Positions 1 to 64,000 of a DNA stretch of 64,000 nt are shown here, in pieces. Within the stretch, counting starts at the first letter, position 1. Every line of letters begins with the position of its first letter. A program made the translations under genes and the position numbers. Source of the stretch: Steinernema hermaphroditum (Eukaryota > Nematoda > Chromadorea > Rhabditida > Steinernematidae); the NCBI GenBank assembly GCA_030435675.1, contig CM059621.1:14818001-14882000 (forward strand), given 5' to 3'. The notes under the pieces were generated by a model. That model was not told where the DNA came from. It did not search any database and worked only from the letters and a program-made list of their open reading frames with translations.

Positions 1-911
1 CATATTGTCAGCTTACCGACACATACTTCACACCCAGGGTTGTACGGGTTTTTCGGGTTTGTGGGTTCGGATACCCGCCCACCACTGCTCACACCCTATT
101 AACTTACATCATGTCGATGCAAACCATACAGCAAAAAGGAAATGACGGTATGTTTGGTCGTCTTAATCGTTGAGATTGAGGGTTTATTGGATTTGGCGGA
201 ACGTGCAAAGTGGGACCTTCCATGAGGAGTCAAGCAAGTCTCGATGTTTTGATATGGGCCTGGTTTGGAAGTTTCGGGAAATCGCATCCACTGAACTTTG
301 AGGGCTAATGATCTTGAATGCGTGTCCTTTAATGCGGTTTTAAGTGATCTTTAATTTTTGGTTTTAAATGTAATTTTCAAATCCATAATTTTCGTTTTTA
401 TTGGATGTTGCTTGTTCAGAATGTACAGCTTGCTGCACTGCGGATAGAATGAATGAACCTAATGGTTTCTTTATGTGATATGACAAAGTGAAAGCAACGT
501 GAGCGGACTTCACACGAAAAACGAGTAAGGTCGTTAAGCAAAATTTATTGCGTTGCCACACGTTTAGAGTATACGTCCACGTCTTGTACTTTCGTGACGT
601 AGATGCTTATGCTAACTACATAAAACATTAATCAAATCGATGTTTTCATAAATACATTTTTGATCGGTTATCATGACATCGGTTGAACATCGAATAACTC
701 AATATTTGAATGGTTGTCCGTTTTTCATTTTGCTGCAGTTCACACGATGTATACTTATAGTTTTCATGTCAGCGTGACAGATTTTTCTCGGCTTCACTAT
801 TCTATTGGGTTTTGTGCTGGAAAAGTGGTACGTAAAGATCTTCTGTTTTTGGACAGTTTACTCCTAGGGTGAAATGGATTGGCGCATTGTTGAGTACAGT
901 TAACTCTCACT
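1..911. other. Gene-free AT-rich stretch
   Basis: No reading frame here has coding character. Positions 33-98 hold a degenerate patch of GGGTT/CGGG words. Similar words occur in reverse orientation around 22,730-22,900. Confidence 0.5.
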
Positions 912-1145
912 ATGTTTTGCCGCTTGTTAATTGTCCTAATCGTGATTTTTTCACCCCATATATACGTGTCCGTTTGTGTGGGATCGTAGTTGCATTCGAC
1001 CATTTGGTCATTGGAGCAGTCGCTTTCCAACAGCGGACAAAACAGACAGACCCCGGCCGATTACATAACAGACACGTTCGCAATGAGCCGCAGAGACATT
1101 TCTAATAGACCGGTTCACTGTCTCTGTGATGCTAGGCCTTCATAA
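912..1145 (+). pseudogene. Possible small secreted peptide ORF with in-frame TAG
   Basis: An ATG at 912 opens a frame whose first 20 residues look like a signal peptide (FCRLLIVLIVIF core). A TAG follows at 987-989, after 25 codons, and the same frame then stays open for another 51 codons, ending in a short Cys-containing tail (HCLCDARPS). No intron of plausible size removes the TAG. It may be a broken secreted-peptide gene, a readthrough candidate, or chance. No family was recognised. Confidence 0.2.
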
Positions 1146-4110
1146 TTTTTGTGTTCTTGTAGCCTCTTTTGTTGGTATCTCATCAGAAAGGCCGTGACCG
1201 AGTTTTTCTTCCTTCACATTTTAGGCTAATTTTCAAGGTTTAACAACTTAACGTTTTCTTGTCTCTGAAAACCGTCGAAGCAGACGCTTTCAATACATAG
1301 ATCGGTTCAATGCCACTATGTCTTCGAGACGGACAGCCCACCAATTGTCTACCGGGCGAGACCGGAATAAAAAAGATTCGATGAGCGCCGATCTTGTCGC
1401 CCATAGGGCTATGGTGTCTCCATCGAAGGGCCTCAAAAAGCGCGAAATCGCGCATAGGCCCCATTTCTTACAATAATGTTCGAATTGTGCAAAAAAGTTC
1501 GAAAACTCGAATTCGATGGAACAGAGAACAGCTTTAGATGTAATTTTCAAAATGGACATATGAGGGCCATGATATCTCCATCGAAGATGGGTCGTGGTGG
1601 AGGTGTCTTTTTGTCATTTGCCCTCCACACACATCAATGGATAAACAAAGGATGGTGTGAATTTAGTGACTGTTGACTACTGCGAATAGTACCCTTTACA
1701 TGGTTTAGCATAACAGGGTCTTTTGCATTTTATAAAACCAAACAATTACCTGCAAATTTTTGCAAATAGTGTTCGCCACCAACGCACAGCACACAAAAAA
1801 TAGAAATATTTGCTGAAAAGCGCCTGATTCATGCGCCGCGAGGACTACGACATATTCAATAGCGGCACGCACGAAATGAAGCCATCCATGGCTGGGCGTA
1901 TTTAAAGCCGCCGCCTGACAGCCGCCTAATTGACTTCTTTAGGCTTCTCGGAAGCAAAGAAGGCTTTTGCGGTCTTCCCAGATCAATTAGATAATGCGCG
2001 AAGAATATGAATATGGAATGTGGGCACGAAAGTGCACCGGAAGGTCTGTGGGAATGTGACCGCCAGGCGAGGAGGTTGCGTTCGGGGCGACCGGAATTGG
2101 CATCGCCAAAACAGCATTGCTTAAAGGTCAAAGAATTTATATGGAAATAGTAGTTGAGGAGGTCGCGCCCTGGTCTCCGATCCAGCGATGAGTGGCGCCG
2201 GCGATGTTCGTCTTGAAAGGAAACGCTGCCGGCACCGGGCAGGAAATGGAAACCATCAACTCGAACGCCAAATAGATAGTTTTTGACGCAGTAATGCTTG
2301 TTTTTGTTGTTTCGAGAATTTGAATAAACAGGTTAATTATTGATAGCAAAAAGAAAGCTTGTGGTTGACGAGTAGAGGATTGTGAGTAGTCATGGCATTA
2401 GTGGTGATCTTGGCGTCGGCGGGCGCCTTGGAAAACAATTCCGAAGCGGAGAAACTGGTTCTTAGGGAGGCATTGTTTAACGCATGAAGATAGCCAATTT
2501 TGGTGAGGTGAACATGTACTGTGGAATGGCGCTCTGAATCAGACCCTTCACGAAAGTTCGAGAGGAAAAGGATGTGACTGTGTTCGGCGAGTAAAGTCAC
2601 TCATCAAGGAAGGGGAAATCGATTTAGTTCTGAATTTTTTGGTTACGGTAATAAAGAAGATGTGGTTTTTTGATATGGCACAAGTCGCGAACTCGTAAAA
2701 TAGTCAGCCGATCTAAAAACTAATAGTTATTTTTGGGACCAAGTGCTTTATTTTAACTGATGCTAGCGATAGTACAAAATCACTGATCAAGGAAAGGAAA
2801 ATCGACTTTATTCTAAATTTGTAAAATTATTTACATAATTACGGTTTCATAATGTTGCGGTAACCTGTTGTATACTCTTAAATTCGTAAGTGCTTTAAAA
2901 GCTCGTAGTTATTTTTGGGCATAGATGGTTTCATCAATCGATATTAAGCTAACCCCTTGCGAATGAAGGACCAGTGGTGGTGGGTAGAGGAATGCGTTAA
3001 CGAATACTGTATGTATAGTGGGAAACGATATACATATGCGTATCACAGTTTACAACACTCTAATTACGGAATGATGGAAAAGAATTATTTAGTTTGTAAT
3101 AGATCGCGTCAAGACCAACTGCTTAATGGTTCAACTACATCAGCTGGGCGTTATTTGTGACAAAAGAGGCAGATTTGTATGCCAAGATGGGAAATACAAA
3201 AAAGGTTATAAAAGTGCATGAGTGAATGCAACCGTTGAGCAGTTGAGCGATCTAATACAAAATCTACAAAATATTCGTCTTATCAACTAATGTATGATAC
3301 GTCATTTTTGTAATCTTGCAATACGCACTAAGCTGAGATCAATTTAGAGAATGGAGAAGGACAAGTAGTTTTCACAGCACGAAGAAATACCATTAAAAAG
3401 AACAAAGAAATAGCCTTTCTACTTGCTGAATTATTTTTTATCAGCTAGGTCCTGCTCAGCGGTTTGACGAGTTCGTTGCATAGCGGCTGACCGATCATTG
3501 CATTCCAATGAGAAGCTCAACCTTACTGTGTGATCGGAGTTCCGACGGTATACGATGTACTGAATCAAAATATTTCAAGGATCAATTTTTGTTCACGATG
3601 TGCGGACAGTAGTCCACCTACGAAGAGCTTATGTCGTATTAAAATAAATTAAAGGTGGTCTATATTGTTGCTGATATCTAAAGTGCCCTTTTTGGCGCTA
3701 AGGGCCAATTATCCTTAGGGGCCAATGCACCAGTAGCGAACCGGCGGTAAACACGTGAAAGGCCAACTGGCCTTAGCCATGCGCACCGGGAAAATAGATA
3801 ATGTTTATGCGACCAGTCATTTACTATGCGATCCAATAATTTGCAGCTATTTTGATGCTTGGTGATTGATATGTACTTTCGCGTTTTCACATACCAACTT
3901 CCACCAAAACACACAAGATACAAACAAAGAGACGTATCAATCGGAACGAAATGTCTACTTGCATTTAAAACCACTTTGAGTGACAAGGAACGCGACTGAA
4001 TATATAAGAAAAAGGAGGCGGTCCTCAAGAGAATTCACAAATCCTGGCCGTAAACATTCACTCTTACACTCTTTGAGAAGTCACTTCCTGTTTTAACTAT
4101 GGACGGCAAT
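1146..4110. other. No supported gene; weak minus-strand ORFs
   Basis: Minus-strand ORFs at 1856-2131, 2137-2349 and 2337-2600 lie in a locally GC-richer patch (about 1,850-2,560). They could be exons of an unrecognised gene, but no splice-consistent model was found. The rest is AT-rich with no visible gene. Positions 4081-4170 are related to 4420-4500, an older local duplication that overlaps the start of the large tandem repeat. Confidence 0.35.
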
Positions 4111-5799
4111 ACAACAACATGCATCGGAGTGACATTTTTGTTGGCAATGTGTGTGGATGAATATTATGAGCCATACAAACGAAATAGCGCTAATAATATC
4201 ATTGAATTCACGACTCCCAGAAGGTGTCGAACACCAGGGAGTCGAATTTCGAACGTCAAGAAGATCGTCGACGACCGCGCGATGACTTTGCATTTATTGT
4301 ATTTATTATTATGAAATAGTATATTTTTGTCATGCTGCTTTTACAACCCCCGAATATGTTTGCAGTGATTCAAAATAGCTGATTGTTAAGTTAAAATGAC
4401 GCAGTATTTCAATGACCACTTCCTGTTTTAACTATGGATGGCAAATCAACAAAATTGCATGAGAAGTGAAATTTTTGTTGATATGGTCTCAACTATTAAG
4501 AGCCAAGCGAAATGCAAGCGAAATACATAGAGCTGGTAAAATCAACGAATTTCTTTCAGTTCAGCTCGGCTTTTTCGTCGGAATCGAAGTGGTTTTCATT
4601 ATGAATGGATTTTCCGGGAGATAATCAACTAGAGCTAAGCACGACCTGCATATGTAACGATAAAGAGTGTCACAGCTCGAAATAGAGATTTGTTGTAGGG
4701 GTCGGCTAGAAAACACATGGTCGTGTTTTTGACAAAGTGTGTTTCCTTCCCGTATTTCTTTTACATTTTCAAAAAGCCTGGAAAGTAAAACTTCACGGTT
4801 GTTTAGACTGTAGCCGTCTTTAACGAATTTCAAACGATTCAGCTAACAGTAGAGATCATCTCCATCTCTCATATATTTTAGTACGACTGATTCATCATTA
4901 AGAAGGTAGGCTAGTGGCATAGTTAATAGCAGTGCGCAAAAACGAGCTTATCAACCTAATATCGCGGAGTTTTGGCGGACGTTTTTTTTAACTTCGCATG
5001 ACTATCGGAAAAAATACCACTCACCTTGTACGCCATGTCTTTTCTAGTTGGCCTCTACATGGTCGTATTTTTGCTAACGTTCGCTTCTTTCCCGCATTTC
5101 TATTGCATTTTATTTCGCAACAGTAAAACAGTACGGTTCTTTAGACTCTTTTTCGTTAGATTTTCGTTCCTTCAACCGGTACAGTTAACAGGACCGAGCA
5201 TGTCCAACTTTCATACTATAGTGTCTGACGGGTACAATATATTCATCATGCAGAAGACAGTACACGTGTAAATAGGGATGCACCGAAACGCAAAAAAAAG
5301 GGCTTCACAACTCAATGTAGCGTATTTTTGATGCGTTTATCAGTGTTCACTATCTTGGCATGACTATCTGAAGGAACATTACTCTCTGGAGCGCTAGAAG
5401 GAACGCTTCAGATTTGGCCTAACACGAAGAAATATCGAAATTGTGAAATTTTTGATTTTTAGAAGGTTGCTTGAATTGCATTCTATCATACCCTTTTTAG
5501 TGCGAATATGGTTAAAAACGGGTCGCATATTCAAAGGCTTATATTTAGGGGCATATTTTTGAGCAACTAACAATGGAACAGTTCGGTAATAAGAGCTACA
5601 TTCGCTCGCTGATTCTCTTACTTCGGAAAAGAACTCAATTAGTTCATCGGAACTTTCTGATTGTAAAGGAAATACATTTATTTACTTATTTTTGATCCTT
5701 CGATACGGGCAGCTACACTTCAATAGCGACTGGACGAAAAGACCAGATGAAATGAAGAATCCAGCCCCTCTTGACCGAATTAACTCTTTCAAAGGTCTT

Positions 5800-5945
5800 G
5801 GCGGCTAGGTGAGGCCACCCGTGATTGTTCAGTCGGTTCTGGTCACCAACCACTGCCTTCACATATGGGGCACGAATAAGGCTGAAGTTCTAATGACTTC
5901 CAGCGGCGGTGCTTGGACTGGACCAAAAGGCAAGATGAAGAAGAC
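5800..5945 (+). repeat. Dispersed repeat, family 2 (also 8471-8616 and 33975-34107)
   Basis: This segment aligns with the reverse complement of 33975-34107. Shared landmarks are GGCTAGGTGA near one end, CAATAAGGCTGAAGTTCT-like sequence in the middle and CCAGCGGCGGTGC in the core. The copy in the second tandem unit is identical. The family is otherwise unknown. Confidence 0.7.
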
Positions 5946-6085
5946 CCTATATACATTTTTGGCAGTTTCACATGATCGGTGGTTATATCTGATAGGCCGA
6001 TAGCCAAGCGTCCGTCACCAGAGAGGACTGGCTGCTATCATCACTGTTTTTGTAATTCGTGTTCACTATCTCTACACTACCGCTT

Positions 6086-6167
6086 CACTGATCTCTACGA
6101 GACCAGTGATCGGAGTGAATACTCCGGCGATATCCCTTTCACTCCAACCGTTCGGGGGGAGTGAAAG
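6086..6167 (+). other. Three consecutive hairpins (repeated at 8757-8838)
   Basis: Three inverted repeats lie back to back: an imperfect 23-bp palindrome at 6086-6108, a 6-bp stem with a 4-nt loop at 6111-6126 (CGGAGT/ACTCCG), and a perfect 10-bp stem with a 12-nt loop at 6136-6167 (CTTTCACTCC/GGAGTGAAAG). They could form a structured RNA or belong to a mobile-element end. No function is assigned. Confidence 0.5.
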
Positions 6168-6448
6168 AGCGCAGACGAGCAGAGATAAAACAAACTTTCG
6201 TTTTCTGGACATATTTTATGCACAGTTCTGGCCTTCAAGAGTACCTATGTGAACCGAGCGGCAAGCAAACCGCTTTTATTCTACTCAAATGCTTTGTAGA
6301 GTACTCAAAAAAGGTAAAGCAACCGTTGTTGTTATTTGTTGTCAAATTTTGTCATTTGACGGTGAATTCGTTCCGATCAGTAAAGGAGACCTTTGGTTGT
6401 TTGTGTGATGCCTCATGCACTGTATTCTCCGAAGGTTTCCAGTAATTG

Positions 6449-6470
6449 AGCGCCAAGCGGCGCTTTTTTT
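6449..6470 (+). other. Hairpin followed by T run (repeated at 9120-9141)
   Basis: A perfect 6-bp GC stem AGCGCC/GGCGCT with an AAGC loop is followed by seven Ts. The form resembles a bacterial intrinsic terminator. In a nematode the T run could end an RNA polymerase III transcript, but no internal promoter was found upstream. Confidence 0.4.
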
Positions 6471-6781
6471 AGATGCTTTGTTATTTCCAATCCCTGGCGC
6501 TCGTCCAAAGGAACCTACTTAAGAAGGAACTTACATGTCTATCGAGTTTCCTTCTCTCGCGAACGCCTCTCTGTCGCCCTGATTGCTTCCCACCGTCGTC
6601 TCTCTCTCTCGAAAACAGAAGTACAATAATAGCCTGGAGACGGCTATATTTCCACACAAAGAGACTCCTTAACGCAATTGAGAGGGGCGCAATGAAAGCT
6701 TAATAGTGTTTACGTCTGCAATGGCGAACGGTCAGCAGCTAAGGGAACACGGAGCGCGAGAAAACAACGCGAAACTCGTCC

Positions 6782-9452
6782 ACAACAACATGCATCGGAG
6801 TGACATTTTTGTTGGCAATGTGTGTGGATGAATATTATGAGCCATACAAACGAAATAGCGCTAATAATATCATTGAATTCACGACTCCCAGAAGGTGTCG
6901 AACACCAGGGAGTCGAATTTCGAACGTCAAGAAGATCGTCGACGACCGCGCGATGACTTTGCATTTATTGTATTTATTATTATGAAATAGTATATTTTTG
7001 TCATGCTGCTTTTACAACCCCCGAATATGTTTGCAGTGATTCAAAATAGCTGATTGTTAAGTTAAAATGACGCAGTATTTCAATGACCACTTCCTGTTTT
7101 AACTATGGATGGCAAATCAACAAAATTGCATGAGAAGTGAAATTTTTGTTGATATGGTCTCAACTATTAAGAGCCAAGCGAAATGCAAGCGAAATACATA
7201 GAGCTGGTAAAATCAACGAATTTCTTTCAGTTCAGCTCGGCTTTTTCGTCGGAATCGAAGTGGTTTTCATTATGAATGGATTTTCCGGGAGATAATCAAC
7301 TAGAGCTAAGCACGACCTGCATATGTAACGATAAAGAGTGTCACAGCTCGAAATAGAGATTTGTTGTAGGGGTCGGCTAGAAAACACATGGTCGTGTTTT
7401 TGACAAAGTGTGTTTCCTTCCCGTATTTCTTTTACATTTTCAAAAAGCCTGGAAAGTAAAACTTCACGGTTGTTTAGACTGTAGCCGTCTTTAACGAATT
7501 TCAAACGATTCAGCTAACAGTAGAGATCATCTCCATCTCTCATATATTTTAGTACGACTGATTCATCATTAAGAAGGTAGGCTAGTGGCATAGTTAATAG
7601 CAGTGCGCAAAAACGAGCTTATCAACCTAATATCGCGGAGTTTTGGCGGACGTTTTTTTTAACTTCGCATGACTATCGGAAAAAATACCACTCACCTTGT
7701 ACGCCATGTCTTTTCTAGTTGGCCTCTACATGGTCGTATTTTTGCTAACGTTCGCTTCTTTCCCGCATTTCTATTGCATTTTATTTCGCAACAGTAAAAC
7801 AGTACGGTTCTTTAGACTCTTTTTCGTTAGATTTTCGTTCCTTCAACCGGTACAGTTAACAGGACCGAGCATGTCCAACTTTCATACTATAGTGTCTGAC
7901 GGGTACAATATATTCATCATGCAGAAGACAGTACACGTGTAAATAGGGATGCACCGAAACGCAAAAAAAAGGGCTTCACAACTCAATGTAGCGTATTTTT
8001 GATGCGTTTATCAGTGTTCACTATCTTGGCATGACTATCTGAAGGAACATTACTCTCTGGAGCGCTAGAAGGAACGCTTCAGATTTGGCCTAACACGAAG
8101 AAATATCGAAATTGTGAAATTTTTGATTTTTAGAAGGTTGCTTGAATTGCATTCTATCATACCCTTTTTAGTGCGAATATGGTTAAAAACGGGTCGCATA
8201 TTCAAAGGCTTATATTTAGGGGCATATTTTTGAGCAACTAACAATGGAACAGTTCGGTAATAAGAGCTACATTCGCTCGCTGATTCTCTTACTTCGGAAA
8301 AGAACTCAATTAGTTCATCGGAACTTTCTGATTGTAAAGGAAATACATTTATTTACTTATTTTTGATCCTTCGATACGGGCAGCTACACTTCAATAGCGA
8401 CTGGACGAAAAGACCAGATGAAATGAAGAATCCAGCCCCTCTTGACCGAATTAACTCTTTCAAAGGTCTTGGCGGCTAGGTGAGGCCACCCGTGATTGTT
8501 CAGTCGGTTCTGGTCACCAACCACTGCCTTCACATATGGGGCACGAATAAGGCTGAAGTTCTAATGACTTCCAGCGGCGGTGCTTGGACTGGACCAAAAG
8601 GCAAGATGAAGAAGACCCTATATACATTTTTGGCAGTTTCACATGATCGGTGGTTATATCTGATAGGCCGATAGCCAAGCGTCCGTCACCAGAGAGGACT
8701 GGCTGCTATCATCACTGTTTTTGTAATTCGTGTTCACTATCTCTACACTACCGCTTCACTGATCTCTACGAGACCAGTGATCGGAGTGAATACTCCGGCG
8801 ATATCCCTTTCACTCCAACCGTTCGGGGGGAGTGAAAGAGCGCAGACGAGCAGAGATAAAACAAACTTTCGTTTTCTGGACATATTTTATGCACAGTTCT
8901 GGCCTTCAAGAGTACCTATGTGAACCGAGCGGCAAGCAAACCGCTTTTATTCTACTCAAATGCTTTGTAGAGTACTCAAAAAAGGTAAAGCAACCGTTGT
9001 TGTTATTTGTTGTCAAATTTTGTCATTTGACGGTGAATTCGTTCCGATCAGTAAAGGAGACCTTTGGTTGTTTGTGTGATGCCTCATGCACTGTATTCTC
9101 CGAAGGTTTCCAGTAATTGAGCGCCAAGCGGCGCTTTTTTTAGATGCTTTGTTATTTCCAATCCCTGGCGCTCGTCCAAAGGAACCTACTTAAGAAGGAA
9201 CTTACATGTCTATCGAGTTTCCTTCTCTCGCGAACGCCTCTCTGTCGCCCTGATTGCTTCCCACCGTCGTCTCTCTCTCTCGAAAACAGAAGTACAATAA
9301 TAGCCTGGAGACGGCTATATTTCCACACAAAGAGACTCCTTAACGCAATTGAGAGGGGCGCAATGAAAGCTTAATAGTGTTTACGTCTGCAATGGCGAAC
9401 GGTCAGCAGCTAAGGGAACACGGAGCGCGAGAAAACAACGCGAAACTCGTCC
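6782..9452 (+). repeat. Tandem duplication, unit 2 (2,671 bp)
   Basis: This is the second unit of the perfect tandem pair. Its left boundary replaces the GGCAAT flank of unit 1 with CTCGTCC, and its right boundary runs into unique sequence at 9455. The lack of divergence means a very recent duplication or an assembly duplication. Confidence 0.9.
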
Positions 9453-10255
9453 ACTTACCGCTAACAATAGAAAATGGAGGCAAAAATAGAAAACCTGACC
9501 GCGAACTACCTCTACCTCGGAGGATTAGCTTTTGACGACCCACGCCGGTAGAGTTCAAGACTCTGAACTGAAGTGTTTTCTTTCCGTTTAAGTGGGAACA
9601 GTCAGGCTGACAGGTAGGCGCTGAAAATAGAGGTCTTGAGCGGGGAAAACATTCAGGACTGTGCATGACGTTAGGGCTGTCTTCGCCCAAAACATAAGCA
9701 GAGATCCTCATCTGGGGGAAATAAACAGATCCGTCAGATTCAGTGAGAAGAAAGGCGCGCCTATGCCACTATAGAGAGTCGATTGAAATTGTTTGAAATT
9801 GGATTTTAGCCATGCACGGCCGTCGCGTGAGCCGGGCGTTCCGAAATTAGAAGCATTTTTGAGAAAATGGCACCGATTGAATGGAAGTGTAAAAAACGGT
9901 TCGAGGAAACGGAGTCTTTTTAAATCGAGTTTATGGGAGAGTTGCTGGCGACGGATATAGAAAAGTTAATTGGATTTAAAACGGGCTTGTACTATGTCGA
10001 TGTCACCTTCGATGTGTGGGGGAAGCGATCCGAAGGGAAGCCATTAGAGAGGGTCTGCAGATGGTGAAGATCTACGCGATCGTCACATCCTGAGTTTTGT
10101 GCACTAAAAACAGAACTGTGCATGTCGGTGTGTGTGAGGGAAATGTGAGTGACGACAAATTATGTATGCGCTTCTTTAGGTTTTATAACGCGATTTATTT
10201 TTGTATTAATTGTGTACCAACCACTTAGGACCGCTTCAAAATCATAGCTAAACTC
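9453..10255. other. No gene seen
   Basis: The minus-strand ORF at 9403-9711 crosses the end of the tandem duplication and is probably chance. The first CAAAAAT heptamer on the plus strand appears at 9481, only 29 bp after the duplication ends. Confidence 0.4.
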
Positions 10256-10728
10256 GGTCATGGATAAAAAGGTGTTTTAAAACTTCTGAAAATTAGTATG
10301 TCACTGTTTTTGAGATCGCTGGTCACGATGGTAAAATCGGTTTCTCGGAAAGCGTGATTGTTTCCGAGAAACGGCAAAAAAATAGACCAAAACCGTCTAA
10401 TTGTCGGTCTACCGGTCCCGACACGACTTGCATGAAGGACACGACCGTAGTTCCCGCGTTTTCTACGCACTTACCCAATCGAAGTGGGGCTCATTCGACG
10501 CGCTAGAAGCTGCTGAGCAAAATGTTGGCCACCGCAGATCACATACATATTTTGGCTAAACAGGATTAAAATGTTGCGCAAGTCGTGTCGGGACCAGCCA
10601 ACCGCACTGGGACCTGTAATAAAATACATTTTGCGCCTTAAGGTCTGTTTCTTAGAAATTCTTGGGTTTTCCGAGAAACTGATTTGGAAACTTTCAGAAG
10701 TTTTAAAATACTTTTCTTATCCATGACC
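10256..10728. mobile_element. Foldback element with long inverted arms
   Basis: The terminal inverted repeats are 10256-10291 and 10692-10728, both containing GGTCATGGATAA and TTTTAAAACTTCTGAAA. Similarity continues inward through GTTTCTCGGAAA-type words to GCAAGTCGTGTCGGGACC on each arm, leaving a unique loop near 10,442-10,574. Single-arm relatives occur at 19985-20135 and 23060-23295. There is no coding capacity, so it is probably a non-autonomous DNA element. Confidence 0.7.
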
Positions 10729-13590
10729 TTTAAGCATTTTATATACAATTGATACAGACGTATGCTACTGCTGACGCAAAGCTCCCTTAACTCTTTGGTC
10801 TTAAAAGTGCAGGTACACCACCGTATCTATATCAGTAGCATTTATTCAGCAGAGAGTGGCTCATATTTTGCAGCCAGCCTCGCTTCAATGCAAATCGCTC
10901 GTTTCCCGTATGTCTTTCACCGTATGTCTGTGTCTTAGACCAACCTTGAACAGTTCTAAAGAAGGCCTACTGGGAAGTGGGATAGAGTGAAAAGATGCAT
11001 GGAAAGCCACACAGAAGGCCTAGCCGTCGTAAAAGATGAAAGGTAAATCGAAAGGAGTATATATTGGATTGTTGCATAAACAGTATTATTCGCTAAATAG
11101 CAAGGAGAACCACATGGTTTTAAATATATTTAAAAAAAATATATTTAAATATATTTTTATGCAAAAATGTGAAAGGTAAATCGAATTCGCTAACGAGCAA
11201 GGAGAATAAGGAGAGCCAGATGGTTGGAAAGATATTTTATAAGTAAGTCCGGAAATTTTCGTTTTCCAAAAATAGCCAAAAATAACTAGTAGCCAAACCC
11301 AATAGCCAAACTCGAAAGCTCCTCGAACCTAGAGGGTGAAATGAGCAGCACGTGTAAATGAGAGATGTAGGGGTCGAGAACACGATCAAGTATTTAGGCA
11401 TCTCCACATCTCGAGAAAAGTCTGCGAATATGAACTTGCGCATCCAATATGTAAACATTCAGAGCAAAATTGAATGATTTCATGTAAGTGAACAATTACT
11501 GAAACTGTGATTGTTTATGCATCAACCCAATGCATGTATGCCACAAAAAAAGTGACGGTCAAAAGTGCACAGCTGGCATGATGCGCACTTATGAAAAGAA
11601 GGACACCCAATGAGCACGATTGCACATATTTCTGGGAATTTCCACTTTCTGGACCGATGTCTGACTTAAAAGATCGAAGGGCTGTCTGGAAATGGCTTTT
11701 GCGTCTTTTTAAAAATAGCATCCAATGAATTTTAATGAGTATTGTGTCAGAATATGGAAACAAATGCGAATGGAATGCTTGTTTGTGAGTGATGACCTTG
11801 TGCATGGATACGATGCGATAGGATAAGAAAAATAGCATCGTAAATGGACTTTCCTTGAAGTACTTCGGTGCAAATAGAAAATCGTTAAATACCACTGCAT
11901 CTTTGTCATATCTCCTCCATGACTGACCACTGATGTAAATCGAGATCAGAGTCACCTGGAACTGCCGTCCGATGTCCAGCGAAAACATAAAATTGAGGCG
12001 AGGTTGTTCCAGTAAATTTATGTTTTTTGAGATGCGGATTGTTGGCATCTGGTCAACTGTGAACTTGCGAACATTGACAATCACGACAATACACTAAAAA
12101 CCAGTTCTTTCTTAAACTTAAGCATTTGAAACTCAAAACGAGACGACAACGACTGCTCGAAATCAAAAATTGATTTTTTTTTTGCTTATCTGAAACCGAT
12201 GAACTTTAAAACTTACTACTTTAGTTCTTAAGAAGTTCCAAAAATTAAAAAAAATTGGGGTTTGGAACATCGGCCATGATTGACATTGACAGGCAAAAAC
12301 CATTTTTTTTGCTCCCGTTCCGATGAAATGCAGCTTGTCGTTTTTAATTAAAAAAAACGATCGAAAGCATTCATGAATGTCAAGAATGACCCGCTGAAGA
12401 ACCAAAAATCCCAACGTCACAGAGTATTGCAAGCAACGGCTTCCATCCGCTACTCACATTTGCCCGATGCATCAGAAACAAACGAACTTTGTCCGCGTGT
12501 GTCTTTCAAATATAGCACAGAGGCACTGAGGTATAAGAAACAATGAATTTCAATGAGCCATGACATTAAGCACGCACGCCCCATTGGATGCTCGGTGAAT
12601 GATCTCTTCGGCATAAGCGTCCCATTAAAGACCTTTTTCATTGAACTCCATTCGAATGCATCGCTTATTATTCGGAGGATCCATTGAAAATCTCTTTGAA
12701 AAGGATATCAGAAAAAATCAAAGACTTGGCCGATAGTTCAAAGGCGTGAAGAATCTGCCTATAGTTAGCTGGTTCAAGAGGGAGCGGGGCAAATTCAACA
12801 CCTAAGATTCGGGAGGAGGACGTTTTTGAGTTGTATGTTGTTTACTGCACAAGATAAGTCAAAAAGAAAAATATGTTCCCTTGTGACATGTCCAGTTATT
12901 TGTTATGTTGATTCAATTTGACCAAACAGTTCCGCCATTGCTCGATTTTTACGCAAAGCGGCCCCTCCAGAGAGTATGGCTACCTATTTCGGTCTTCATT
13001 CAAAGTAATAGGTAAAGGGACGTTTTGTTTGTGTAGTCCCCGTATGCTCTCGGAGGTTCGCAATGGTAAATGAATGGACTAACAAGCCAACGCCTTAAAG
13101 ACGAACGTTGGGGATTATCAGGCATGTAAGTACATAATTTCTTCAAAATATGAGTGTCCCATGAGGAAAAACAGACGAGAAACATCCTATATGAATCTGT
13201 CTCGGAAGTGTTCCCATGGGTAGCCAATATTTAAAAAATGATTACTTATATAAGAAGATTTGAGCTTGATGGGCGTCTGAAACGTTTCTTGAAGTTCCCA
13301 TGTACTTTAGGCAAATTCAGGAAACTGAAAATAGATGTGTAGTTGTTTCTCTTCTCATTTACTACATATTCATGTTTGTTTTTTGAAAAGTTCACTGCTA
13401 TAAAAAGCCCGCGCACAACAAACGTTACCAAAAATAGGCACGCCTGACCTTTAAAGATACTCGAAATAGATACTCAGAAACGATAATCACTCACGAGGAG
13501 GTGTTTGAGAGAAACGTGTCACAACAAGGGGCGAGAGAGAGAGAGCAAACGAAGCGCGTCTGGGGTGAACCAAATAGGGGTGTGTTTTTC
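10729..13590. other. No supported gene
   Basis: The longest frame is on the minus strand at 11515-12084 (189 codons, opening at GTG), rich in aromatic and hydrophobic residues. It has no recognisable domain, no good ATG and no splice context, so it is not called. Poly-A and AT-rich patches lie at 11,120-11,150 and 12,160-12,360. Confidence 0.4.
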
Positions 13591-13594
13591 AAAA

Positions 13595-14760
13595 ATATAT
13601 AGTGTCTTTAATGGAATCTTCAAATGCGAATGTGCGTATACGTATTGTCATGTACATAGACATCTCACGAAAATAACATAAAATAAACAAACACATTATA
13701 AATGTGAGTTGAACATTTAGTCCCAAAAATGCCTTTGATTTGTGAAATAAAATAAAGTAAAGTAAAGGCTACTAGTGTCCGCAGGACTACTTAACGCCAA
13801 CAAGGTAATGTGACATATACGATCGCTCTGCTTCCGTCAAACTTTTTTTTGGTCAAACGAGTGGTCGAGGATCCAAAAATGATCGATATTTATGTGATCC
13901 AAAGGACCTAAAATCAATCTTGAGGCTATGATGGAATGGACCGTGACAATTGCAAAAATTTAGTGATCAGAATTAGTGAGCAGAAAGGAAAAAAAAGTGG
14001 TGGAACCGCATGGTCAATAGATAATGATTGGTTAATGTCTATATTAGAGATACAGAATTATAACTGACACAGAACCGCCGATACGGTAGTTACGGCAACA
14101 GAGCACTATAGAAATGAAGAGTATCGCTTACAGAAAAGAAACAATTAACACCGTCTTTTTGTCGGTCAGTTTTAGATAGCAAAACGACGTCTGGGAACGG
14201 CGCTGAATCCATCCAGGTCGATTAAGAGTGAAAATTCTTCACAATGCCATGCAGACAGTTCGAAAGCAGCCTGCCTAAGCCGTTATACCTCTGAAGCCAC
14301 TAGTCCGGAATAAAAACGATTCTTTGAGTGCCAGTCTTATCGATAGGCTACCGATGTTCACGGGGCTACTGAAATCAACCCAACAGTACTAAGAGTAGGG
14401 ACAGCAAGCGATATCGATGGCAAAATCGCCAAAAATACGCGAAGCATTATATTATCGTTCTGCTTTTGTCAAACTTAATATGTACTATCTATGATGAACG
14501 AAAAACAAGTGTACAAAAATGCTTGATATCAATATGTTCCAAATCGTCTAAAATCACGACTGGTGAGCCGATAAGGGAATCTACAAATGTGAATATTTCT
14601 GCTGTCATTCATATCAGAATTTCATAAAAGTAACACAAAAATGACAACGCTAAATATACATAAAACTTCATTACAAAATGCGAAATTTTCACTGCATCAA
14701 CCCAACAGTACTAAGAGTAGGGACAGCAGGGGATATCGATGGCAAAATCGAGGCAAAAAT
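13595..14760 (+). repeat. Diverged local tandem repeats
   Basis: Blocks near 13,600-13,940 and 14,450-14,690 share scattered similarity, including CTCTGCTT/TTCTGCTT followed by GTCAAACTT. A second pair, 14373-14427 and 14697-14748, is nearly identical and begins CAACCCAACAGTACTAAGAG. No gene was found. Confidence 0.6.
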
Positions 14761-15179
14761 ATGGTCATGTCTTTTTACGTATAACGTTTCACTGCGATTG
14801 TTTATGTTTGCGCTTGTATGTTGGTGACCTGTTTGATGGGGATCTCTAGTAACTTATATTAAGAGAGGAACAAAGCGAGCCAAAAATAATTCGCAATGAC
14901 CCACACTAACAGTTCACGGCAGACCTTTGGAAACATAAGGCCGTCAAAAACTCCATCCTCCACGGACATGCGGCCCTTCGTGTATTTACAATCAGTATGT
15001 GGGTTGGGTCTAGCCGCCCACTCTACCCGTCTAGTCGCTCCAAAGAAGGCGGGTGAACTTCTACTCTCCTGGATCGTGCACAAGGTATGATTCCCTGAAA
15101 GCACGTAAGTAACAATCTGTAGTGACTTGTTGACTGCATTGACCTTTGAGATTTATGAACTGTCATGCTGAATAAGGCG

Positions 15180-15540
15180 GACGTGAGAAAAGTTTCAAAA
15201 AAATACACTGATTGGTCACAAGCACTTGTATGCAGGGGTGCTGAAACAAAACATCATTTTCATAGATATTAGAAGGCGCCGGCAACTATAAACAGTGGAA
15301 TTAATGACTCGAAAGCAAGAATAAGAGAACCTTAGATTCACTTTAAGAGATATGGATTGCAGTAACAGAAAAGAGGAAAAGTTTCAAAATATACTGATTA
15401 GTTACAAGCACTTGCATGCAGGGGCGTTGTCACTGCTATGCTTATTTTAGCAAGTAGACGTCGACAATTGCGAGAATTATCTACTGGAAACCACGCAGAT
15501 GTGTCAAAAATAGGAGAACCTGAGATTAACTTTGTGGTTT
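15180..15540 (+). repeat. Diverged tandem repeat pair
   Basis: Positions 15180-15340 and 15370-15540 align loosely. Both contain AAAGTTTCAAAA, a GATT(G/A)GT segment, CAAGCACTTG and GCAGGGG. No coding function was found. Confidence 0.55.
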
Positions 15541-16479
15541 CAACAAAGATAGACACATATCAGCCAAACAGGAATCCCAAACCGCATATAAACGGGAAAG
15601 ATTAAGGGCATTCCTCGGAAATGTCATTCAGTTCGACTCCATTATATACATGTATTATTGCTGCACTATTATTTTGTGGTGCCACTCTCAACGAACGATT
15701 TGTTTTGGTTTCGTCGGCTTTGTGGGAGGCACTTGGCCACACATCTTAATTGGATTTTGAGTGGACTTTTATTTTTCGAGAACTAGCACTAGATGGACGT
15801 ATTAAGATGTAGTCGTAGATGGCAACATAGCCATAAACTCCTTTTGTGAAGATCGTCGCATGCCACATACCGACAAAAATTGTGCCTAATTGCTATCTTA
15901 TTCGCAAAAAGCCACTCGCAAAAATTCGAGTTCACCTAAAGCGTTATGTCACTTTCTAGTACTCTTAAAAGGCATTCTCTTTAACAACACTAACACTTTG
16001 AATATTGCTTGTATATTCAGCTGAAACTTGCATCACTTTAGATTGTCCAAAGAATCGTGCTCCTTGAACAGCATCAGGCTATTGAAAAATGAAGAGTGTA
16101 ATCGCTTGGATCGATGGCATTGTGACATGCAAGTCACCTTACGGGTGAACCAAGCAAAGCTGAATGCCGCTGGGACGCAAACATCGTGTCTCTGTTCGTC
16201 TGCGTTTCGACGCACCGACGCGCAGAGACGGAAGCGACCAAACGGGATATGTGTGATCATCACATAGCAAACCGACAAAGGCGAAAACATCTGGTGTAAA
16301 AGTGTGTTGTCTGGGTCACACTTGTCATATGTCTGTCTGTGCCATAACTATCGCGCCGCAGCGCAAGATCCTCAGTTACGGATATACACAATGTGAGCGG
16401 CGGTCGGCTTATGAGAGCAATCTCCAATAGAGCACGGCTTATACGGTTGAATGGATGCCAATATCTGGACGGCCCGACC
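15541..16479. other. No gene seen
   Basis: Overlapping ORFs on both strands at 16028-16290 are short and lack family similarity or splice context. Nothing else is visible. Confidence 0.35.
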
Positions 16480-16650
16480 CATGCTCTAATGACTGCCCAA
16501 AATCAAACAAAGGACGTCGAATAATTGGACAACCAAATACATATTCGGTCCTTTTGTAGGATTATCGAACCCAACTCAAGAACGACGGCCCACTCAACTC
16601 ATTCAGAAAGTGAGTGGACGATCCGACCGAACGCCACAGACACAAATGAA
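16480..16650 (+). repeat. Repeat shared with 60260-60345 plus a family-1 right-end fragment
   Basis: Positions 16480-16575 match 60260-60345 (shared GCTCTAAT, ACTGCCCA, GTCGAATAAT and TTATCGAA). They run directly into a right-end fragment of the SINE-like family at about 16,570-16,650 (CACTCAACTCATTC, GAGTGGACGA and ACAAATGAA). The two units lie side by side at both loci. Confidence 0.6.
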
Positions 16651-16675
16651 GGAACCCCGCCCAAAAAAGAGAGTT

Positions 16676-17265
16676 TACTAGTTTATTTCTCGTATCTAAG
16701 GCTTACGCCTTGCGAGACGTCATATATATGCACAAGAAATACATTGTCACTCCGTAGTCGCCGGTCTTCTTCTGGCTTCGGCACATCAGAGTAGAACACG
16801 GCGATCCCATCAGTGTGCGCGGGGATCAGAGATGCGAAGATCTGATTCCGGTGACGGTGGTGCACAGCGCATCTGTTTTCAACTCGGGTGGCGGCGCGGA
16901 CGTCGGAGTTGAAGAGCTTCTTCGGCAGTTTCCGCGGGAGACACGCGATCCGGATGGCATCCGGATGAAACGCGTCGGTGGAGAACAACGGACGAACCGG
17001 GAACCATCAGGGCAGCTGGCTGCGCGGACTTTCAGCAAGCCTTCGCCTTCTCTGGTGGTGCGGATGGAGTCGGGCGGCAGTGACTAGCTTCTGGGCAAGA
17101 CGATGGAACTACGGCTCCCTGGTGTTCCAGGCCTTCTGGGAGCCGGGAGCGATCATTGCGCCAACAACGACGGCCAAGAACGACCGCTCACTCAACTCAT
17201 TCGGCTCAGACAGCTTCAGAGAGAGAGCGAGTGGACGACCCGACCGATCGCTGGGGGCACAAATG
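16676..17265 (+). mobile_element. SINE-like repeat family 1, near-full copy
   Basis: This GC-rich unit of about 590 bp has the 5' end TTTATTTCTCGTATC(T/A)AAGG followed by a palindrome-like CTTACGCCTTGCGAGACG. Its 3' end is GATCGCTGGGGGCACAAATG. It is flanked by similar A-rich words (CCAAAAAAGAGAG on the left, ACCAAAAAA...GAGAA on the right). It carries frame-disrupting differences from the copies at 43.7 and 47.8 kb, so it is an older insertion. Confidence 0.8.
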
Positions 17266-18190
17266 AAACAGACCAAAAAAAAAAAAGAGAACAATCGAAA
17301 AATATTCCATTAATCTTAAGAAGTTGATCAAAGTAATAAGGGTAAGTCTTGCATGGATGTGGAAAAATTGGGCGTCTGTAGCATCACCCGTGACTGACGG
17401 CTGCAGCAATAATCCTCAAAAATTTTGATCCCAAAACATCGAGAAATTTAAAGAAAACGTAACTTTGTCCGTTTGACGATTTATGCGCATCATTCTCAAA
17501 TTTTGGTTATGCGATTCGCAATGAGATCACAACGCTAGTAGCATAGGCGAAATAGATTTTCAAACTATAAAATCAGAGGCACCTCGAAGTCACACCTGCA
17601 CACTTCATTTAATAAGTGCTCAATGCATAATAAAATAACGGCCGGTGGTGGCTATAAACGCCGAGAATATCTGGAATGTGCTTCTCTAACGACGTTGACC
17701 TTTAGTCCGATTAATTACGGCTGCTAGAAATAGAGGTTTGCGGTGCTGTTCTAGGAATTACATAGAATTATGCTCGTTCATGCGTTACGACATACATCGA
17801 AATGTGCAACTTGACAGTCAGCGTTGTGAGGATGTTGAGGATGGCTAACGTTTTCAATGGCGTCCGTATGTACCCAGGGCAAAAATGTGATGAGTAATTT
17901 CCGACGACCGTCACTAAGTAACATAAAAAGTAAGTCCGTTTGTAAATTTGTGAATGAGGGGGAGGGGAAATGTTTGGGAAATCTTACGAAAAGACTATGG
18001 GAAAACAAAAATTCCACATATTGAGCTCATCAGTGAACATATCTTGCTATAAATGGCTGATAAATAAATGTACATATTATACCAAAACATTTTCAAAAGA
18101 TTACTTCGAAGTACACCAAGAGGTACAGAGGAGGACTAGTTCCGTTGCCGCATCCATAGATTTGCCGATTTTGAGATGCCACCAACATCA
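17266..18190. other. No gene seen
   Basis: This stretch is AT-rich with a short poly-A run at 17,275. Short ORFs on both strands lack recognisable features. Confidence 0.35.
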
Positions 18191-18194
18191 GTGT

Positions 18195-18265
18195 CACGCC
18201 AGGAATGAAGCCGGCTGCCAAGAGACAGCCTCTGTATTGTTTGTTATTCGGAGTAATAATAAGTA
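18195..18265 (-). repeat. LAAGFIPG-encoding repeat (also 20970-21085 and 36615-36725)
   Basis: Three dispersed copies share about 70-110 bp. On the minus strand each reads N(R/K)Q-x-R followed by L-A-A-G-F-I-P. The nucleotide versions differ at several positions while the peptide core is kept. They may be decayed exons of one protein family or simply copies of a transposable element. Confidence 0.5.
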
Positions 18266-18672
18266 GTACGACATAGAACTGAAAATCTCCTGCATGAAAA
18301 CTTGCAAATCCTGGTGATTCTGGTGAGCTGATGACTAAAAATAGCAGCAGATCGCTGTGTCTCGTCAACAAACGACTAATCGGCATCGGCCAATTAAGAT
18401 TATAACAGCTGCGCTGTGCAAAACAACGCCACTCCGTCAGATTGGGCCTATCTTAATTTAAAAACATCTGCCTTTCAAAATAGCGTTATCGTTCAGAAGC
18501 AAAGATTACGTCGGATGACCTGGAAGCGAGCCACTAGACGTACTGGTCACCTAGAGCTGTTCCCTTGCAAGTTGCGCACACGAATTCGATCTTCAAGAGC
18601 AAGCTCTGTGGAATCTGTGCCGAAGGCGTGAGTGAAGTTATGAATAAACCGACAGCTGTCCGCTGCTAAAAT

Positions 18673-19049
18673 ACTTCGTCAAGCATCCAAAAATACCTCG
18701 CCAAAACAATCGGGGCGATTCTTGCGAACAGAATCGAAATAGATCGTGTCGCATGGGACAAATTTATCCGTAATAATCCGATGCAATCTTGTACCAGCCA
18801 TAAACAACTACGATTTCGCAAATACATTCGCTCTTCAAAGTTCGCTTCTTATTGAAACCGAGAGGTGTGGATGAAGATGAGCACAGTGAAACGGTTACTA
18901 TTCCATTCACTGATCATTGTCACCTAGATACCACAACACAAATGGTGTACACAAAGAGTGGTCTGCAAATCCCTCTGTCTATATCCGTTTTGACTGAAGA
19001 CGGCGTTTTCGAATGCTCTATAGTCAGTTGTGCAAAAGAACGCGCGTAG
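18673..19049 (+). pseudogene. Unrecognised coding remnant in two frames
   Basis: One frame is open from 18673 to a TGA at 18853 and looks protein-like (core KYLAKTIGAILANRIEIDR, then VAWDKFIRNNP). From 18855 to a TAG ending at 19049 the adjacent frame continues with VTIPFTDHCHLDTTTQ and FECSIVSCAKERA. The two segments abut, so a one-base frameshift in a single former coding region is likely. No family was recognised. No start codon or promoter was identified. Confidence 0.35.
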
Positions 19050-19084
19050 ATGTACAAAAATATGCGCACTGTTTTTGAATGCTG

Positions 19085-20600
19085 AACCTGGATTAAGTGA
19101 GGAAATATCCCAGTTGTGATCTTAGAAGTCCACTAGCCTACCTTGAACTCATTAAAAATCAATGTTCATGTGTTTAAAGCCAAAGTTTAAGAAACGGTTC
19201 AACTTTAGTTTGTCTTCGTATAGATTGCCGGCAATTTTTTCTGACAGAACTGGTAAATTTCGTCACTTCCCCCACCAACATTGAACCAATAATTCGAATA
19301 ATAGTTTGGGATAATATACGCAAAAATCTATTCTTCTGCATCCTAATAGATACATGCAAAAAAAAGTTCCCACACAAGCAGACCTTGCTGAATAGTGCAC
19401 AGCAATTTAGCGTTTGGAAAACCCGCGGTCAAAAATCTCCCGGATTACAACCAACCAAGATCAACTTCCTTGTGAAATATCCTAGATCTGATCTTCGTGG
19501 TTTACTAGCCTACCTTGAATTCATTAAACATTAGTAGTCAAGCTGTTTAAAGCTGAAATCTGACGGTCCACCAACAGTCCGTCTTCGTTTAGATTTATGG
19601 CTATTTTCTGTCACAACTAGTAAATTTCGTCACTTCCTCCACAAACATTGAACCAATAATTCAAATCGGCGGTAAAGGATCTCCTCAAAAATGTTTAAAG
19701 CCGTAGTCTAAGTAACGGTCCAACGGTCCGGGCAATATGACCAAAAATCTATTACTTTTGCAGACTAAGAATGATTAATTAATGCAGAATCTCAACAATA
19801 GACCAGATGCCAGAAATATTTCTGGATAGTACGCTAAAAAGAAATTTAACTAGCGTTTGGTTATCAAAATCAGCGGTCAAAAATCTCGTGAATGACAACC
19901 AAACTACTGTCACAACCAAACACAATACCTATCAGTAAAAGACGTTGAATTCTCACATATTCCCGGCCAACATAAGAAAAGATTTTGTCTTTTAAAATGT
20001 TTCTATCACGGAAACAATCACATTTTCTGAGAAACTGATTTTACCATCGTCCTCAGCCTCAAAAACAGGGGCACGCAAACTTTCAGAACTTTTAAAACAC
20101 TTTTTTTTATCCATGACAGGTTCTCTTTAAGAAGGAGCCCGTCGTATGCCAGAGAGGTTTTTATCTTCAAGAACACAACCTTGTGCGATTTCTCATAGAA
20201 GTGCAAAAGGTCGCAGCTGAAGCGGGATAATGTGAGGGAATATCCCATATGTAATCTGAGAAGTCCACTAACCCTGTAGCTTACCTTGAACTCATTGAAA
20301 ACCAATAGGTAAATCTGGTAAATCTCCTCACTTCCTCTACCAATGATGAACCAAGAATTGGCATGATGATGATATTTGAAAAAATCTACTACATTTTGCA
20401 GCCTATGAATGAATAAGTAATTGATGTGCAATATGAACAACAAGTTTCCCTTACAAACATAGATTTCAGAATAGCACACAGTAAGAAGGAAATCTAACAG
20501 GTATTTGCATATCCAAATCGGTGGTCAAAATCTCTGATGAGAACCACAAAACTGGCACATCCGTACACAATACCGATCAGTAAAAGGCTTCGAATCCTCT
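19085..20600 (+). repeat. Three diverged tandem copies of a 400-450 bp unit
   Basis: Copies lie at about 19085-19460, 19465-19960 and 20225-20600. Each begins near GTGA(G/A)ATATCC and contains CCTACCTTGAA(C/T)TCATT or close variants, GTAAAT..CGTCACTTCC, GAACCAATAATTC-like words and a GG(T)CAAAAATCTC-like end. A foldback-family arm (19985-20135) was inserted between copies 2 and 3. The minus-strand ORF at 20018-20479 spans repeats and is not called. Confidence 0.7.
19985..20135 (+). repeat. Single arm of the foldback repeat family
   Basis: It matches the arms of the 10256-10728 element: GAAACAATCAC, TGAGAAACTGATTTTACCATCG, CTTTCAGAACTTTTAAAACAC and TTATCCATGAC. It is nested in the tandem array above. 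Confidence 0.65.
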
Positions 20601-22720
20601 CGATTAACACAAGAGAAGCATCTCAGGAACATGGGTCAACTGTTAATAGAAGAAGATAGTCTCACTGCTTTGCCCAGGAACATTCTTCCCCACCGACATA
20701 AATCGCATGTCCGTTCACAGCACCTACCAACAAACGCCCTCGCACTGCATGCCGCACTTCTTTCGAAGGCATTAACTTTATTGGCGTCGTAAGTGCATAT
20801 CGATTTCCGCTCGGTTATGGATTTAGCTCACACGCGAATAGATGTACCGGAAATGATTTCCGTTATGACTGGTCGTTACTAAGTCTGTGTGATCGAAAGA
20901 AAACAGAAGAGACGGAAATACGGAGGCCTACAGGAAATAAGATTTATGGTTGAGGGTTGGACGTGTGCCGTGAAGCGCGCTGTCACGTCAGGGATGAAGC
21001 CTGCAGCAAGATACATCCTCTGCTGTCTATTATTCGGTGTCGTGCACGGCGAAATGCGTTTGATTCGTGAAATGAAGTCTTGACTCAATGCCAAAAATTT
21101 AATGTTGTCAAGAAAAAGAAAGTACCAAGATCTTAAAACGACTCCTCTCTAACAAGCACATGCATATTACAGGCAGTTGCGCTTAACTGCTAGGTATCAT
21201 ATTACACTTGTTTCAGCAAAAATTAATCGAAATTATGGCCGATGCCGGTTAAAACGAAATCAGTGTACAATTGATAGAGGAGTAATTAGACGTTTTCAAC
21301 CATACTAAGTACAAGATTCCTTCTTTAGAAAACTATTCGATGACTGACGAGGCAATTAAAACTGCACGCATGGATTTAGACGGTGCACCGATGCATACAA
21401 AGAAATCAAGACGCTACAAATTGCTTTATTCGATGCGTAAAACTCAGTGGCTTGAGTCAAAGGCAACACCGAGAGGAATGTATCGAGCACTGTGATACGA
21501 ATAGAAAGAAAGAGGTAGCTGTAAAAATTGCAACTATTCTGGATGCTATACTGCGATAAGGTCCATTATGAAACACTTTCAATGAAGCGCGAGCACAATT
21601 TTTCCACCCAAAAACCTTTTCACGAAAAAATTGAGAACGACTGAAATTCAAAATTGGTACAATGCATGTCTGCATTTCATTCACTCTTAACTCAGTGGCA
21701 TGGTGAATGCAAGAAATCTCATAATGCACAATGAAGAAACGTTGATAATCACCGTAATCACTGTTTCTCTTTCTTCTTCGGCGCTGGGCATTACGACATC
21801 GTAGTCAGTGAGTTGTCCCATCAGCGTGCGCAGGCTTCGAAGGCAAAAACCATTAGCGAGAGTTTGGCAAAGTGGTATTGGAAGGTTGTACCCGTTCCAA
21901 TCCGTCGTGGTTGGCGTGGAACGTAAGCCGAACCACATCTTGCAAATCACAATCACAGCACAGTCAGATTTCAAAGGTGCTGCAAAGTACGAACTATTGA
22001 AATTGGACTATTGAAATTGCATAGCACACAGAAGACAAATGAGGCCAGATCAATGAGGCCCACCACCTGCAACTGAAACCTTTGAGAAGTGTGAAATGGA
22101 ACGTTTGCAATTGGTTAAGAAAGTACATCCAAAGTACTACGCAAAGTAACTAAAGTACTACTACTTTGATGTCAATGCAGACAGATCGGTGGATCTATGA
22201 AAGAATATGAGACGACTTTAGCCCAAATGTCATTCGAAGAATAAGATAAGGGTTCGGTTCTCATTGTATTTGAGCAGGAGCGCGCATTCTAAAGTGTAGT
22301 TTTTTTAGGATACAGAATTTTAAAGCCACTTCCTCCACGCATGCCTTCACTTTTGCCAACATACTAACCGCATCAAAGTCTCTGTTGTGTCGCCGAAAGC
22401 AGGCGATAATGTCGTCGAACATATCAGGATAAAGTATTGGGGTGGAACATTGAAAAATTCGGTCAAAAAGCAGTTGACTCGAAAGTAACTGAACTTTCTT
22501 GTTGAATTAACTAGACTTGTTTGCAATGAGTTCAAAACGGGCAAAATGGAATTTTTCGACCGTTGCACGGTGATATGATTAGGCTTCTCTCCAGAAAGCG
22601 CTCTGAGGTTGTGCACTTGAATGGTGGATACTTCCAGTGGAATATGCATCTTCATGGTTAGAAACGTGTTCTAAAAAAGCGACATTTCATTGTTCCAACT
22701 CAATAGTGCTCGAGAACCCG
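20601..22720. other. No supported gene
   Basis: A LAAGFIPG repeat copy lies at 20970-21085. Minus-strand ORFs at 21457-21729, 21687-21974 and 22347-22655 have no recognised domains or splice context. Confidence 0.35.
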
Positions 22721-22734
22721 AGTCAGACAACTAT

Positions 22735-22885
22735 CAGAGAAACCGAGAAATTTTAGTTCGAGTACCCGGCCCGAAAACCCGAACCCGACAACTCTGGTTA
22801 TGGAAAAGTGTGAAAAGTCTCGAGTCTCGAGTTTCGAAGTCTCGAGTCTCGAGGTTGAAATGTCTCGTCTCGCACAGCCCTGACA
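22735..22885 (+). repeat. Cryptically simple CTCGAG/ACCCGA repeats
   Basis: Runs of ACCCGA and then TCTCGAGT-type words fill this stretch. A shorter similar patch lies downstream of the insulysin gene near 40,727-40,790. Confidence 0.6.
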
Positions 22886-23059
22886 CGGACCCATATGCAA
22901 AAATGACTACTCGCTTCGCTCGCCCGCGACCTAAATTCTGTAACCGTATAACAGTAAGCCTTCCGAAGATTATCTATGTCTGCAGGGATCAATCAAGCGA
23001 ATCAATGAAGCCTTGATCCTTATTCTGCTTGAATTGATCACGTCAATTTTAGATGCCAC

Positions 23060-23295
23060 AGCGCTCAAAAGTTGTGAAAACGCGGGAACTACGGTGGTGT
23101 CCTTCATGGAAGTCGTGTCAGGACCGACAGACCCGCAATTAGACAGTAAAAAGACATTCCAAAGGTTATTTCTCGAAAATTACGAGGTTTTCCAAGAAAC
23201 TGATTTCACCTTCGTGCTCAGCGACTAACGTGCTAACGGCACACAAACTTTCACAAGTTTTAAAACACTTCTCCGGGTCTCTTTAAGTGCTTCGT
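23060..23295 (+). repeat. Foldback-family copy, single arm
   Basis: It shares AACGCGGGAACTACGG, GTGTCCTTCATG, GTCGTGTC(A/G)GGACCG and TTTTAAAACACTT with the reverse complement of the left arm at 10256-10480. Confidence 0.7.
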
Positions 23296-23751
23296 TAAAG
23301 TATACCCAAGCTCTAGAAAAAAAAATTAAAACTTGGCTTGCCTTAAATCAAAGATAACACTGCGGAATGTTGCACTGTTGCAAGACACACCAAAAACAAA
23401 AGTCAGGTGTGAGCCAATTCAGTGGAGGTCTCGTTTCTTTCGAAACGAAAGATCCCCGTAAAGAGGACTCAAGTTGTCATTGATGAAGTTATTTTCTAAA
23501 CAAATGCCCCATATAATTCGACGAATTCATTTTCTAGTAATGACCCCATTTTCCAAAAATAGGAAAACTCACTTCATTAGCCAGTATTCACATCGTTCGA
23601 TGTGCATCAGCGCCTACAGAGCCGATTCTTCTTAAAGACGCACTTCCACAAAGTGCAAAGCACTTACGAAACACTGCCCAAAGCATCGTGCATTCAGAGC
23701 AGATTCCACAAGTAGCATCAAGCTCCACCCATACCACCCAATAATTCGTCA

Positions 23752-23976
23752 TTAAGTTCCTCCGCGGAACTTAAAATAGCCATCGGGAGGGTCCGGGCGT
23801 CCTCTTCCAACATGCATAATTGCCGATGAGAACGCACCGATACGTGCACGCAAAGTTTCCCATTCTTCGAGATTAATAAAACATTCGTTCGATAATCTCT
23901 GGCTCGGTGAGGAGGCGAACGAGCGGACGAAATGGTTCGGATTGAGAATGCGCTGGAGAACGATGAATACGCTCAT
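23752..23976 (-). CDS. Possible small unrecognised protein (74 aa)
   Basis: The ATG lies 10 nt after a plausible splice acceptor (CAAGCAG) and the frame runs 74 codons to a TAA. It has coding-like composition with a Phe/Ser/Arg-rich middle and a Gly/Pro-rich end (GRGRPDPPDG). No family, signal peptide or membrane segment was recognised. A plus-strand candidate starts at 24083, so the two would be divergent around a TATAAA at about 24,029. Weak evidence. Confidence 0.28.
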   Translation of the reverse strand: MSVFIVLQRILNPNHFVRSFASSPSQRLSNECFINLEEWETLRARIGAFSSAIMHVGRGRPDPPDGYFKFRGGT

Positions 23977-24082
23977 TAGATTAGCTGCTTGAGGGGGGTG
24001 AGGACGCCGGAAGTGGGGGAAGGAAGGATATAAACGGCACGTGAGCGAGTCCGGCGGCGGCAATTCTGACGCCTTAAGGAGA

Positions 24083-24250
24083 ATGGAGAAGTGTTGTGGG
24101 TTTAATCAAGAGGATGTGCCGGAGAGGAATGATGGATTGGAGTGGACAGCGAAACACTTATGGCGGTCCGGCGATGCAATGTTCGACGGCTGCCACTTCA
24201 GCACTTCATGCAGGGACCGAGCAATGCTGGATACTAGAAAGGGGTTCAAG
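24083..24250 (+). CDS. Possible first exon of an unrecognised gene
   Basis: A TATAAA lies at about 24,029, 54 nt before the ATG. The frame is Cys- and Asp-containing (MEKCCGFNQ start). It reaches a candidate donor, AAG followed by GTAATG, near 24,250. No downstream exon could be joined with confidence and no family was recognised. Confidence 0.22.
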
Positions 24251-24404
24251 GTAATGACTATGTAATCTATGCCAATTCCATGTCCCAGAGATTTCCCTAG
24301 ACGTAATACTCATGAACAAACTTCTAGGAATATAACGAAGCGAGTGGTCCCACAGCGAGTGTTTACCATATCCTTTTGCGTGCCTTTTCTTCTGTCTAAT
24401 AACA

Positions 24405-25595
24405 AGACGTCTCCTTCTATAGTAGGCAGTAGACTGCAATCGATGACTACAAAGATAAAAAGTCCAAGATCAAAAATAGTGCTGCATCAGTTTCAGTTAG
24501 CCAATAAATAAAATGAACCCTTCAAAGAGTTAAAATCTTCATTCACTCTTTGGCACACTAACGCATAACATGTATCTCTGCGCTGGCAGGCAGTCACAAC
24601 AACGGGAATGTGACGAGCAAAGTTAAGAAATAATAACTGGAATGTATTTGAGCAGGGAAGGCAATCAGCCTAATTCAAAAATTATGCAGTGAAGTCAATC
24701 CGTTATGAAATTACAAGAGTGGCATCACCACGAAATCACTCGATCAAGACTGTTAAACCATTAAAACAAACAGTATATCAGAGTGAGGAAGTAGCTAAAA
24801 ATTTTCGCCGCTGAATCTATCACGCTATTCATGCATGTTCTAACTAGCTACTATGTGGGTGGCATTACACGGTTTCTGGGCAAAACTATGTAGACGCGTG
24901 ATGTGCGTAGACATAAGCCACTTTTTGTAAGGAGTCTGCGAGATGTAGCGAGTGTTAGCGATTCTAATCCGTGATTAAGATCGCAGAGTGGCTTAGGCTC
25001 CCGCTAAAGGCACATGTCCACAGTTCATAGTAAAATCAAGCGAATTTGAAGAAACAAGCCATTGAAAACCAAGTTTCGAACTAATTCCAAGACGTATCTT
25101 CTATAGTAGGCGGTAAACTGCAGTCGATGACCAGAAGGACATCAAAGTCAAACACAAAAATACTGCTGCATCTCCACATTTCCATAGTACTTCCACAAGC
25201 TCAAAAATGAGGTACCTAAGAAGTGTTTGACCATACCCCTGTAGGGAGCAAAACATTGCTAGTATTCATAACTGAAATTGGGATAGGATTGATTACGAGA
25301 AAAAAAAATTAAATATGATGGAGAAGCAAGAGGAAAAAATGTAGACCAGCAGTGGAGCTGAACCCTAACATATTAGTCATTGCAGCCAATTTCAACCGCA
25401 GAGACTTTTATCTACTTCCTACCGAAGTTGGCTATAGTCGTTTGCACGTAACTTTCGGATGGTCATGGTCACGTATAAGCCGACGCTCTTTTGGAGTTGA
25501 CGTTCTCTAATTAGCTCGATCCGAGGTGAACACTACGGTCACCTGTAAGTACTCTAGAGATTCCTTGTGGATGATCTCCTAAACTCTCAAAAATG
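24405..25595 (+). repeat. Diverged tandem repeat pair
   Basis: Positions 24405-24500 and 25090-25175 share TTCTATAGTAGGC, GTAGACTGCA/GTAAACTGCA, CGATGAC and a GCTGCATC end. The flanks near 25,200 and 25,583 also match (CTCAAAAATGAG). No gene was found between or around them, from about 24,260 to 26,100. Confidence 0.55.
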
Positions 25596-26099
25596 AGATA
25601 CATAAGATGTGAAAAGGAATAGTGAGTGGGTGTTATTAACAGTTAAAGCTGGCACTGCTTACCCCAATGTTCATCTTTACCGTGCTATGCGTACTTATCG
25701 ACTTGCAATATAATAGACGCCATCTCATAAACCAAAGCCACAGCAAGTTTACAAACATTATAGAACAGGTAGTTGATAGGTTGCGAAGTTGCTGAAAAAT
25801 AGACTGTTTAGACTGAAAAATAGACTGTTTCGCGAACCACTTCCGTAGACCGTCATATTTTATCCTGCGTGTCTCCATTATAACCTTTGCGGTTAAGATG
25901 TAAAAGTCTTCTATAAAACGATTTATAGCACCCCATAAGATTTCCCATTTTCAATGACGCCGAAAACAACACAACTTTTACAAAACGTTCTGGCGAGACA
26001 TGCATGACTCAATCACGACTAAAGCTGACTAATTCAGCTTATGGCAGCCGAAGCTCTTAAGCGATTATGAGTATAAAAAACAGGCCTCTTAAGAAGTCT

Positions 26100-26453
26100 T
26101 CAAAAATAGAACATTATAGCGCATGTTTTATTGGGTTGGTCCATTGAAAATGTCGGATGATTTAAGTGGCAGTTTCGTACTACATATCCATGCCTGTCCT
26201 TCGCGATGTTGACGATTTGACTGAACAACTGCAGCCCGCTTCCCGGGAGAAAGATGGATCCCTCGTTCTTAGAACACAAGGGGTTTAGGGTCGAAAAGAG
26301 TTTTGGTCCAATTTTCGACCTCTTTCTTTTATTTTGAGTGGTTCCCTCTGGTGTCGTCATTTGTAATGGAGCACAGATGACGGTAAGATAGAGCGAAGAG
26401 AGTGCTATAAGAAACGCAAACAGATAATCTCTCAGCTCAAAGTGGAGAGCCAT
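26100..26453 (-). CDS. Secreted-peptide-like ORF inside the mariner-type element (117 aa)
   Basis: The ATG at 26453 starts a protein with a clear signal-peptide-like N-terminus: a hydrophobic core at about residues 10-25 (LFAFLIALSSLYLTVI) then CAP. A short Thr-rich stretch and a tetrabasic KRKR site near residue 44 follow, then a soluble region with three Cys overall. The frame reads out through the left inverted repeat, so the last 20 or so residues derive from the transposon end. It may be an exon of a captured host gene or a peptide prec-like ORF. No family was recognised. Confidence 0.4.
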   Translation of the reverse strand: MALHFELRDYLFAFLIALSSLYLTVICAPLQMTTPEGTTQNKRKRSKIGPKLFSTLNPLCSKNEGSIFLPGSGLQLFSQIVNIAKDRHGYVVRNCHLNHPTFSMDQPNKTCAIMFYF

Positions 26454-27047
26454 TGTGAAGGTCAACTTCAAAATGTGAGGTCTCGGGTACACGTACTTTT
26501 AGTGAATCCAAGGGCCATTTTTTCAACATTTGGCCTCTGTTTCCTAAAAGTTGAAATGACTGCGTGGAGTCACTGTATGGGCTTGGTAGCTGTGAGTGAT
26601 AGCTACCTGCTACATGTCCCCATTGTCTGCTATAACACTTAATCAATTGGGAACTTTAAAAGTTAACGGAACATGGCGATTCGAAAAGTCCATCTTTTTG
26701 AGATTAGCTCATGTCATGATATACAACCAAGACAACAACAAATGCATTCGGTAGGCAAGACCTAAAGATATACGTGGTTGAAGGTAGTGCACGTACATCA
26801 CACAATTAATGCCGTAGGTAGCCCGAACATCACTTCGCATTTTGCCATCTCGAGGTGCTAGAAAAATGGTGATTAAAACAGAATAAGCGTCCAACATCAA
26901 AAGGATGCATTGTACAAGTTGCCAATCACAGTGCAGGGAGAGAATTAACTGTACTCAATAACGTACCTATTGGTTTGGTCATACGAGCAAATATTGTAAA
27001 ATTAAAGGATGTTTACACCATCCGACATTTTCAATGGACCAACCCAA
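26131..27047. mobile_element. Mariner-type element, 917 bp, 29-bp terminal inverted repeats
   Basis: The left end TTGGGTTGGTCCATTGAAAA... at 26131 is matched over 29 bp by the reverse complement ending at 27047. TA dinucleotides flank both ends (26129-26130 and 27048-27049), the target-site duplication of Tc1/mariner transposition. The terminal motif TTGGGTTGG resembles mariner-family ends. At 917 bp it is shorter than a typical autonomous mariner of about 1.3 kb, and no transposase D,D34D region is visible. It is therefore a non-autonomous or cargo-carrying element. Confidence 0.85.
26584..26712 (+). repeat. Dispersed repeat, family 5 (also 62771-62900)
   Basis: Both copies begin TAGCTGTGAGTG(A/G)TAGCTACC, continue CTGCTACATGTCCCCATT and end TTTTTGAGATTAGCTCATG. 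This copy lies inside the mariner-type element. The other lies downstream of the triple-CTLD gene, where no mariner ends were found. Confidence 0.75.
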
Positions 27048-28224
27048 TACATTACTTGCATGTGTAAGTGTGTGAGACTCCGCGATAAGAAGAACAACGA
27101 CTGGCTGTGAGGAGTCACGAAGTTCACCGACGTCGTGCAAGAAGCAAAAGAAGCGCAAATGGGACTTCGCTTGGAAACTTGGAAGTTGAACTTGTAAGTG
27201 CGATAGCTCAAAAGGGAACTGGTTGAAATGTCATGCTTAAGCCGGGCTAAAACTTGGTGGGCAAGTAGTCCTCGTATACGAATGTTTAACCTCAAAATTT
27301 CGTCGACCCTTCTCTTGTAAACACCTTATAGTTATGTTAAACCAAGATAGGCGATATTTTTCATCCACTGGCCTTCACGATGGTTTTTCTGCGTAAACTT
27401 AGCAATCTGAGTAAACTTAGCAATGCATTAGTTTGTAAGTTACATCGCGATGCAAAAAAAAGATAAGTAAAAAACTGAAAGGAGGCCTGAAACTGTACCC
27501 AAAATGGAAGCCCGCCAACTCGGCCACGCAGATGAATTTACCATTTTAGAGGGATCAGTCTATCTTTCTGCACCGCATTGTATTAATTTGTTTGGAAGGC
27601 TGTTAACAGGGTCCCTTTCTGTGTGTGACCGACGAGATTCCTTGTGTGCGTGTATTACCAAGTATCAACTCGATGTAAGCAGAACACTTCGAAAGGTTCC
27701 CAGGCCATTCCGAATTACGAAAAGCTAGTGATGCTACGATCTTTTCTCCAAGACGCTTTCTTCATTATGGTGTATGTTGACGCAAAGTTACGGAGGATCG
27801 CGTTTAGAGTGAGCCAATGTTGCCGAGCTTCCTCGTTTTCGTGAGAAAGATATAGCTGGAAAGCAAAATAAAACCAATTTGGCCACTTTTGCCTGCTCCA
27901 TTGAACAATTCGTTCCCAGAAATAACAGAGAACAAACACAATTACTGGAGAAGAACTGTGTAGCTGATAACAAAGGACTTTCTCACATATAAGATCATTT
28001 ATAGCCGCTCCGAAGATGGGTTTCCACGTCGCCTGTCGTGCTCCACCACCGCGAATCTTCTGGATGCAGCCTCTTCATCGCTTCGAAATTTTTTTTGCCA
28101 AGGAAATGATAAATATTTTTGGAATTTGCAACAGAGCACAGCATACGAAGAATTTCTTACGATATGTCCTGTACTACTTTATCATGCCTGTGAGCTACAG
28201 CATGGAAAATGCACAAGGAAAATA
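27048..28224. other. No supported gene
   Basis: ORFs at 27504-27728 (+) and 27002-27295 (-) show no domain. Positions 28010-28085 look like a reverse-oriented fragment of SINE-like family 1 (GAAGATGGGTTT and GTGCTCCACC). Confidence 0.35.
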
Positions 28225-28790
28225 AAAATCACACCGTAGTCGTTGATTTTCTGCTGGTTTCAGTGAAGCAGATGAATCCAAAATAAAATGCCGCGATCCC
28301 ACCAGTTTGCGTAGGCGTTGAAGTCGCGAAGAGCTGAATCCTGTAGAGGCGCGGTGAAGGAACGCAGAGAACAGAGCGGAGGGTCATCTACGGTCAGCTG
28401 GCGGCGCAGACTTCGGAGTCGCAGCGGTTCTACGGACTTGAGCGCGACGCGAATGGAATCGGGCAGCTGTGACCGGCTTCTTGCAAGACGTTGGAACTAC
28501 GGCTCCCTGGTGTTTCAGGCCTTCTGTGAGCCGGGGCGATCATTGGGAACACAAATGAACGACCCGTTTCAATGCAAAAATATGAGATTGCTTTCTGTCT
28601 AAGATTGAATATGCAGTTGTCATACTATGTCTTTAAAATATATCGATCATCTGACCACAGGACATCATTTTTCAAAATGAAATGAGGAGATCCATTTCAG
28701 AAGTTATGGGTGCTGATTACTGTAATTTTGTCGAAACGGTGGAGCTCTAACTCTCTGAAGTTCCAGGCCTTCTGGGAGCCATCTGGGGAC
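28225..28790 (+). mobile_element. SINE-like family 1, rearranged and partial copies
   Basis: Positions 28225-28556 carry the CCGTAGTCG, GGCGATCCCA-like, GAACTACGGCTCCCTGGTGT and GGGAACACAAATGAA landmarks with internal deletions. A second fragment (28728-28790) repeats only the GTTCCAGGCCTTCTGGGAGCC core. Confidence 0.7.
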
Positions 28791-30944
28791 GACCACACAG
28801 AATGAATCTTTTATATAAGAATCACAAAAAAAAAAACGCGGAACGATTCGTCTATATTTCATCGAAATATTCAGGGAGCCATTCATATAAAGGGTATGTC
28901 TGTGTGGTATATTGCTGAACCATTAGAGTTAGCGAATGCTCTCAACTCCCTCATTGTCGGATCTACAGTGGGAGGGACGCACGCGACCAAAAACGCGGTT
29001 ATTCGGACCTTGAGAAAGAAGGATTATATGTGTTTAAAAAATTACGATCATGAAAAACCGCGCGCTCAAAGTGCACTTGTTTGTCTAGACGGAGCCTCTG
29101 ATTGTCGCGGTATTGGTCGGGTGCGTCTCTCTCACTGTATGAGAGATGGGCCTACAAAAATTAGCTCGATAAATTGGAATCATTTGAAGGTATACGTTGC
29201 TTAAAATATTCAACTCTGTAAACTCGCTACCTCATTTAAAGTGGGTATGAAAACCGGAAGGAAGAAGCCTACGGCGGGAAACATCAAAAATCTAACGGTC
29301 AGCTTGTAGATCTCTGGAGATGAAAGTCATCTTGCTGCTGTGTATCTTCCTACTTAACATGAGGAAGTTGGTAGCCAAAAATTAGGTGAGATATATTCTA
29401 AGCGCTGTAGCAGTAGCAGTTCGACACGGCGAAAGACAAGTCTCTTTTCCTGACCGTGCTGAAATAGAAGGGTTAAAAAATAAAAAGGCAACAGGGAATT
29501 TAAAGACATAGAGTAAGGAATGCTCAAATCAAGAAATGGCTGCCGCACCATGTGCAGCACCCAACGGCATTTATGTCGATTATACTGCCTTCGATTTTTT
29601 CTCTACAGTCATTCAAATCGAAGATCTATTTAAATCTACATCTAAACAAAGCGAATGAAAAATGGGAAAAAAAGCTATCATCTTACCAAAAATTCATCAA
29701 TTTCCAAAGAATATGAAGTAAATGAGCGAAGACAACTGGCCAAAAATTTGAAATCTATGAGAAGAGAGAAAAAAGGGAAAGGAAACGTAGCTCACGGCGT
29801 CATTAACACGGTGCACCAAGTGAATCGCTGCGGGAGCCGACAACTTGGCTGAAGTTACCAACTGAGATGTGAAAGATGCAGTACAAAGATTATGCAATAG
29901 AAAAATGCATCACAGGAAATGTAAAGACTCGGGCTTTTATCATCCCACCTTAAATAGAAACTCAAGCTATACACATACAGGAACCGAAATTAGGAACAAA
30001 AATCCATGTATAGCTACCGTAAGCATGAGCGAAAGCAAACGACATCCCATACTTCCACAAACACTATTTTAGAGTGGTGACAGGCTTAGACGAAAATTTC
30101 CTAAATCGTACAAGAAATCGCCGTGACTCACCGTTCCCCGTTCTGAATCATAGCGCTTATGTCAACGGAGGAAACTCTCAGACGATTATGGAACATCGGA
30201 AAAAACACATCTGGGGAGGGCCTGCCTCGACGCCGCTTCTACTTCCGCGACCGTATTCCATGCGAAGACGTCAATAACATTTTACTCATATTGCTCGAGG
30301 TCCAAAACAACTCGGCATCGAAGCTCTATTTCATTTTTTTGCCACTTTCAATTTCATTAGCCAGAATAAAAGCGAAGAGACGGGACGGTGGCTGTGTCGG
30401 ATGGCGGCGAAAACAAATTTTACCATCTACTTAAGACGCTCTAATGCAAGACAAATACGCCAACGTGGAGAGGAGGCGACACTTCCGTTTAAGTCAAAAC
30501 AGCGATGGGTGAGTAATGTGGATGTAGTGGAACATAACTCGGATGTGCAGAGATAATGAGAGAGAGGAGTCGATGATGTCATCATCGCCGGCAGCGATAT
30601 CTTCCGTTCAGAGCTCTACTTCATGAATCCGCGAGGAAAGCGATACGATATACAAAAATATACTTATTTAAATATTATAAAAACTCCAAAATTTGCACTA
30701 GAAGGTGTGGATAATGATGGTTACATGCAGTTCTTTTCATCGTACTTTCAAATCAGTCCGCATGGTTTCCCAATAGTCCTGATGATGGATCGGAAGGCCG
30801 TAAGGACCACACACTTCAATCCGCATGTATCCTGTGCTTGTCATTAGACTAGCGGATTTTTGGTCCTGATCTAAGGCACATAGGCGTTTTTTTTTCACAA
30901 TCCTACAGCAAAAAACAAGGCCTCTTTTTCACAGAAGTATTTAT
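28791..30944. other. No supported gene
   Basis: ORFs at 28896-29204, 30074-30277 and 30623-30847 (+) are open but have no recognised domain, start context or splice partners. Nothing else is evident. Confidence 0.35.
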
Positions 30945-31870
30945 CCATCCGACAGAGCCAGGCGTGTAGGTAGGATGTACAAACAAACAAAAATCTTGAT
31001 GATTTTTGGTAGTAAGGCTAACCGTATACATATAAGAGACTATATCCTATTAGACAATACAGCATGATAGAATCTATGGAACTCATAACTTCGAAAGGCC
31101 ACTGTAGTTGAAACTAATCCTTCGTTGTATACACAAAAATTACAGTTAATGGCAAAAATACTTGTTCCTTTGAAATATTCATGAAGATTGATTCAAGATA
31201 CTGATTTTTCAAAGCATATGCGTAAGTACGCACGTGAAAGTAAATATCACGTAAAAGAACGAGAAAAATTGCAAAAATATCACTGTTTGCCTCCGAAGTG
31301 ACCTGAGCTTCTGCGCTCGTTCAAGGCTTCTTTTCTCACAGTATTGGGTTGAAACATTGAAAATTAGCGTTTTTGTAAGTGAGTATTTATTACCAAAAGG
31401 GCAAACAGTCTAATCAAGGTATTCGCCGTTTTTAGCATCAACAACTTCAAGTCATAGTAGTATTTATGCATCCCGTTGAGCCACATGTGAACGTCTGGCG
31501 TGAAGTGTTACTGCAAAAATCTTGATGACATTTGGCAGCAGAGTAAACCTAAACGCGTACAACATACGTTTTCCAATTATACAGTATGATAGAATTAAGT
31601 GGAACTTATAACTTCGATATGTCACTAAAGTTGAAGCTAATTCTTCTCTGTATAGACAAAAATACGAATAGCGAGTGTTGTCTTGAATCGCAAAAATACT
31701 TGTCCATTTGAAATAATCAAGAAGTTCCAAGATCGATTCAAGATACTGATTTTTCAAAGCATATGTGTAAGTGCGCACGTGAAAGTATTATCCTTAAAAA
31801 TTAATCACATTAAAGAACAAATTACAAAAATATCACAGTTTGCCTCCGAAGTGACCGCGCTTAGGAAATT
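30945..31870 (+). repeat. Diverged tandem duplication, unit about 530 bp
   Basis: Positions 30945-31320 align with 31475-31870: CAAAAATCTTGATGA, CAGCATGATAGAAT/CAGTATGATAGAAT, GATTCAAGATACTGATTTTT, CAAAGCATATG and GTTTGCCTCCGAAGTGACC. The reading frames are not conserved between copies, so it is probably non-coding. Confidence 0.75.
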
Positions 31871-33974
31871 GCTCCCTGTAGCTCACGCCAGGCTTCAGTG
31901 AGAAATTTCGTCCCGTTTTCGAGGAGCAGACCAAATCGGCGCTACAGAACTTGTGATGCACCCTGTAGGATACTTGCGCAAATGATGAAATACACAGATT
32001 AACAAAAACTTTGTGGTAGTCTCCGGTAAGCAACAATTTTGCACAGTTGCTACACTGCCTATGCTCAGAGATCTAAAGACTATAATACAAAACACCGAAT
32101 ATGTGTAGATCAATTTGCAATGTTGAATTAGTGAACGACATAGAAAAATTGAAAGATAGCCACTTCCATGCCACTTGTTTCATGCATTCTTCGCAATCCT
32201 TGATTTGGTACACTTATTTTATCCAATATCGACAACGATCACGATACAGAATGTTGACCAAACAGGGCAATAATTCTACAAAACTTTGACTTAGAATGAG
32301 GTCCATAAACTCAAAAAATCGTCAGGTTGCGCTGACCGAGGCTGTTGCAGCAGAAATGTAATAATCCTTGATAGTCGCACCTATCGGAAAAAGTTGCTAC
32401 TTATGAATGTTGAAAATGGAAGGCGATGTGAAAGGGTGGAAGGAACAGAGAAGAGCGGAACAGCAAATGGTTGATCAAAATATCGTTTCGGGATTACCAT
32501 GTATCCAAAGCTTCATTCCTTTTGCGCAAAAATATATATAACTGATGATATTGGAACGGTATCGAATGATTTCTCGACAAAAATAACGAAATAGTTTCCG
32601 ATCAACTATCAGCTCGTTGTTTGTTCGCTTGCTTCTAATCTCGCAATGTAACTTGCGCTAGAAAAACGGGTGAAGATACACCTAACATGTATTGAACGAA
32701 AAAATAACAAAATGAAACGTCCAGGAAGACGTAAGCCTTTGATGCGACATGATAAACTGGTATAAAATCTCGTATAGAACTCATAAGTCAAAAATTTAAT
32801 GTGTCTTCAGTTGAGTTGATATAACAGCAAGTCCCCGGTTCTCTTCTTTTCTATCACCTGGAGGAGTGCCCAAAGATAAAATATAAAGGCCGCTTCAAGC
32901 AAAGTTCAGATACCCAGAACTGCCCAACATAACTCGTTTTCGGTCCAGATGTCCACAAAAGAAGCGATTGCCATGATCAAGCCGAATGGAAACTAAATCA
33001 GCGAATTCTGCGAAGCCGTCAATCATCAAAAATAAAACCAGAAGATATAGGGGTTTATCTGTCCGTTTTGAGCAAAACAGGTCGTTGGTCGAAAGTACAA
33101 AAATGACAAGACACTGGCTCTATTCTCGCTTCTTTTGAACACACAAGATGCGAGAACACATCAATCCCATCAGTTCTCACTTCTCGCGTGAAAACAGTGA
33201 AAAGCTGTATCCGATAAGGTACCTATCACTACCTATTCCATGACACTTTTATCTGATGTAGGTCAACACCAAATGTGTAAAACGGCCATTACATCACAAA
33301 AATTGTGTACACAAAACAGAATAAGTTTTCCCAAAAATCACCCAATAATCTTATACATTTCAGCGATGATAGCAACCGTTCTAAATGCCTACTATTCGGG
33401 AGTTTCAAATCATCCAATTTTTGGCCAAAACAACCCACTGAAGACAGAAACATTGAGTCCGAAAATTTATTGTGCCCAAGGGCCATTCGTGGTGTGCATA
33501 GGCGAAAACATATAAAACTCATATATTCCGCATGTGATCTTCGATTCGATGTCCGCCTCTTCGCGGAAGTACCGACTGTACTATGTTTTCAAAACATTCC
33601 GATGCTAATGTCACCGGCTGCCGCAGATTCAAATCAGATTCTAACCCCGGAAGCTCTTTCAAAAGCACGGACCTCCATTGTTCAGGGAGCAGCTCACAGA
33701 GCACGAAGGTAGTATGGTGTATCAAAAGATGTACATATGTAAATAAGAATGGGTCAGCGAGAGAGAGAGAGTGTGTGAGTACTGTGAGTACTACAACTTA
33801 CGCTCAAAAATATTGAATTTGAACCTTAAGTTTAAAGAAAGTTGCACCCAGATACTATAATCTCCAATCGAGTATGTGGGACCCCATTCTTGCTCCGCTT
33901 CTCTCCTAGGTGTCATGGCTTCATGTCTTGGGCGTCGGAAGATGTTGATGCTGGCACAACAGCAGCTTCGGCTT
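31871..33974. other. No supported gene
   Basis: The stretch is AT-rich with many short ORFs. The longest (33305-33712, +, 135 codons) has no recognisable features. A GA/GT microsatellite lies at about 33,758-33,785. Confidence 0.35.
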
Positions 33975-34107
33975 TCTTCATCTGGCCTTTTCTTTCGTCT
34001 AGTCCAGGCACCGCCGCTGGAAGCCATCAGAACTTCAGCCTTATTGGTGTACCATATGTGAGGTTCAACGCCAACTGAACAGTCACTGGTGGCGTCACCT
34101 AGCCGCG
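33975..34107 (-). repeat. Dispersed repeat, family 2, reverse copy
   Basis: This is the reverse complement of the repeat in each 2.67-kb tandem unit (5800-5945 and 8471-8616). Shared core words are CACCGCCGCTGGAAG and CTGAACAGTCACTGG (here on the plus strand). Confidence 0.7.
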
Positions 34108-36970
34108 CAGACGGTCATCTTCGAAAGAATCGTTTGCTCACCCAGAAGGAGTGTTAAAGTGATTGGATTTCTCTGCTGCACCAACTCTGCTTCTCGCCGC
34201 AGTCTGTCAGCACCGGGTTCCTACAGTCTTCACGGTCTCTTCACGACCCACAACACGTCCACAAGGTGGACCGAAATAAGCTGAAAATGTCAAAAATATT
34301 TCAATATCAAATTGCTCGTCCTGTATTTAAAAAAGACATTCTTTGTGTTATCTCATCATATGAGAACCCTTTCCGTGCTGCAGTTAAGGAATATCTTCTA
34401 AGGAACTTGAGACAGAACTGCAAAAATAAATTACGAATTACACCGAACTTCCCCTCAGATTTTCTTTCAACCAACATAGGTCACGCGAAAAAGTAGAGAT
34501 AGAGCCCGTATAAAAAGAGCTGAGAAAAGGTTCCAACCAAAAAATAAATAATTCCACTTAGGTCTCGTGATGGTGACGCAGGAATTCTGAAAAAAATTTG
34601 TTTTCCTGTCAACACTCCACTGCATTCATGAATGGAACATTTGGTCGCGGCAAGTGAAATCGAATGAAATAATTCACTTCCGTACGCCGGCTTTGAATGG
34701 AACTTATGGAGAGCAGACGCCAATTCGAAATGGTACAAACAAGAGGTATCACTTGGGAAACAAAAATCAACACAGAAAAGAACATTGATGAACTGTCAAT
34801 GAGCTGAAAAGAATATAGATCATCGGCATGTGTACCGGCGTTTTTAGATACATTTCTGCACAACGTGTAAGACACACGGGAAAATAAAAATATGGCAGTA
34901 TATGCCAAGTATATGCCTCAAGTGTCCCTCTACCAATACGGTAGTTGAAATAAAACACCAGATTTTGTTCAAAACGAATGAAATGGGATCGATGAAATGG
35001 ATTCGTTTCGCTCATTGGTATGGACGTGGATCACCTTAGCAAGGCTTGATGAACTTGCCAACAACCTTGGGGTGGGGTTTAACATTCGTCTTTTGTATTG
35101 GGCCTAACATCACAATGGACAAGGTGGCGAACGTCATGAAAAGATTTTCAAGAAATGAGAGCTATCTACTGATGGTCTGTTTTGCAAGTGTGCGCTTTCG
35201 CATAATCGGATGGTTCAGTAATTCCAAAGAGTTTCAGGTAGGACTGTAATATGGGACGACAGGTATGAGCTCAAAAATTGAAATCTGTGCTAAGCATTTG
35301 TGCAAAGGCAACAAACAAGGGCAATATCTTCTCACGATAGAAGACGGCATATTGTTGAATGTCGCAATCACCCGTTACAAAAATATGAAAACGAAAGTTC
35401 TGAAAGCTTAGCAGCAATTCTACCACGTTCAATATCACTGCCTAAACTGAGCAAATATCTTCTCGAATCTGTTTCTTCGATCGCCAACCCAAATACCGAA
35501 GAAGGAACATGTGCAGAGTGGCATGTTTACTACCACTCAAAACGCTCCATTGAATGGCTGTCAGCACAGCGGAACAAATAGAATAATAACTGTTTAGCCC
35601 AAGCAATGTGTGACGTAATCCGGCCCACTTCCAAAGTAACAATAAGCTCGAAAGCACTTTGGAATATTTAAAGGTAATGCAATGGAATGGGGGTCTTTCA
35701 TCGACGAGATTTTTTTTCATCCAAGAATGGTCATGTCTTACTTTACATTGTTTATTTTATAAAAACATTGTGCAGAGAGCAAAGGAAGACACACTGAGAA
35801 GAAATCGTTCGCTATGATTGGGCTATGATTTTCGTGGGCTATGCTATGAAAGATGTGATTTTCGTGTCGAGGTTAATTACGCATTCTCACTCGGCCAGCG
35901 GCCGTTCCCTCAATTGCTCTCTGAGTTTAAGAAAGATTGTTGTCAAGGCAAACTCTGTGGAAAATGCGAGTGTTGTTGCAAATTGAAAACTCTGTTTTAG
36001 GTCCCAAAACTGTTTAGAAGTTGTTTGGCAGAAGTACAAACATTCATTCTAGTGATACCACACGATGAAGCGAAATGTTTTCGTTAAATGTAATTGCATG
36101 CAAATGAATTGAATTGCTGTCTCAGCTGTGATAAGTCTCACTCGTGTCGCGAAAAAATCCGAAATTGGAGGATGTGGTCCGAATCTCCTTGTCCCCTTAA
36201 CAAAACAAAACAACAAGAAAAAGCAAAGCAAGAAACGTGGAGAAGAAATCTTTCGCGGGTAGGCAAAAATATGATTTTCGTATCGATGTTAATTGTACAC
36301 TCTCAGTGGTGAATGTTTGGCAATAACGGTTTCACTTACAGTGGAACGATCCAACATATCGATATCCATTGTGCAATCCCGGACTAGTTGCAAAATATTT
36401 AAAAAAAAATGGAGAAGACGCACATCCGTTGAACGACCAAAAATTAATTTTCTTCAGCGCCAGTTCCGATTAACTTTAGTTTAACTCCTGGACTAATAAC
36501 CCATCTCTCCGAAGCAGCCTGTGCCACAAAAATTTCGAGAGATGAGTTCTTAGTCCATCCGAATTTTCGCCGATTCCCAGATGCCCCGTGAAGCGCTCTA
36601 CCACTGACCGGTTCAACATCAACGCCCCGCCAGGGATGAAGCCTGCAGCAAGAGACATCCTCTTTTGTCTATTTTCTCGGTGTCAATGTGTAGCGCCTTT
36701 GATTCATGAAACAAAGTTGTAAAGTCGGTCCACCTCACTGTTGACGCTTTCTATTCAGAAAACCACCTGAAAAAGCCAATATTTGTGGATTTTGAATGTC
36801 GCCTATGAAACGGCTATCGTTGACGCGTCAGTTCTTCTGTTCGGGACCATTCGTGCGTCGAAGACAGATTTCACATGAAAATCCACCACCACATAAGGTG
36901 CGATAGCCACACTATACAATAATGCCATGTGCTGCGTCGATCCATTTACTGTCGCAATTTACATTTCCCG
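34108..36970. other. No supported gene
   Basis: A short duplicated pair lies at 35850-35890 and 36268-36305 (ATGATTTTCGT..CGA(G/T)GTTAAT). A LAAGFIPG repeat copy lies at 36615-36725. The region immediately upstream of 36,970 contains no clear TATA box for the protease gene. Confidence 0.35.
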
Positions 36971-36975
36971 TTTAG
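36971..36975 (+). promoter_or_regulatory. Probable spliced-leader acceptor for the insulysin gene
   Basis: TTTAG after a C/T-rich tract (ACATTTCCCG) ends 20 nt before the ATG at 36996. No upstream exon joins in frame, so trans-splicing here is the simplest start of the message. Confidence 0.5.
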
Positions 36976-36995
36976 AGGAGGCCGTAAAAATCGCA

Positions 36996-39900
36996 ATGGT
37001 CACCCATCACGCACAGGAAAGCGTTCCTCGAAGACTGGAATCAGTAGATCGGAAGCCCCTCCAGTGCTTGAAGAAAGAGTAAGTTCGGCGATCTGCTTTG
37101 AAGCGAGTCTATTATCACTGTAGAGACACAGTGCCGACTCCAGAGGAGAAACGATACCCTTACATCAAGAAGCTCCCTGGCGACCCTCGACAATACCGTG
37201 GCCTCGAACTCCCCAACGGATTGAGAGTTCTTCTCGTGTTCGATCCATCGAGATACTCCTGCGCTGCATCGTTGGATGTGCACGTGGGTGCTTGCGCGAA
37301 TCCTGAGAGCATCCCTGGAATAGCTCACTTGTGTGAACACACTATGCTCTTTGGCGGATCGGAGAGGTATCCGGAAAAGGATGATTTTTTCCGCCTTGTC
37401 AGCAACAGCTGTGGATTTGCAAATGCAAGTACAATAAAAGAGTGGACGAACTACTACTTCGAAGTAAGACAGGACTGCTTCTGGGTACTAACGAATACCG
37501 TAGTATGAACCAATCTTGATATTTAGGAGGTCCTTGATCATTTCATTCACCTCTTCGTCTCTCCTCTCTTCGCTGAAAGTTCGATCGAAAGCGAAATAGA
37601 GGCTGTAGATTCGGAATTCAGAAACGGTCAGAAGATGGATGATCGGAGACTGGCCAGACTCTGCAATGTGCTCTCGCGTCCTGGGCATGATATCTCCAAA
37701 TTCGGTACGGGAAACCGGCAAACACTCATGGACATTCCGAAGTCGAGGGGAATAAATATTCGCGACGAAGTGGTCAAATTCTACGAAAATCATTATTCGT
37801 CCAATGTGTAAGTGAATCTAATGATTTTCTCTGATCCCGTGACACTCTTTCAAACCTAGATGACAGTAATGTGTTGCATATTTTTGATTGTCTATGACCC
37901 GAATCTTAGCTGTAAACTTGAAGGCGACCCGTGCTGTCCTTTCCTCAATGACATCGTTTCAGTATGTCCCTTTGTATTGTCGGACCATACACGTTGAGTG
38001 AATTTGAAGAAATGATCCTCAGCATCCCTCTGCACGAGATCCCCAACCGCAATGTGAACCCTACGCTCTACAGGGAGCACTACTATGGCTCCGAAGAGAC
38101 GGGATTTCGAGTTGATGTGGTGTCTGTCAAGAACCAGAGACGTCTCACGATGAAATTTGCTGTAGAAGTCAATTCATCGCATCTGGAGTCGAGGCCCGAC
38201 AAACACGTCTGTACGTTTCTGGACTAAAGCACGGCACGGTCTTTCTATTTAGGCAAATTCTTGGCATATCAGGGCAAAGGATCGCTTGCACATGAGCTCA
38301 AACAACGAGGATGGTCGAAAGAGTTAGGCGCCTTGCACAGAAGTGGCTTAAGTGCCACTTGGACAGAGATAACTGTTTGGATCGACCTCAGCAAACAAGG
38401 TCTTGAACACGTGGAAGAGATAGTCGAACTGCTGTTCCTCTACATCGGACTGCTGAGGAGAAACGAACCATGTGAACAGCCTCTCTCGAACTCAGAGTCC
38501 ACATCCAAGAACGATGTTTCCACATACAAAATCGTCGTTTCTTATTCGGAAGCGCTCCGCCATTGTCCCCTGGAGGACGTGGCCCTGAAGGGGAAGCAGA
38601 TTCAGCGCCACGTCAATCGAGGATGTCACGAGACAGCTGACCCCGCGCAAAATGATCTACTTTGTGACCACGAAGGAGAATTCGACTTTGGAGGGCTTGC
38701 AGATGGAGCACTACTACGGTATCGAGTATAGAAAGACGACACTGGAGAACGCATTGGTGGAGAGGTTCGAGAGGGCCTTGGAGACGGAAAGTGAACTCTT
38801 TTGGATGCCTGAGCAGAACCGGTTCCTCGCGGAGATGCCCAACAAGACGGCGGACGCTAAGAGAGGCAAGCAAAAGAAGGAAAAGGTACGGTTCCTCGAT
38901 GAGAGAGAGAACATACCTCGCGAGATCGATTGCGACGAGTTCAAACGTATCTGGCACTTGGAGGACCGTCGTCCTTGTCGACCTTTCGCCAAGATCGAAG
39001 CCTTCCTCACTTTCCCCAATGTGGCCGTCGATCCGCAGAGCCAGGTGATAGCTCAGCTCTTCGTCCAATGCTTCGAGGTGAGCCGTGGGCGGGGTACTGT
39101 GGGAAACGGTCTTTTTGCTCCAGTACCAAACAAGGGCGGAGTTCTACGACGCCGAGCGAGCCGGACTCAAGGCAAAGGTGGCGACCCGCTGGCACGGACT
39201 CAAATTCGACTTCTGCGCCACCGATGATAGAACGTGTCAGGTCGTCGGCGACTACATTCGAAAGCTCGTCTCCTTCGAGCCCCAGAGGAAGGAATTCGCT
39301 GTTGTGCTCGACGCCCTCAGGCAGGAAATGCGCAACTTCGATGCCGAGCAGCCCTACGACCAGGGGGAACGCCTTCTGGACTATGTTCTTACCGAGGGCG
39401 GTTGGCCAACTTGGAAGCTTCTCCAAGCTTCTGACCTTGTGACGTTTGAAACGCTCGTGGACTTCATGCCGACCATGTGGAGCGCTCTTCACTTCGAGTT
39501 GCTCGCTCGTGGTCGCCTCACCGAGGATGTAAGTGGACACCTCAACGACAGATTCAATCAGCGGGGAGTTTTAGCGAATTTAACGTGTTCGAGAGATAGA
39601 CCTTTCCTGATTGATCTACGAAGTGTCACACTGAGATCTATACCCATGTGAGACATGACTGGGCATGTTTAGGTAATATTGCCAAACGATATGGCGCCAT
39701 AGGCATAATTTTTCATAACATAAGTCTTCTGGCAATTCGCCACTTACGCGCCTAATTTACTTCGATTTTTGCTTCAATTCGATAGCAACGGAATAGAAAC
39801 GTTCGCAAAGAGCATTAATATTCGTGCGAAGTGCCTCAAATCTGTGTTGTAGGAGGTCGCGCGGCTATGCAGTGACATCGTGCCACAGAACGGCGCTCGA

Positions 39901-40678
39901 GGGAGGCCTCTGTCGCCGGAAGAACTGAAGCCTCTTCGAGAAATGCAGATCCCCGCCGGCGTCTCCTACTTTTACGAACACAAACAGGCGATCCACCCTA
40001 ACAACTGCGTGGTCTTCTTCCTCCAAGTGGAACAAGACCCAGCGAGCTGCGTTCTTCTGGAGTTTCTCGTCTTGATAATGAGAGAACCGGCTCTCCACAC
40101 CTTGCGAACAACGGAGCATCTCGGTTATGTGGTTACTACGGAGCGTCGGAAGTCCGAAGGCACCAAGGGTCACGGTCTTTGCCTTACTGTACAGGGCGCT
40201 TGCGATCCAGAGTTCGTGGAGGAGCGAATCGAGGCATTCTTGGAGAACTTCGAGGTAACACAGAGTCGTTGAATCAACTTGATTGTCTTCTAGAAAACGC
40301 TTCTGAAAATGAGTTGGTTCGATATCTGGCTTTGCCGTCACGCGGTATGTACTGCCGTAGACCAGTACTGGGAGGAAATCGAAACGAAATGTTAGCAATT
40401 CGAATATTGTGAGTTTGAGATCGCCGCAGCTGAAGACAGCTCTTTTAGCTGACCTTATGAAGTCCGAATTGAAAAAGGTGACGATAGACGACGTTGTGAA
40501 GTTCTATAAGGAGAAGATCATGGCCGACTCCGAGAAACGCCAAAAAGTGTCGATTTGGGTGCGTTCCACGATAGACTCTGACGAGCATGCAGCACCGAAG
40601 AATGGACTCGTCGAAATCAAGGATTTGGAGCAGTTCAAGACTGCTTGCCCCCCATACGATTGGCCAGAAAAAGAATGA
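36996..40678 (+). CDS. IDE: Insulysin-family (M16A) zinc metalloprotease, eight exons, damaged 3' end
   Basis: The exons are 36996-37078, 37124-37484, 37527-37807, 37963-38210, 38253-39077, 39124-39528, 39853-40254 and 40294-40678, totalling about 996 codons, the usual length of insulin-degrading enzymes. Family landmarks are RGLELPNG, the zinc motif HLCEH (HxxEH), the distal zinc ligand in ESEIEAVDSE, FGTGNRQTL, FRAEQP-like NFDAEQPYDQG, TLRTTEHLGYVV near the C-terminal substrate site, and VVKFYKEKI. Oddities: one extra Thr follows HLCEH. A one-base surplus in the GGGG run at 38590-38593 breaks the frame. Exon 8 switches frame near 40,310, lacks about 20 nt near 40,340-40,360, meets an in-frame TAG near 40,390, and switches again before 40,440. 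In animals the family degrades small peptides in cytosol or extracellular space. This copy may be a recent pseudogene or may contain sequence errors. Confidence 0.85.
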
Positions 40679-40794
40679 TCAGAAGAGGTTACAAGAAAGC
40701 CAGATCTGTCCACGACATGGTGAAAAATCTCGAGTCTCGGTCTGGAAGTCATTTCAGTCTTGAACCTCAAAGTTGAAAAGTTTCGTCACACTGC

Positions 40795-40905
40795 GATAAA
40801 TTAATGGCCAATTCCGATAAACACTAAGAACGTTTTGTCTGGGTGCGTTCCACAACAGACTCTGAGGAACATGTGGCACAAAAGATCGCGCATCGTTCTA
40901 AGCAA
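40795..40905 (+). pseudogene. Decayed duplicate of the insulysin 3' end
   Basis: The sequence reads LMANSDKH, then a stop, then WVRSTTDSEEHVA. It parallels IMADSEKR and WVRSTIDSDEHAA in the last exon of the adjacent gene. It ends in unrelated sequence and is preceded by CTCGAG-type simple repeats. It is a second, older partial copy, showing that the locus once held more than one insulysin unit. Confidence 0.75.
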
Positions 40906-40938
40906 TAGAAATCGGAGCTTTGTGCAAACATCAAAATT

Positions 40939-41085
40939 TTAACCATTCCAGGTGATCATCTGACGCCGCGCCCTGGGTGTACCAAGAAGTTTATGGAGCT
41001 CCTTCTGCATCGATTCCTCTCCGGGAAAAATCTGCAGGCTAGAGTCGAAGATGTTATTGAGCCAGGTTTCGAGTTCCTCGTCATT
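40939..41085 (-). pseudogene. Mariner transposase C-terminal remnant
   Basis: The minus-strand frame reads FKNDEELETWLNNIFDS (its first two residues lie just above 41085), ending ELHKL followed by RARRQMITWNG and a stop. Mariner transposases typically end with an NDEDLKxW..FFDS, IHKL and R.Q..I..NG pattern. Only about 49 codons remain and a stop lies just upstream, so the rest of the transposase is gone. Confidence 0.6.
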
Positions 41086-41099
41086 TTTAAATGAAACTC

Positions 41100-41845
41100 A
41101 TCTCATCGCCTGTGACAATCCTATACAGAAAGACGGCGCTTTTATGCGCGCATTCCATGATTTTTGGTCTCCTGCAAATTCCATACTATGAAAACCAAAA
41201 CAATGACATACAGTACAGTTTATAGAGCGATTGTAGAGGCGTATGATGCGTATGTTGAGATTGGTGTCACAATAAAAAAACACTTTAACAAAAGAATTTA
41301 AAAAAGCGCGAAATCTTCCCCGTCAACGTTAAACTTAATTTCGCGATTGAATAGTTCAAGAGTTAAACACAGAAATCAAACTATTCCCTGGAAAACGTGG
41401 TAAATAATAAAGGTGCATTTTCTGCTAGCTTGTTACTTATTACCAACTACGACGAGAGTCGGTAGATAGACAAGGCAAAAATGGGGATTAACGAATCCTA
41501 TGTCCATGTTCGACGAACAGAACATAACAATGAAACATTTAATACGAAAGATCCGTGAAAATTTTATACTCGCAAAAATTAAAAGAAGAAGCACTCTTAC
41601 CTTGGGCAAAAATATTACTCATTCGCAATCACATACTATTACTGTGTAAGACTGAAATAGAGTGGATCTACTGTAGGTAAATATAGGACAAAAGTGAAAA
41701 TAATACCATGAAAGTCGGTCCAACTCATCGATCAAAACCAACAAAGACAATAGTAATATATATAATCGGTTCGAGTCGGATGTATGTTTGGTGCTCTCTG
41801 GGGAAAATCAGAATCTCCCGACAAACCGTTTTTGATTTTCTTATT
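41100..41845. other. No gene seen
   Basis: The minus-strand ORF at 41098-41283 precedes the transposase remnant but has no mariner similarity that I can see. The rest is AT-rich. Confidence 0.35.
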
Positions 41846-42110
41846 CGCTAGTGGTTCCGAGAGGCGAAGAGCTGATTCCTGACTTCGAAGTTTCAGCAAG
41901 CCTTCGCCTTCTCTGGTGGTGCGGATGGAGTCGGGCGGCAGTGACGTGCTTCTTGGTAAGAAGTTGGAACGGCTCCCTGGTGTTCCAGGCCTTGTGGGAG
42001 CCGGGGCGATCACTGTGCCAACAACAACGGTCGAGAACGACCGCTCACTCAACTCGCTCGGCTCAGACAGCCTCAGAGATGGCGAGTGGACGACCCGATC
42101 GATCAACATA
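41846..42110 (+). mobile_element. SINE-like family 1, partial copy
   Basis: It contains GAGGCGAAGAGCTGATTCC, TTTCAGCAAGCCTTCGCCTT (shared only with the 16.7-kb copy), CGGCTCCCTGGTGTTCCAGG and GAGTGGACGACCCGA. It lacks the 5' end and an internal block. Confidence 0.75.
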
Positions 42111-42521
42111 TTACTATTCTGAATTGTTCCATTGTATTCCGGAATAAACTAAAAAGTGGTACCGTTATAGAAATCTAGAATTTGCAAAAGGTACTGAAAT
42201 GTTCACATTTTATGAAATTTAAATTACTATTCTTTTGTGCAAACTGACAGTGTGCATCATGTATATTTATGTTTAAACGATCCTTAACCAATGAGATTTT
42301 CTGTGCACTTCCTAACGATCTTTATTTCTGTCAAGAGTGACACTCATGCATGCACTCTGTGCAAAATAACACCTCGGCCTCTTTTTCTAAACACTGATAA
42401 TTTCACTTTTGCAGTTTTATTACCTAACCGTAATAGAGAAAACGTCACAAAAACAGCCGTTAATGTCAGATTTCGCTCTGCATAAGACGTCCGCTGATCG
42501 AAGTGCACGTTCAGCAACACT

Positions 42522-42529
42522 TATATATC
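42522..42529 (+). promoter_or_regulatory. TATA-like element of the 42.6-kb CTLD gene
   Basis: TATATATC lies 36-43 nt upstream of the ATG at 42565. The minus-strand CTLD genes at 46143 and 59688 have TATA boxes at a matching distance. Confidence 0.5.
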
Positions 42530-42564
42530 ACTGTCTCCATGTCTCCACTCCGTCACCTCCAGCT

Positions 42565-43092
42565 ATGTTGATGTTTTCCCTCCTCTTCCCCGTTGTTTTA
42601 GCCGCCGATCCTCTACGTTCCAGTGCAGGTGGAAAGTACACGTTACATCTATTCAAAAATTCATTCAATCTAGGCTCCCCGGCTTGTCCATCCAACTGGT
42701 CTGGATGGAACAACCACTGCTACTTCTTCAACAGCATTCCTCTTGCGTGGAAGGACGCCGAGAGCTTCTGCCTCACCCAAGGCGCCCATCTGACTTCGAT
42801 CCAAAGCGACGAGGAGAATCGGTTCGTTTGGAATCTTGGAAAGGTCGACTCCGCTTGGATCGGCGGATCTGCTGGATTTGCCGAATACGTCTTCACGTGG
42901 ACCGATGGCACGCAGTGGGACGCTTTTCAGTGGCTGAAAATGGATATTGGAAACGGAGCCTGTGTTCCGGTATATTTAGATTTTATGAGAGCAAGGAAAG
43001 TACCTCCATTTTAGATCGGCTCAAACCTCCGCTGGAAACCCACAATATGTGAAAAGCAGCTGTCTTCGGTTTGCCGAAAATCACTGATTTAA
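42565..43092 (+). CDS. Secreted C-type lectin-like protein, single CTLD (145 aa)
   Basis: The exons are 42565-42628, 42674-42969 and 43015-43092, with 45-nt introns in phase 1 and phase 0. The start was chosen because it opens a signal peptide (MLMFSLLFPVVLAADP). An upstream in-frame extension lacks one. The CTLD runs from ACPSNW to the end: CYFF, GAHLTSIQSDEEN, AWIGGS, FTWTDGTQW, then CVP...W...C and a final VC pair. The usual sugar-binding EPN/QPD and WND triads are not evident, so carbohydrate binding is uncertain. Secretion is predicted. CTLD proteins in nematodes are often gut or epidermal and immune-responsive, but that is family knowledge and not shown here. Confidence 0.85.
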
Positions 43093-43404
43093 TCCCATTT
43101 TCGAAGTGTATATCTATTTGCATCCCGATATCTATTTGAATGAGAATTTACTTATCTCTGTGCCCACGGACCTAAATAGCCAATATAGCCAAGGGCGGCG
43201 AGAACAACTATATCATGACCAAAAATACGCTTAGCCTATTATTACTAAGGCGTTCACTTGCGCAAATATCGATTGCAAAAATAAATTTATCAATTAAGGC
43301 AGCGGACAATTTAAACATTTTCCAAGTCGCCCTTTTACTTACCAAAAATGATTTCAATCGTATTATTCTCTTGGACACAAAAACAATATCAACAACTTAG
43401 GACC

Positions 43405-43680
43405 AAAGTATTTGGCGGAGCATTGGAATACGGATGCTTTTATGGTTACCATTTACTGGTGCGACTACTTCTTCCAAGCTGTCACCTCCACATATAGGAT
43501 GCTTATGGAAATTCCATTCCTGACATCTGTCTGGATGCCCCTCTTTCAGCCACCTTGTATTTATTTAGACGATTGCAGTCGACTTCTTTGCATGGGAGTA
43601 CAACAACACTATTGGAATATTGGAATTGGCATTTGAACCATTGCACAAAAATGTCTTACAGATGTTGCTCTTTATAAGTG
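43405..43680 (+). pseudogene. Degenerate CTLD fragment
   Basis: TSVWMPL resembles the SVWIG strand of neighbouring CTLDs. Further on, two frames give AWEYNNT, then YWNWHLNHC and MSYRCC, matching the WNxxNW...C......C end of a CTLD. The pieces lie in different frames, so this would be a dead copy. It sits directly beside a SINE-like insertion at 43706. Confidence 0.4.
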
Positions 43681-43705
43681 CTTTACTGAAAGTTCGAATT
43701 TAACC

Positions 43706-44309
43706 GTCTTTCATTTGTGCCCCCAGCGATCGGTCGGGTCGTCCGCTCGCTCTCTCTGAGGCTGTCTGAGCCGATTGAGTTGAGTGAGCGGTCGTTCTCG
43801 GCCGTCGTTGTTGGCGCAATGATCGCCCCGGCTCCCAGAAGGCCTGGAACACCAGGGAGCCGTAGTTCCACCGTCTTGCCAAGAAGCCCGTCACTGCCGC
43901 CCGACTCCACTCGCGCCGCCAGAGAAGCCGAAGAACCGCCACAATTCCGTAGTCCGCGTCGCCAGCTGCCTTGATGGTTCCCGGTTCGCCTGTTGTGCTC
44001 CGACAACGCGTTTCGCCTGCATGCCTGTTCTTCACTCGTGCCGCCCACGGAAGCTGCCGAAGAAGCTCCTCAACTCCGACGTCCGCGCCGCCACCTGAGC
44101 TGAAGATGGGTTTGCTGTGCTCCACCGTCTCCGGAATCAGCTCTTCGCCTCTCTGATGCCCGCGCACACTAATGGGATCGCCGTGCTCTACTCTGATGTG
44201 CCGAAGTCAGAAGAAGACCGGCGACTACGGAGTGATAATGTGTTTCTTGTGCATATATACGACGTCTCGCAAGGCGTAAGCCTTTGATACGAGAAATAAA
44301 CTCGTAAAC
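43706..44309 (-). mobile_element. SINE-like family 1, full copy with 11-bp target duplication
   Basis: The element is reversed and flanked by TCGAATTTAAC at 43694-43704 and 44310-44320. It is almost identical to the 47758-48358 copy (one substitution noticed, plus 8 bp absent from the other copy). It is GC-rich and has no terminal inverted repeats and no poly-A tail. It carries an uninterrupted frame of about 155 codons (GGGADVGVEELLRQ core) that is not conserved in older copies. The variable target duplication suggests reverse-transcription-mediated insertion. Confidence 0.85.
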
Positions 44310-44324
44310 TCGAATTTAACGTGA

Positions 44325-45085
44325 AGCCATTCACTTACTTAAAGGCGAAACTGACTTCCAAAAATGAATAAACTTTAGTAACATTTTTTACACTTTTAGC
44401 AGCTTTTTACATAAATCTATAAATCCCGTTCCATGACTGAATATTTGCTCTTCAGGTTCGTCTGCTACTATTGATTTTCTTGGTGCCTGAATTTTTGCAT
44501 AAACGGTTGCGGCATCGTTGCAACCGATCCCAGGAGAACTGATCCCATAACTGACAGCTGCATTGGAACTGGAGCGTAGCGTGTAGCGTCATTGTACATA
44601 TAGCTACGTAGCCGAAAGCTATTTTGACATCGTGAGATCAGATTTTTGGACGGACGTCGTGGAACCCGACACACCCGCTTGATACTCCAGACAACTTCTG
44701 TAAATTAAAGATACTCAGCTGGTTCTTCAAAAATACAATATTGGAAACGTCTGTCTGCGATTGGACCGATTCTGCAAAAATGTTTTAACCTTGTTGCACG
44801 TTTTTTAGTTTTCAAGTCGATCACCAAGTCGTGGGGCAGAATTAAAAAAATTATTAACACCGCTCAGAGCAGCAACCACAAGCCCGACTGAGAAGACCAC
44901 CAGAATAGACATTCGTGTCGGGACCTCCATCAGTTCTTTAAAGGCTGATGTGCCTCTGTCTTGTCGTTATTGAAGGCACGTAATATTGACACTCAAGAAG
45001 TCAAGAAGGGCTTGTAAAACGGATCCTTAAAGAGCTGAGCCGAGGCAACAATGAAGGACACCGAGCCAACTCTCTTCATATACTC
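44325..45085. other. No gene seen
   Basis: Short ORFs only. This is the 3' flank of the minus-strand double-CTLD gene. Confidence 0.35.
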
Positions 45086-45086
45086 T

Positions 45087-45092
45087 TTATTT
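45087..45092 (-). terminator. Poly(A) signal AATAAA of the double-CTLD gene
   Basis: AATAAA on the minus strand lies about 20 nt after the stop codon at 45113. Confidence 0.7.
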
Positions 45093-45112
45093 CCCATTAT
45101 ATCCCCTCAAGT

Positions 45113-46143
45113 TCACACAAAGTAGTGCTTGTAAACGTTTCTGAAGAACTCCTCCTTGTTGAGCTTCATCGCGACGTAGTCGTCGATGGGCTTCTTGCAG
45201 ATGAAGTGGAAGGGGTGGTCGCAGTAGCTGGCAGTCCATCCCTGCACTGGTGCGGCGCTGCTGGCGCCGTTGGCGTGAGAGAGCTAAAGAAGGTGCATAG
45301 ATCAAGACCATTAAGTGAAGCCCTACTTCAACACAGTTGAATCCGCTGACGGGGCTATACTTCCAGTTGTTGTAGTTCCACAGCGATCCGTCGGACCAAG
45401 CGAACTGAGTGGTGTTTCCAACGCGTTGACCTCCGATCCAGGCCTCGAGTCTGTGAGTGTCGGGCGTCATCGGGTACATCACCTTCCTGATGAAGTCGGA
45501 CTCCTCCTTCGAGTGAACGGACGCCAAGTGGGCTCCCTTGTACTTGCAGTAGTCCTCGGCCTGGGACCAGGTCTTCTGCTCCTTCGTGTAGTAGAGGTAG
45601 TGGTGGTCGCCGAACGACTGCCAGCCATCGGGATCGGCGCAGGGGCTCACAGGCTCAGTTTCGCACACGTAGGGGAACACCTCGTTGCACTTTCCGGACG
45701 ACCATCGGCCGGTGGCGGAGTCGATCTGGAGGCAGTGTCCAGTGGGGTTAGGCTGGTTGGCCGCCCAGTTGGTGAAGGTGAAGGGCGATTCGTCGTCCCA
45801 GGCCCAGAAGCCCTCTTCGTCGTTTCCGCCGAGCCAGAACTTCTTCTGCTTCAGGTGAAGGTTGACGCTGAGGAAAGCAGCCGCTTCTAAAAGAGAGCTC
45901 ACATGCCAGCTCTACAGTATCGCTCTTACCTTGGATGACCTCATTGTCCCGGGCGGTGGTGACCGAAGCGAGATTGGCGCCGAAGTTGGCGCAGGTCTGT
46001 CGGGCGCTCCTCGTGTTCAACGCGACGGGGATGATGTGGTAGCACTTGTCGCGGCGACTGCTCAGGAGACCGCCGGCGGGGCAGGGCCGGAAGGCGGTGG
46101 TCGCGGCGATGGCCAAGAGGGCGACGAGCACGAGTGTCTTCAT
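45113..46143 (-). CDS. Secreted double-CTLD protein (314 aa)
   Basis: The exons are 46143-45930, 45886-45327 and 45283-45113, with two 43-nt introns in phase 1 and phase 0. The signal peptide is MKTLVLVALLAIAATTA. CTLD1 has CPAGG, DKCYHIIP, GANLASV, FWLGGND, TFTNWAANQPNPTGHC and GKC....YVCE. CTLD2 has WQSFGDHHYLYY, GAHLASVHSKEE, AWIGGQRV, FAWSDGSLWNYNNW, FNCVE and C......FICKK. CTLD1 has QPN where galactose- or mannose-type lectins have QPD or EPN, but the WND loop is W-S-S-G, so calcium-sugar binding is doubtful. About 45 residues follow CTLD2's last strand, ending KHYFV. It is closest in layout to the 55079-56791 gene. It lies between two inverted SINE-like copies. Confidence 0.9.
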
Positions 46144-46179
46144 TGTGGAAGAAGATGTCGTCTCCCGGGCAGCAAGTCA

Positions 46180-46207
46180 TTTTTATAACCATTGTTTTTG
46201 CTGATAA
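46180..46207 (-). promoter_or_regulatory. TATA box and GATA site of the double-CTLD gene
   Basis: TATAAAAA (minus strand, 46180-46187) lies 37-44 nt before the ATG. CTGATAA at 46201-46207 (plus-strand reading) is the extended site recognised by nematode intestinal GATA factors. Gut expression is inferred from this. Confidence 0.55.
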
Positions 46208-46704
46208 CGCCGATCGAATGACGGGGGTTAAGCGGATTAGACGGCAAACAAAGAAACGGCCCCAAATCGGAAGGACCGAAGGTGGAACATTCGAATACCG
46301 TGTGACACGTGTGGTTTCCCTTTTTGTGTCGACGGTGTCAACAACATCAAAACACAGAAAAACACTTGGCATCAAATAAATATTTTCCTAACATCTTGAC
46401 AACCCTTGCTTGCAGATTATTTCTATGTTTTGTGTACTCATTATGTGCATCATCTTTCCCAAACACCTTATCATGTTCCGTTTACCACTGCTGGGAGAAC
46501 CCATGCTTACAATGCTTATCAAGCAGATCGATAGTTCCTTTCACTTTGGTGATTCTTCCTTTTCCTGTTTCACCAATTTCTTTTTTGGTAAAACTGTTGT
46601 CTTCTAGTAACCGTGTGGCTGAAGTCGATTGAACCTGAAGTCAGGTAAAGCATATTCGATGCGGCTTTGCCGGTGTGAGTTTCTAATATGTCAGGGTAGA
46701 GTTA
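46208..46704. other. No gene seen
   Basis: This is AT-rich upstream sequence of the double-CTLD gene with short ORFs only. Confidence 0.35.
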
Positions 46705-47417
46705 CATCACAGTTGTCGAATCTGAGCCGAATAAAGCCTACCCGATCTGAATGGCTTAGTGGATTGAGTTTATAGTAAGTCAGCAGAGTCGATCGGCGTC
46801 ACAGTAGTAGATTTTTGGTTCAAGGTTTCTTTGGAAACATTAAAAAATGGTAGAAGAACGCTGAGTCTTAGAAAGTTTTTCATGCTGTATCGTAAACAGC
46901 CTTTCGTCAGTGATATGACTGATGTCGGAGTAGTTGTTACATGGTCTATGTGAGATGATGACACTACGACAACGATACTGACTTGACCTTTAAAACCAAA
47001 TGATAGCCACTTAAAAGGCACCGGAAACACACATAAAATTAGAAAAATTTAATGCGTGTTTTTTATTAAATATGTCACATTAATTATTAATCACATTAAT
47101 TCTAGCTAATGCCGTTCGAATCTGAGTCTAATAAAGCCTACACGATTCGACTGGTATGAGTTTATAGTAAGTAAGGCGGCTAGATCAATATCACAGTTGT
47201 TAATTTTAGGCGTTCGGATTCTGTGGATAACTTGACAAATTAATGATAGAAGAATGCTGAGATTTTTGCATCGGTGATATGATTGAGGTCGGAGTAATTA
47301 TTACATAGTCTATGTGAGACGTTTTGACAACGACGTTGATATCGACATTCGACCTTTAAAATCAAATGATAGCCACTTAAAAGGCGCCGGAAACGCACAT
47401 AAAATTGGATAAATGTC
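46705..47417 (+). repeat. Diverged tandem duplication
   Basis: Positions 46705-47050 and 47112-47417 share TCGAATCTGAG..TAATAAAGCCTAC-like starts, GAGTTTATAGTAAGT, GACCTTTAAAA(C/T)CAAATG and ATAGCCACTTAAAAGGC(A/G)CC. No coding frame is kept. Confidence 0.75.
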
Positions 47418-47512
47418 AAAGTGAACTAGAGAAAAGAAACGGTTTGGAATCGTGCTTAAATCCATGTCTAGCCATTCCAACAATCGTATGGTTTTGAGAC
47501 TGTCGAGTTTAG

Positions 47513-47560
47513 ACGCGGCGATCCCATCAGCGTCAGAGAGGCGAAGAGTTGGAGATTACC
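47513..47560 (+). mobile_element. SINE-like family 1, short internal fragment
   Basis: GCGGCGATCCCATCAG and AGAGAGGCGAAGAG match the interior of the full copies. It lies about 200 bp upstream of the full copy at 47758. Confidence 0.6.
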
Positions 47561-47757
47561 TTGTCCTAAAAATCCTTGTGATCTTTTATGACTGCATTCA
47601 TTGTTGTTGTTTTTTCCAAATTTCAAATCGTCTTGTTTCGTGGTCGTTTCCTGTGCAAACCTACACATCAGCAAGATCAGCTTCAAAAATGTCAGTTTTG
47701 ATTTTGCCGAGGTCCAAAAGTCCTTGTGATGTTTTTATGACTGTATCCATAATTGTT

Positions 47758-48358
47758 TACGAGTTTACGAGTTTCTTTCTCGTATCAAAGGCTTACGCCT
47801 TGCGAGACGTCGTATATATGCACAAGAAACACATTATCACTCCGTAGTCGCCGGTCTTCTTCTGACTTCGGCACATCAGAGTAGAGCACGGCGATCCCAT
47901 TAGTGTGCGCGGGCATCAGAGAGGCGAAGAGCTGATTCCGGAGACGGTGGAGCACAGCAAACCCATCTTCAGCTCAGGTGGCGGCGCGGACGTCGGAGTT
48001 GAGGAGCTTCTTCGGCAGCTTCCGTGGGCGGCACGAGTGAAGAACAGGCATGCAGGCGAAACGCGTTGTCGGAGCACAACAGGCGAACCAGGAACCATCA
48101 AGGCAGCTGGCGACGCGGACTACGGAATTGTGGCGGTTCTTCGGCTTCTCTGGCGGCGCGAGTGGAGTCGGGCGGCAGTGACGGGCTTCTTGGCAAGACG
48201 GTGGAACTACGGCTCCCTGGTGTTCCAGGCCTTCTGGGAGCCGGGGCGATCATTGCGCCAACAACGACGGCCGAGAACGACCGCTCACTCAACTCAATCG
48301 GCTCAGACAGCCTCAGAGCGGACGACCCGACCGATCGCTGGGGGCACAAATGAAAGAC
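47758..48358 (+). mobile_element. SINE-like family 1, full copy with 13-bp target duplication
   Basis: It is flanked by ATCCATAATTGTT at 47745-47757 and 48359-48371, which fixes the element at 601 bp: 5' TACGAGTTTACGAG, 3' CACAAATGAAAGAC. It is opposite in orientation to the nearly identical copy at 43706-44309 and lacks 8 bp in a GAGAGCG-type run. No RNA polymerase III A or B boxes were recognised. Confidence 0.9.
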
Positions 48359-48359
48359 A

Positions 48360-49560
48360 TCCATAATTGTTGTTTATTAAAAATAAAATCGCTTTCTTTC
48401 GTCGTCATCTCATGTCCTAACGTCCATTTCACCTGTGCTCCTCCTCAACTCAACCACAACACCCTTCTAACCAGCGATACTTCCCAGCCAAGCTGCCCAC
48501 CCAACCACTGATAAGGCATGCCGAAAAATGCACATCATCGCAATCTAGGCTAGAAGGAAGTGGCCCTAATCTGGTGCCACGCTGGCAGACGCACCGACGC
48601 AACTGTCGGGCGGTGGCCACAGAAACGCAATTGGAGAAAGCACGTTCGCTCCATTTTTCCGTGCCCTTATCAAAAAACGCCATTCCAAAGGTCGTGCGAA
48701 AAGAAACGCAAGATCGCAACTACGGCTAGTGTGTCTCCAGGTCTAACCATCTTCTTCAGCTGCAGACACAGACGGAAGCACAAAAACGGCCTGAAAAACA
48801 CTTCCGCGTCTAGCAAAAAACTTCCGTGTCCCTCCAGATATGATAGCCTAGTAGAGAGGAGAGGGACGCCGTGAACACAAAAATTGTTTTGGTGGAAAAA
48901 TGAATTGAAAATCGTACTCTTTTCAAATGACAAAGCGACAGTTCAGGAAAGAGGCATACAAACCACTGTTTCAAAAATGTACCCTTTTTAATATATTTGT
49001 AGAAAATCATACTTTTTGGAAATGACAACCTGGCAGTTCGGGAGAAAGGAGAACAAAATTTGCCAGCACAAATTTGTTGCATGTCTGATGACACCGCATT
49101 CTAGGCTAAAAGGAAGTGGGACCGTTGGATCCATTGTCTTGGAAAATCATTTTTCCTTAAACGACACTGTAGCGCGCGAATGACGACCATCTTGATATGT
49201 TAGTTCCAAAGTTCTCATGCAATGCAAACTGCGCAAATACTCTATGTATATGATTGCGATTCACCGATTTTTCGACCGTAGAGGACTTCCTTTAGATCAT
49301 ATTGTTCCTCAGCTGATAAAAGAGCACTTTGAGTTCAACGATTTTTTGCAAGTAAATGTCAGTTGACATTTGACTGTTCGGGTTCTTTGTCCTTTCGAGC
49401 GCTCACCTGTGATTCACCAGAGCAGTGATAATAACAATATGGCGATGTTGATGGAGTCGTACGGAAGATAAGAGATCAACTATTTGGCAAGTGAACAACC
49501 ACTCTTTTCAGTTCGCACGCTGAGTTCGTTCTTAGAGACCTTAAAAACTCTGCAAGTTCT
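48360..49560. other. No supported gene; diverged tandem repeats
   Basis: Positions 48530-48570 and 49085-49125 share CATTCTAGGCTA/CAATCTAGGCTA and GAAGG- or AAAGGAAGTGG-type words. Positions 48900-48990 and 49000-49090 share GAAAATC(G/A)TACT, CAAATGACA-like and CAGTTC(A/G)GG words. ORFs here show no domains. Confidence 0.45.
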
Positions 49561-49593
49561 CTAAGGCCTCCAAAAATCTTGCTTTATTTTTGT

Positions 49594-49911
49594 TTATGCT
49601 CCTCTAAGGTAAAATTCTCCAGTGGGTTGTGCTCCTACTGGGTCGAAAAGATCCGTATGTTGATATTTAATACTCCTGCTTGGTGAATGTGTCGTACAAC
49701 CAAAAATATCAATTGTTTACGATCACTACATTCTGCAGAACAGCTTATACCTGTTTTTCAGCATTTTCTTATCTATGAGGAACTTGAAGATGCAGTGAAT
49801 GTCGTTGAAATCGGGGTTGACAAGTAAACAGGTCAGAGGACAGTAAATATTGACGGGAGCGTCGGGATTTCTGATCACCTGTTTGGAGCCAGCGTTGATG
49901 TTTACCTTCAT
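49594..49911 (-). CDS. Unrecognised small protein, two exons (80 aa as modelled)
   Basis: Exon 1 is 49911-49751 and exon 2 is 49675-49594, joined across a 75-nt GT-AG intron in phase 2 with the frame kept. Exon 1 reads KQVIRNPDAPVNIYCPLTC and then CIFKFLIDKK; exon 2 reads HTDLFDPVGAQPTGEF. The minus strand has AATAAA at about 49,585-49,590, a few bases past the stop, which supports a real gene end. The ATG may be internal, because TCCATGAAG just before it could be a splice site and no upstream exon was resolved. No family was recognised. It lies between a SINE-like copy and the short-CTLD gene pair. Confidence 0.5.
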
Positions 49912-50167
49912 GGAGAAACAAAGCAGCTATGAATCATTCACGCAAACAAAAACCGACTTGCAACTGTGAATCGAATAACTCAAAGAACTGATGTCAGAGC
50001 TTAGCGAACTAAAGTGAACAATATCAATATAAGAACATGCTCAATCTGCTCAACCAAAGCTTGTGATGGCCAAAAATAGCTAGTGAAGGTTAACTACTGA
50101 ATATAGTATAATCCAAAATGAAACGAAACTAAACGCCATCACTATAAGAACCACGTTGACTTCCTAT

Positions 50168-51120
50168 TCATTGACTTCCTTGAATCTGCTTCGGTATCTG
50201 ATCACTAAAAGAAATTATGACCGTATCTCTATTATTCCAAAAATTAAAGGACGAAGCTGTAGCGAATGGCTTGAGGCGTTCCACGCTTGAGGACGACCGG
50301 CACTCCTCCCGGCCATCGAAGACGAAATTGTAGCTCCAGTATGCTCGGAGAGGACCCAGGGAGGGCACTAATCTTATGGCGACGACGACGAGATAACCAA
50401 TCGGATTTTTGGATGCTTTCCTTTCTTTTCTACGAGGATGGGGTGCTTCTGGACCATCGGCGCTCCTTCGGAGGACCTTTGCACCATAGAATATCAAAAA
50501 TAGTTCAGGTTAGTATGGAAATCAATTGAGAAGAGAAAGAAAGAACAATTTTTTGAAAAAAAAATTTTACCGAAATATTTAAAAAAAATTGCAAGTTAAG
50601 AAAATCGGCGAAACCACATACCAATATTAGCCGTGGTGGAGAAGAACCCTCCCGTGAATCGAAGAAGAGATTGTAGTCCTGGAACGCTCTGAGAGGACCT
50701 AGAGAAGGCACTCACCTCATGCCGCCGACCAGCGATAGCATCTCTATCAGACCAATTATACAAATCAATTCATCAATTCTTGAGTTTTATCGTCTTCATA
50801 CTGATTATTCTAAGGCCATTCTTCTACGGTCAAACATGCACAATTCAGCTCAAACAATGCGTATACAAAAATAGCTATCACTATCTACGTATGTGAAATT
50901 CTAGTTGTGGGAAAAGTGTCGGGGCAAAGAGTCTGAATCCATGAAATAGTACGATGTGGGGCTCGATGAGCGGAAACCCATCGTCAGATCGGCTGGTGAC
51001 GCATACTTCGGAGTTGGTACCGTTCTTACGTGGTGCTGACGGTCCTCTTGGAGATTGAAATCAATTACACAATTTATTAATTCCCAACTTCTATCGCTTC
51101 ACACTGATTCTTCTTGATCA
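50168..51120 (-). repeat. Diverged tandem units encoding a PSLGPLRA peptide
   Basis: On the minus strand, 50390-50300 reads VPSLGPLRAYWSYNFVFDGRE and 50730-50645 reads MPSLGPLRAFQDYNLFFDSRE. The flanks at 50,745-50,815 and 51,060-51,120 are also related to each other. Peptide-level conservation hints at former exons, but no splice model was found. The blocks lie upstream of the CTLD gene at 51258. Confidence 0.45.
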
Positions 51121-51139
51121 GGAATTCAGCGTATTTACC

Positions 51140-51210
51140 TTATCCCTCGCTTATCGTTGTTTTCCAGGGAGCGATGACGATCAACGAGAGCAAATAAGGG
51201 TCATCTATAA
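51140..51210 (+). promoter_or_regulatory. GATA sites and TATA-like box of the 51.3-kb gene
   Basis: TTATC (inverted GATAA) occurs at 51140-51144 and 51151-51155. TCTATAAG lies at about 51,204-51,211, some 47-54 nt before the ATG. Confidence 0.4.
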
Positions 51211-51257
51211 GCCTGCTTGACCACGCTGTTTGTCACCAGAGAGCACCCTCAAAGACG

Positions 51258-51914
51258 ATGTCTTCGCTCCTCTTCTTCCTTGCCATCCTCTCTTTCGCTG
51301 CCGCCGACTTCTGCCCGAAGGATACCGTCACCGACCGGGCACGCCTGAAGTGCTACAAGTTCATCAATACCCAAAGGAACTTCACAGAAGCGAAGAACTT
51401 GTGCAAGGAATTCGGAGGCAATATTGCGAATCTGCCCAATGACACCGGTCTCCTTCAGAAAGTGAAAGGTACAAAGTAGAGAATTCATATGTGACGAGGC
51501 GGTTTAGAAATCACTCGTCAGGATCCATGCTACTTCTGGGTTGCCAATGCCAGGTCCAATTGTGTTTTGGCGCTCAACGGGAAATATCCACAGGAAGTGA
51601 GCAACTGCTCGATAGTGGCTTCTTTTCTTTGCGAATTTGAACCGACCTGTAAGTTCGCTGATGACTAGATGACTCGAAAAGGCGTGATTGTAGGTTCATC
51701 CACTTCTTATTTCGGAAATCCGACGACGAGGTACGTCTCGACCACGGCAACGACGCGCACAGTTCCCGTGGCCAATCATCCGTGCCAAAATACTGTACAG
51801 ACAGTTGACCCCTTGTGGAAACCGTTAAAAACAACTACGACGACTCCTTATTTCTCGTGGAACAAAGGACGCACGACTGACCCCTGGAGAAGCAGCAAGC
51901 AAACGTGGAATTAA
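51258..51914 (+). CDS. Secreted short CTLD-like protein with Thr-rich tail (190 aa)
   Basis: The exons are 51258-51468, 51508-51648 and 51694-51914, with 39-nt and 45-nt introns, both phase 1. The signal peptide MSSLLFFLAILSFAAA is followed by DFCPKDTVTD, CYKF, AKNLCKEFGGNIANLPND, CYFWVAN, NCVLALNGK and C....SFLCEFE. This is the skeleton of a CTLD (four to six Cys) but without the WIGG strand and the W-x-D loop, so the domain is shortened to about 110 residues and probably lacks a sugar site. The C-terminal third is Thr/Pro/Trp-rich (TTTTTPY) and may be O-glycosylated. It is a direct paralogue of the gene at 52735. AATAAA lies at 51975-51980. Confidence 0.85.
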
Positions 51915-52129
51915 TGGGACTCCTTCACGTAAAAGTATTTTTGTCCGTTTGGCTCCATAAATACGAAGTTTTCTAATAAATGCGTTTGTATTCTCCGTGT
52001 AATTGGATTGGATCAATAGAAATCCGCCCGGGACAGCTTGCTTCAGGCTTGTCTCGAAGGGATAAACTTAAGCTTGTCCTTAATCATTTTTGGGAACTGT
52101 TTGTCGTCCATCGGTGAGAAATATCAAGG

Positions 52130-52696
52130 ACAAAAATTATATGTACCTTGCTTGATCCGTACTTTGAAAATCGAAATCGGTCAGGCGCGGTTGGCGGCCG
52201 TCTTCAGTCCTCATTTTGATAGTTCGTGTGTCAAATCCATTGTTATAGGCATTTGCACAATAAGGACTGCGAATGTGAACTGAGCATTTTTGAAACGAAA
52301 ATAACAAAATATAAAATTATTTGATATATCTTCCTTCCTACAGTCTCACAAACGATAATTTTAATACAGGAGGTTTTCTTACTTATTTTTGTATACAGTC
52401 TCTGCGAAGACCGTCTTCAATCTTCTTACTTATACTTCATGTGCCGAATTCTCGTATCTGTTCTTATAAGTATCCGCACAAGGCTGTAATTACATTTTAA
52501 GTTCAAAAATTATATTTACCTTGTTTGATCCGTATTGAAAGGTTGACGTTGCTTGCGGCCAGTGGTTGAAGTAGTGGTCCGGGATGTGTTCTTCGTACGT
52601 CTCTCCTTCTTTTGATTTGTTTGCCTCTGATAAGGGATATCTCATTCGCAAACAATCCACACATAAAAAAGGAATCAGCATCGTGTTATTGTCCAT
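52130..52696 (-). other. Possible minus-strand exon-like blocks (tandemly duplicated)
   Basis: Two blocks end with matching donor contexts on the minus strand: GGATCAAACAAG|GTAAAT near 52,521 and GGATCAAGCAAG|GTACAT near 52,147. Each has an acceptor-led neighbour coding CADTYKNRYEN (after 52,490) or CANAYNNGFD (after about 52,275). The first block opens with MDNNTMLIPFLCVDC at 52696, only 38 bp from the divergent CTLD gene. They may be exons of an unrecognised gene or its decayed duplicates. No full model could be supported. Confidence 0.3.
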
Positions 52697-52712
52697 TCAC
52701 TGATGAATTCAC

Positions 52713-52732
52713 GATAAACAACTGACTTTCAG
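52713..52732 (+). promoter_or_regulatory. GATA site and spliced-leader acceptor of the 52.7-kb gene
   Basis: CGATAAAC lies at 52712-52719 and an acceptor-type ACTTTCAG ends two bases before the ATG at 52735. The message therefore probably starts by trans-splicing. Confidence 0.45.
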
Positions 52733-52734
52733 AG

Positions 52735-53454
52735 ATGGTCCCACTTTTTCTACTCCTTTTACTCTCCTACGTTGCCGCTGATTTCTGTCCGAAAGATACA
52801 GTAACTGATCAGTCTCGTCTTAAATGCTACAAATTCTTCAAAACTCGAAGACCATACAATGACGCCAAAGCATTCTGTCAGGAAATCGGCGGTGATATGG
52901 CGGCGCTTCCGAATGAGACCATTTTGGTTGAGCAGATTAAAGGCATGTTCATAGTTGAATACGTGTAACGTTTCTCACTTAGAACACGCGCGCTTGGACA
53001 AGTGCTACTTTTGGTCGACCAGTCTTCAGTCTAAAAAGTGTGTTTTGGTGCTTAATTGGAAGTATCGAGAGGAAATCAAGGACTGCAGCGTTCCTGCTTC
53101 GTTTTTATGCGAATTTGAGCCCAGATGTGAGTGCAACGTTTGCATCTTTAAGATTGAATATGTTTAGGTCCATCCACATCCTATTTCGGGTCAACAACAG
53201 AACAGTATACGGCGTCCCAACCGCTCACGGCGGGTGGTCCTGTGACATCAGCTAAACCCACTGAAGAGATTTGTCCAACTATTGATTCGAGGTCAAGAAC
53301 GGAATGTTATAAAAGCATCACTGGACAGAAATGGGTAGAATTCAATGGATACCGGTACTTGTTTGTTTCTTCGCGAGATCTACAGTATCGATACGGTGTC
53401 AAATGGGAAACGGCCAATACTAAGAACTTGAGTTCTTGGTCAAATGTTTTTTAA
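52735..53454 (+). CDS. Secreted short CTLD-like protein with truncated second CTLD (212 aa)
   Basis: The exons are 52735-52942, 52983-53126 and 53168-53454. The signal peptide is MVPLFLLLLLSYVAA, then DFCPKDTVTD, CYKFFKTRR, CQEIGGDMAALPNET, CYFWSTS, KCVLVLNWK and CSVPASFLCEFE, matching the gene at 51258 nearly residue for residue. The first intron (52943-52982) begins with GC in place of GT (AAAG|GCATGT). The third exon continues into the start of a second CTLD (ECYKS, WVEFNGYRYLFV, KWETANTKN) that stops at 53454 before its core. A missing CTLD piece with SVWIGS lies about 1.15 kb downstream. The gene therefore seems to have lost its second domain. Function is unknown beyond probable secretion. 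Confidence 0.8.
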
Positions 53455-54550
53455 AGACTTAGGCTTTATTTTAAAGCTGGCTTCTGCCCTATGATTTACG
53501 TCAACAGCTTCAATCTGTCATTTTTTATCGTTATCAGAGGGTAAATCGTCCATCAGGTGATCGCACCTCGGGTCGTAAACCAACACTTCGAGAGGATAAG
53601 AGTCCAATCACTCATTTTGGCATTTGTATGTGTGTTCCTTTTTAGTTTACTTCAGTATAATCTACTTCCAATCAACAAATAGATCAGAGTGTATGTAAAC
53701 AATCTCAGCATAACGTTATGCATACAGAGACGACCATATTTTTGATCATCGTTGCTCCCTACTGTCGCCTACTTCCTAAAGCTATATAAAATCGTCTGCA
53801 AGATTGCAAATGTTTCAAAGACGACTTTGCCAATAACGTCTTTCCGATCCTGGTTGCCGATTTAATTGATAAGTCAATCTCTCTACGTCATGTAAGTTGT
53901 AGCAGATGAATGATAGCTGATTTCGCTTACGTTATCTCTGATTTATCATGTGCTTATTGTATGTTAACGTGGTTATTTTATATTCATTTTCATTTCATTT
54001 ATTGACTAACTCAGTTCATTTCGAACGTAGCGTTCACAATATGATGACCATTCGCTATTTGATGCTTCATTCCAGCGGGCTGTTTTATATGTTATATATT
54101 ATATTTTATATTTTATATTATTTTATATTATCTTTATGAAATTCTGATATCAGTGACAATACAAATATTCACATAGAAATATTGCAAATGTTTCAAAGAC
54201 GACTTTGACAATAACGGCTTTCTGATTCATCCGAATCTGATGTCATTCTGATTTCGCTTACGTTGTCTTAGATTTATGATATTCACATATTGGCTCACCA
54301 CTCATAATTTTCGACGCTCTGGAACAACATTTAATATCAAACATTTTTGAATCCGGTATTTAGCCTCTTACATCATATTGACTTCATTAAAGTTCGACAG
54401 AAGCAGAATGATCATCGTGTCTTTTTGGCGCTAAGGCAAAGGTTATGCTGCGGACTCAAGTAGCCTATCGGTCTTTCGGATGATGACAGGGTTCTGAGGA
54501 CGCCAAGAGGCGCTCAAAGTATCGTTTTCATACAAAAGCACGTGGCTCTA
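53455..54550. other. No gene; diverged repeats and an AT-rich tract
   Basis: Positions 53800-53950 and 54178-54290 share TTGCAAATGTTTCAAAGACG, TGATTTCGCTTACGTT and GATTTAT words. Positions 54080-54140 are a TATATTTTATATTA-type low-complexity tract. This block separates the truncated second CTLD (53454) from its apparent remainder (54600). Confidence 0.55.
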
Positions 54551-54559
54551 ATGATGTAG

Positions 54560-54692
54560 TGACGGTCAACCACATGCGTTGCATGTCAACTGCATGTTTT
54601 GCAATCGGTCTGGATAGGTTCAACGCCGCCTTCAGCCCTCGATTGGCTATCTGGAACCGACCAGCAAAAATACGGTGTTAATTATTGCTCTT
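54560..54692 (+). pseudogene. Orphan CTLD exon
   Basis: The frame reads QSVWIGSTPPSALDWLSGTD, then KYGVNYCSF, and meets a GTAAGT donor at 54693. SVWIG, W-S-G-T and NYC match the middle of a CTLD. No signal peptide or acceptor-led 5' exon precedes it, and the next open exon (after TTTTACAG near 54,850) does not supply the terminal CTLD Cys pair. It is probably the displaced remainder of the second CTLD of the gene ending at 53454. Confidence 0.55.
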
Positions 54693-55078
54693 TTGTAAGT
54701 GATACTCTCCTTCCTGTAGTGCTGCATTACTGTATCAACGGTTCAGTGTGCGTTATAATTCTGTTTTCCGTACCGGTACATACCTTATATGTCCACCATT
54801 ATTTTGTTTTTTCTCATCATTAATTCCCATGCTTTTTTTCTTATTTTACAGCCGCGTTTCCCACAAAACAGCAGCCTCCATAACGTTTCATCACCATCCA
54901 TTTATGGCCTTATCATGGAACCATCACTTCCTTCTTTGGTATCTTTAACTGACCTGAAAGCCACGTTGGCATTGTTATCAAGCTCGTTTTATGTGAATTT
55001 ATAGCCGACTGTGTTTCCTTGACAGGGCATTCACGCTTTTATGTATTTGCACATATGGGATGTTACTTTATTTCAGAA

Positions 55079-56791
55079 ATGGTTCTTCTCAAATTTGCCT
55101 TATTCCTTCTCATCTTATCTACGACACTTGCTGTCGACAAGATCTGTTCACCGGGCACCTTCACCAGCCACTACCGTAACAAGTGCTTCCACATCATCCC
55201 ATCTCCGATAGTCTTTGAACACGCCTGGCTAACGTGTACCCTCTTCAACGCAAGACTGGCCGTCTTGGATAACAAATACGATAATCAAATCGTAGGAAGT
55301 AGGTTTCCGATTCGACGAGCTCTAAGTCAAAGTCCCTAATTAGACGGAATTTCGTTGACGATCCAAAACAGCGGTTTGAAAGAGAGAGAATTCTGGATCG
55401 GTGGCGACGACAAAAACGATCAACACGAGTGGGAGTGGCTCGACAATGACGATTCGAAGTTCAACTACACGAACTGGGCTCCGGGACAACCGGTGAACAA
55501 GGATGGATTCAACTGCTTGGAAATGGATTCGACGTCGAGGAAGTGGAAGGCCGGGAACTGTAATGTTCCGAAGGCTTATGTCTGCGAGTCTGTGTCCAAG
55601 CAAGCGCCGGACACGACATGTGACAGTGAGTTGACTTTTTGAGATCCTTTTGTAAATACCGGAAACAGTTTCGTCTTCGGAAATAGCCATCGCTGTTGTT
55701 GCCGCTCTTGGCATGGTGCATTAGGGGACGGAGCGAGGAGATATTATACAGCTATAAGCAGTTGGGTAAAACCTCACTTTTTGACCATGTTTCAGAACTG
55801 ACTAATTTGACTGCGCACCGTTATTCCGGTGGTTGAGATATCAATTGTTCCAAAAATACATAAAAAACAAAAGACCAAAAGCTGGACAGTTCTCTTAATT
55901 TGAATAAAGCCTGAGGTATTAGTAGGCTAGATAAACAATTTGAATAAAAATAAACGCATTCAGGTTCCCACACTATTTTGTACATTGATGTTTTAGGATA
56001 ATTCGTTGCATTCTGGCAAAATAGACGATATCGATCATGAATGCAATACAAAAAGAACAAAACCAACGATTTTTAACGATCTCTTCTTGATCTGATCTTG
56101 TCCATTTTGACCACAAAAACTCATATAAAAAGACCAAAAATTGTGTCATCTTTGTATCCAAATTTCGTAAAAAGTAGCGTTTATTCTTCAGACCCTTCAA
56201 CAACATCGTGCCCTGCCTGTCCAACATGCCCCACAACACCGGCAGCCACTTGCCCGCCTCCAGTGACTTGTCCAGTGTGTCCATCAACGCCTCCGGCCAC
56301 CACGACCACTACTGAGGCTCCTAGAACGACTACGAAGTCCACTCCTCCTCCCGGATGGCACAAATTCATCGACCACTACTACTTCTGGAATGGCGAATCG
56401 CGTCGCTGGTTGGAGGCCGAACAATGGTGCTACAGCCAGGGTGGCCATCTGGCTTCTGTCCACAGCCCCGCAGAAGGCGCCTTCATCGCTCGTCTTGTCC
56501 CGACTTTCAGTACGGAGTCTGGACTTCAAATCTGGATTGGAACCTCTACCGTTGAGAACAGTGTGTCGTTCAGATGGGTAGACGACAGTGCTTGGGATTA
56601 CTGGAACTGGGACGAAGGATATCCATTCAGGCAGGCGGAGAAGACCTGTGTCCGGGTAGGGGCGGCTTTAGCAGGGCAGGCCTAAGAGGATTATTTAGAT
56701 GATGGTGCGTGATGAGGCGGATGGAGGATGGATTCAGTTCCCGTGCAGCTTCCGCGCGACTTTCGTCTGCAAGAAGTCAATCTATGCTTAA
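55079..56791 (+). CDS. Secreted double-CTLD protein with Thr/Pro/Cys hinge (352 aa); alternative short end
   Basis: The long-form exons are 55079-55298, 55344-55625, 56192-56655 and 56699-56791 (phases 1, 1, 0). An acceptor TTTCAG lies 2 nt before the ATG. The signal peptide MVLLKFALFLLILSTTLA is followed by CTLD1 (NKCFHIIP, NARLAVLDNKYDN, FWIGGDDKND, FNYTNWAPGQP, GNC....YVCE). A hinge rich in CPxCP and Thr comes next, then CTLD2 (WHKFIDHYYFW, GGHLASVHSPAE, IWIGTS, FRWVDDSAWDYWNW, CVR, PCSF..TFVCKK). Alternatively, exon 2 can splice in phase to 55669-55724, giving a 185-residue single-CTLD form ending in a short hydrophobic tail, with AATAAA near 55,903. CTLD1 resembles CTLD1 of the 46-kb gene. 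Long-form poly(A) signal at about 56,831. Confidence 0.85.
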
Positions 56792-56849
56792 GGAGAACAC
56801 GCATATTGTGCAGAAACAAATTGAGATGAAAATAAATATATGATCGCAT

Positions 56850-57597
56850 TTAAATGAAAGGCTTGTTTGTATTGTAATATCTAAAGCGGGCCACTCTATA
56901 AGATGTCTCATTTTTACGGTAAATATTTTAGCCAACAAGGGAATGGTCAAAGTTATTATGAGCCGTTCGGGATGCGTCCAGCGTCACGCACTGGGACTTA
57001 GTGAGTGTAAATATCTGTGCATTGAAGTAGCTGCTCTCGTTTAACTCCGAATGACAAGGAAACGTTCAAAGGTGTCCCCTTTCAATTTGGCAGAAATTTT
57101 GCGGTGCCTATCATTTGGCCTCGTAAGCCGTAATCAATAGGGTAAGCGCTGTAAGACCAATAATGAGATGTGTAGTCTTCCGTTCGAAGATGTTAAGACT
57201 ACAGGGCTCATCGGTGATTCCCAAGTGACCCAATATTTGATTGAATAATATCTGGTATACCAGATCGTTCTCTAAAATTTACGCATGCAGCCGAAACAAA
57301 ACTGTCATTTTCACTACATACCGGCTCAATTGTGAATCTTATATTATGGTATGCTGGCGAGAAAAAGTAGCATATTTAACATGTCTAGAGTGCCCATGTG
57401 CCGCTAATATTTTGTACGAACAACACATTCCCCGAGCACTATTAATGTACAAAATTTCGGCCAAATCGCCGGGTGGAACTTTTAAATTTTCCCTTGTGAG
57501 ATCAGTACTTCGCAGAGTATCTTTAATCACGAGAAACATAGGATAACGAAAAAAGATCGCCAAGAAAGATTACTTTCTTGATACATTAGTGTGACCA
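56850..57597. other. No gene seen
   Basis: This is the intergenic space between convergent genes. The overlapping ORFs near 57,241-57,563 have no features. Confidence 0.4.
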
Positions 57598-58534
57598 CTA
57601 TGATGCGTTCACAGTTACGCGTTTCACACGCACCCAGCCACACTCGAGTAGACGGTCATGGTCTCGAATGTGTAGCTCTAGTTCCGATTCCTCTCGATAG
57701 GCAACTAACCAGTCCTTTTCCAATCTCGTCTGGGAGTACTTACTGAGGTTAAACATGTTCCCCAAGGCCCGTTCGCCATCGAAGTTAACAAAGCACACTT
57801 CGAATCGAACCGCCGTCTCCGACATATCACACTTCATGGGAAGCCTCTCCAGCTGATGCCGACTAGCTTTTCCTTCAAAAATGAAGAAGCCTCCATCGAT
57901 TGGAACAAAACTGTCAAACAGCAAATCGAAACTCACACTTTTGCTTGTGAAGTCACGAATAGAAACGTAAAAAAGAAGTCCTGCGGTTTCGACAAATTGC
58001 TCAATTTCATTTTTGTATCCTTCGATAACACCAAGATGGATCTCGTCCACTGGAAATCGCATGGAAAGAAGCTTCTGGCCGAGGCCCCACGTGTCCTTTT
58101 CGGCTATGAGCCAATTTATATCCATATGGTTTGCGCTAAATCTATCACGTCTGAGTGGTTTTGTTCTTTTTGTTGGCCTAACAACGTTGATGAGATCGTC
58201 AAGCTGGTCCAAGCTGATCTCTTCACACGACGCTCGAGAGTCCTTACCACGAAGGGTGGTGCTACATATATGAAATTGTGTCACAAATTTAGAATCCACC
58301 GAGCTTAGAGGGACATCACCGTCCCCCGGCAATGTCGTATACAACTTGCTTCGCTGCTGAGCGCTGACAAGAACCTTTCCCGATTCGAAGTTTACATAGG
58401 CCATAAGTAGGTGGATTTTCGTATCGGTCGCTTCGGCCACTCGAAACCAAGGCGCAGAAAGCTTTGTAGTACAGTAGAGATGCGCCTAAGATGATGAAGA
58501 CGTCCTCCATGAAGAGTACGGGAACCGCGTTCAT
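57598..58534 (-). CDS. Unrecognised intracellular-type protein, two exons (about 298 aa)
   Basis: The main exon is 58485-57598 (296 codons, phase 0). It starts after the acceptor ATCTTAG and is well-formed coding sequence (WFRVAEATDTKIHLLMAYV, DTWGLGQKLLSMRFPVDEIH, GGFFIFEGKASRHQLERLP, RFEVCFVNFDGERALGN). The first exon is uncertain: MNA at 58534-58526 with a 40-nt intron fits phase and local intron size. No signal peptide, membrane segment or catalytic motif was recognised. The repeating pattern of short beta-like stretches is loosely reminiscent of nematode F-box-associated domains, but no F-box is visible, so no function is assigned. It is the only non-lectin gene of any size inside the CTLD cluster. 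Confidence 0.6.
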
Positions 58535-58971
58535 GTTGGGCGATGGTCGTGTTCAGAGCGAAGGACAGCAGAGAAACAGAGCATAAAACGCACAAGCACA
58601 ATGCGGAAAACGTGCGAGAATGTTGACTGGTGGCGTTCCCTTGGTAAATTCCGACTACAGTTGTCATCGGGTCGAACCCGAAAGTCAGCATTTTTTGTTG
58701 CACAGATCAATTTTAAAGTCCAATAGAGAAACGTTAAAATGGCTTTGCCACCACGTCGCAGCCCACACCAAAAAATTAGACTGAACCACAAAACAAGGTC
58801 CAATTAGCGATTAAAGCCGATTAAAAGTCTGAACCTTTAAAATTTTTTAATGGATGCTGTCCGGTCGAAATTTTTGATTCTGCTGCATCTTGACGGTGGG
58901 GCGAATCGTTCATTGTTCAATCGAAAATTCTTGGATCGGACTTCAAGATTGGTCCTCACATCAAAAAAATT

Positions 58972-59688
58972 TTAGTTCCGCCTTGTTGTCCTGGCACTCG
59001 AAAGTTTCTCCTTACATGCTTCCACAACCCATGGCTTGATGGAGACGCCCCCACTGTGAGCTGTTGAAGTGGCTATATCCGCCTGGACTCGGTTCTTGTT
59101 TTGTTTAGATTCAAACTAAAAGTAATATTAGCTGATATTTTGAAAAGTCCCACCTTTAAGCACTGTCTATCCAGATTTACATTGGACGATCCAATGACAC
59201 TATTGGGGAAGTTCCATGGTGAGCTATCAGTCCAAACAAATCCTTTCTTGCCTTCTTTGTAGTATGCGCCGATCCACACAGATTTAGACTTTCCAGAAGG
59301 TTGTCTAATCTCTGATTCGGTAAGGTCGTTGATGAATGCATTCTCCTCGGGACTCAGAATCGACACGAAGCGAGAGTGGTGCTTGAAGCACCAGAAGAGT
59401 GAATGGAACCAGTTCAAAGGTTTGGCATGAACATGATAAAGACTGCCGTTAAATGCAGTCCATTCGACTCTTCTTGAAGACCATGTAATTGGAGGAATAC
59501 TGTGTGTGGCTTTTAAAGAAGTCCCAGGCATTAAAGTAGTCAGTTCTGTTGAGTTTGGATGTTCAAATGTGTACATTTCATATACTGAAATGTGACTTTA
59601 CAAAAGAAAAGACTTCATACTAACCTTCAGAGGCGACAAGGCTGTTAGACGTGGGGAGGAGGACCTTCAAGACCAAAAATAGAAACAT
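58972..59688 (-). CDS. Secreted single-CTLD protein lacking its last Cys (212 aa)
   Basis: The exons are 59688-59625, 59584-59154 and 59115-58972, with 40-nt and 38-nt introns in phases 1 and 0, as in the neighbouring CTLD genes. The signal peptide is MFLFLVLKVLLPTSNSLVA. After about 45 residues of Thr/Ser-rich N-terminal sequence the CTLD reads WTAFNGSLYHVHA, FVSILSPEENAFI, SVWIGAYYKEGKKGFVWTD and CLK. It then has a long loop to EACKEK. Where relatives have C-x7-C, this frame has Arg in place of the last Cys. The adjacent frame reads TFECQDN, the normal ending, so a one-base loss is suspected near 58,995-59,010. A TATA-like CTTTTTATAAAAAG lies at about 59,722-59,735. Confidence 0.75.
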
Positions 59689-59944
59689 GATGGAAAGCGT
59701 TGTGAGTGTGTGTCAGCGTGTCTTTTTATAAAAAGCGGAGTTTATTTGGCTACAGCTGCTAGTGGTGATCGTGTTTGCGCAGCACTGTTTTGCTTCGACG
59801 AGGTAAAATAACAGAGGTCATTTGATTGTGTGAAGTGAAGTTGTTGTCGTGACGTGTCCCTTAGTGGACTATGACATACCATTCGGAGGCAATCGTTAAC
59901 AAAGAAAAAATTTCGAGTAGTTAACTGAACTGAACACGAAGCGA

Positions 59945-60232
59945 AAATTTTATTTACCCGATTTATCTTCCCGAATCAACGGCATTACGCTGCGGAGGAC
60001 GTCATATAAGCGCAAGACAGAACATTATCGCGTTCTGTGGTCGCTCATCTAAAGTCCGCAGTAGTTGAAGGTAGTGATTCCATCAACTGAATACGGAAGA
60101 GGCACAGATGGTGGAGCATATCATAGGAGCGGTCGAAGCGCGATATTGTGGCATAGCATTGCGGCGCTTCTCCTGGCGACGCGGATGGTTGGGTCGTGTT
60201 GATCGCTAGGGACATAAATGAAAGTCCAGAGA
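59945..60232 (+). mobile_element. SINE-like family 1, old short copy
   Basis: It keeps both ends (TTATTT...TACGC..GCG.AGGACGTCATATA at the 5' end, GATCGCTAGGGACATAAATG at the 3' end) but has lost much of the interior. It is followed by the same unit (60260-60345) that precedes the 16.7-kb copy. Confidence 0.6.
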
Positions 60233-60741
60233 TATGAGCAAACTTCAAATCTTACAGAAGCTCTAATTTCTGACTGCCCATGAAACTAAAATTGTCGAAT
60301 AATCGAATATCCGGTCTTTTTGTGGGGTTATCGAATCTAAGTGACTAAGGTGGTGTTTGCTCAAGTATTAAATATTCAATTCGATATTTGGAGATTTGAG
60401 TGGAGGGATGGAGTTCAAGGGGAAACCGAACCCCGGAACCCAAACATGACATGCATACATTTTGCCAATGAGCCAACCAAAAGTAGATTAACAATTCCTC
60501 AAGAATTGTATTACTTGCACGACCGATGCTCAAAGATAAGGATGTGACAAAAACCCCAAAAATCTGTATTGGAAAACATCGAAATCAAAGTGAAAAATAA
60601 AAACTGAGCGTATTTCTTACAGATAGATCGAAACTGAGCAATGAGCCGAATGATCCGAATAAGTGATCTTTGAAAAAAAAAGACGTAAACAGTCCACTTT
60701 TCACAATCAGACGGAGCGAAGCGATTTCTGTTTTGGTTCGC

Positions 60742-60796
60742 TTATCGCTTTTGCCAACGTGTCTGTTTGAAGTTGTTCCATTTGCAGTTTCTTATC
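60742..60796 (+). promoter_or_regulatory. Two inverted GATAA sites upstream of the triple-CTLD gene
   Basis: TTATC occurs at 60742-60746 and 60792-60796, 115 and 65 nt before the ATG. Possible intestinal GATA-factor sites. Confidence 0.35.
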
Positions 60797-60856
60797 ACTC
60801 GCATCGTTTACCATAAAATAGACTCTAGACAATCGAAATGCTCAGAGTGTTTGAGT

Positions 60857-62611
60857 ATGACTCTTTTGACCGCTGCCCTCCTATTGAGCCTAGTGGCTAC
60901 CGTACTATCGGGTATGTCTTGGCCCAAACCTGACCAAGTCCAGCAATCTTTCAGCACCCAGCTGCCCGTACAAGCCTTCGCTAGCCCCTCTTTCCCCGGC
61001 TCAAGAACCAACAGCTTGGCAAATCCTTGGAGACTACAAGTACACGCTCATCCGCGATCCTCTTCCTTTCGACAAAGCCGAAGCTACTTGCAACTACATT
61101 GGAGGGCATCTGATCTCCATCCATGACCAGGAGCAGGCCGTTTTCATCAACTTCTTCTTGGGCTCTCCTGTCTTGTTCATCGGAGGTGTCCATATCAGCG
61201 ATGCTGACAAGTGCTGGACAGATGGATCAAACGTCGACGGAAATTTCATCCCGGACAGTTCGGACACGCAACCTTATTGTGTTTCGGTGGGTTTTCGATA
61301 TGATTCACATATGGGCAATTAGTGAGGGTCTCATTAAAACAGCAAAAAGAACAAATTTTGCTCGAAGAGCCATTTCGAATCCACTCACCAGGCCACCACC
61401 ACCTCCCACCCAAGCCCCCTCGACCACCTGTCCTCCCTTCATATGTTCCACAACACAAATAAAGCCCCTGTATTTAGTATGTCGAGCACGGCGCCGTTTC
61501 ATTCGAGTTCCAACCCCGATCTTGCGAAGAGCCAGCTCCCTTTGTCTGTCAAGTCTCCATTTCGAATCCACTCACCAGGCCGCCTACTACACTACCTCCT
61601 CCCACCCCAGCTCCTTCGACCACTTGTCCCTTCCAACCAACTGGGAAGCCTATCCAAGTGAACGAGGAACTAAAGTGGAAGCTCTATGTCGACGCCGAGT
61701 ACGCTTTCATCAAAGACGTCGCTTCGTTTGCCGACGCCGAAGCCACATGTGCCTCTTTGGGTGGTCACCTTCCTTCTGAGCACGATTACGGACAGTTCTT
61801 GTTTGTCGGTCTTCAAATTCCTCCTCTTCCCTACCAACCTCGTGAGTTCTACACAGGAGGAATCCAGGCTGGCCAGGACTCGAAATGCTGGACTGATGGA
61901 TCTCCGTTTAATTACGCTGCCGAGATTGATCCGCTTGATTCTACTCCGAACTGTCTTCTGGTGAGTGACCTTCCTCTAAAATGGATTTGATAGGTCTATG
62001 ATCATATTTCAGCAAAAAGAAATCGGCATCGTCCGGTTCAAATGGATCGGAGTGAAGTGCGATGAGCCTCATCCATTTGTCTGCGCTCGACCTGTCGGAG
62101 GTCCTACTACAACAGCACCCTCTACGGTAGACCCAATAACCACTCCATCAACCCCCTTTATCCTTCAATGTCCCTTCAAATCTGATCGGAATCCAATTCC
62201 AACACCCCAGCCTTCATGGAAGGGTCGATTTCTTTCGTTCAAAAAGTACGCCTTCATCGCTGGACCCCTTAGCTTCGAAGACGCCCAAGCTTCTTGTGCC
62301 TATTTGAGTGCGAACCTCGCATCTGCACACAGCAGGTCGGACAGTTCCTTCTTGGCTGGTCTTATTCCAGAAGGTTCCACGTCCGTGTGGATCGGAGGAC
62401 TCTCGCCCGGAGAGGATAAATACTGTTGGACCGACGACACTCGATGGAATTTCGATCTCCTGAACAACCCCGTGACTCAACTCAGCTGCGTTCAGGTGGA
62501 ATAATGTTGATACTTTGAGATTCATTAATGGATGAATTCTAGATTAACAATAAGGAAGTCTGGAACCAAGCCAACTGCGGCGCTGCTGCCGGCTACATTT
62601 GTGAGAAATGA
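60857..62611 (+). CDS. Secreted triple-CTLD protein (473 aa)
   Basis: The exons are 60857-60911, 60955-61286, 61478-61960, 62013-62495 and 62543-62611; phase 1 after the signal peptide, then phase 0 throughout. The signal peptide is MTLLTAALLLSLVATVLSA. The three CTLDs share (L/V/Y)xxGG then D-x-K-C-W-T-D: LFIGGVHISDADKCWTDGS, GGIQAGQDSKCWTDGS and VWIGGLSPGEDKYCWTDD. Each domain is closed by the following exon (C....PFVC, C....PFVC, C....GYIC). Pro/Thr linkers join the domains. Exons 3 and 4 are both exactly 483 nt and each encodes the end of one CTLD, a linker and the start of the next. The intron at 61287-61477 holds an alternative terminal exon candidate (61343-61462). AATAAA lies at 62643-62648. 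Confidence 0.9.
61343..61462 (+). other. Relic or alternative terminal exon inside the triple-CTLD gene
   Basis: It follows an AAAACAG acceptor and starts CAAAAAGAA, exactly like exon 4 at 62013. It continues LLEEPFRIHSPG in the phase left by exon 2, and stops at a TAA embedded in AATAAA (61458-61463). At the nucleotide level it matches exon 3 around GAAGAGCC and TTTCGAATCCACTCACCAGG. Use of this exon would give a truncated single-domain protein lacking the final CTLD Cys. Confidence 0.45.
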
Positions 62612-63623
62612 AGAGAAAGATTTCACATTTCTGCACCTCTTTAATAAATGCTTTTCTATATTTCGTTTATATTTCAATTTTTGCGACTGTTTTTCTAGCT
62701 CTATCCACAACACATGTCAAATTATGTCAAATTCAACAATCGCTTGAGCTATGTAATAGTTATTGGGTACAGTAGCTGTGAGTGGTAGCTACCTGCTACA
62801 TGTCCCCATTCTTTGTTTGTTGTAACTTAACCAATTAGAAATATTGGAGTTAAGAGAAGATGGTGATCTGAAAAGGCCAACTTTTTGAGATTAGCTCATG
62901 CTGCGTATTGAGTGTGAAAATAGACGCCAAAATGAAATGCGCCTTTATTTATGCCCCAAACCTAATATATGTTATGTAATGCACATAAAAAGGGAGTAAT
63001 CAAAATATCACAAATTTGCTGGTTTGCATCTTCCTTCGTCATGCGGCACGATGTCATAACACGTAATATTTTTGAAAGTAGCATGTACATTCTACATAAA
63101 ATCGAAGGCCGAAAGCAGTTTAACGGTTTTGACTATTCTCTACGCTCAGAAAGCTCAGATTCGCCGATTCAGAGCCCGCGCACAGTAATGCGATCGCCAG
63201 CTCTGCCCGGATATCGTGTCCGGCGCCAAGTGTCAATGTCTCATGGCCTACTGCTGCATATGCAGACGGAAAATATCCCCTGGCAAAGTACTCTCGCTCC
63301 GTTCATATTTCCGTCAACTAAAGTCATCGAGATAAAAGGCGATCGAGTTTTCAACTTTCGGGTTCGAATCTGGTTGGCTAAGTAGTTTTGCGTTTTGGGA
63401 TACAATTTTATATGCTTCATTTTACTAGCACTCGTACCATTGGAGGACCCTTACGCTCTATAGTCCTTTGGTACTGGGCCTCCACTGTCAAGACAGAAAT
63501 CAACCACATGCAGACGGAAAATGTGCCTTGGCAAACTATTCTCCCTCAATTTGCACTTCCGTGTTGCAGTCATTTACTTCGATAAACTCTCATTCAATTA
63601 AAACATTGAACATCTTCAGATTC
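62612..63623. other. No supported gene; repeats
   Basis: It contains the family-5 repeat (62771-62900). A short duplicated segment at 63262-63315 and 63512-63565 encodes MQTEN(I/V)PWQ on the plus strand. No complete gene was found. Confidence 0.4.
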
Positions 63624-64000
63624 TTAGTAGAATCCCTTCTTGCAGACGAATCCTGCCAAAGTGCCGCAGTCTCCGACGTTCCATTCGTGCTTTTGACGGT
63701 TATTCGGATCGGGATAGTGGAACTAAAAGCGTTGTCGCACTGATGACTAATCATCCTTTTGCTCTTACCTGCACGCAGCGCTCCAAGTAGTTAGCGGTCG
63801 ACAGCTCGTCGAAGTTCCACGACGTCTTGTCGGTCCAGCAGAATTGGTCGTTTCCGGGGGAAAGGCCCCCCACCCAGAGGTTGCGACTGGTTTTGTCACT
63901 TGATGGGATCAGCGAAGCGACAAAGGCACTTTCTCGCTTGCCGTGGACGGAGACCAGATGAGCGCCGAGATAAACGCATGTGGCCTCGGCGTCGAAGAAG
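63624..64000 (-). CDS. C-type lectin-like gene, partial (cut by right edge)
   Basis: The last two exons are visible: 64000-63769 (5' part beyond the window) and 63722-63624, joined across a 46-nt phase-0 intron. The CTLD reads DAEATCVYLGAHLVSVHGK, SLIPSSDKTSRNLWVGG, LSPGNDQFCWTD, SWNFDEL and ERCVQ. The last exon gives EWNVGDCGTLAGFVCKKGFY and a stop. It is closely related to CTLD3 of the triple-CTLD gene (VWIGGLSPGEDKYCWTDD), and the two genes converge. Confidence 0.9.

What the first reader, a model, noticed from the sequence alone, without database searches (positions are those of the whole stretch)
1..31000. Strand-switching heptamer CAAAAAT/ATTTTTG with a flip at about 9.45 kb
By hand count, 1-9,452 has about 26 ATTTTTG and no CAAAAAT. 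From 9,453 to about 30,800 there are about 44 CAAAAAT and only about 3 ATTTTTG (near 9,855, 10,197 and 28,112). The bias continues more weakly to 64 kb. Flanking bases vary, so the word itself seems to be selected or generated. Composition alone would not give such opposite polarity. The switch coincides within 30 bp with the right end of the 2.67-kb tandem duplication, so it may mark an inversion or assembly join, a replication or transcription polarity boundary, or an unknown chromosome-scale signal.
Basis: seen in the sequence. Interest (0 to 1): 0.8.

Follow-up and report, generated by a model that had tools for sequence, protein, structure and literature searches.

The report
Strand-clustered heptamer units on chromosome arms
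In this roundworm a seven-letter DNA word appears to mark thousands of small units, oriented in runs and packed into one arm of several chromosomes; they may be a hidden set of small-RNA genes or a chromosome-recognition signal, and I found no description of them.

Summary
ATTTTTG/CAAAAAT counts are 26/0 in 1-9,452 and 3/48 in 9,453-30,800; dinucleotide shuffles do not reach the rich-strand counts. The window is Steinernema hermaphroditum, C1:14,818,001-14,882,000. The flip is not special: a two-state model gives 15 switches in 264 kb and puts this one at 10.2-11.2 kb, not at the duplication end. The word is part of a unit: a purine, mostly G, 18 bases upstream, a weak A at -5, lower GC just after it. 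Units are depleted within 35 bp of each other and their inner sequences all differ. Genome-wide, pairs concentrate in C1 13.2-17.4, C3 0.4-3.6, C4 12.0-14.4 and, weakly, C2 1.1-1.7 Mb, with no cluster on C5. In two Pfam-checked genes the orientation does not follow the host gene. Best reading: piRNA-cluster-like small-RNA loci in a clade reported to lack PIWI; no RNA data were available. Main rival: a pairing-centre-like recognition motif. Inversion, assembly join, replication boundary and PATC readings are not supported.

The parts
1..10197 (-). Block of CAAAAAT units on the minus strand (seen as ATTTTTG); continues left to -7,999 outside the window
   Evidence: 19 of 20 sites on the minus strand after dropping the second duplication copy
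4111..9452 (.). Exact 2,671-bp tandem duplication (4,111-6,781 and 6,782-9,452); doubles nine minus-strand sites
   Evidence: 2,673-base exact run at lag 2,671
5067..5091 (-). Example minus-strand unit: G at 5,091, 17 bases, CAAAAAT (ATTTTTG at 5,067-5,073)
   Evidence: listing
11162..36527 (+). Block of CAAAAAT units on the plus strand
   Evidence: 71 of 75 sites on the plus strand
14863..14887 (+). Example plus-strand unit: G at 14,863, 17 bases, CAAAAAT at 14,881-14,887
   Evidence: listing
25137..25161 (+). Example plus-strand unit: G at 25,137, 17 bases, CAAAAAT at 25,155-25,161
   Evidence: listing
36528..64000 (.). Weaker, more mixed part with short blocks (- 37,880-41,160; + 41,476-50,866; - 51,937-54,343; + 54,665-60,557; - from 62,677)
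   Evidence: 28 plus and 19 minus sites

Best explanation
The heptamer is the constant core of a compact unit, purine(mostly G)-N17-CAAAAAT followed by an AT-rich stretch of about 12 bases, with inner sequences that all differ, packed into megabase domains on arms of the S. hermaphroditum autosomes (several thousand copies by rough extrapolation). The most likely function is production of small RNAs: the purine at -18 would be the 5' end (transcription start or processed end) of a short RNA of about 25-28 nt, whose variable 17-18 nt are the guide, and CAAAAAT plus the AT-rich stretch would be the pause or 3' boundary, by analogy with nematode piRNA genes. Runs of about 1-40 kb on one strand would be stretches read or processed in one direction, independent of the host gene. 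Shown: the word, its polarity, the -18 base on C1 and C3, the GC drop, the exclusion zone, the domains. Inferred: that RNA is made, which end is 5', the copy number and any role in silencing.
For: Specificity: CAAAAAT is first among the 7-mers with >=40 occurrences (number not printed) for strand clustering (845 same- vs 189 opposite-strand pairs within 1 kb; next is the A7/T7 run, 623 vs 196) and for a remote fixed base (chi2 127 at -18; next 34). Among 21 single-mismatch and 3 length variants the highest G at -18 is 0.31 (n 59) against 0.41 (n 400), and none has large strand clustering, though some with few pairs lean the same way (12/3, 9/1). G at -18 in 164 of 400 sites, purine in 287 of 400. 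GC 0.434 at -16..-10 and 0.345-0.356 at +7..+19 against about 0.38-0.41 in flanks; control words have 0.421 at +7..+13 and a smaller dip, 0.385, at +13..+19. If -18 is the start, the drop lies inside the low-Tm window (+20 to +40) used for nematode piRNA pausing (PMC6436959, passages). Exclusion: 11 same-strand pairs at 7-34 bp vs 27.8 expected, P 0.0003; control A-rich words are enriched there. 400 of 400 inner 18-mers distinct. Domains of 2.4-4.2 Mb are on the scale of the C. elegans piRNA clusters, 2.5 and 3.7 Mb; lack of a cluster on C5, probably X, recalls piRNA absence or scarcity on X in P. pacificus and C. briggsae.
Against: No small-RNA or transcript data. No Ruby motif, no YR preference at -19/-18, no T at fixed distance like a 5' U. 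The GC rise is patchy (0.398 at -10..-4) and upstream -40..-22 is as low as +19..+31; no melting temperature was computed. A T-run that seemed enriched vanished when counted per site. No hairpin signal. PIWI is reported absent from clade IV (PMC4323106, passages) and a degenerate pattern for the PIWI catalytic stretch had no match, so the partner would have to be another Argonaute. G at -18 replicates in C1 (20 of 46 pairs) and C3 (12 of 25; 12 of 28 with three pairs at 3.8-3.9 Mb) but not clearly in C4 (9 of 32) nor C2 (1 of 12); outside 6 of 32. Single-strand blocks are not explained by separate mini-genes.
Confidence: 0.42

Rival explanations
1. Chromosome-recognition motif: a multi-zinc-finger or similar protein binds clusters of the unit in one arm of each autosome and uses them for homologue pairing or arm identity, like the pairing centres of C. 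elegans.
For: One main domain on one arm of each of C1, C3, C4 and a weak one on C2; [quoted passage not shown] Footprint-like exclusion zone. S. carpocapsae is listed with 4 autosomes and X (PMC9071541, table passage).
Against: Domains reach about 4 Mb with unique flanks; C5 has none; a few pairs group elsewhere (C2 11.5-11.8 Mb, C3 11.7-13.3 Mb); strand blocks and the one-sided GC drop are not expected of a binding site; no zinc-finger partner was sought.
Confidence: 0.21
2. Element acting in long RNAs: each block is one long precursor (sense or antisense to genes) and CAAAAAU is an RNA-level processing, stability or retention signal, without a promoter of its own at each unit.
For: Strand coherence (91 changes vs 199 expected) and a residual A excess on the CAAAAAT strand after masking predicted exons and heptamers (AT skew 0.033 +/- 0.003, 14 of 16 blocks).
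Against: Blocks cross genes in either orientation; no start or end signals of such transcripts were established; the residual skew varies by block and could come from decayed copies of the word.
Confidence: 0.19
3. Non-functional footprint: insertion-site preference, mutational asymmetry or local duplication with inversion spread the word.
For: A-rich skew in blocks; one clear tandem duplication copies nine sites.
Against: Exact word with remote fixed base; 9 of 79,800 site pairs have more than 50% ungapped flank identity; short-range depletion instead of enrichment; well-bounded domains.
Confidence: 0.1
4. Inversion or assembly join at the end of the 2.67-kb duplication, or a replication/transcription polarity boundary.
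For: First CAAAAAT lies 29 bp right of the duplication end.
Against: Two opposite sites lie beyond it; 14 other switches in 264 kb; oriented GC skew zero; host gene strand does not decide in two genes.
Confidence: 0.03

Closest known systems
C-type nematode piRNA clusters (C. elegans / C. briggsae type I 21U-RNA loci)
   Same: Compact units with differing inner sequence, megabase domains on chromosomes, in introns and between genes, GC drop downstream of a start-like purine, no cluster on a chromosome that is probably X
   Different: No CTGTTTCA/GTTTC motif; exact CAAAAAT begins 18 bases downstream of the conserved purine; no 5' U or YR start; species of clade IV, reported to lack PIWI; domains on four contigs
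Strongyloides ratti 21-22U and 27GA small RNAs
   Same: Clade IV, small RNAs in a nematode without piRNAs; 21-22U clustered, AU-rich neighbourhood; 27GA start with G or A, as the -18 base here
   Different: Both are tabulated without an upstream motif (PMC9203780, passages); 21-22U cluster on X; no RNA evidence here
C. elegans meiotic pairing centres (HIM-8/ZIM-1/2/3 motifs)
   Same: Clustered short motif toward one end of chromosomes
   Different: 12-bp motifs in repetitive DNA on every chromosome, X included; here a bipartite motif in unique DNA, Mb-wide, strand-blocked, no cluster on C5
Periodic An/Tn clusters (PATCs)
   Same: A-tracts in non-coding DNA (recalled)
   Different: No 10-bp peak found

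Membership tests
C. elegans-type piRNA (21U) loci | Ruby motif CTGTTTCA / GTTTC core upstream | tested here: not met
   CTGTTTC and GAAACAG each 0-3 per 4-kb bin in 264 kb, no clustering; fixed-distance columns found were -18, -13, -5 and a weak +16
C. elegans-type piRNA (21U) loci | Megabase-scale clustering | tested here: met
   e.g. 71 of 87 pairs in about 11% of the genome
C. elegans-type piRNA (21U) loci | High-Tm then low-Tm pausing signature | tested here: inconclusive
   GC, not Tm, of 400 sites vs 1,037 control-word sites: clear drop at +7..+19, patchy rise before it; orientation assumed
C. elegans-type piRNA (21U) loci | PIWI (PRG-1) protein in the genome | tested here: inconclusive
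   Recalled degenerate pattern for DG[V/A]G[D/E]GQ absent, an intron could hide it; 12 loci among 91 Piwi-domain matches translated, all with S-[E/D]-G there (by eye); clade IV reported without PIWI
C. elegans-type piRNA (21U) loci | 21-nt 5' U RNAs with capped precursors | not testable with these tools
   no RNA data
Strongyloides 27GA RNAs | 27-nt RNAs with 5' G/A and polyphosphate | not testable with these tools
   only the purine at -18 (287 of 400) is suggestive
Meiotic pairing centres | Motif cluster near one end of every chromosome | tested here: inconclusive
   C1, C3, C4 clear, C2 weak, C5 none; small extra groups on C2 and C3
Meiotic pairing centres | Bound by C2H2 zinc-finger protein and needed for pairing | not testable with these tools
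   experiment
PATC | 10-bp periodic A/T clusters | tested here: not met
   no 10-bp peak in AA/TT of 1-31 kb or in heptamer spacing
snRNA-type promoter (PSE) | Same element upstream of U2 genes | tested here: not met
   read by eye in about 210 bp upstream of 2 of 20 U2 matches, one of them weak; no PSE consensus was derived

The most novel reading that the evidence does not exclude
A PIWI-less clade IV nematode has independently evolved a genome-encoded small-RNA gene system: thousands of one-guide units defined by purine-N17-CAAAAAT, laid out in single-strand blocks in arm domains of the autosomes and kept off the X, replacing the lost piRNA clusters.
Probability: 0.32. Interest if true: 0.9.

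Novelty: new variant of a known kind. Interest (0 to 1): 0.75.

Why it matters
How nematodes outside clade V police transposons without PIWI is an open question. A DNA-encoded unit that can be recognised in the sequence, at known positions, would make it directly testable in a worm that can be bred in the laboratory. If it is instead a pairing or arm-identity signal, it would be a first candidate for such a motif outside Caenorhabditis that I know of (recalled, not searched exhaustively). Either way, an exact heptamer with a remote partner base, an exclusion zone and strand blocks is a pattern worth scanning for in other genomes.

Tried and rejected
Gene strand: an early crude gene set gave 70 sense/74 antisense, a stricter one 137/51; two Pfam-checked genes go opposite ways, so I dropped 'sense in introns'. 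T-run terminator: TTTTT seen 46 times against 14 expected, dropped after per-site counting (TTTT in 54 of 400 sites against about 46 in a control stretch). Sm-site reading (AUUUUUG, recalled): dropped, no preference in the adjoining bases and exact length required. Hairpin precursors: folding weaker at sites than at controls, in line with lower GC. Dispersed repeat or recent duplication: flanks unrelated. snRNA promoter: no match upstream of the two U2 genes read. tRNA and Rfam gathering-score scans of the window empty. Guide matches to other sequence in 264 kb: no excess over control. Papers on Steinernema small RNAs or such a motif: none among the titles listed (9 of 9, no paper, 12 of 236, 8 of 175); the S. 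hermaphroditum genome paper is not held and was not read.

Limits: gene models are my own ab initio models; four strings were checked by Pfam and one model by an exact protein match. C5 = X is inferred from contig order and number. The conserved columns were found by scanning, then only partly replicated elsewhere. In the pooled -18 counts I dropped short-period tandem arrays (17 of 93 pairs; 14 of 87) and three C3 pairs at 3.8-3.9 Mb without G; for the base was read by eye from whether the pair also appears, whose list shows 100 of 101, so the outside count could be 7 of 32.
Full report
WHAT WAS CLAIMED AND WHAT IS THERE. The counts are confirmed: 0 CAAAAAT and 26 ATTTTTG in 1-9,452, 48 and 3 in 9,453-30,800, 52 and 22 in the rest. 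Nine of the 26 are copies in an exact 2,671-bp tandem duplication. In 200 dinucleotide shuffles per segment the rich-strand count was never reached (maxima 6, 14 and 15 against 17, 48 and 52); the poor strand is at shuffle level in the first two segments. The window lies at C1:14,818,001-14,882,000 of a 90.6-Mb genome in 60 contigs; a predicted protein at 45,113-46,143 is identical to QR680_018616 of Steinernema hermaphroditum, on a contig of the same length as C1.

SPREAD AROUND THE WINDOW. I fetched 100 kb on each side. The alternation continues: 400 sites (second duplication copy, satellite stretch and edges left out) show 91 strand changes where 199 are expected; the lowest of 10,000 permutations had 162. 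A two-state model finds 16 blocks, from a single site to 39 kb; the same-strand fraction is 0.78-0.83 up to 2 kb, 0.56 at 8-16 kb and 0.47 at 16-32 kb. The window's flip is one of the 15 switches and lies between 10,197 and 11,162, not at the duplication end.

THE UNIT. Aligning 400 sites shows G in 41% at -18 (about 20% in the flanks), C only 10%, A in 42% at -5, and balanced bases at -13. Among 7-mers with at least 40 occurrences in the 264 kb, CAAAAAT is first for both strand clustering and remote base. 21 single-mismatch variants and three length variants do not share them; the highest G at -18 among them is 0.31 of 59. GC is 0.434 at -16..-10, back to 0.398 at -10..-4, and 0.345-0.356 at +7..+19; flanks are about 0.38-0.41 with 0.375-0.386 at -40..-22; 1,037 sites of 12 control words have 0.421 at +7..+13 and 0.385 at +13..+19. 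In the window alone G at -18 is 59 of 142. Same-strand neighbours are depleted below 35 bp (11 vs 27.8 expected), while control A-rich words are enriched there. All 400 inner 18-mers differ and flanks are unrelated. From the C deficit roughly half of the sites may be true units (inference).

GENOME SCALE. CAAAAAT occurs 40,293 times, its backward control 17,538; G-N17-CAAAAAT 9,886 against 3,612. Same-strand pairs with G at -18 of the second member (gap 25-40 before it): 207, control 8; a convergent opposite-strand pattern, at somewhat shorter spacing: 60, control 11. One search listed 100 of 207: all 81 on C1 lie at 13.24-17.37 Mb, the other 19 are on C2 (seven of them one repeat family at 7.9-9.3 Mb). 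One search listed all 87: C1 35 (all 13.36-17.13 Mb), C3 22 (18 in 0.42-3.58), C4 20 (18 in 12.01-14.40), C2 5, C5 5. (101, 100 listed): C1 44 (41 from 13.21 Mb on, four of these one tandem repeat), C3 36 (27 in 0.45-3.58), C4 12, C2 7, C5 1. Searches (93; 87), without the condition on -18, give the same domains and a small one at C2 1.1-1.7 Mb, plus short-period tandem arrays and a few pairs at C2 11.5-11.8, C3 3.8-3.9 and C3 11.7-13.3 Mb. 71 of 87 pairs fall in about 11% of the genome. G at -18 in pairs chosen without regard to it: 20 of 46 (C1), 12 of 25 (C3), 9 of 32 (C4), 1 of 12 (C2), 6 of 32 outside. The remote base is thus replicated on C1 and C3, undecided on C4, not seen on C2. The number of units, several thousand, is my extrapolation.

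RELATION TO GENES. Gene models checked by Pfam show a plus-strand PH/RabGAP-TBC gene at -89,876..-71,195 (window coordinates) with 50 minus- and 8 plus-strand sites, including an intron with 14 of 14 antisense, and a minus-strand 7TM gene at -7,545..-4,450 with 14 of 14 sense. Part of the TBC gene's span holds a minus-strand gene model. Host strand does not decide. Four sites lie in 39 kb of predicted exons (first gene set).

MECHANISM. A purine, 17 variable bases, an exact word and an AT-rich tail, at non-overlapping spacing, is what a one-guide small-RNA unit could look like. Counted from -18, the GC drop falls in the window where nematode piRNA genes have low melting temperature (PMC6436959, passages: TSS to +19 high, +20 to +40 low). 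Scale and position of the domains resemble piRNA clusters of C. elegans and C. briggsae (PMC6436959, PMC9683057, passages); C. elegans precursors are 28-29 nt (PMC4015492, abstract and passages). Against it: no Ruby motif, no YR start, no 5' U, no RNA data, and clade IV is reported to lack PIWI (PMC4323106 passages; PMC9071541 passage), in line with an empty pattern search. In clade IV Strongyloides, piRNA-like 21-22U RNAs and G/A-starting 27GA RNAs are known without a reported motif (PMC9203780 abstract and passages). One main domain on one arm of several autosomes fits pairing centres better (PMC7140621 passage). Neither reading by itself predicts single-strand blocks; shared long precursors would. 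A residual A excess on the word's strand (0.033 +/- 0.003, 14 of 16 blocks) may be a trace of that or of decayed copies.

VERDICT. A real, specific, chromosome-scale feature that composition and the duplication do not explain. I give 0.42 to small-RNA loci with their own signal, 0.21 to chromosome recognition, 0.19 to a signal inside long RNAs, 0.1 to a non-functional footprint. I found no description in the paper listings seen; the genome paper itself was not held.

Noticed in passing
about 72-100 kb right of window start (L012 and neighbours, C1:14.89-14.92 Mb): About 24-28 kb with GC up to 0.68 and AT skew about 0.7; on L012 a 39-bp minisatellite that in one frame, by eye, reads Thr/Glu/Ala-rich, mucin-like
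   Followed up: partly
window 45,113-46,143 and 42.6-69 kb: Apparent cluster of C-type lectin genes (by eye); one model is identical to QR680_018616 (PF00059)
   Followed up: partly
window 37,144-40,678 (+): Insulinase-like M16 peptidase gene model (PF00675, PF16187 on its first 290 residues)
   Followed up: partly
window 16,671-17,279, 28,483-28,554, 41,881-42,104, 43,728-44,312, 47,760-48,366: Dispersed repeat of up to 0.6 kb in direct and inverted copies, one pair 99% alike over 572 bp; a similar stretch lies, by eye, beside the weak U2 match on C3 (L040)
   Followed up: no
L021-L039 (C7): 19 U2 snRNA matches at a period of about 9.9 kb along a 190-kb contig
   Followed up: no
G000 C2:3.50 and 17.12, C3:0.59 and 14.10, C4:1.56 and 15.77, C5:17.74 Mb: Short-period arrays with CAAAAATCGTCATTTT- or CAAAAATCGCCATTTT-type units; a 61-bp repeat with CAAAAATCGCACC on C2 7.9-9.3 Mb
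   Followed up: no
G000 C1:12,994,868 and 13,006,620: Two Piwi-domain matches with equal scores on opposite strands about 11 kb apart, just left of the C1 domain
   Followed up: no
-9,887..-8,862 (L009/L010): Gene model that looks, by eye, like a mariner-type transposase, left of the window
   Followed up: no
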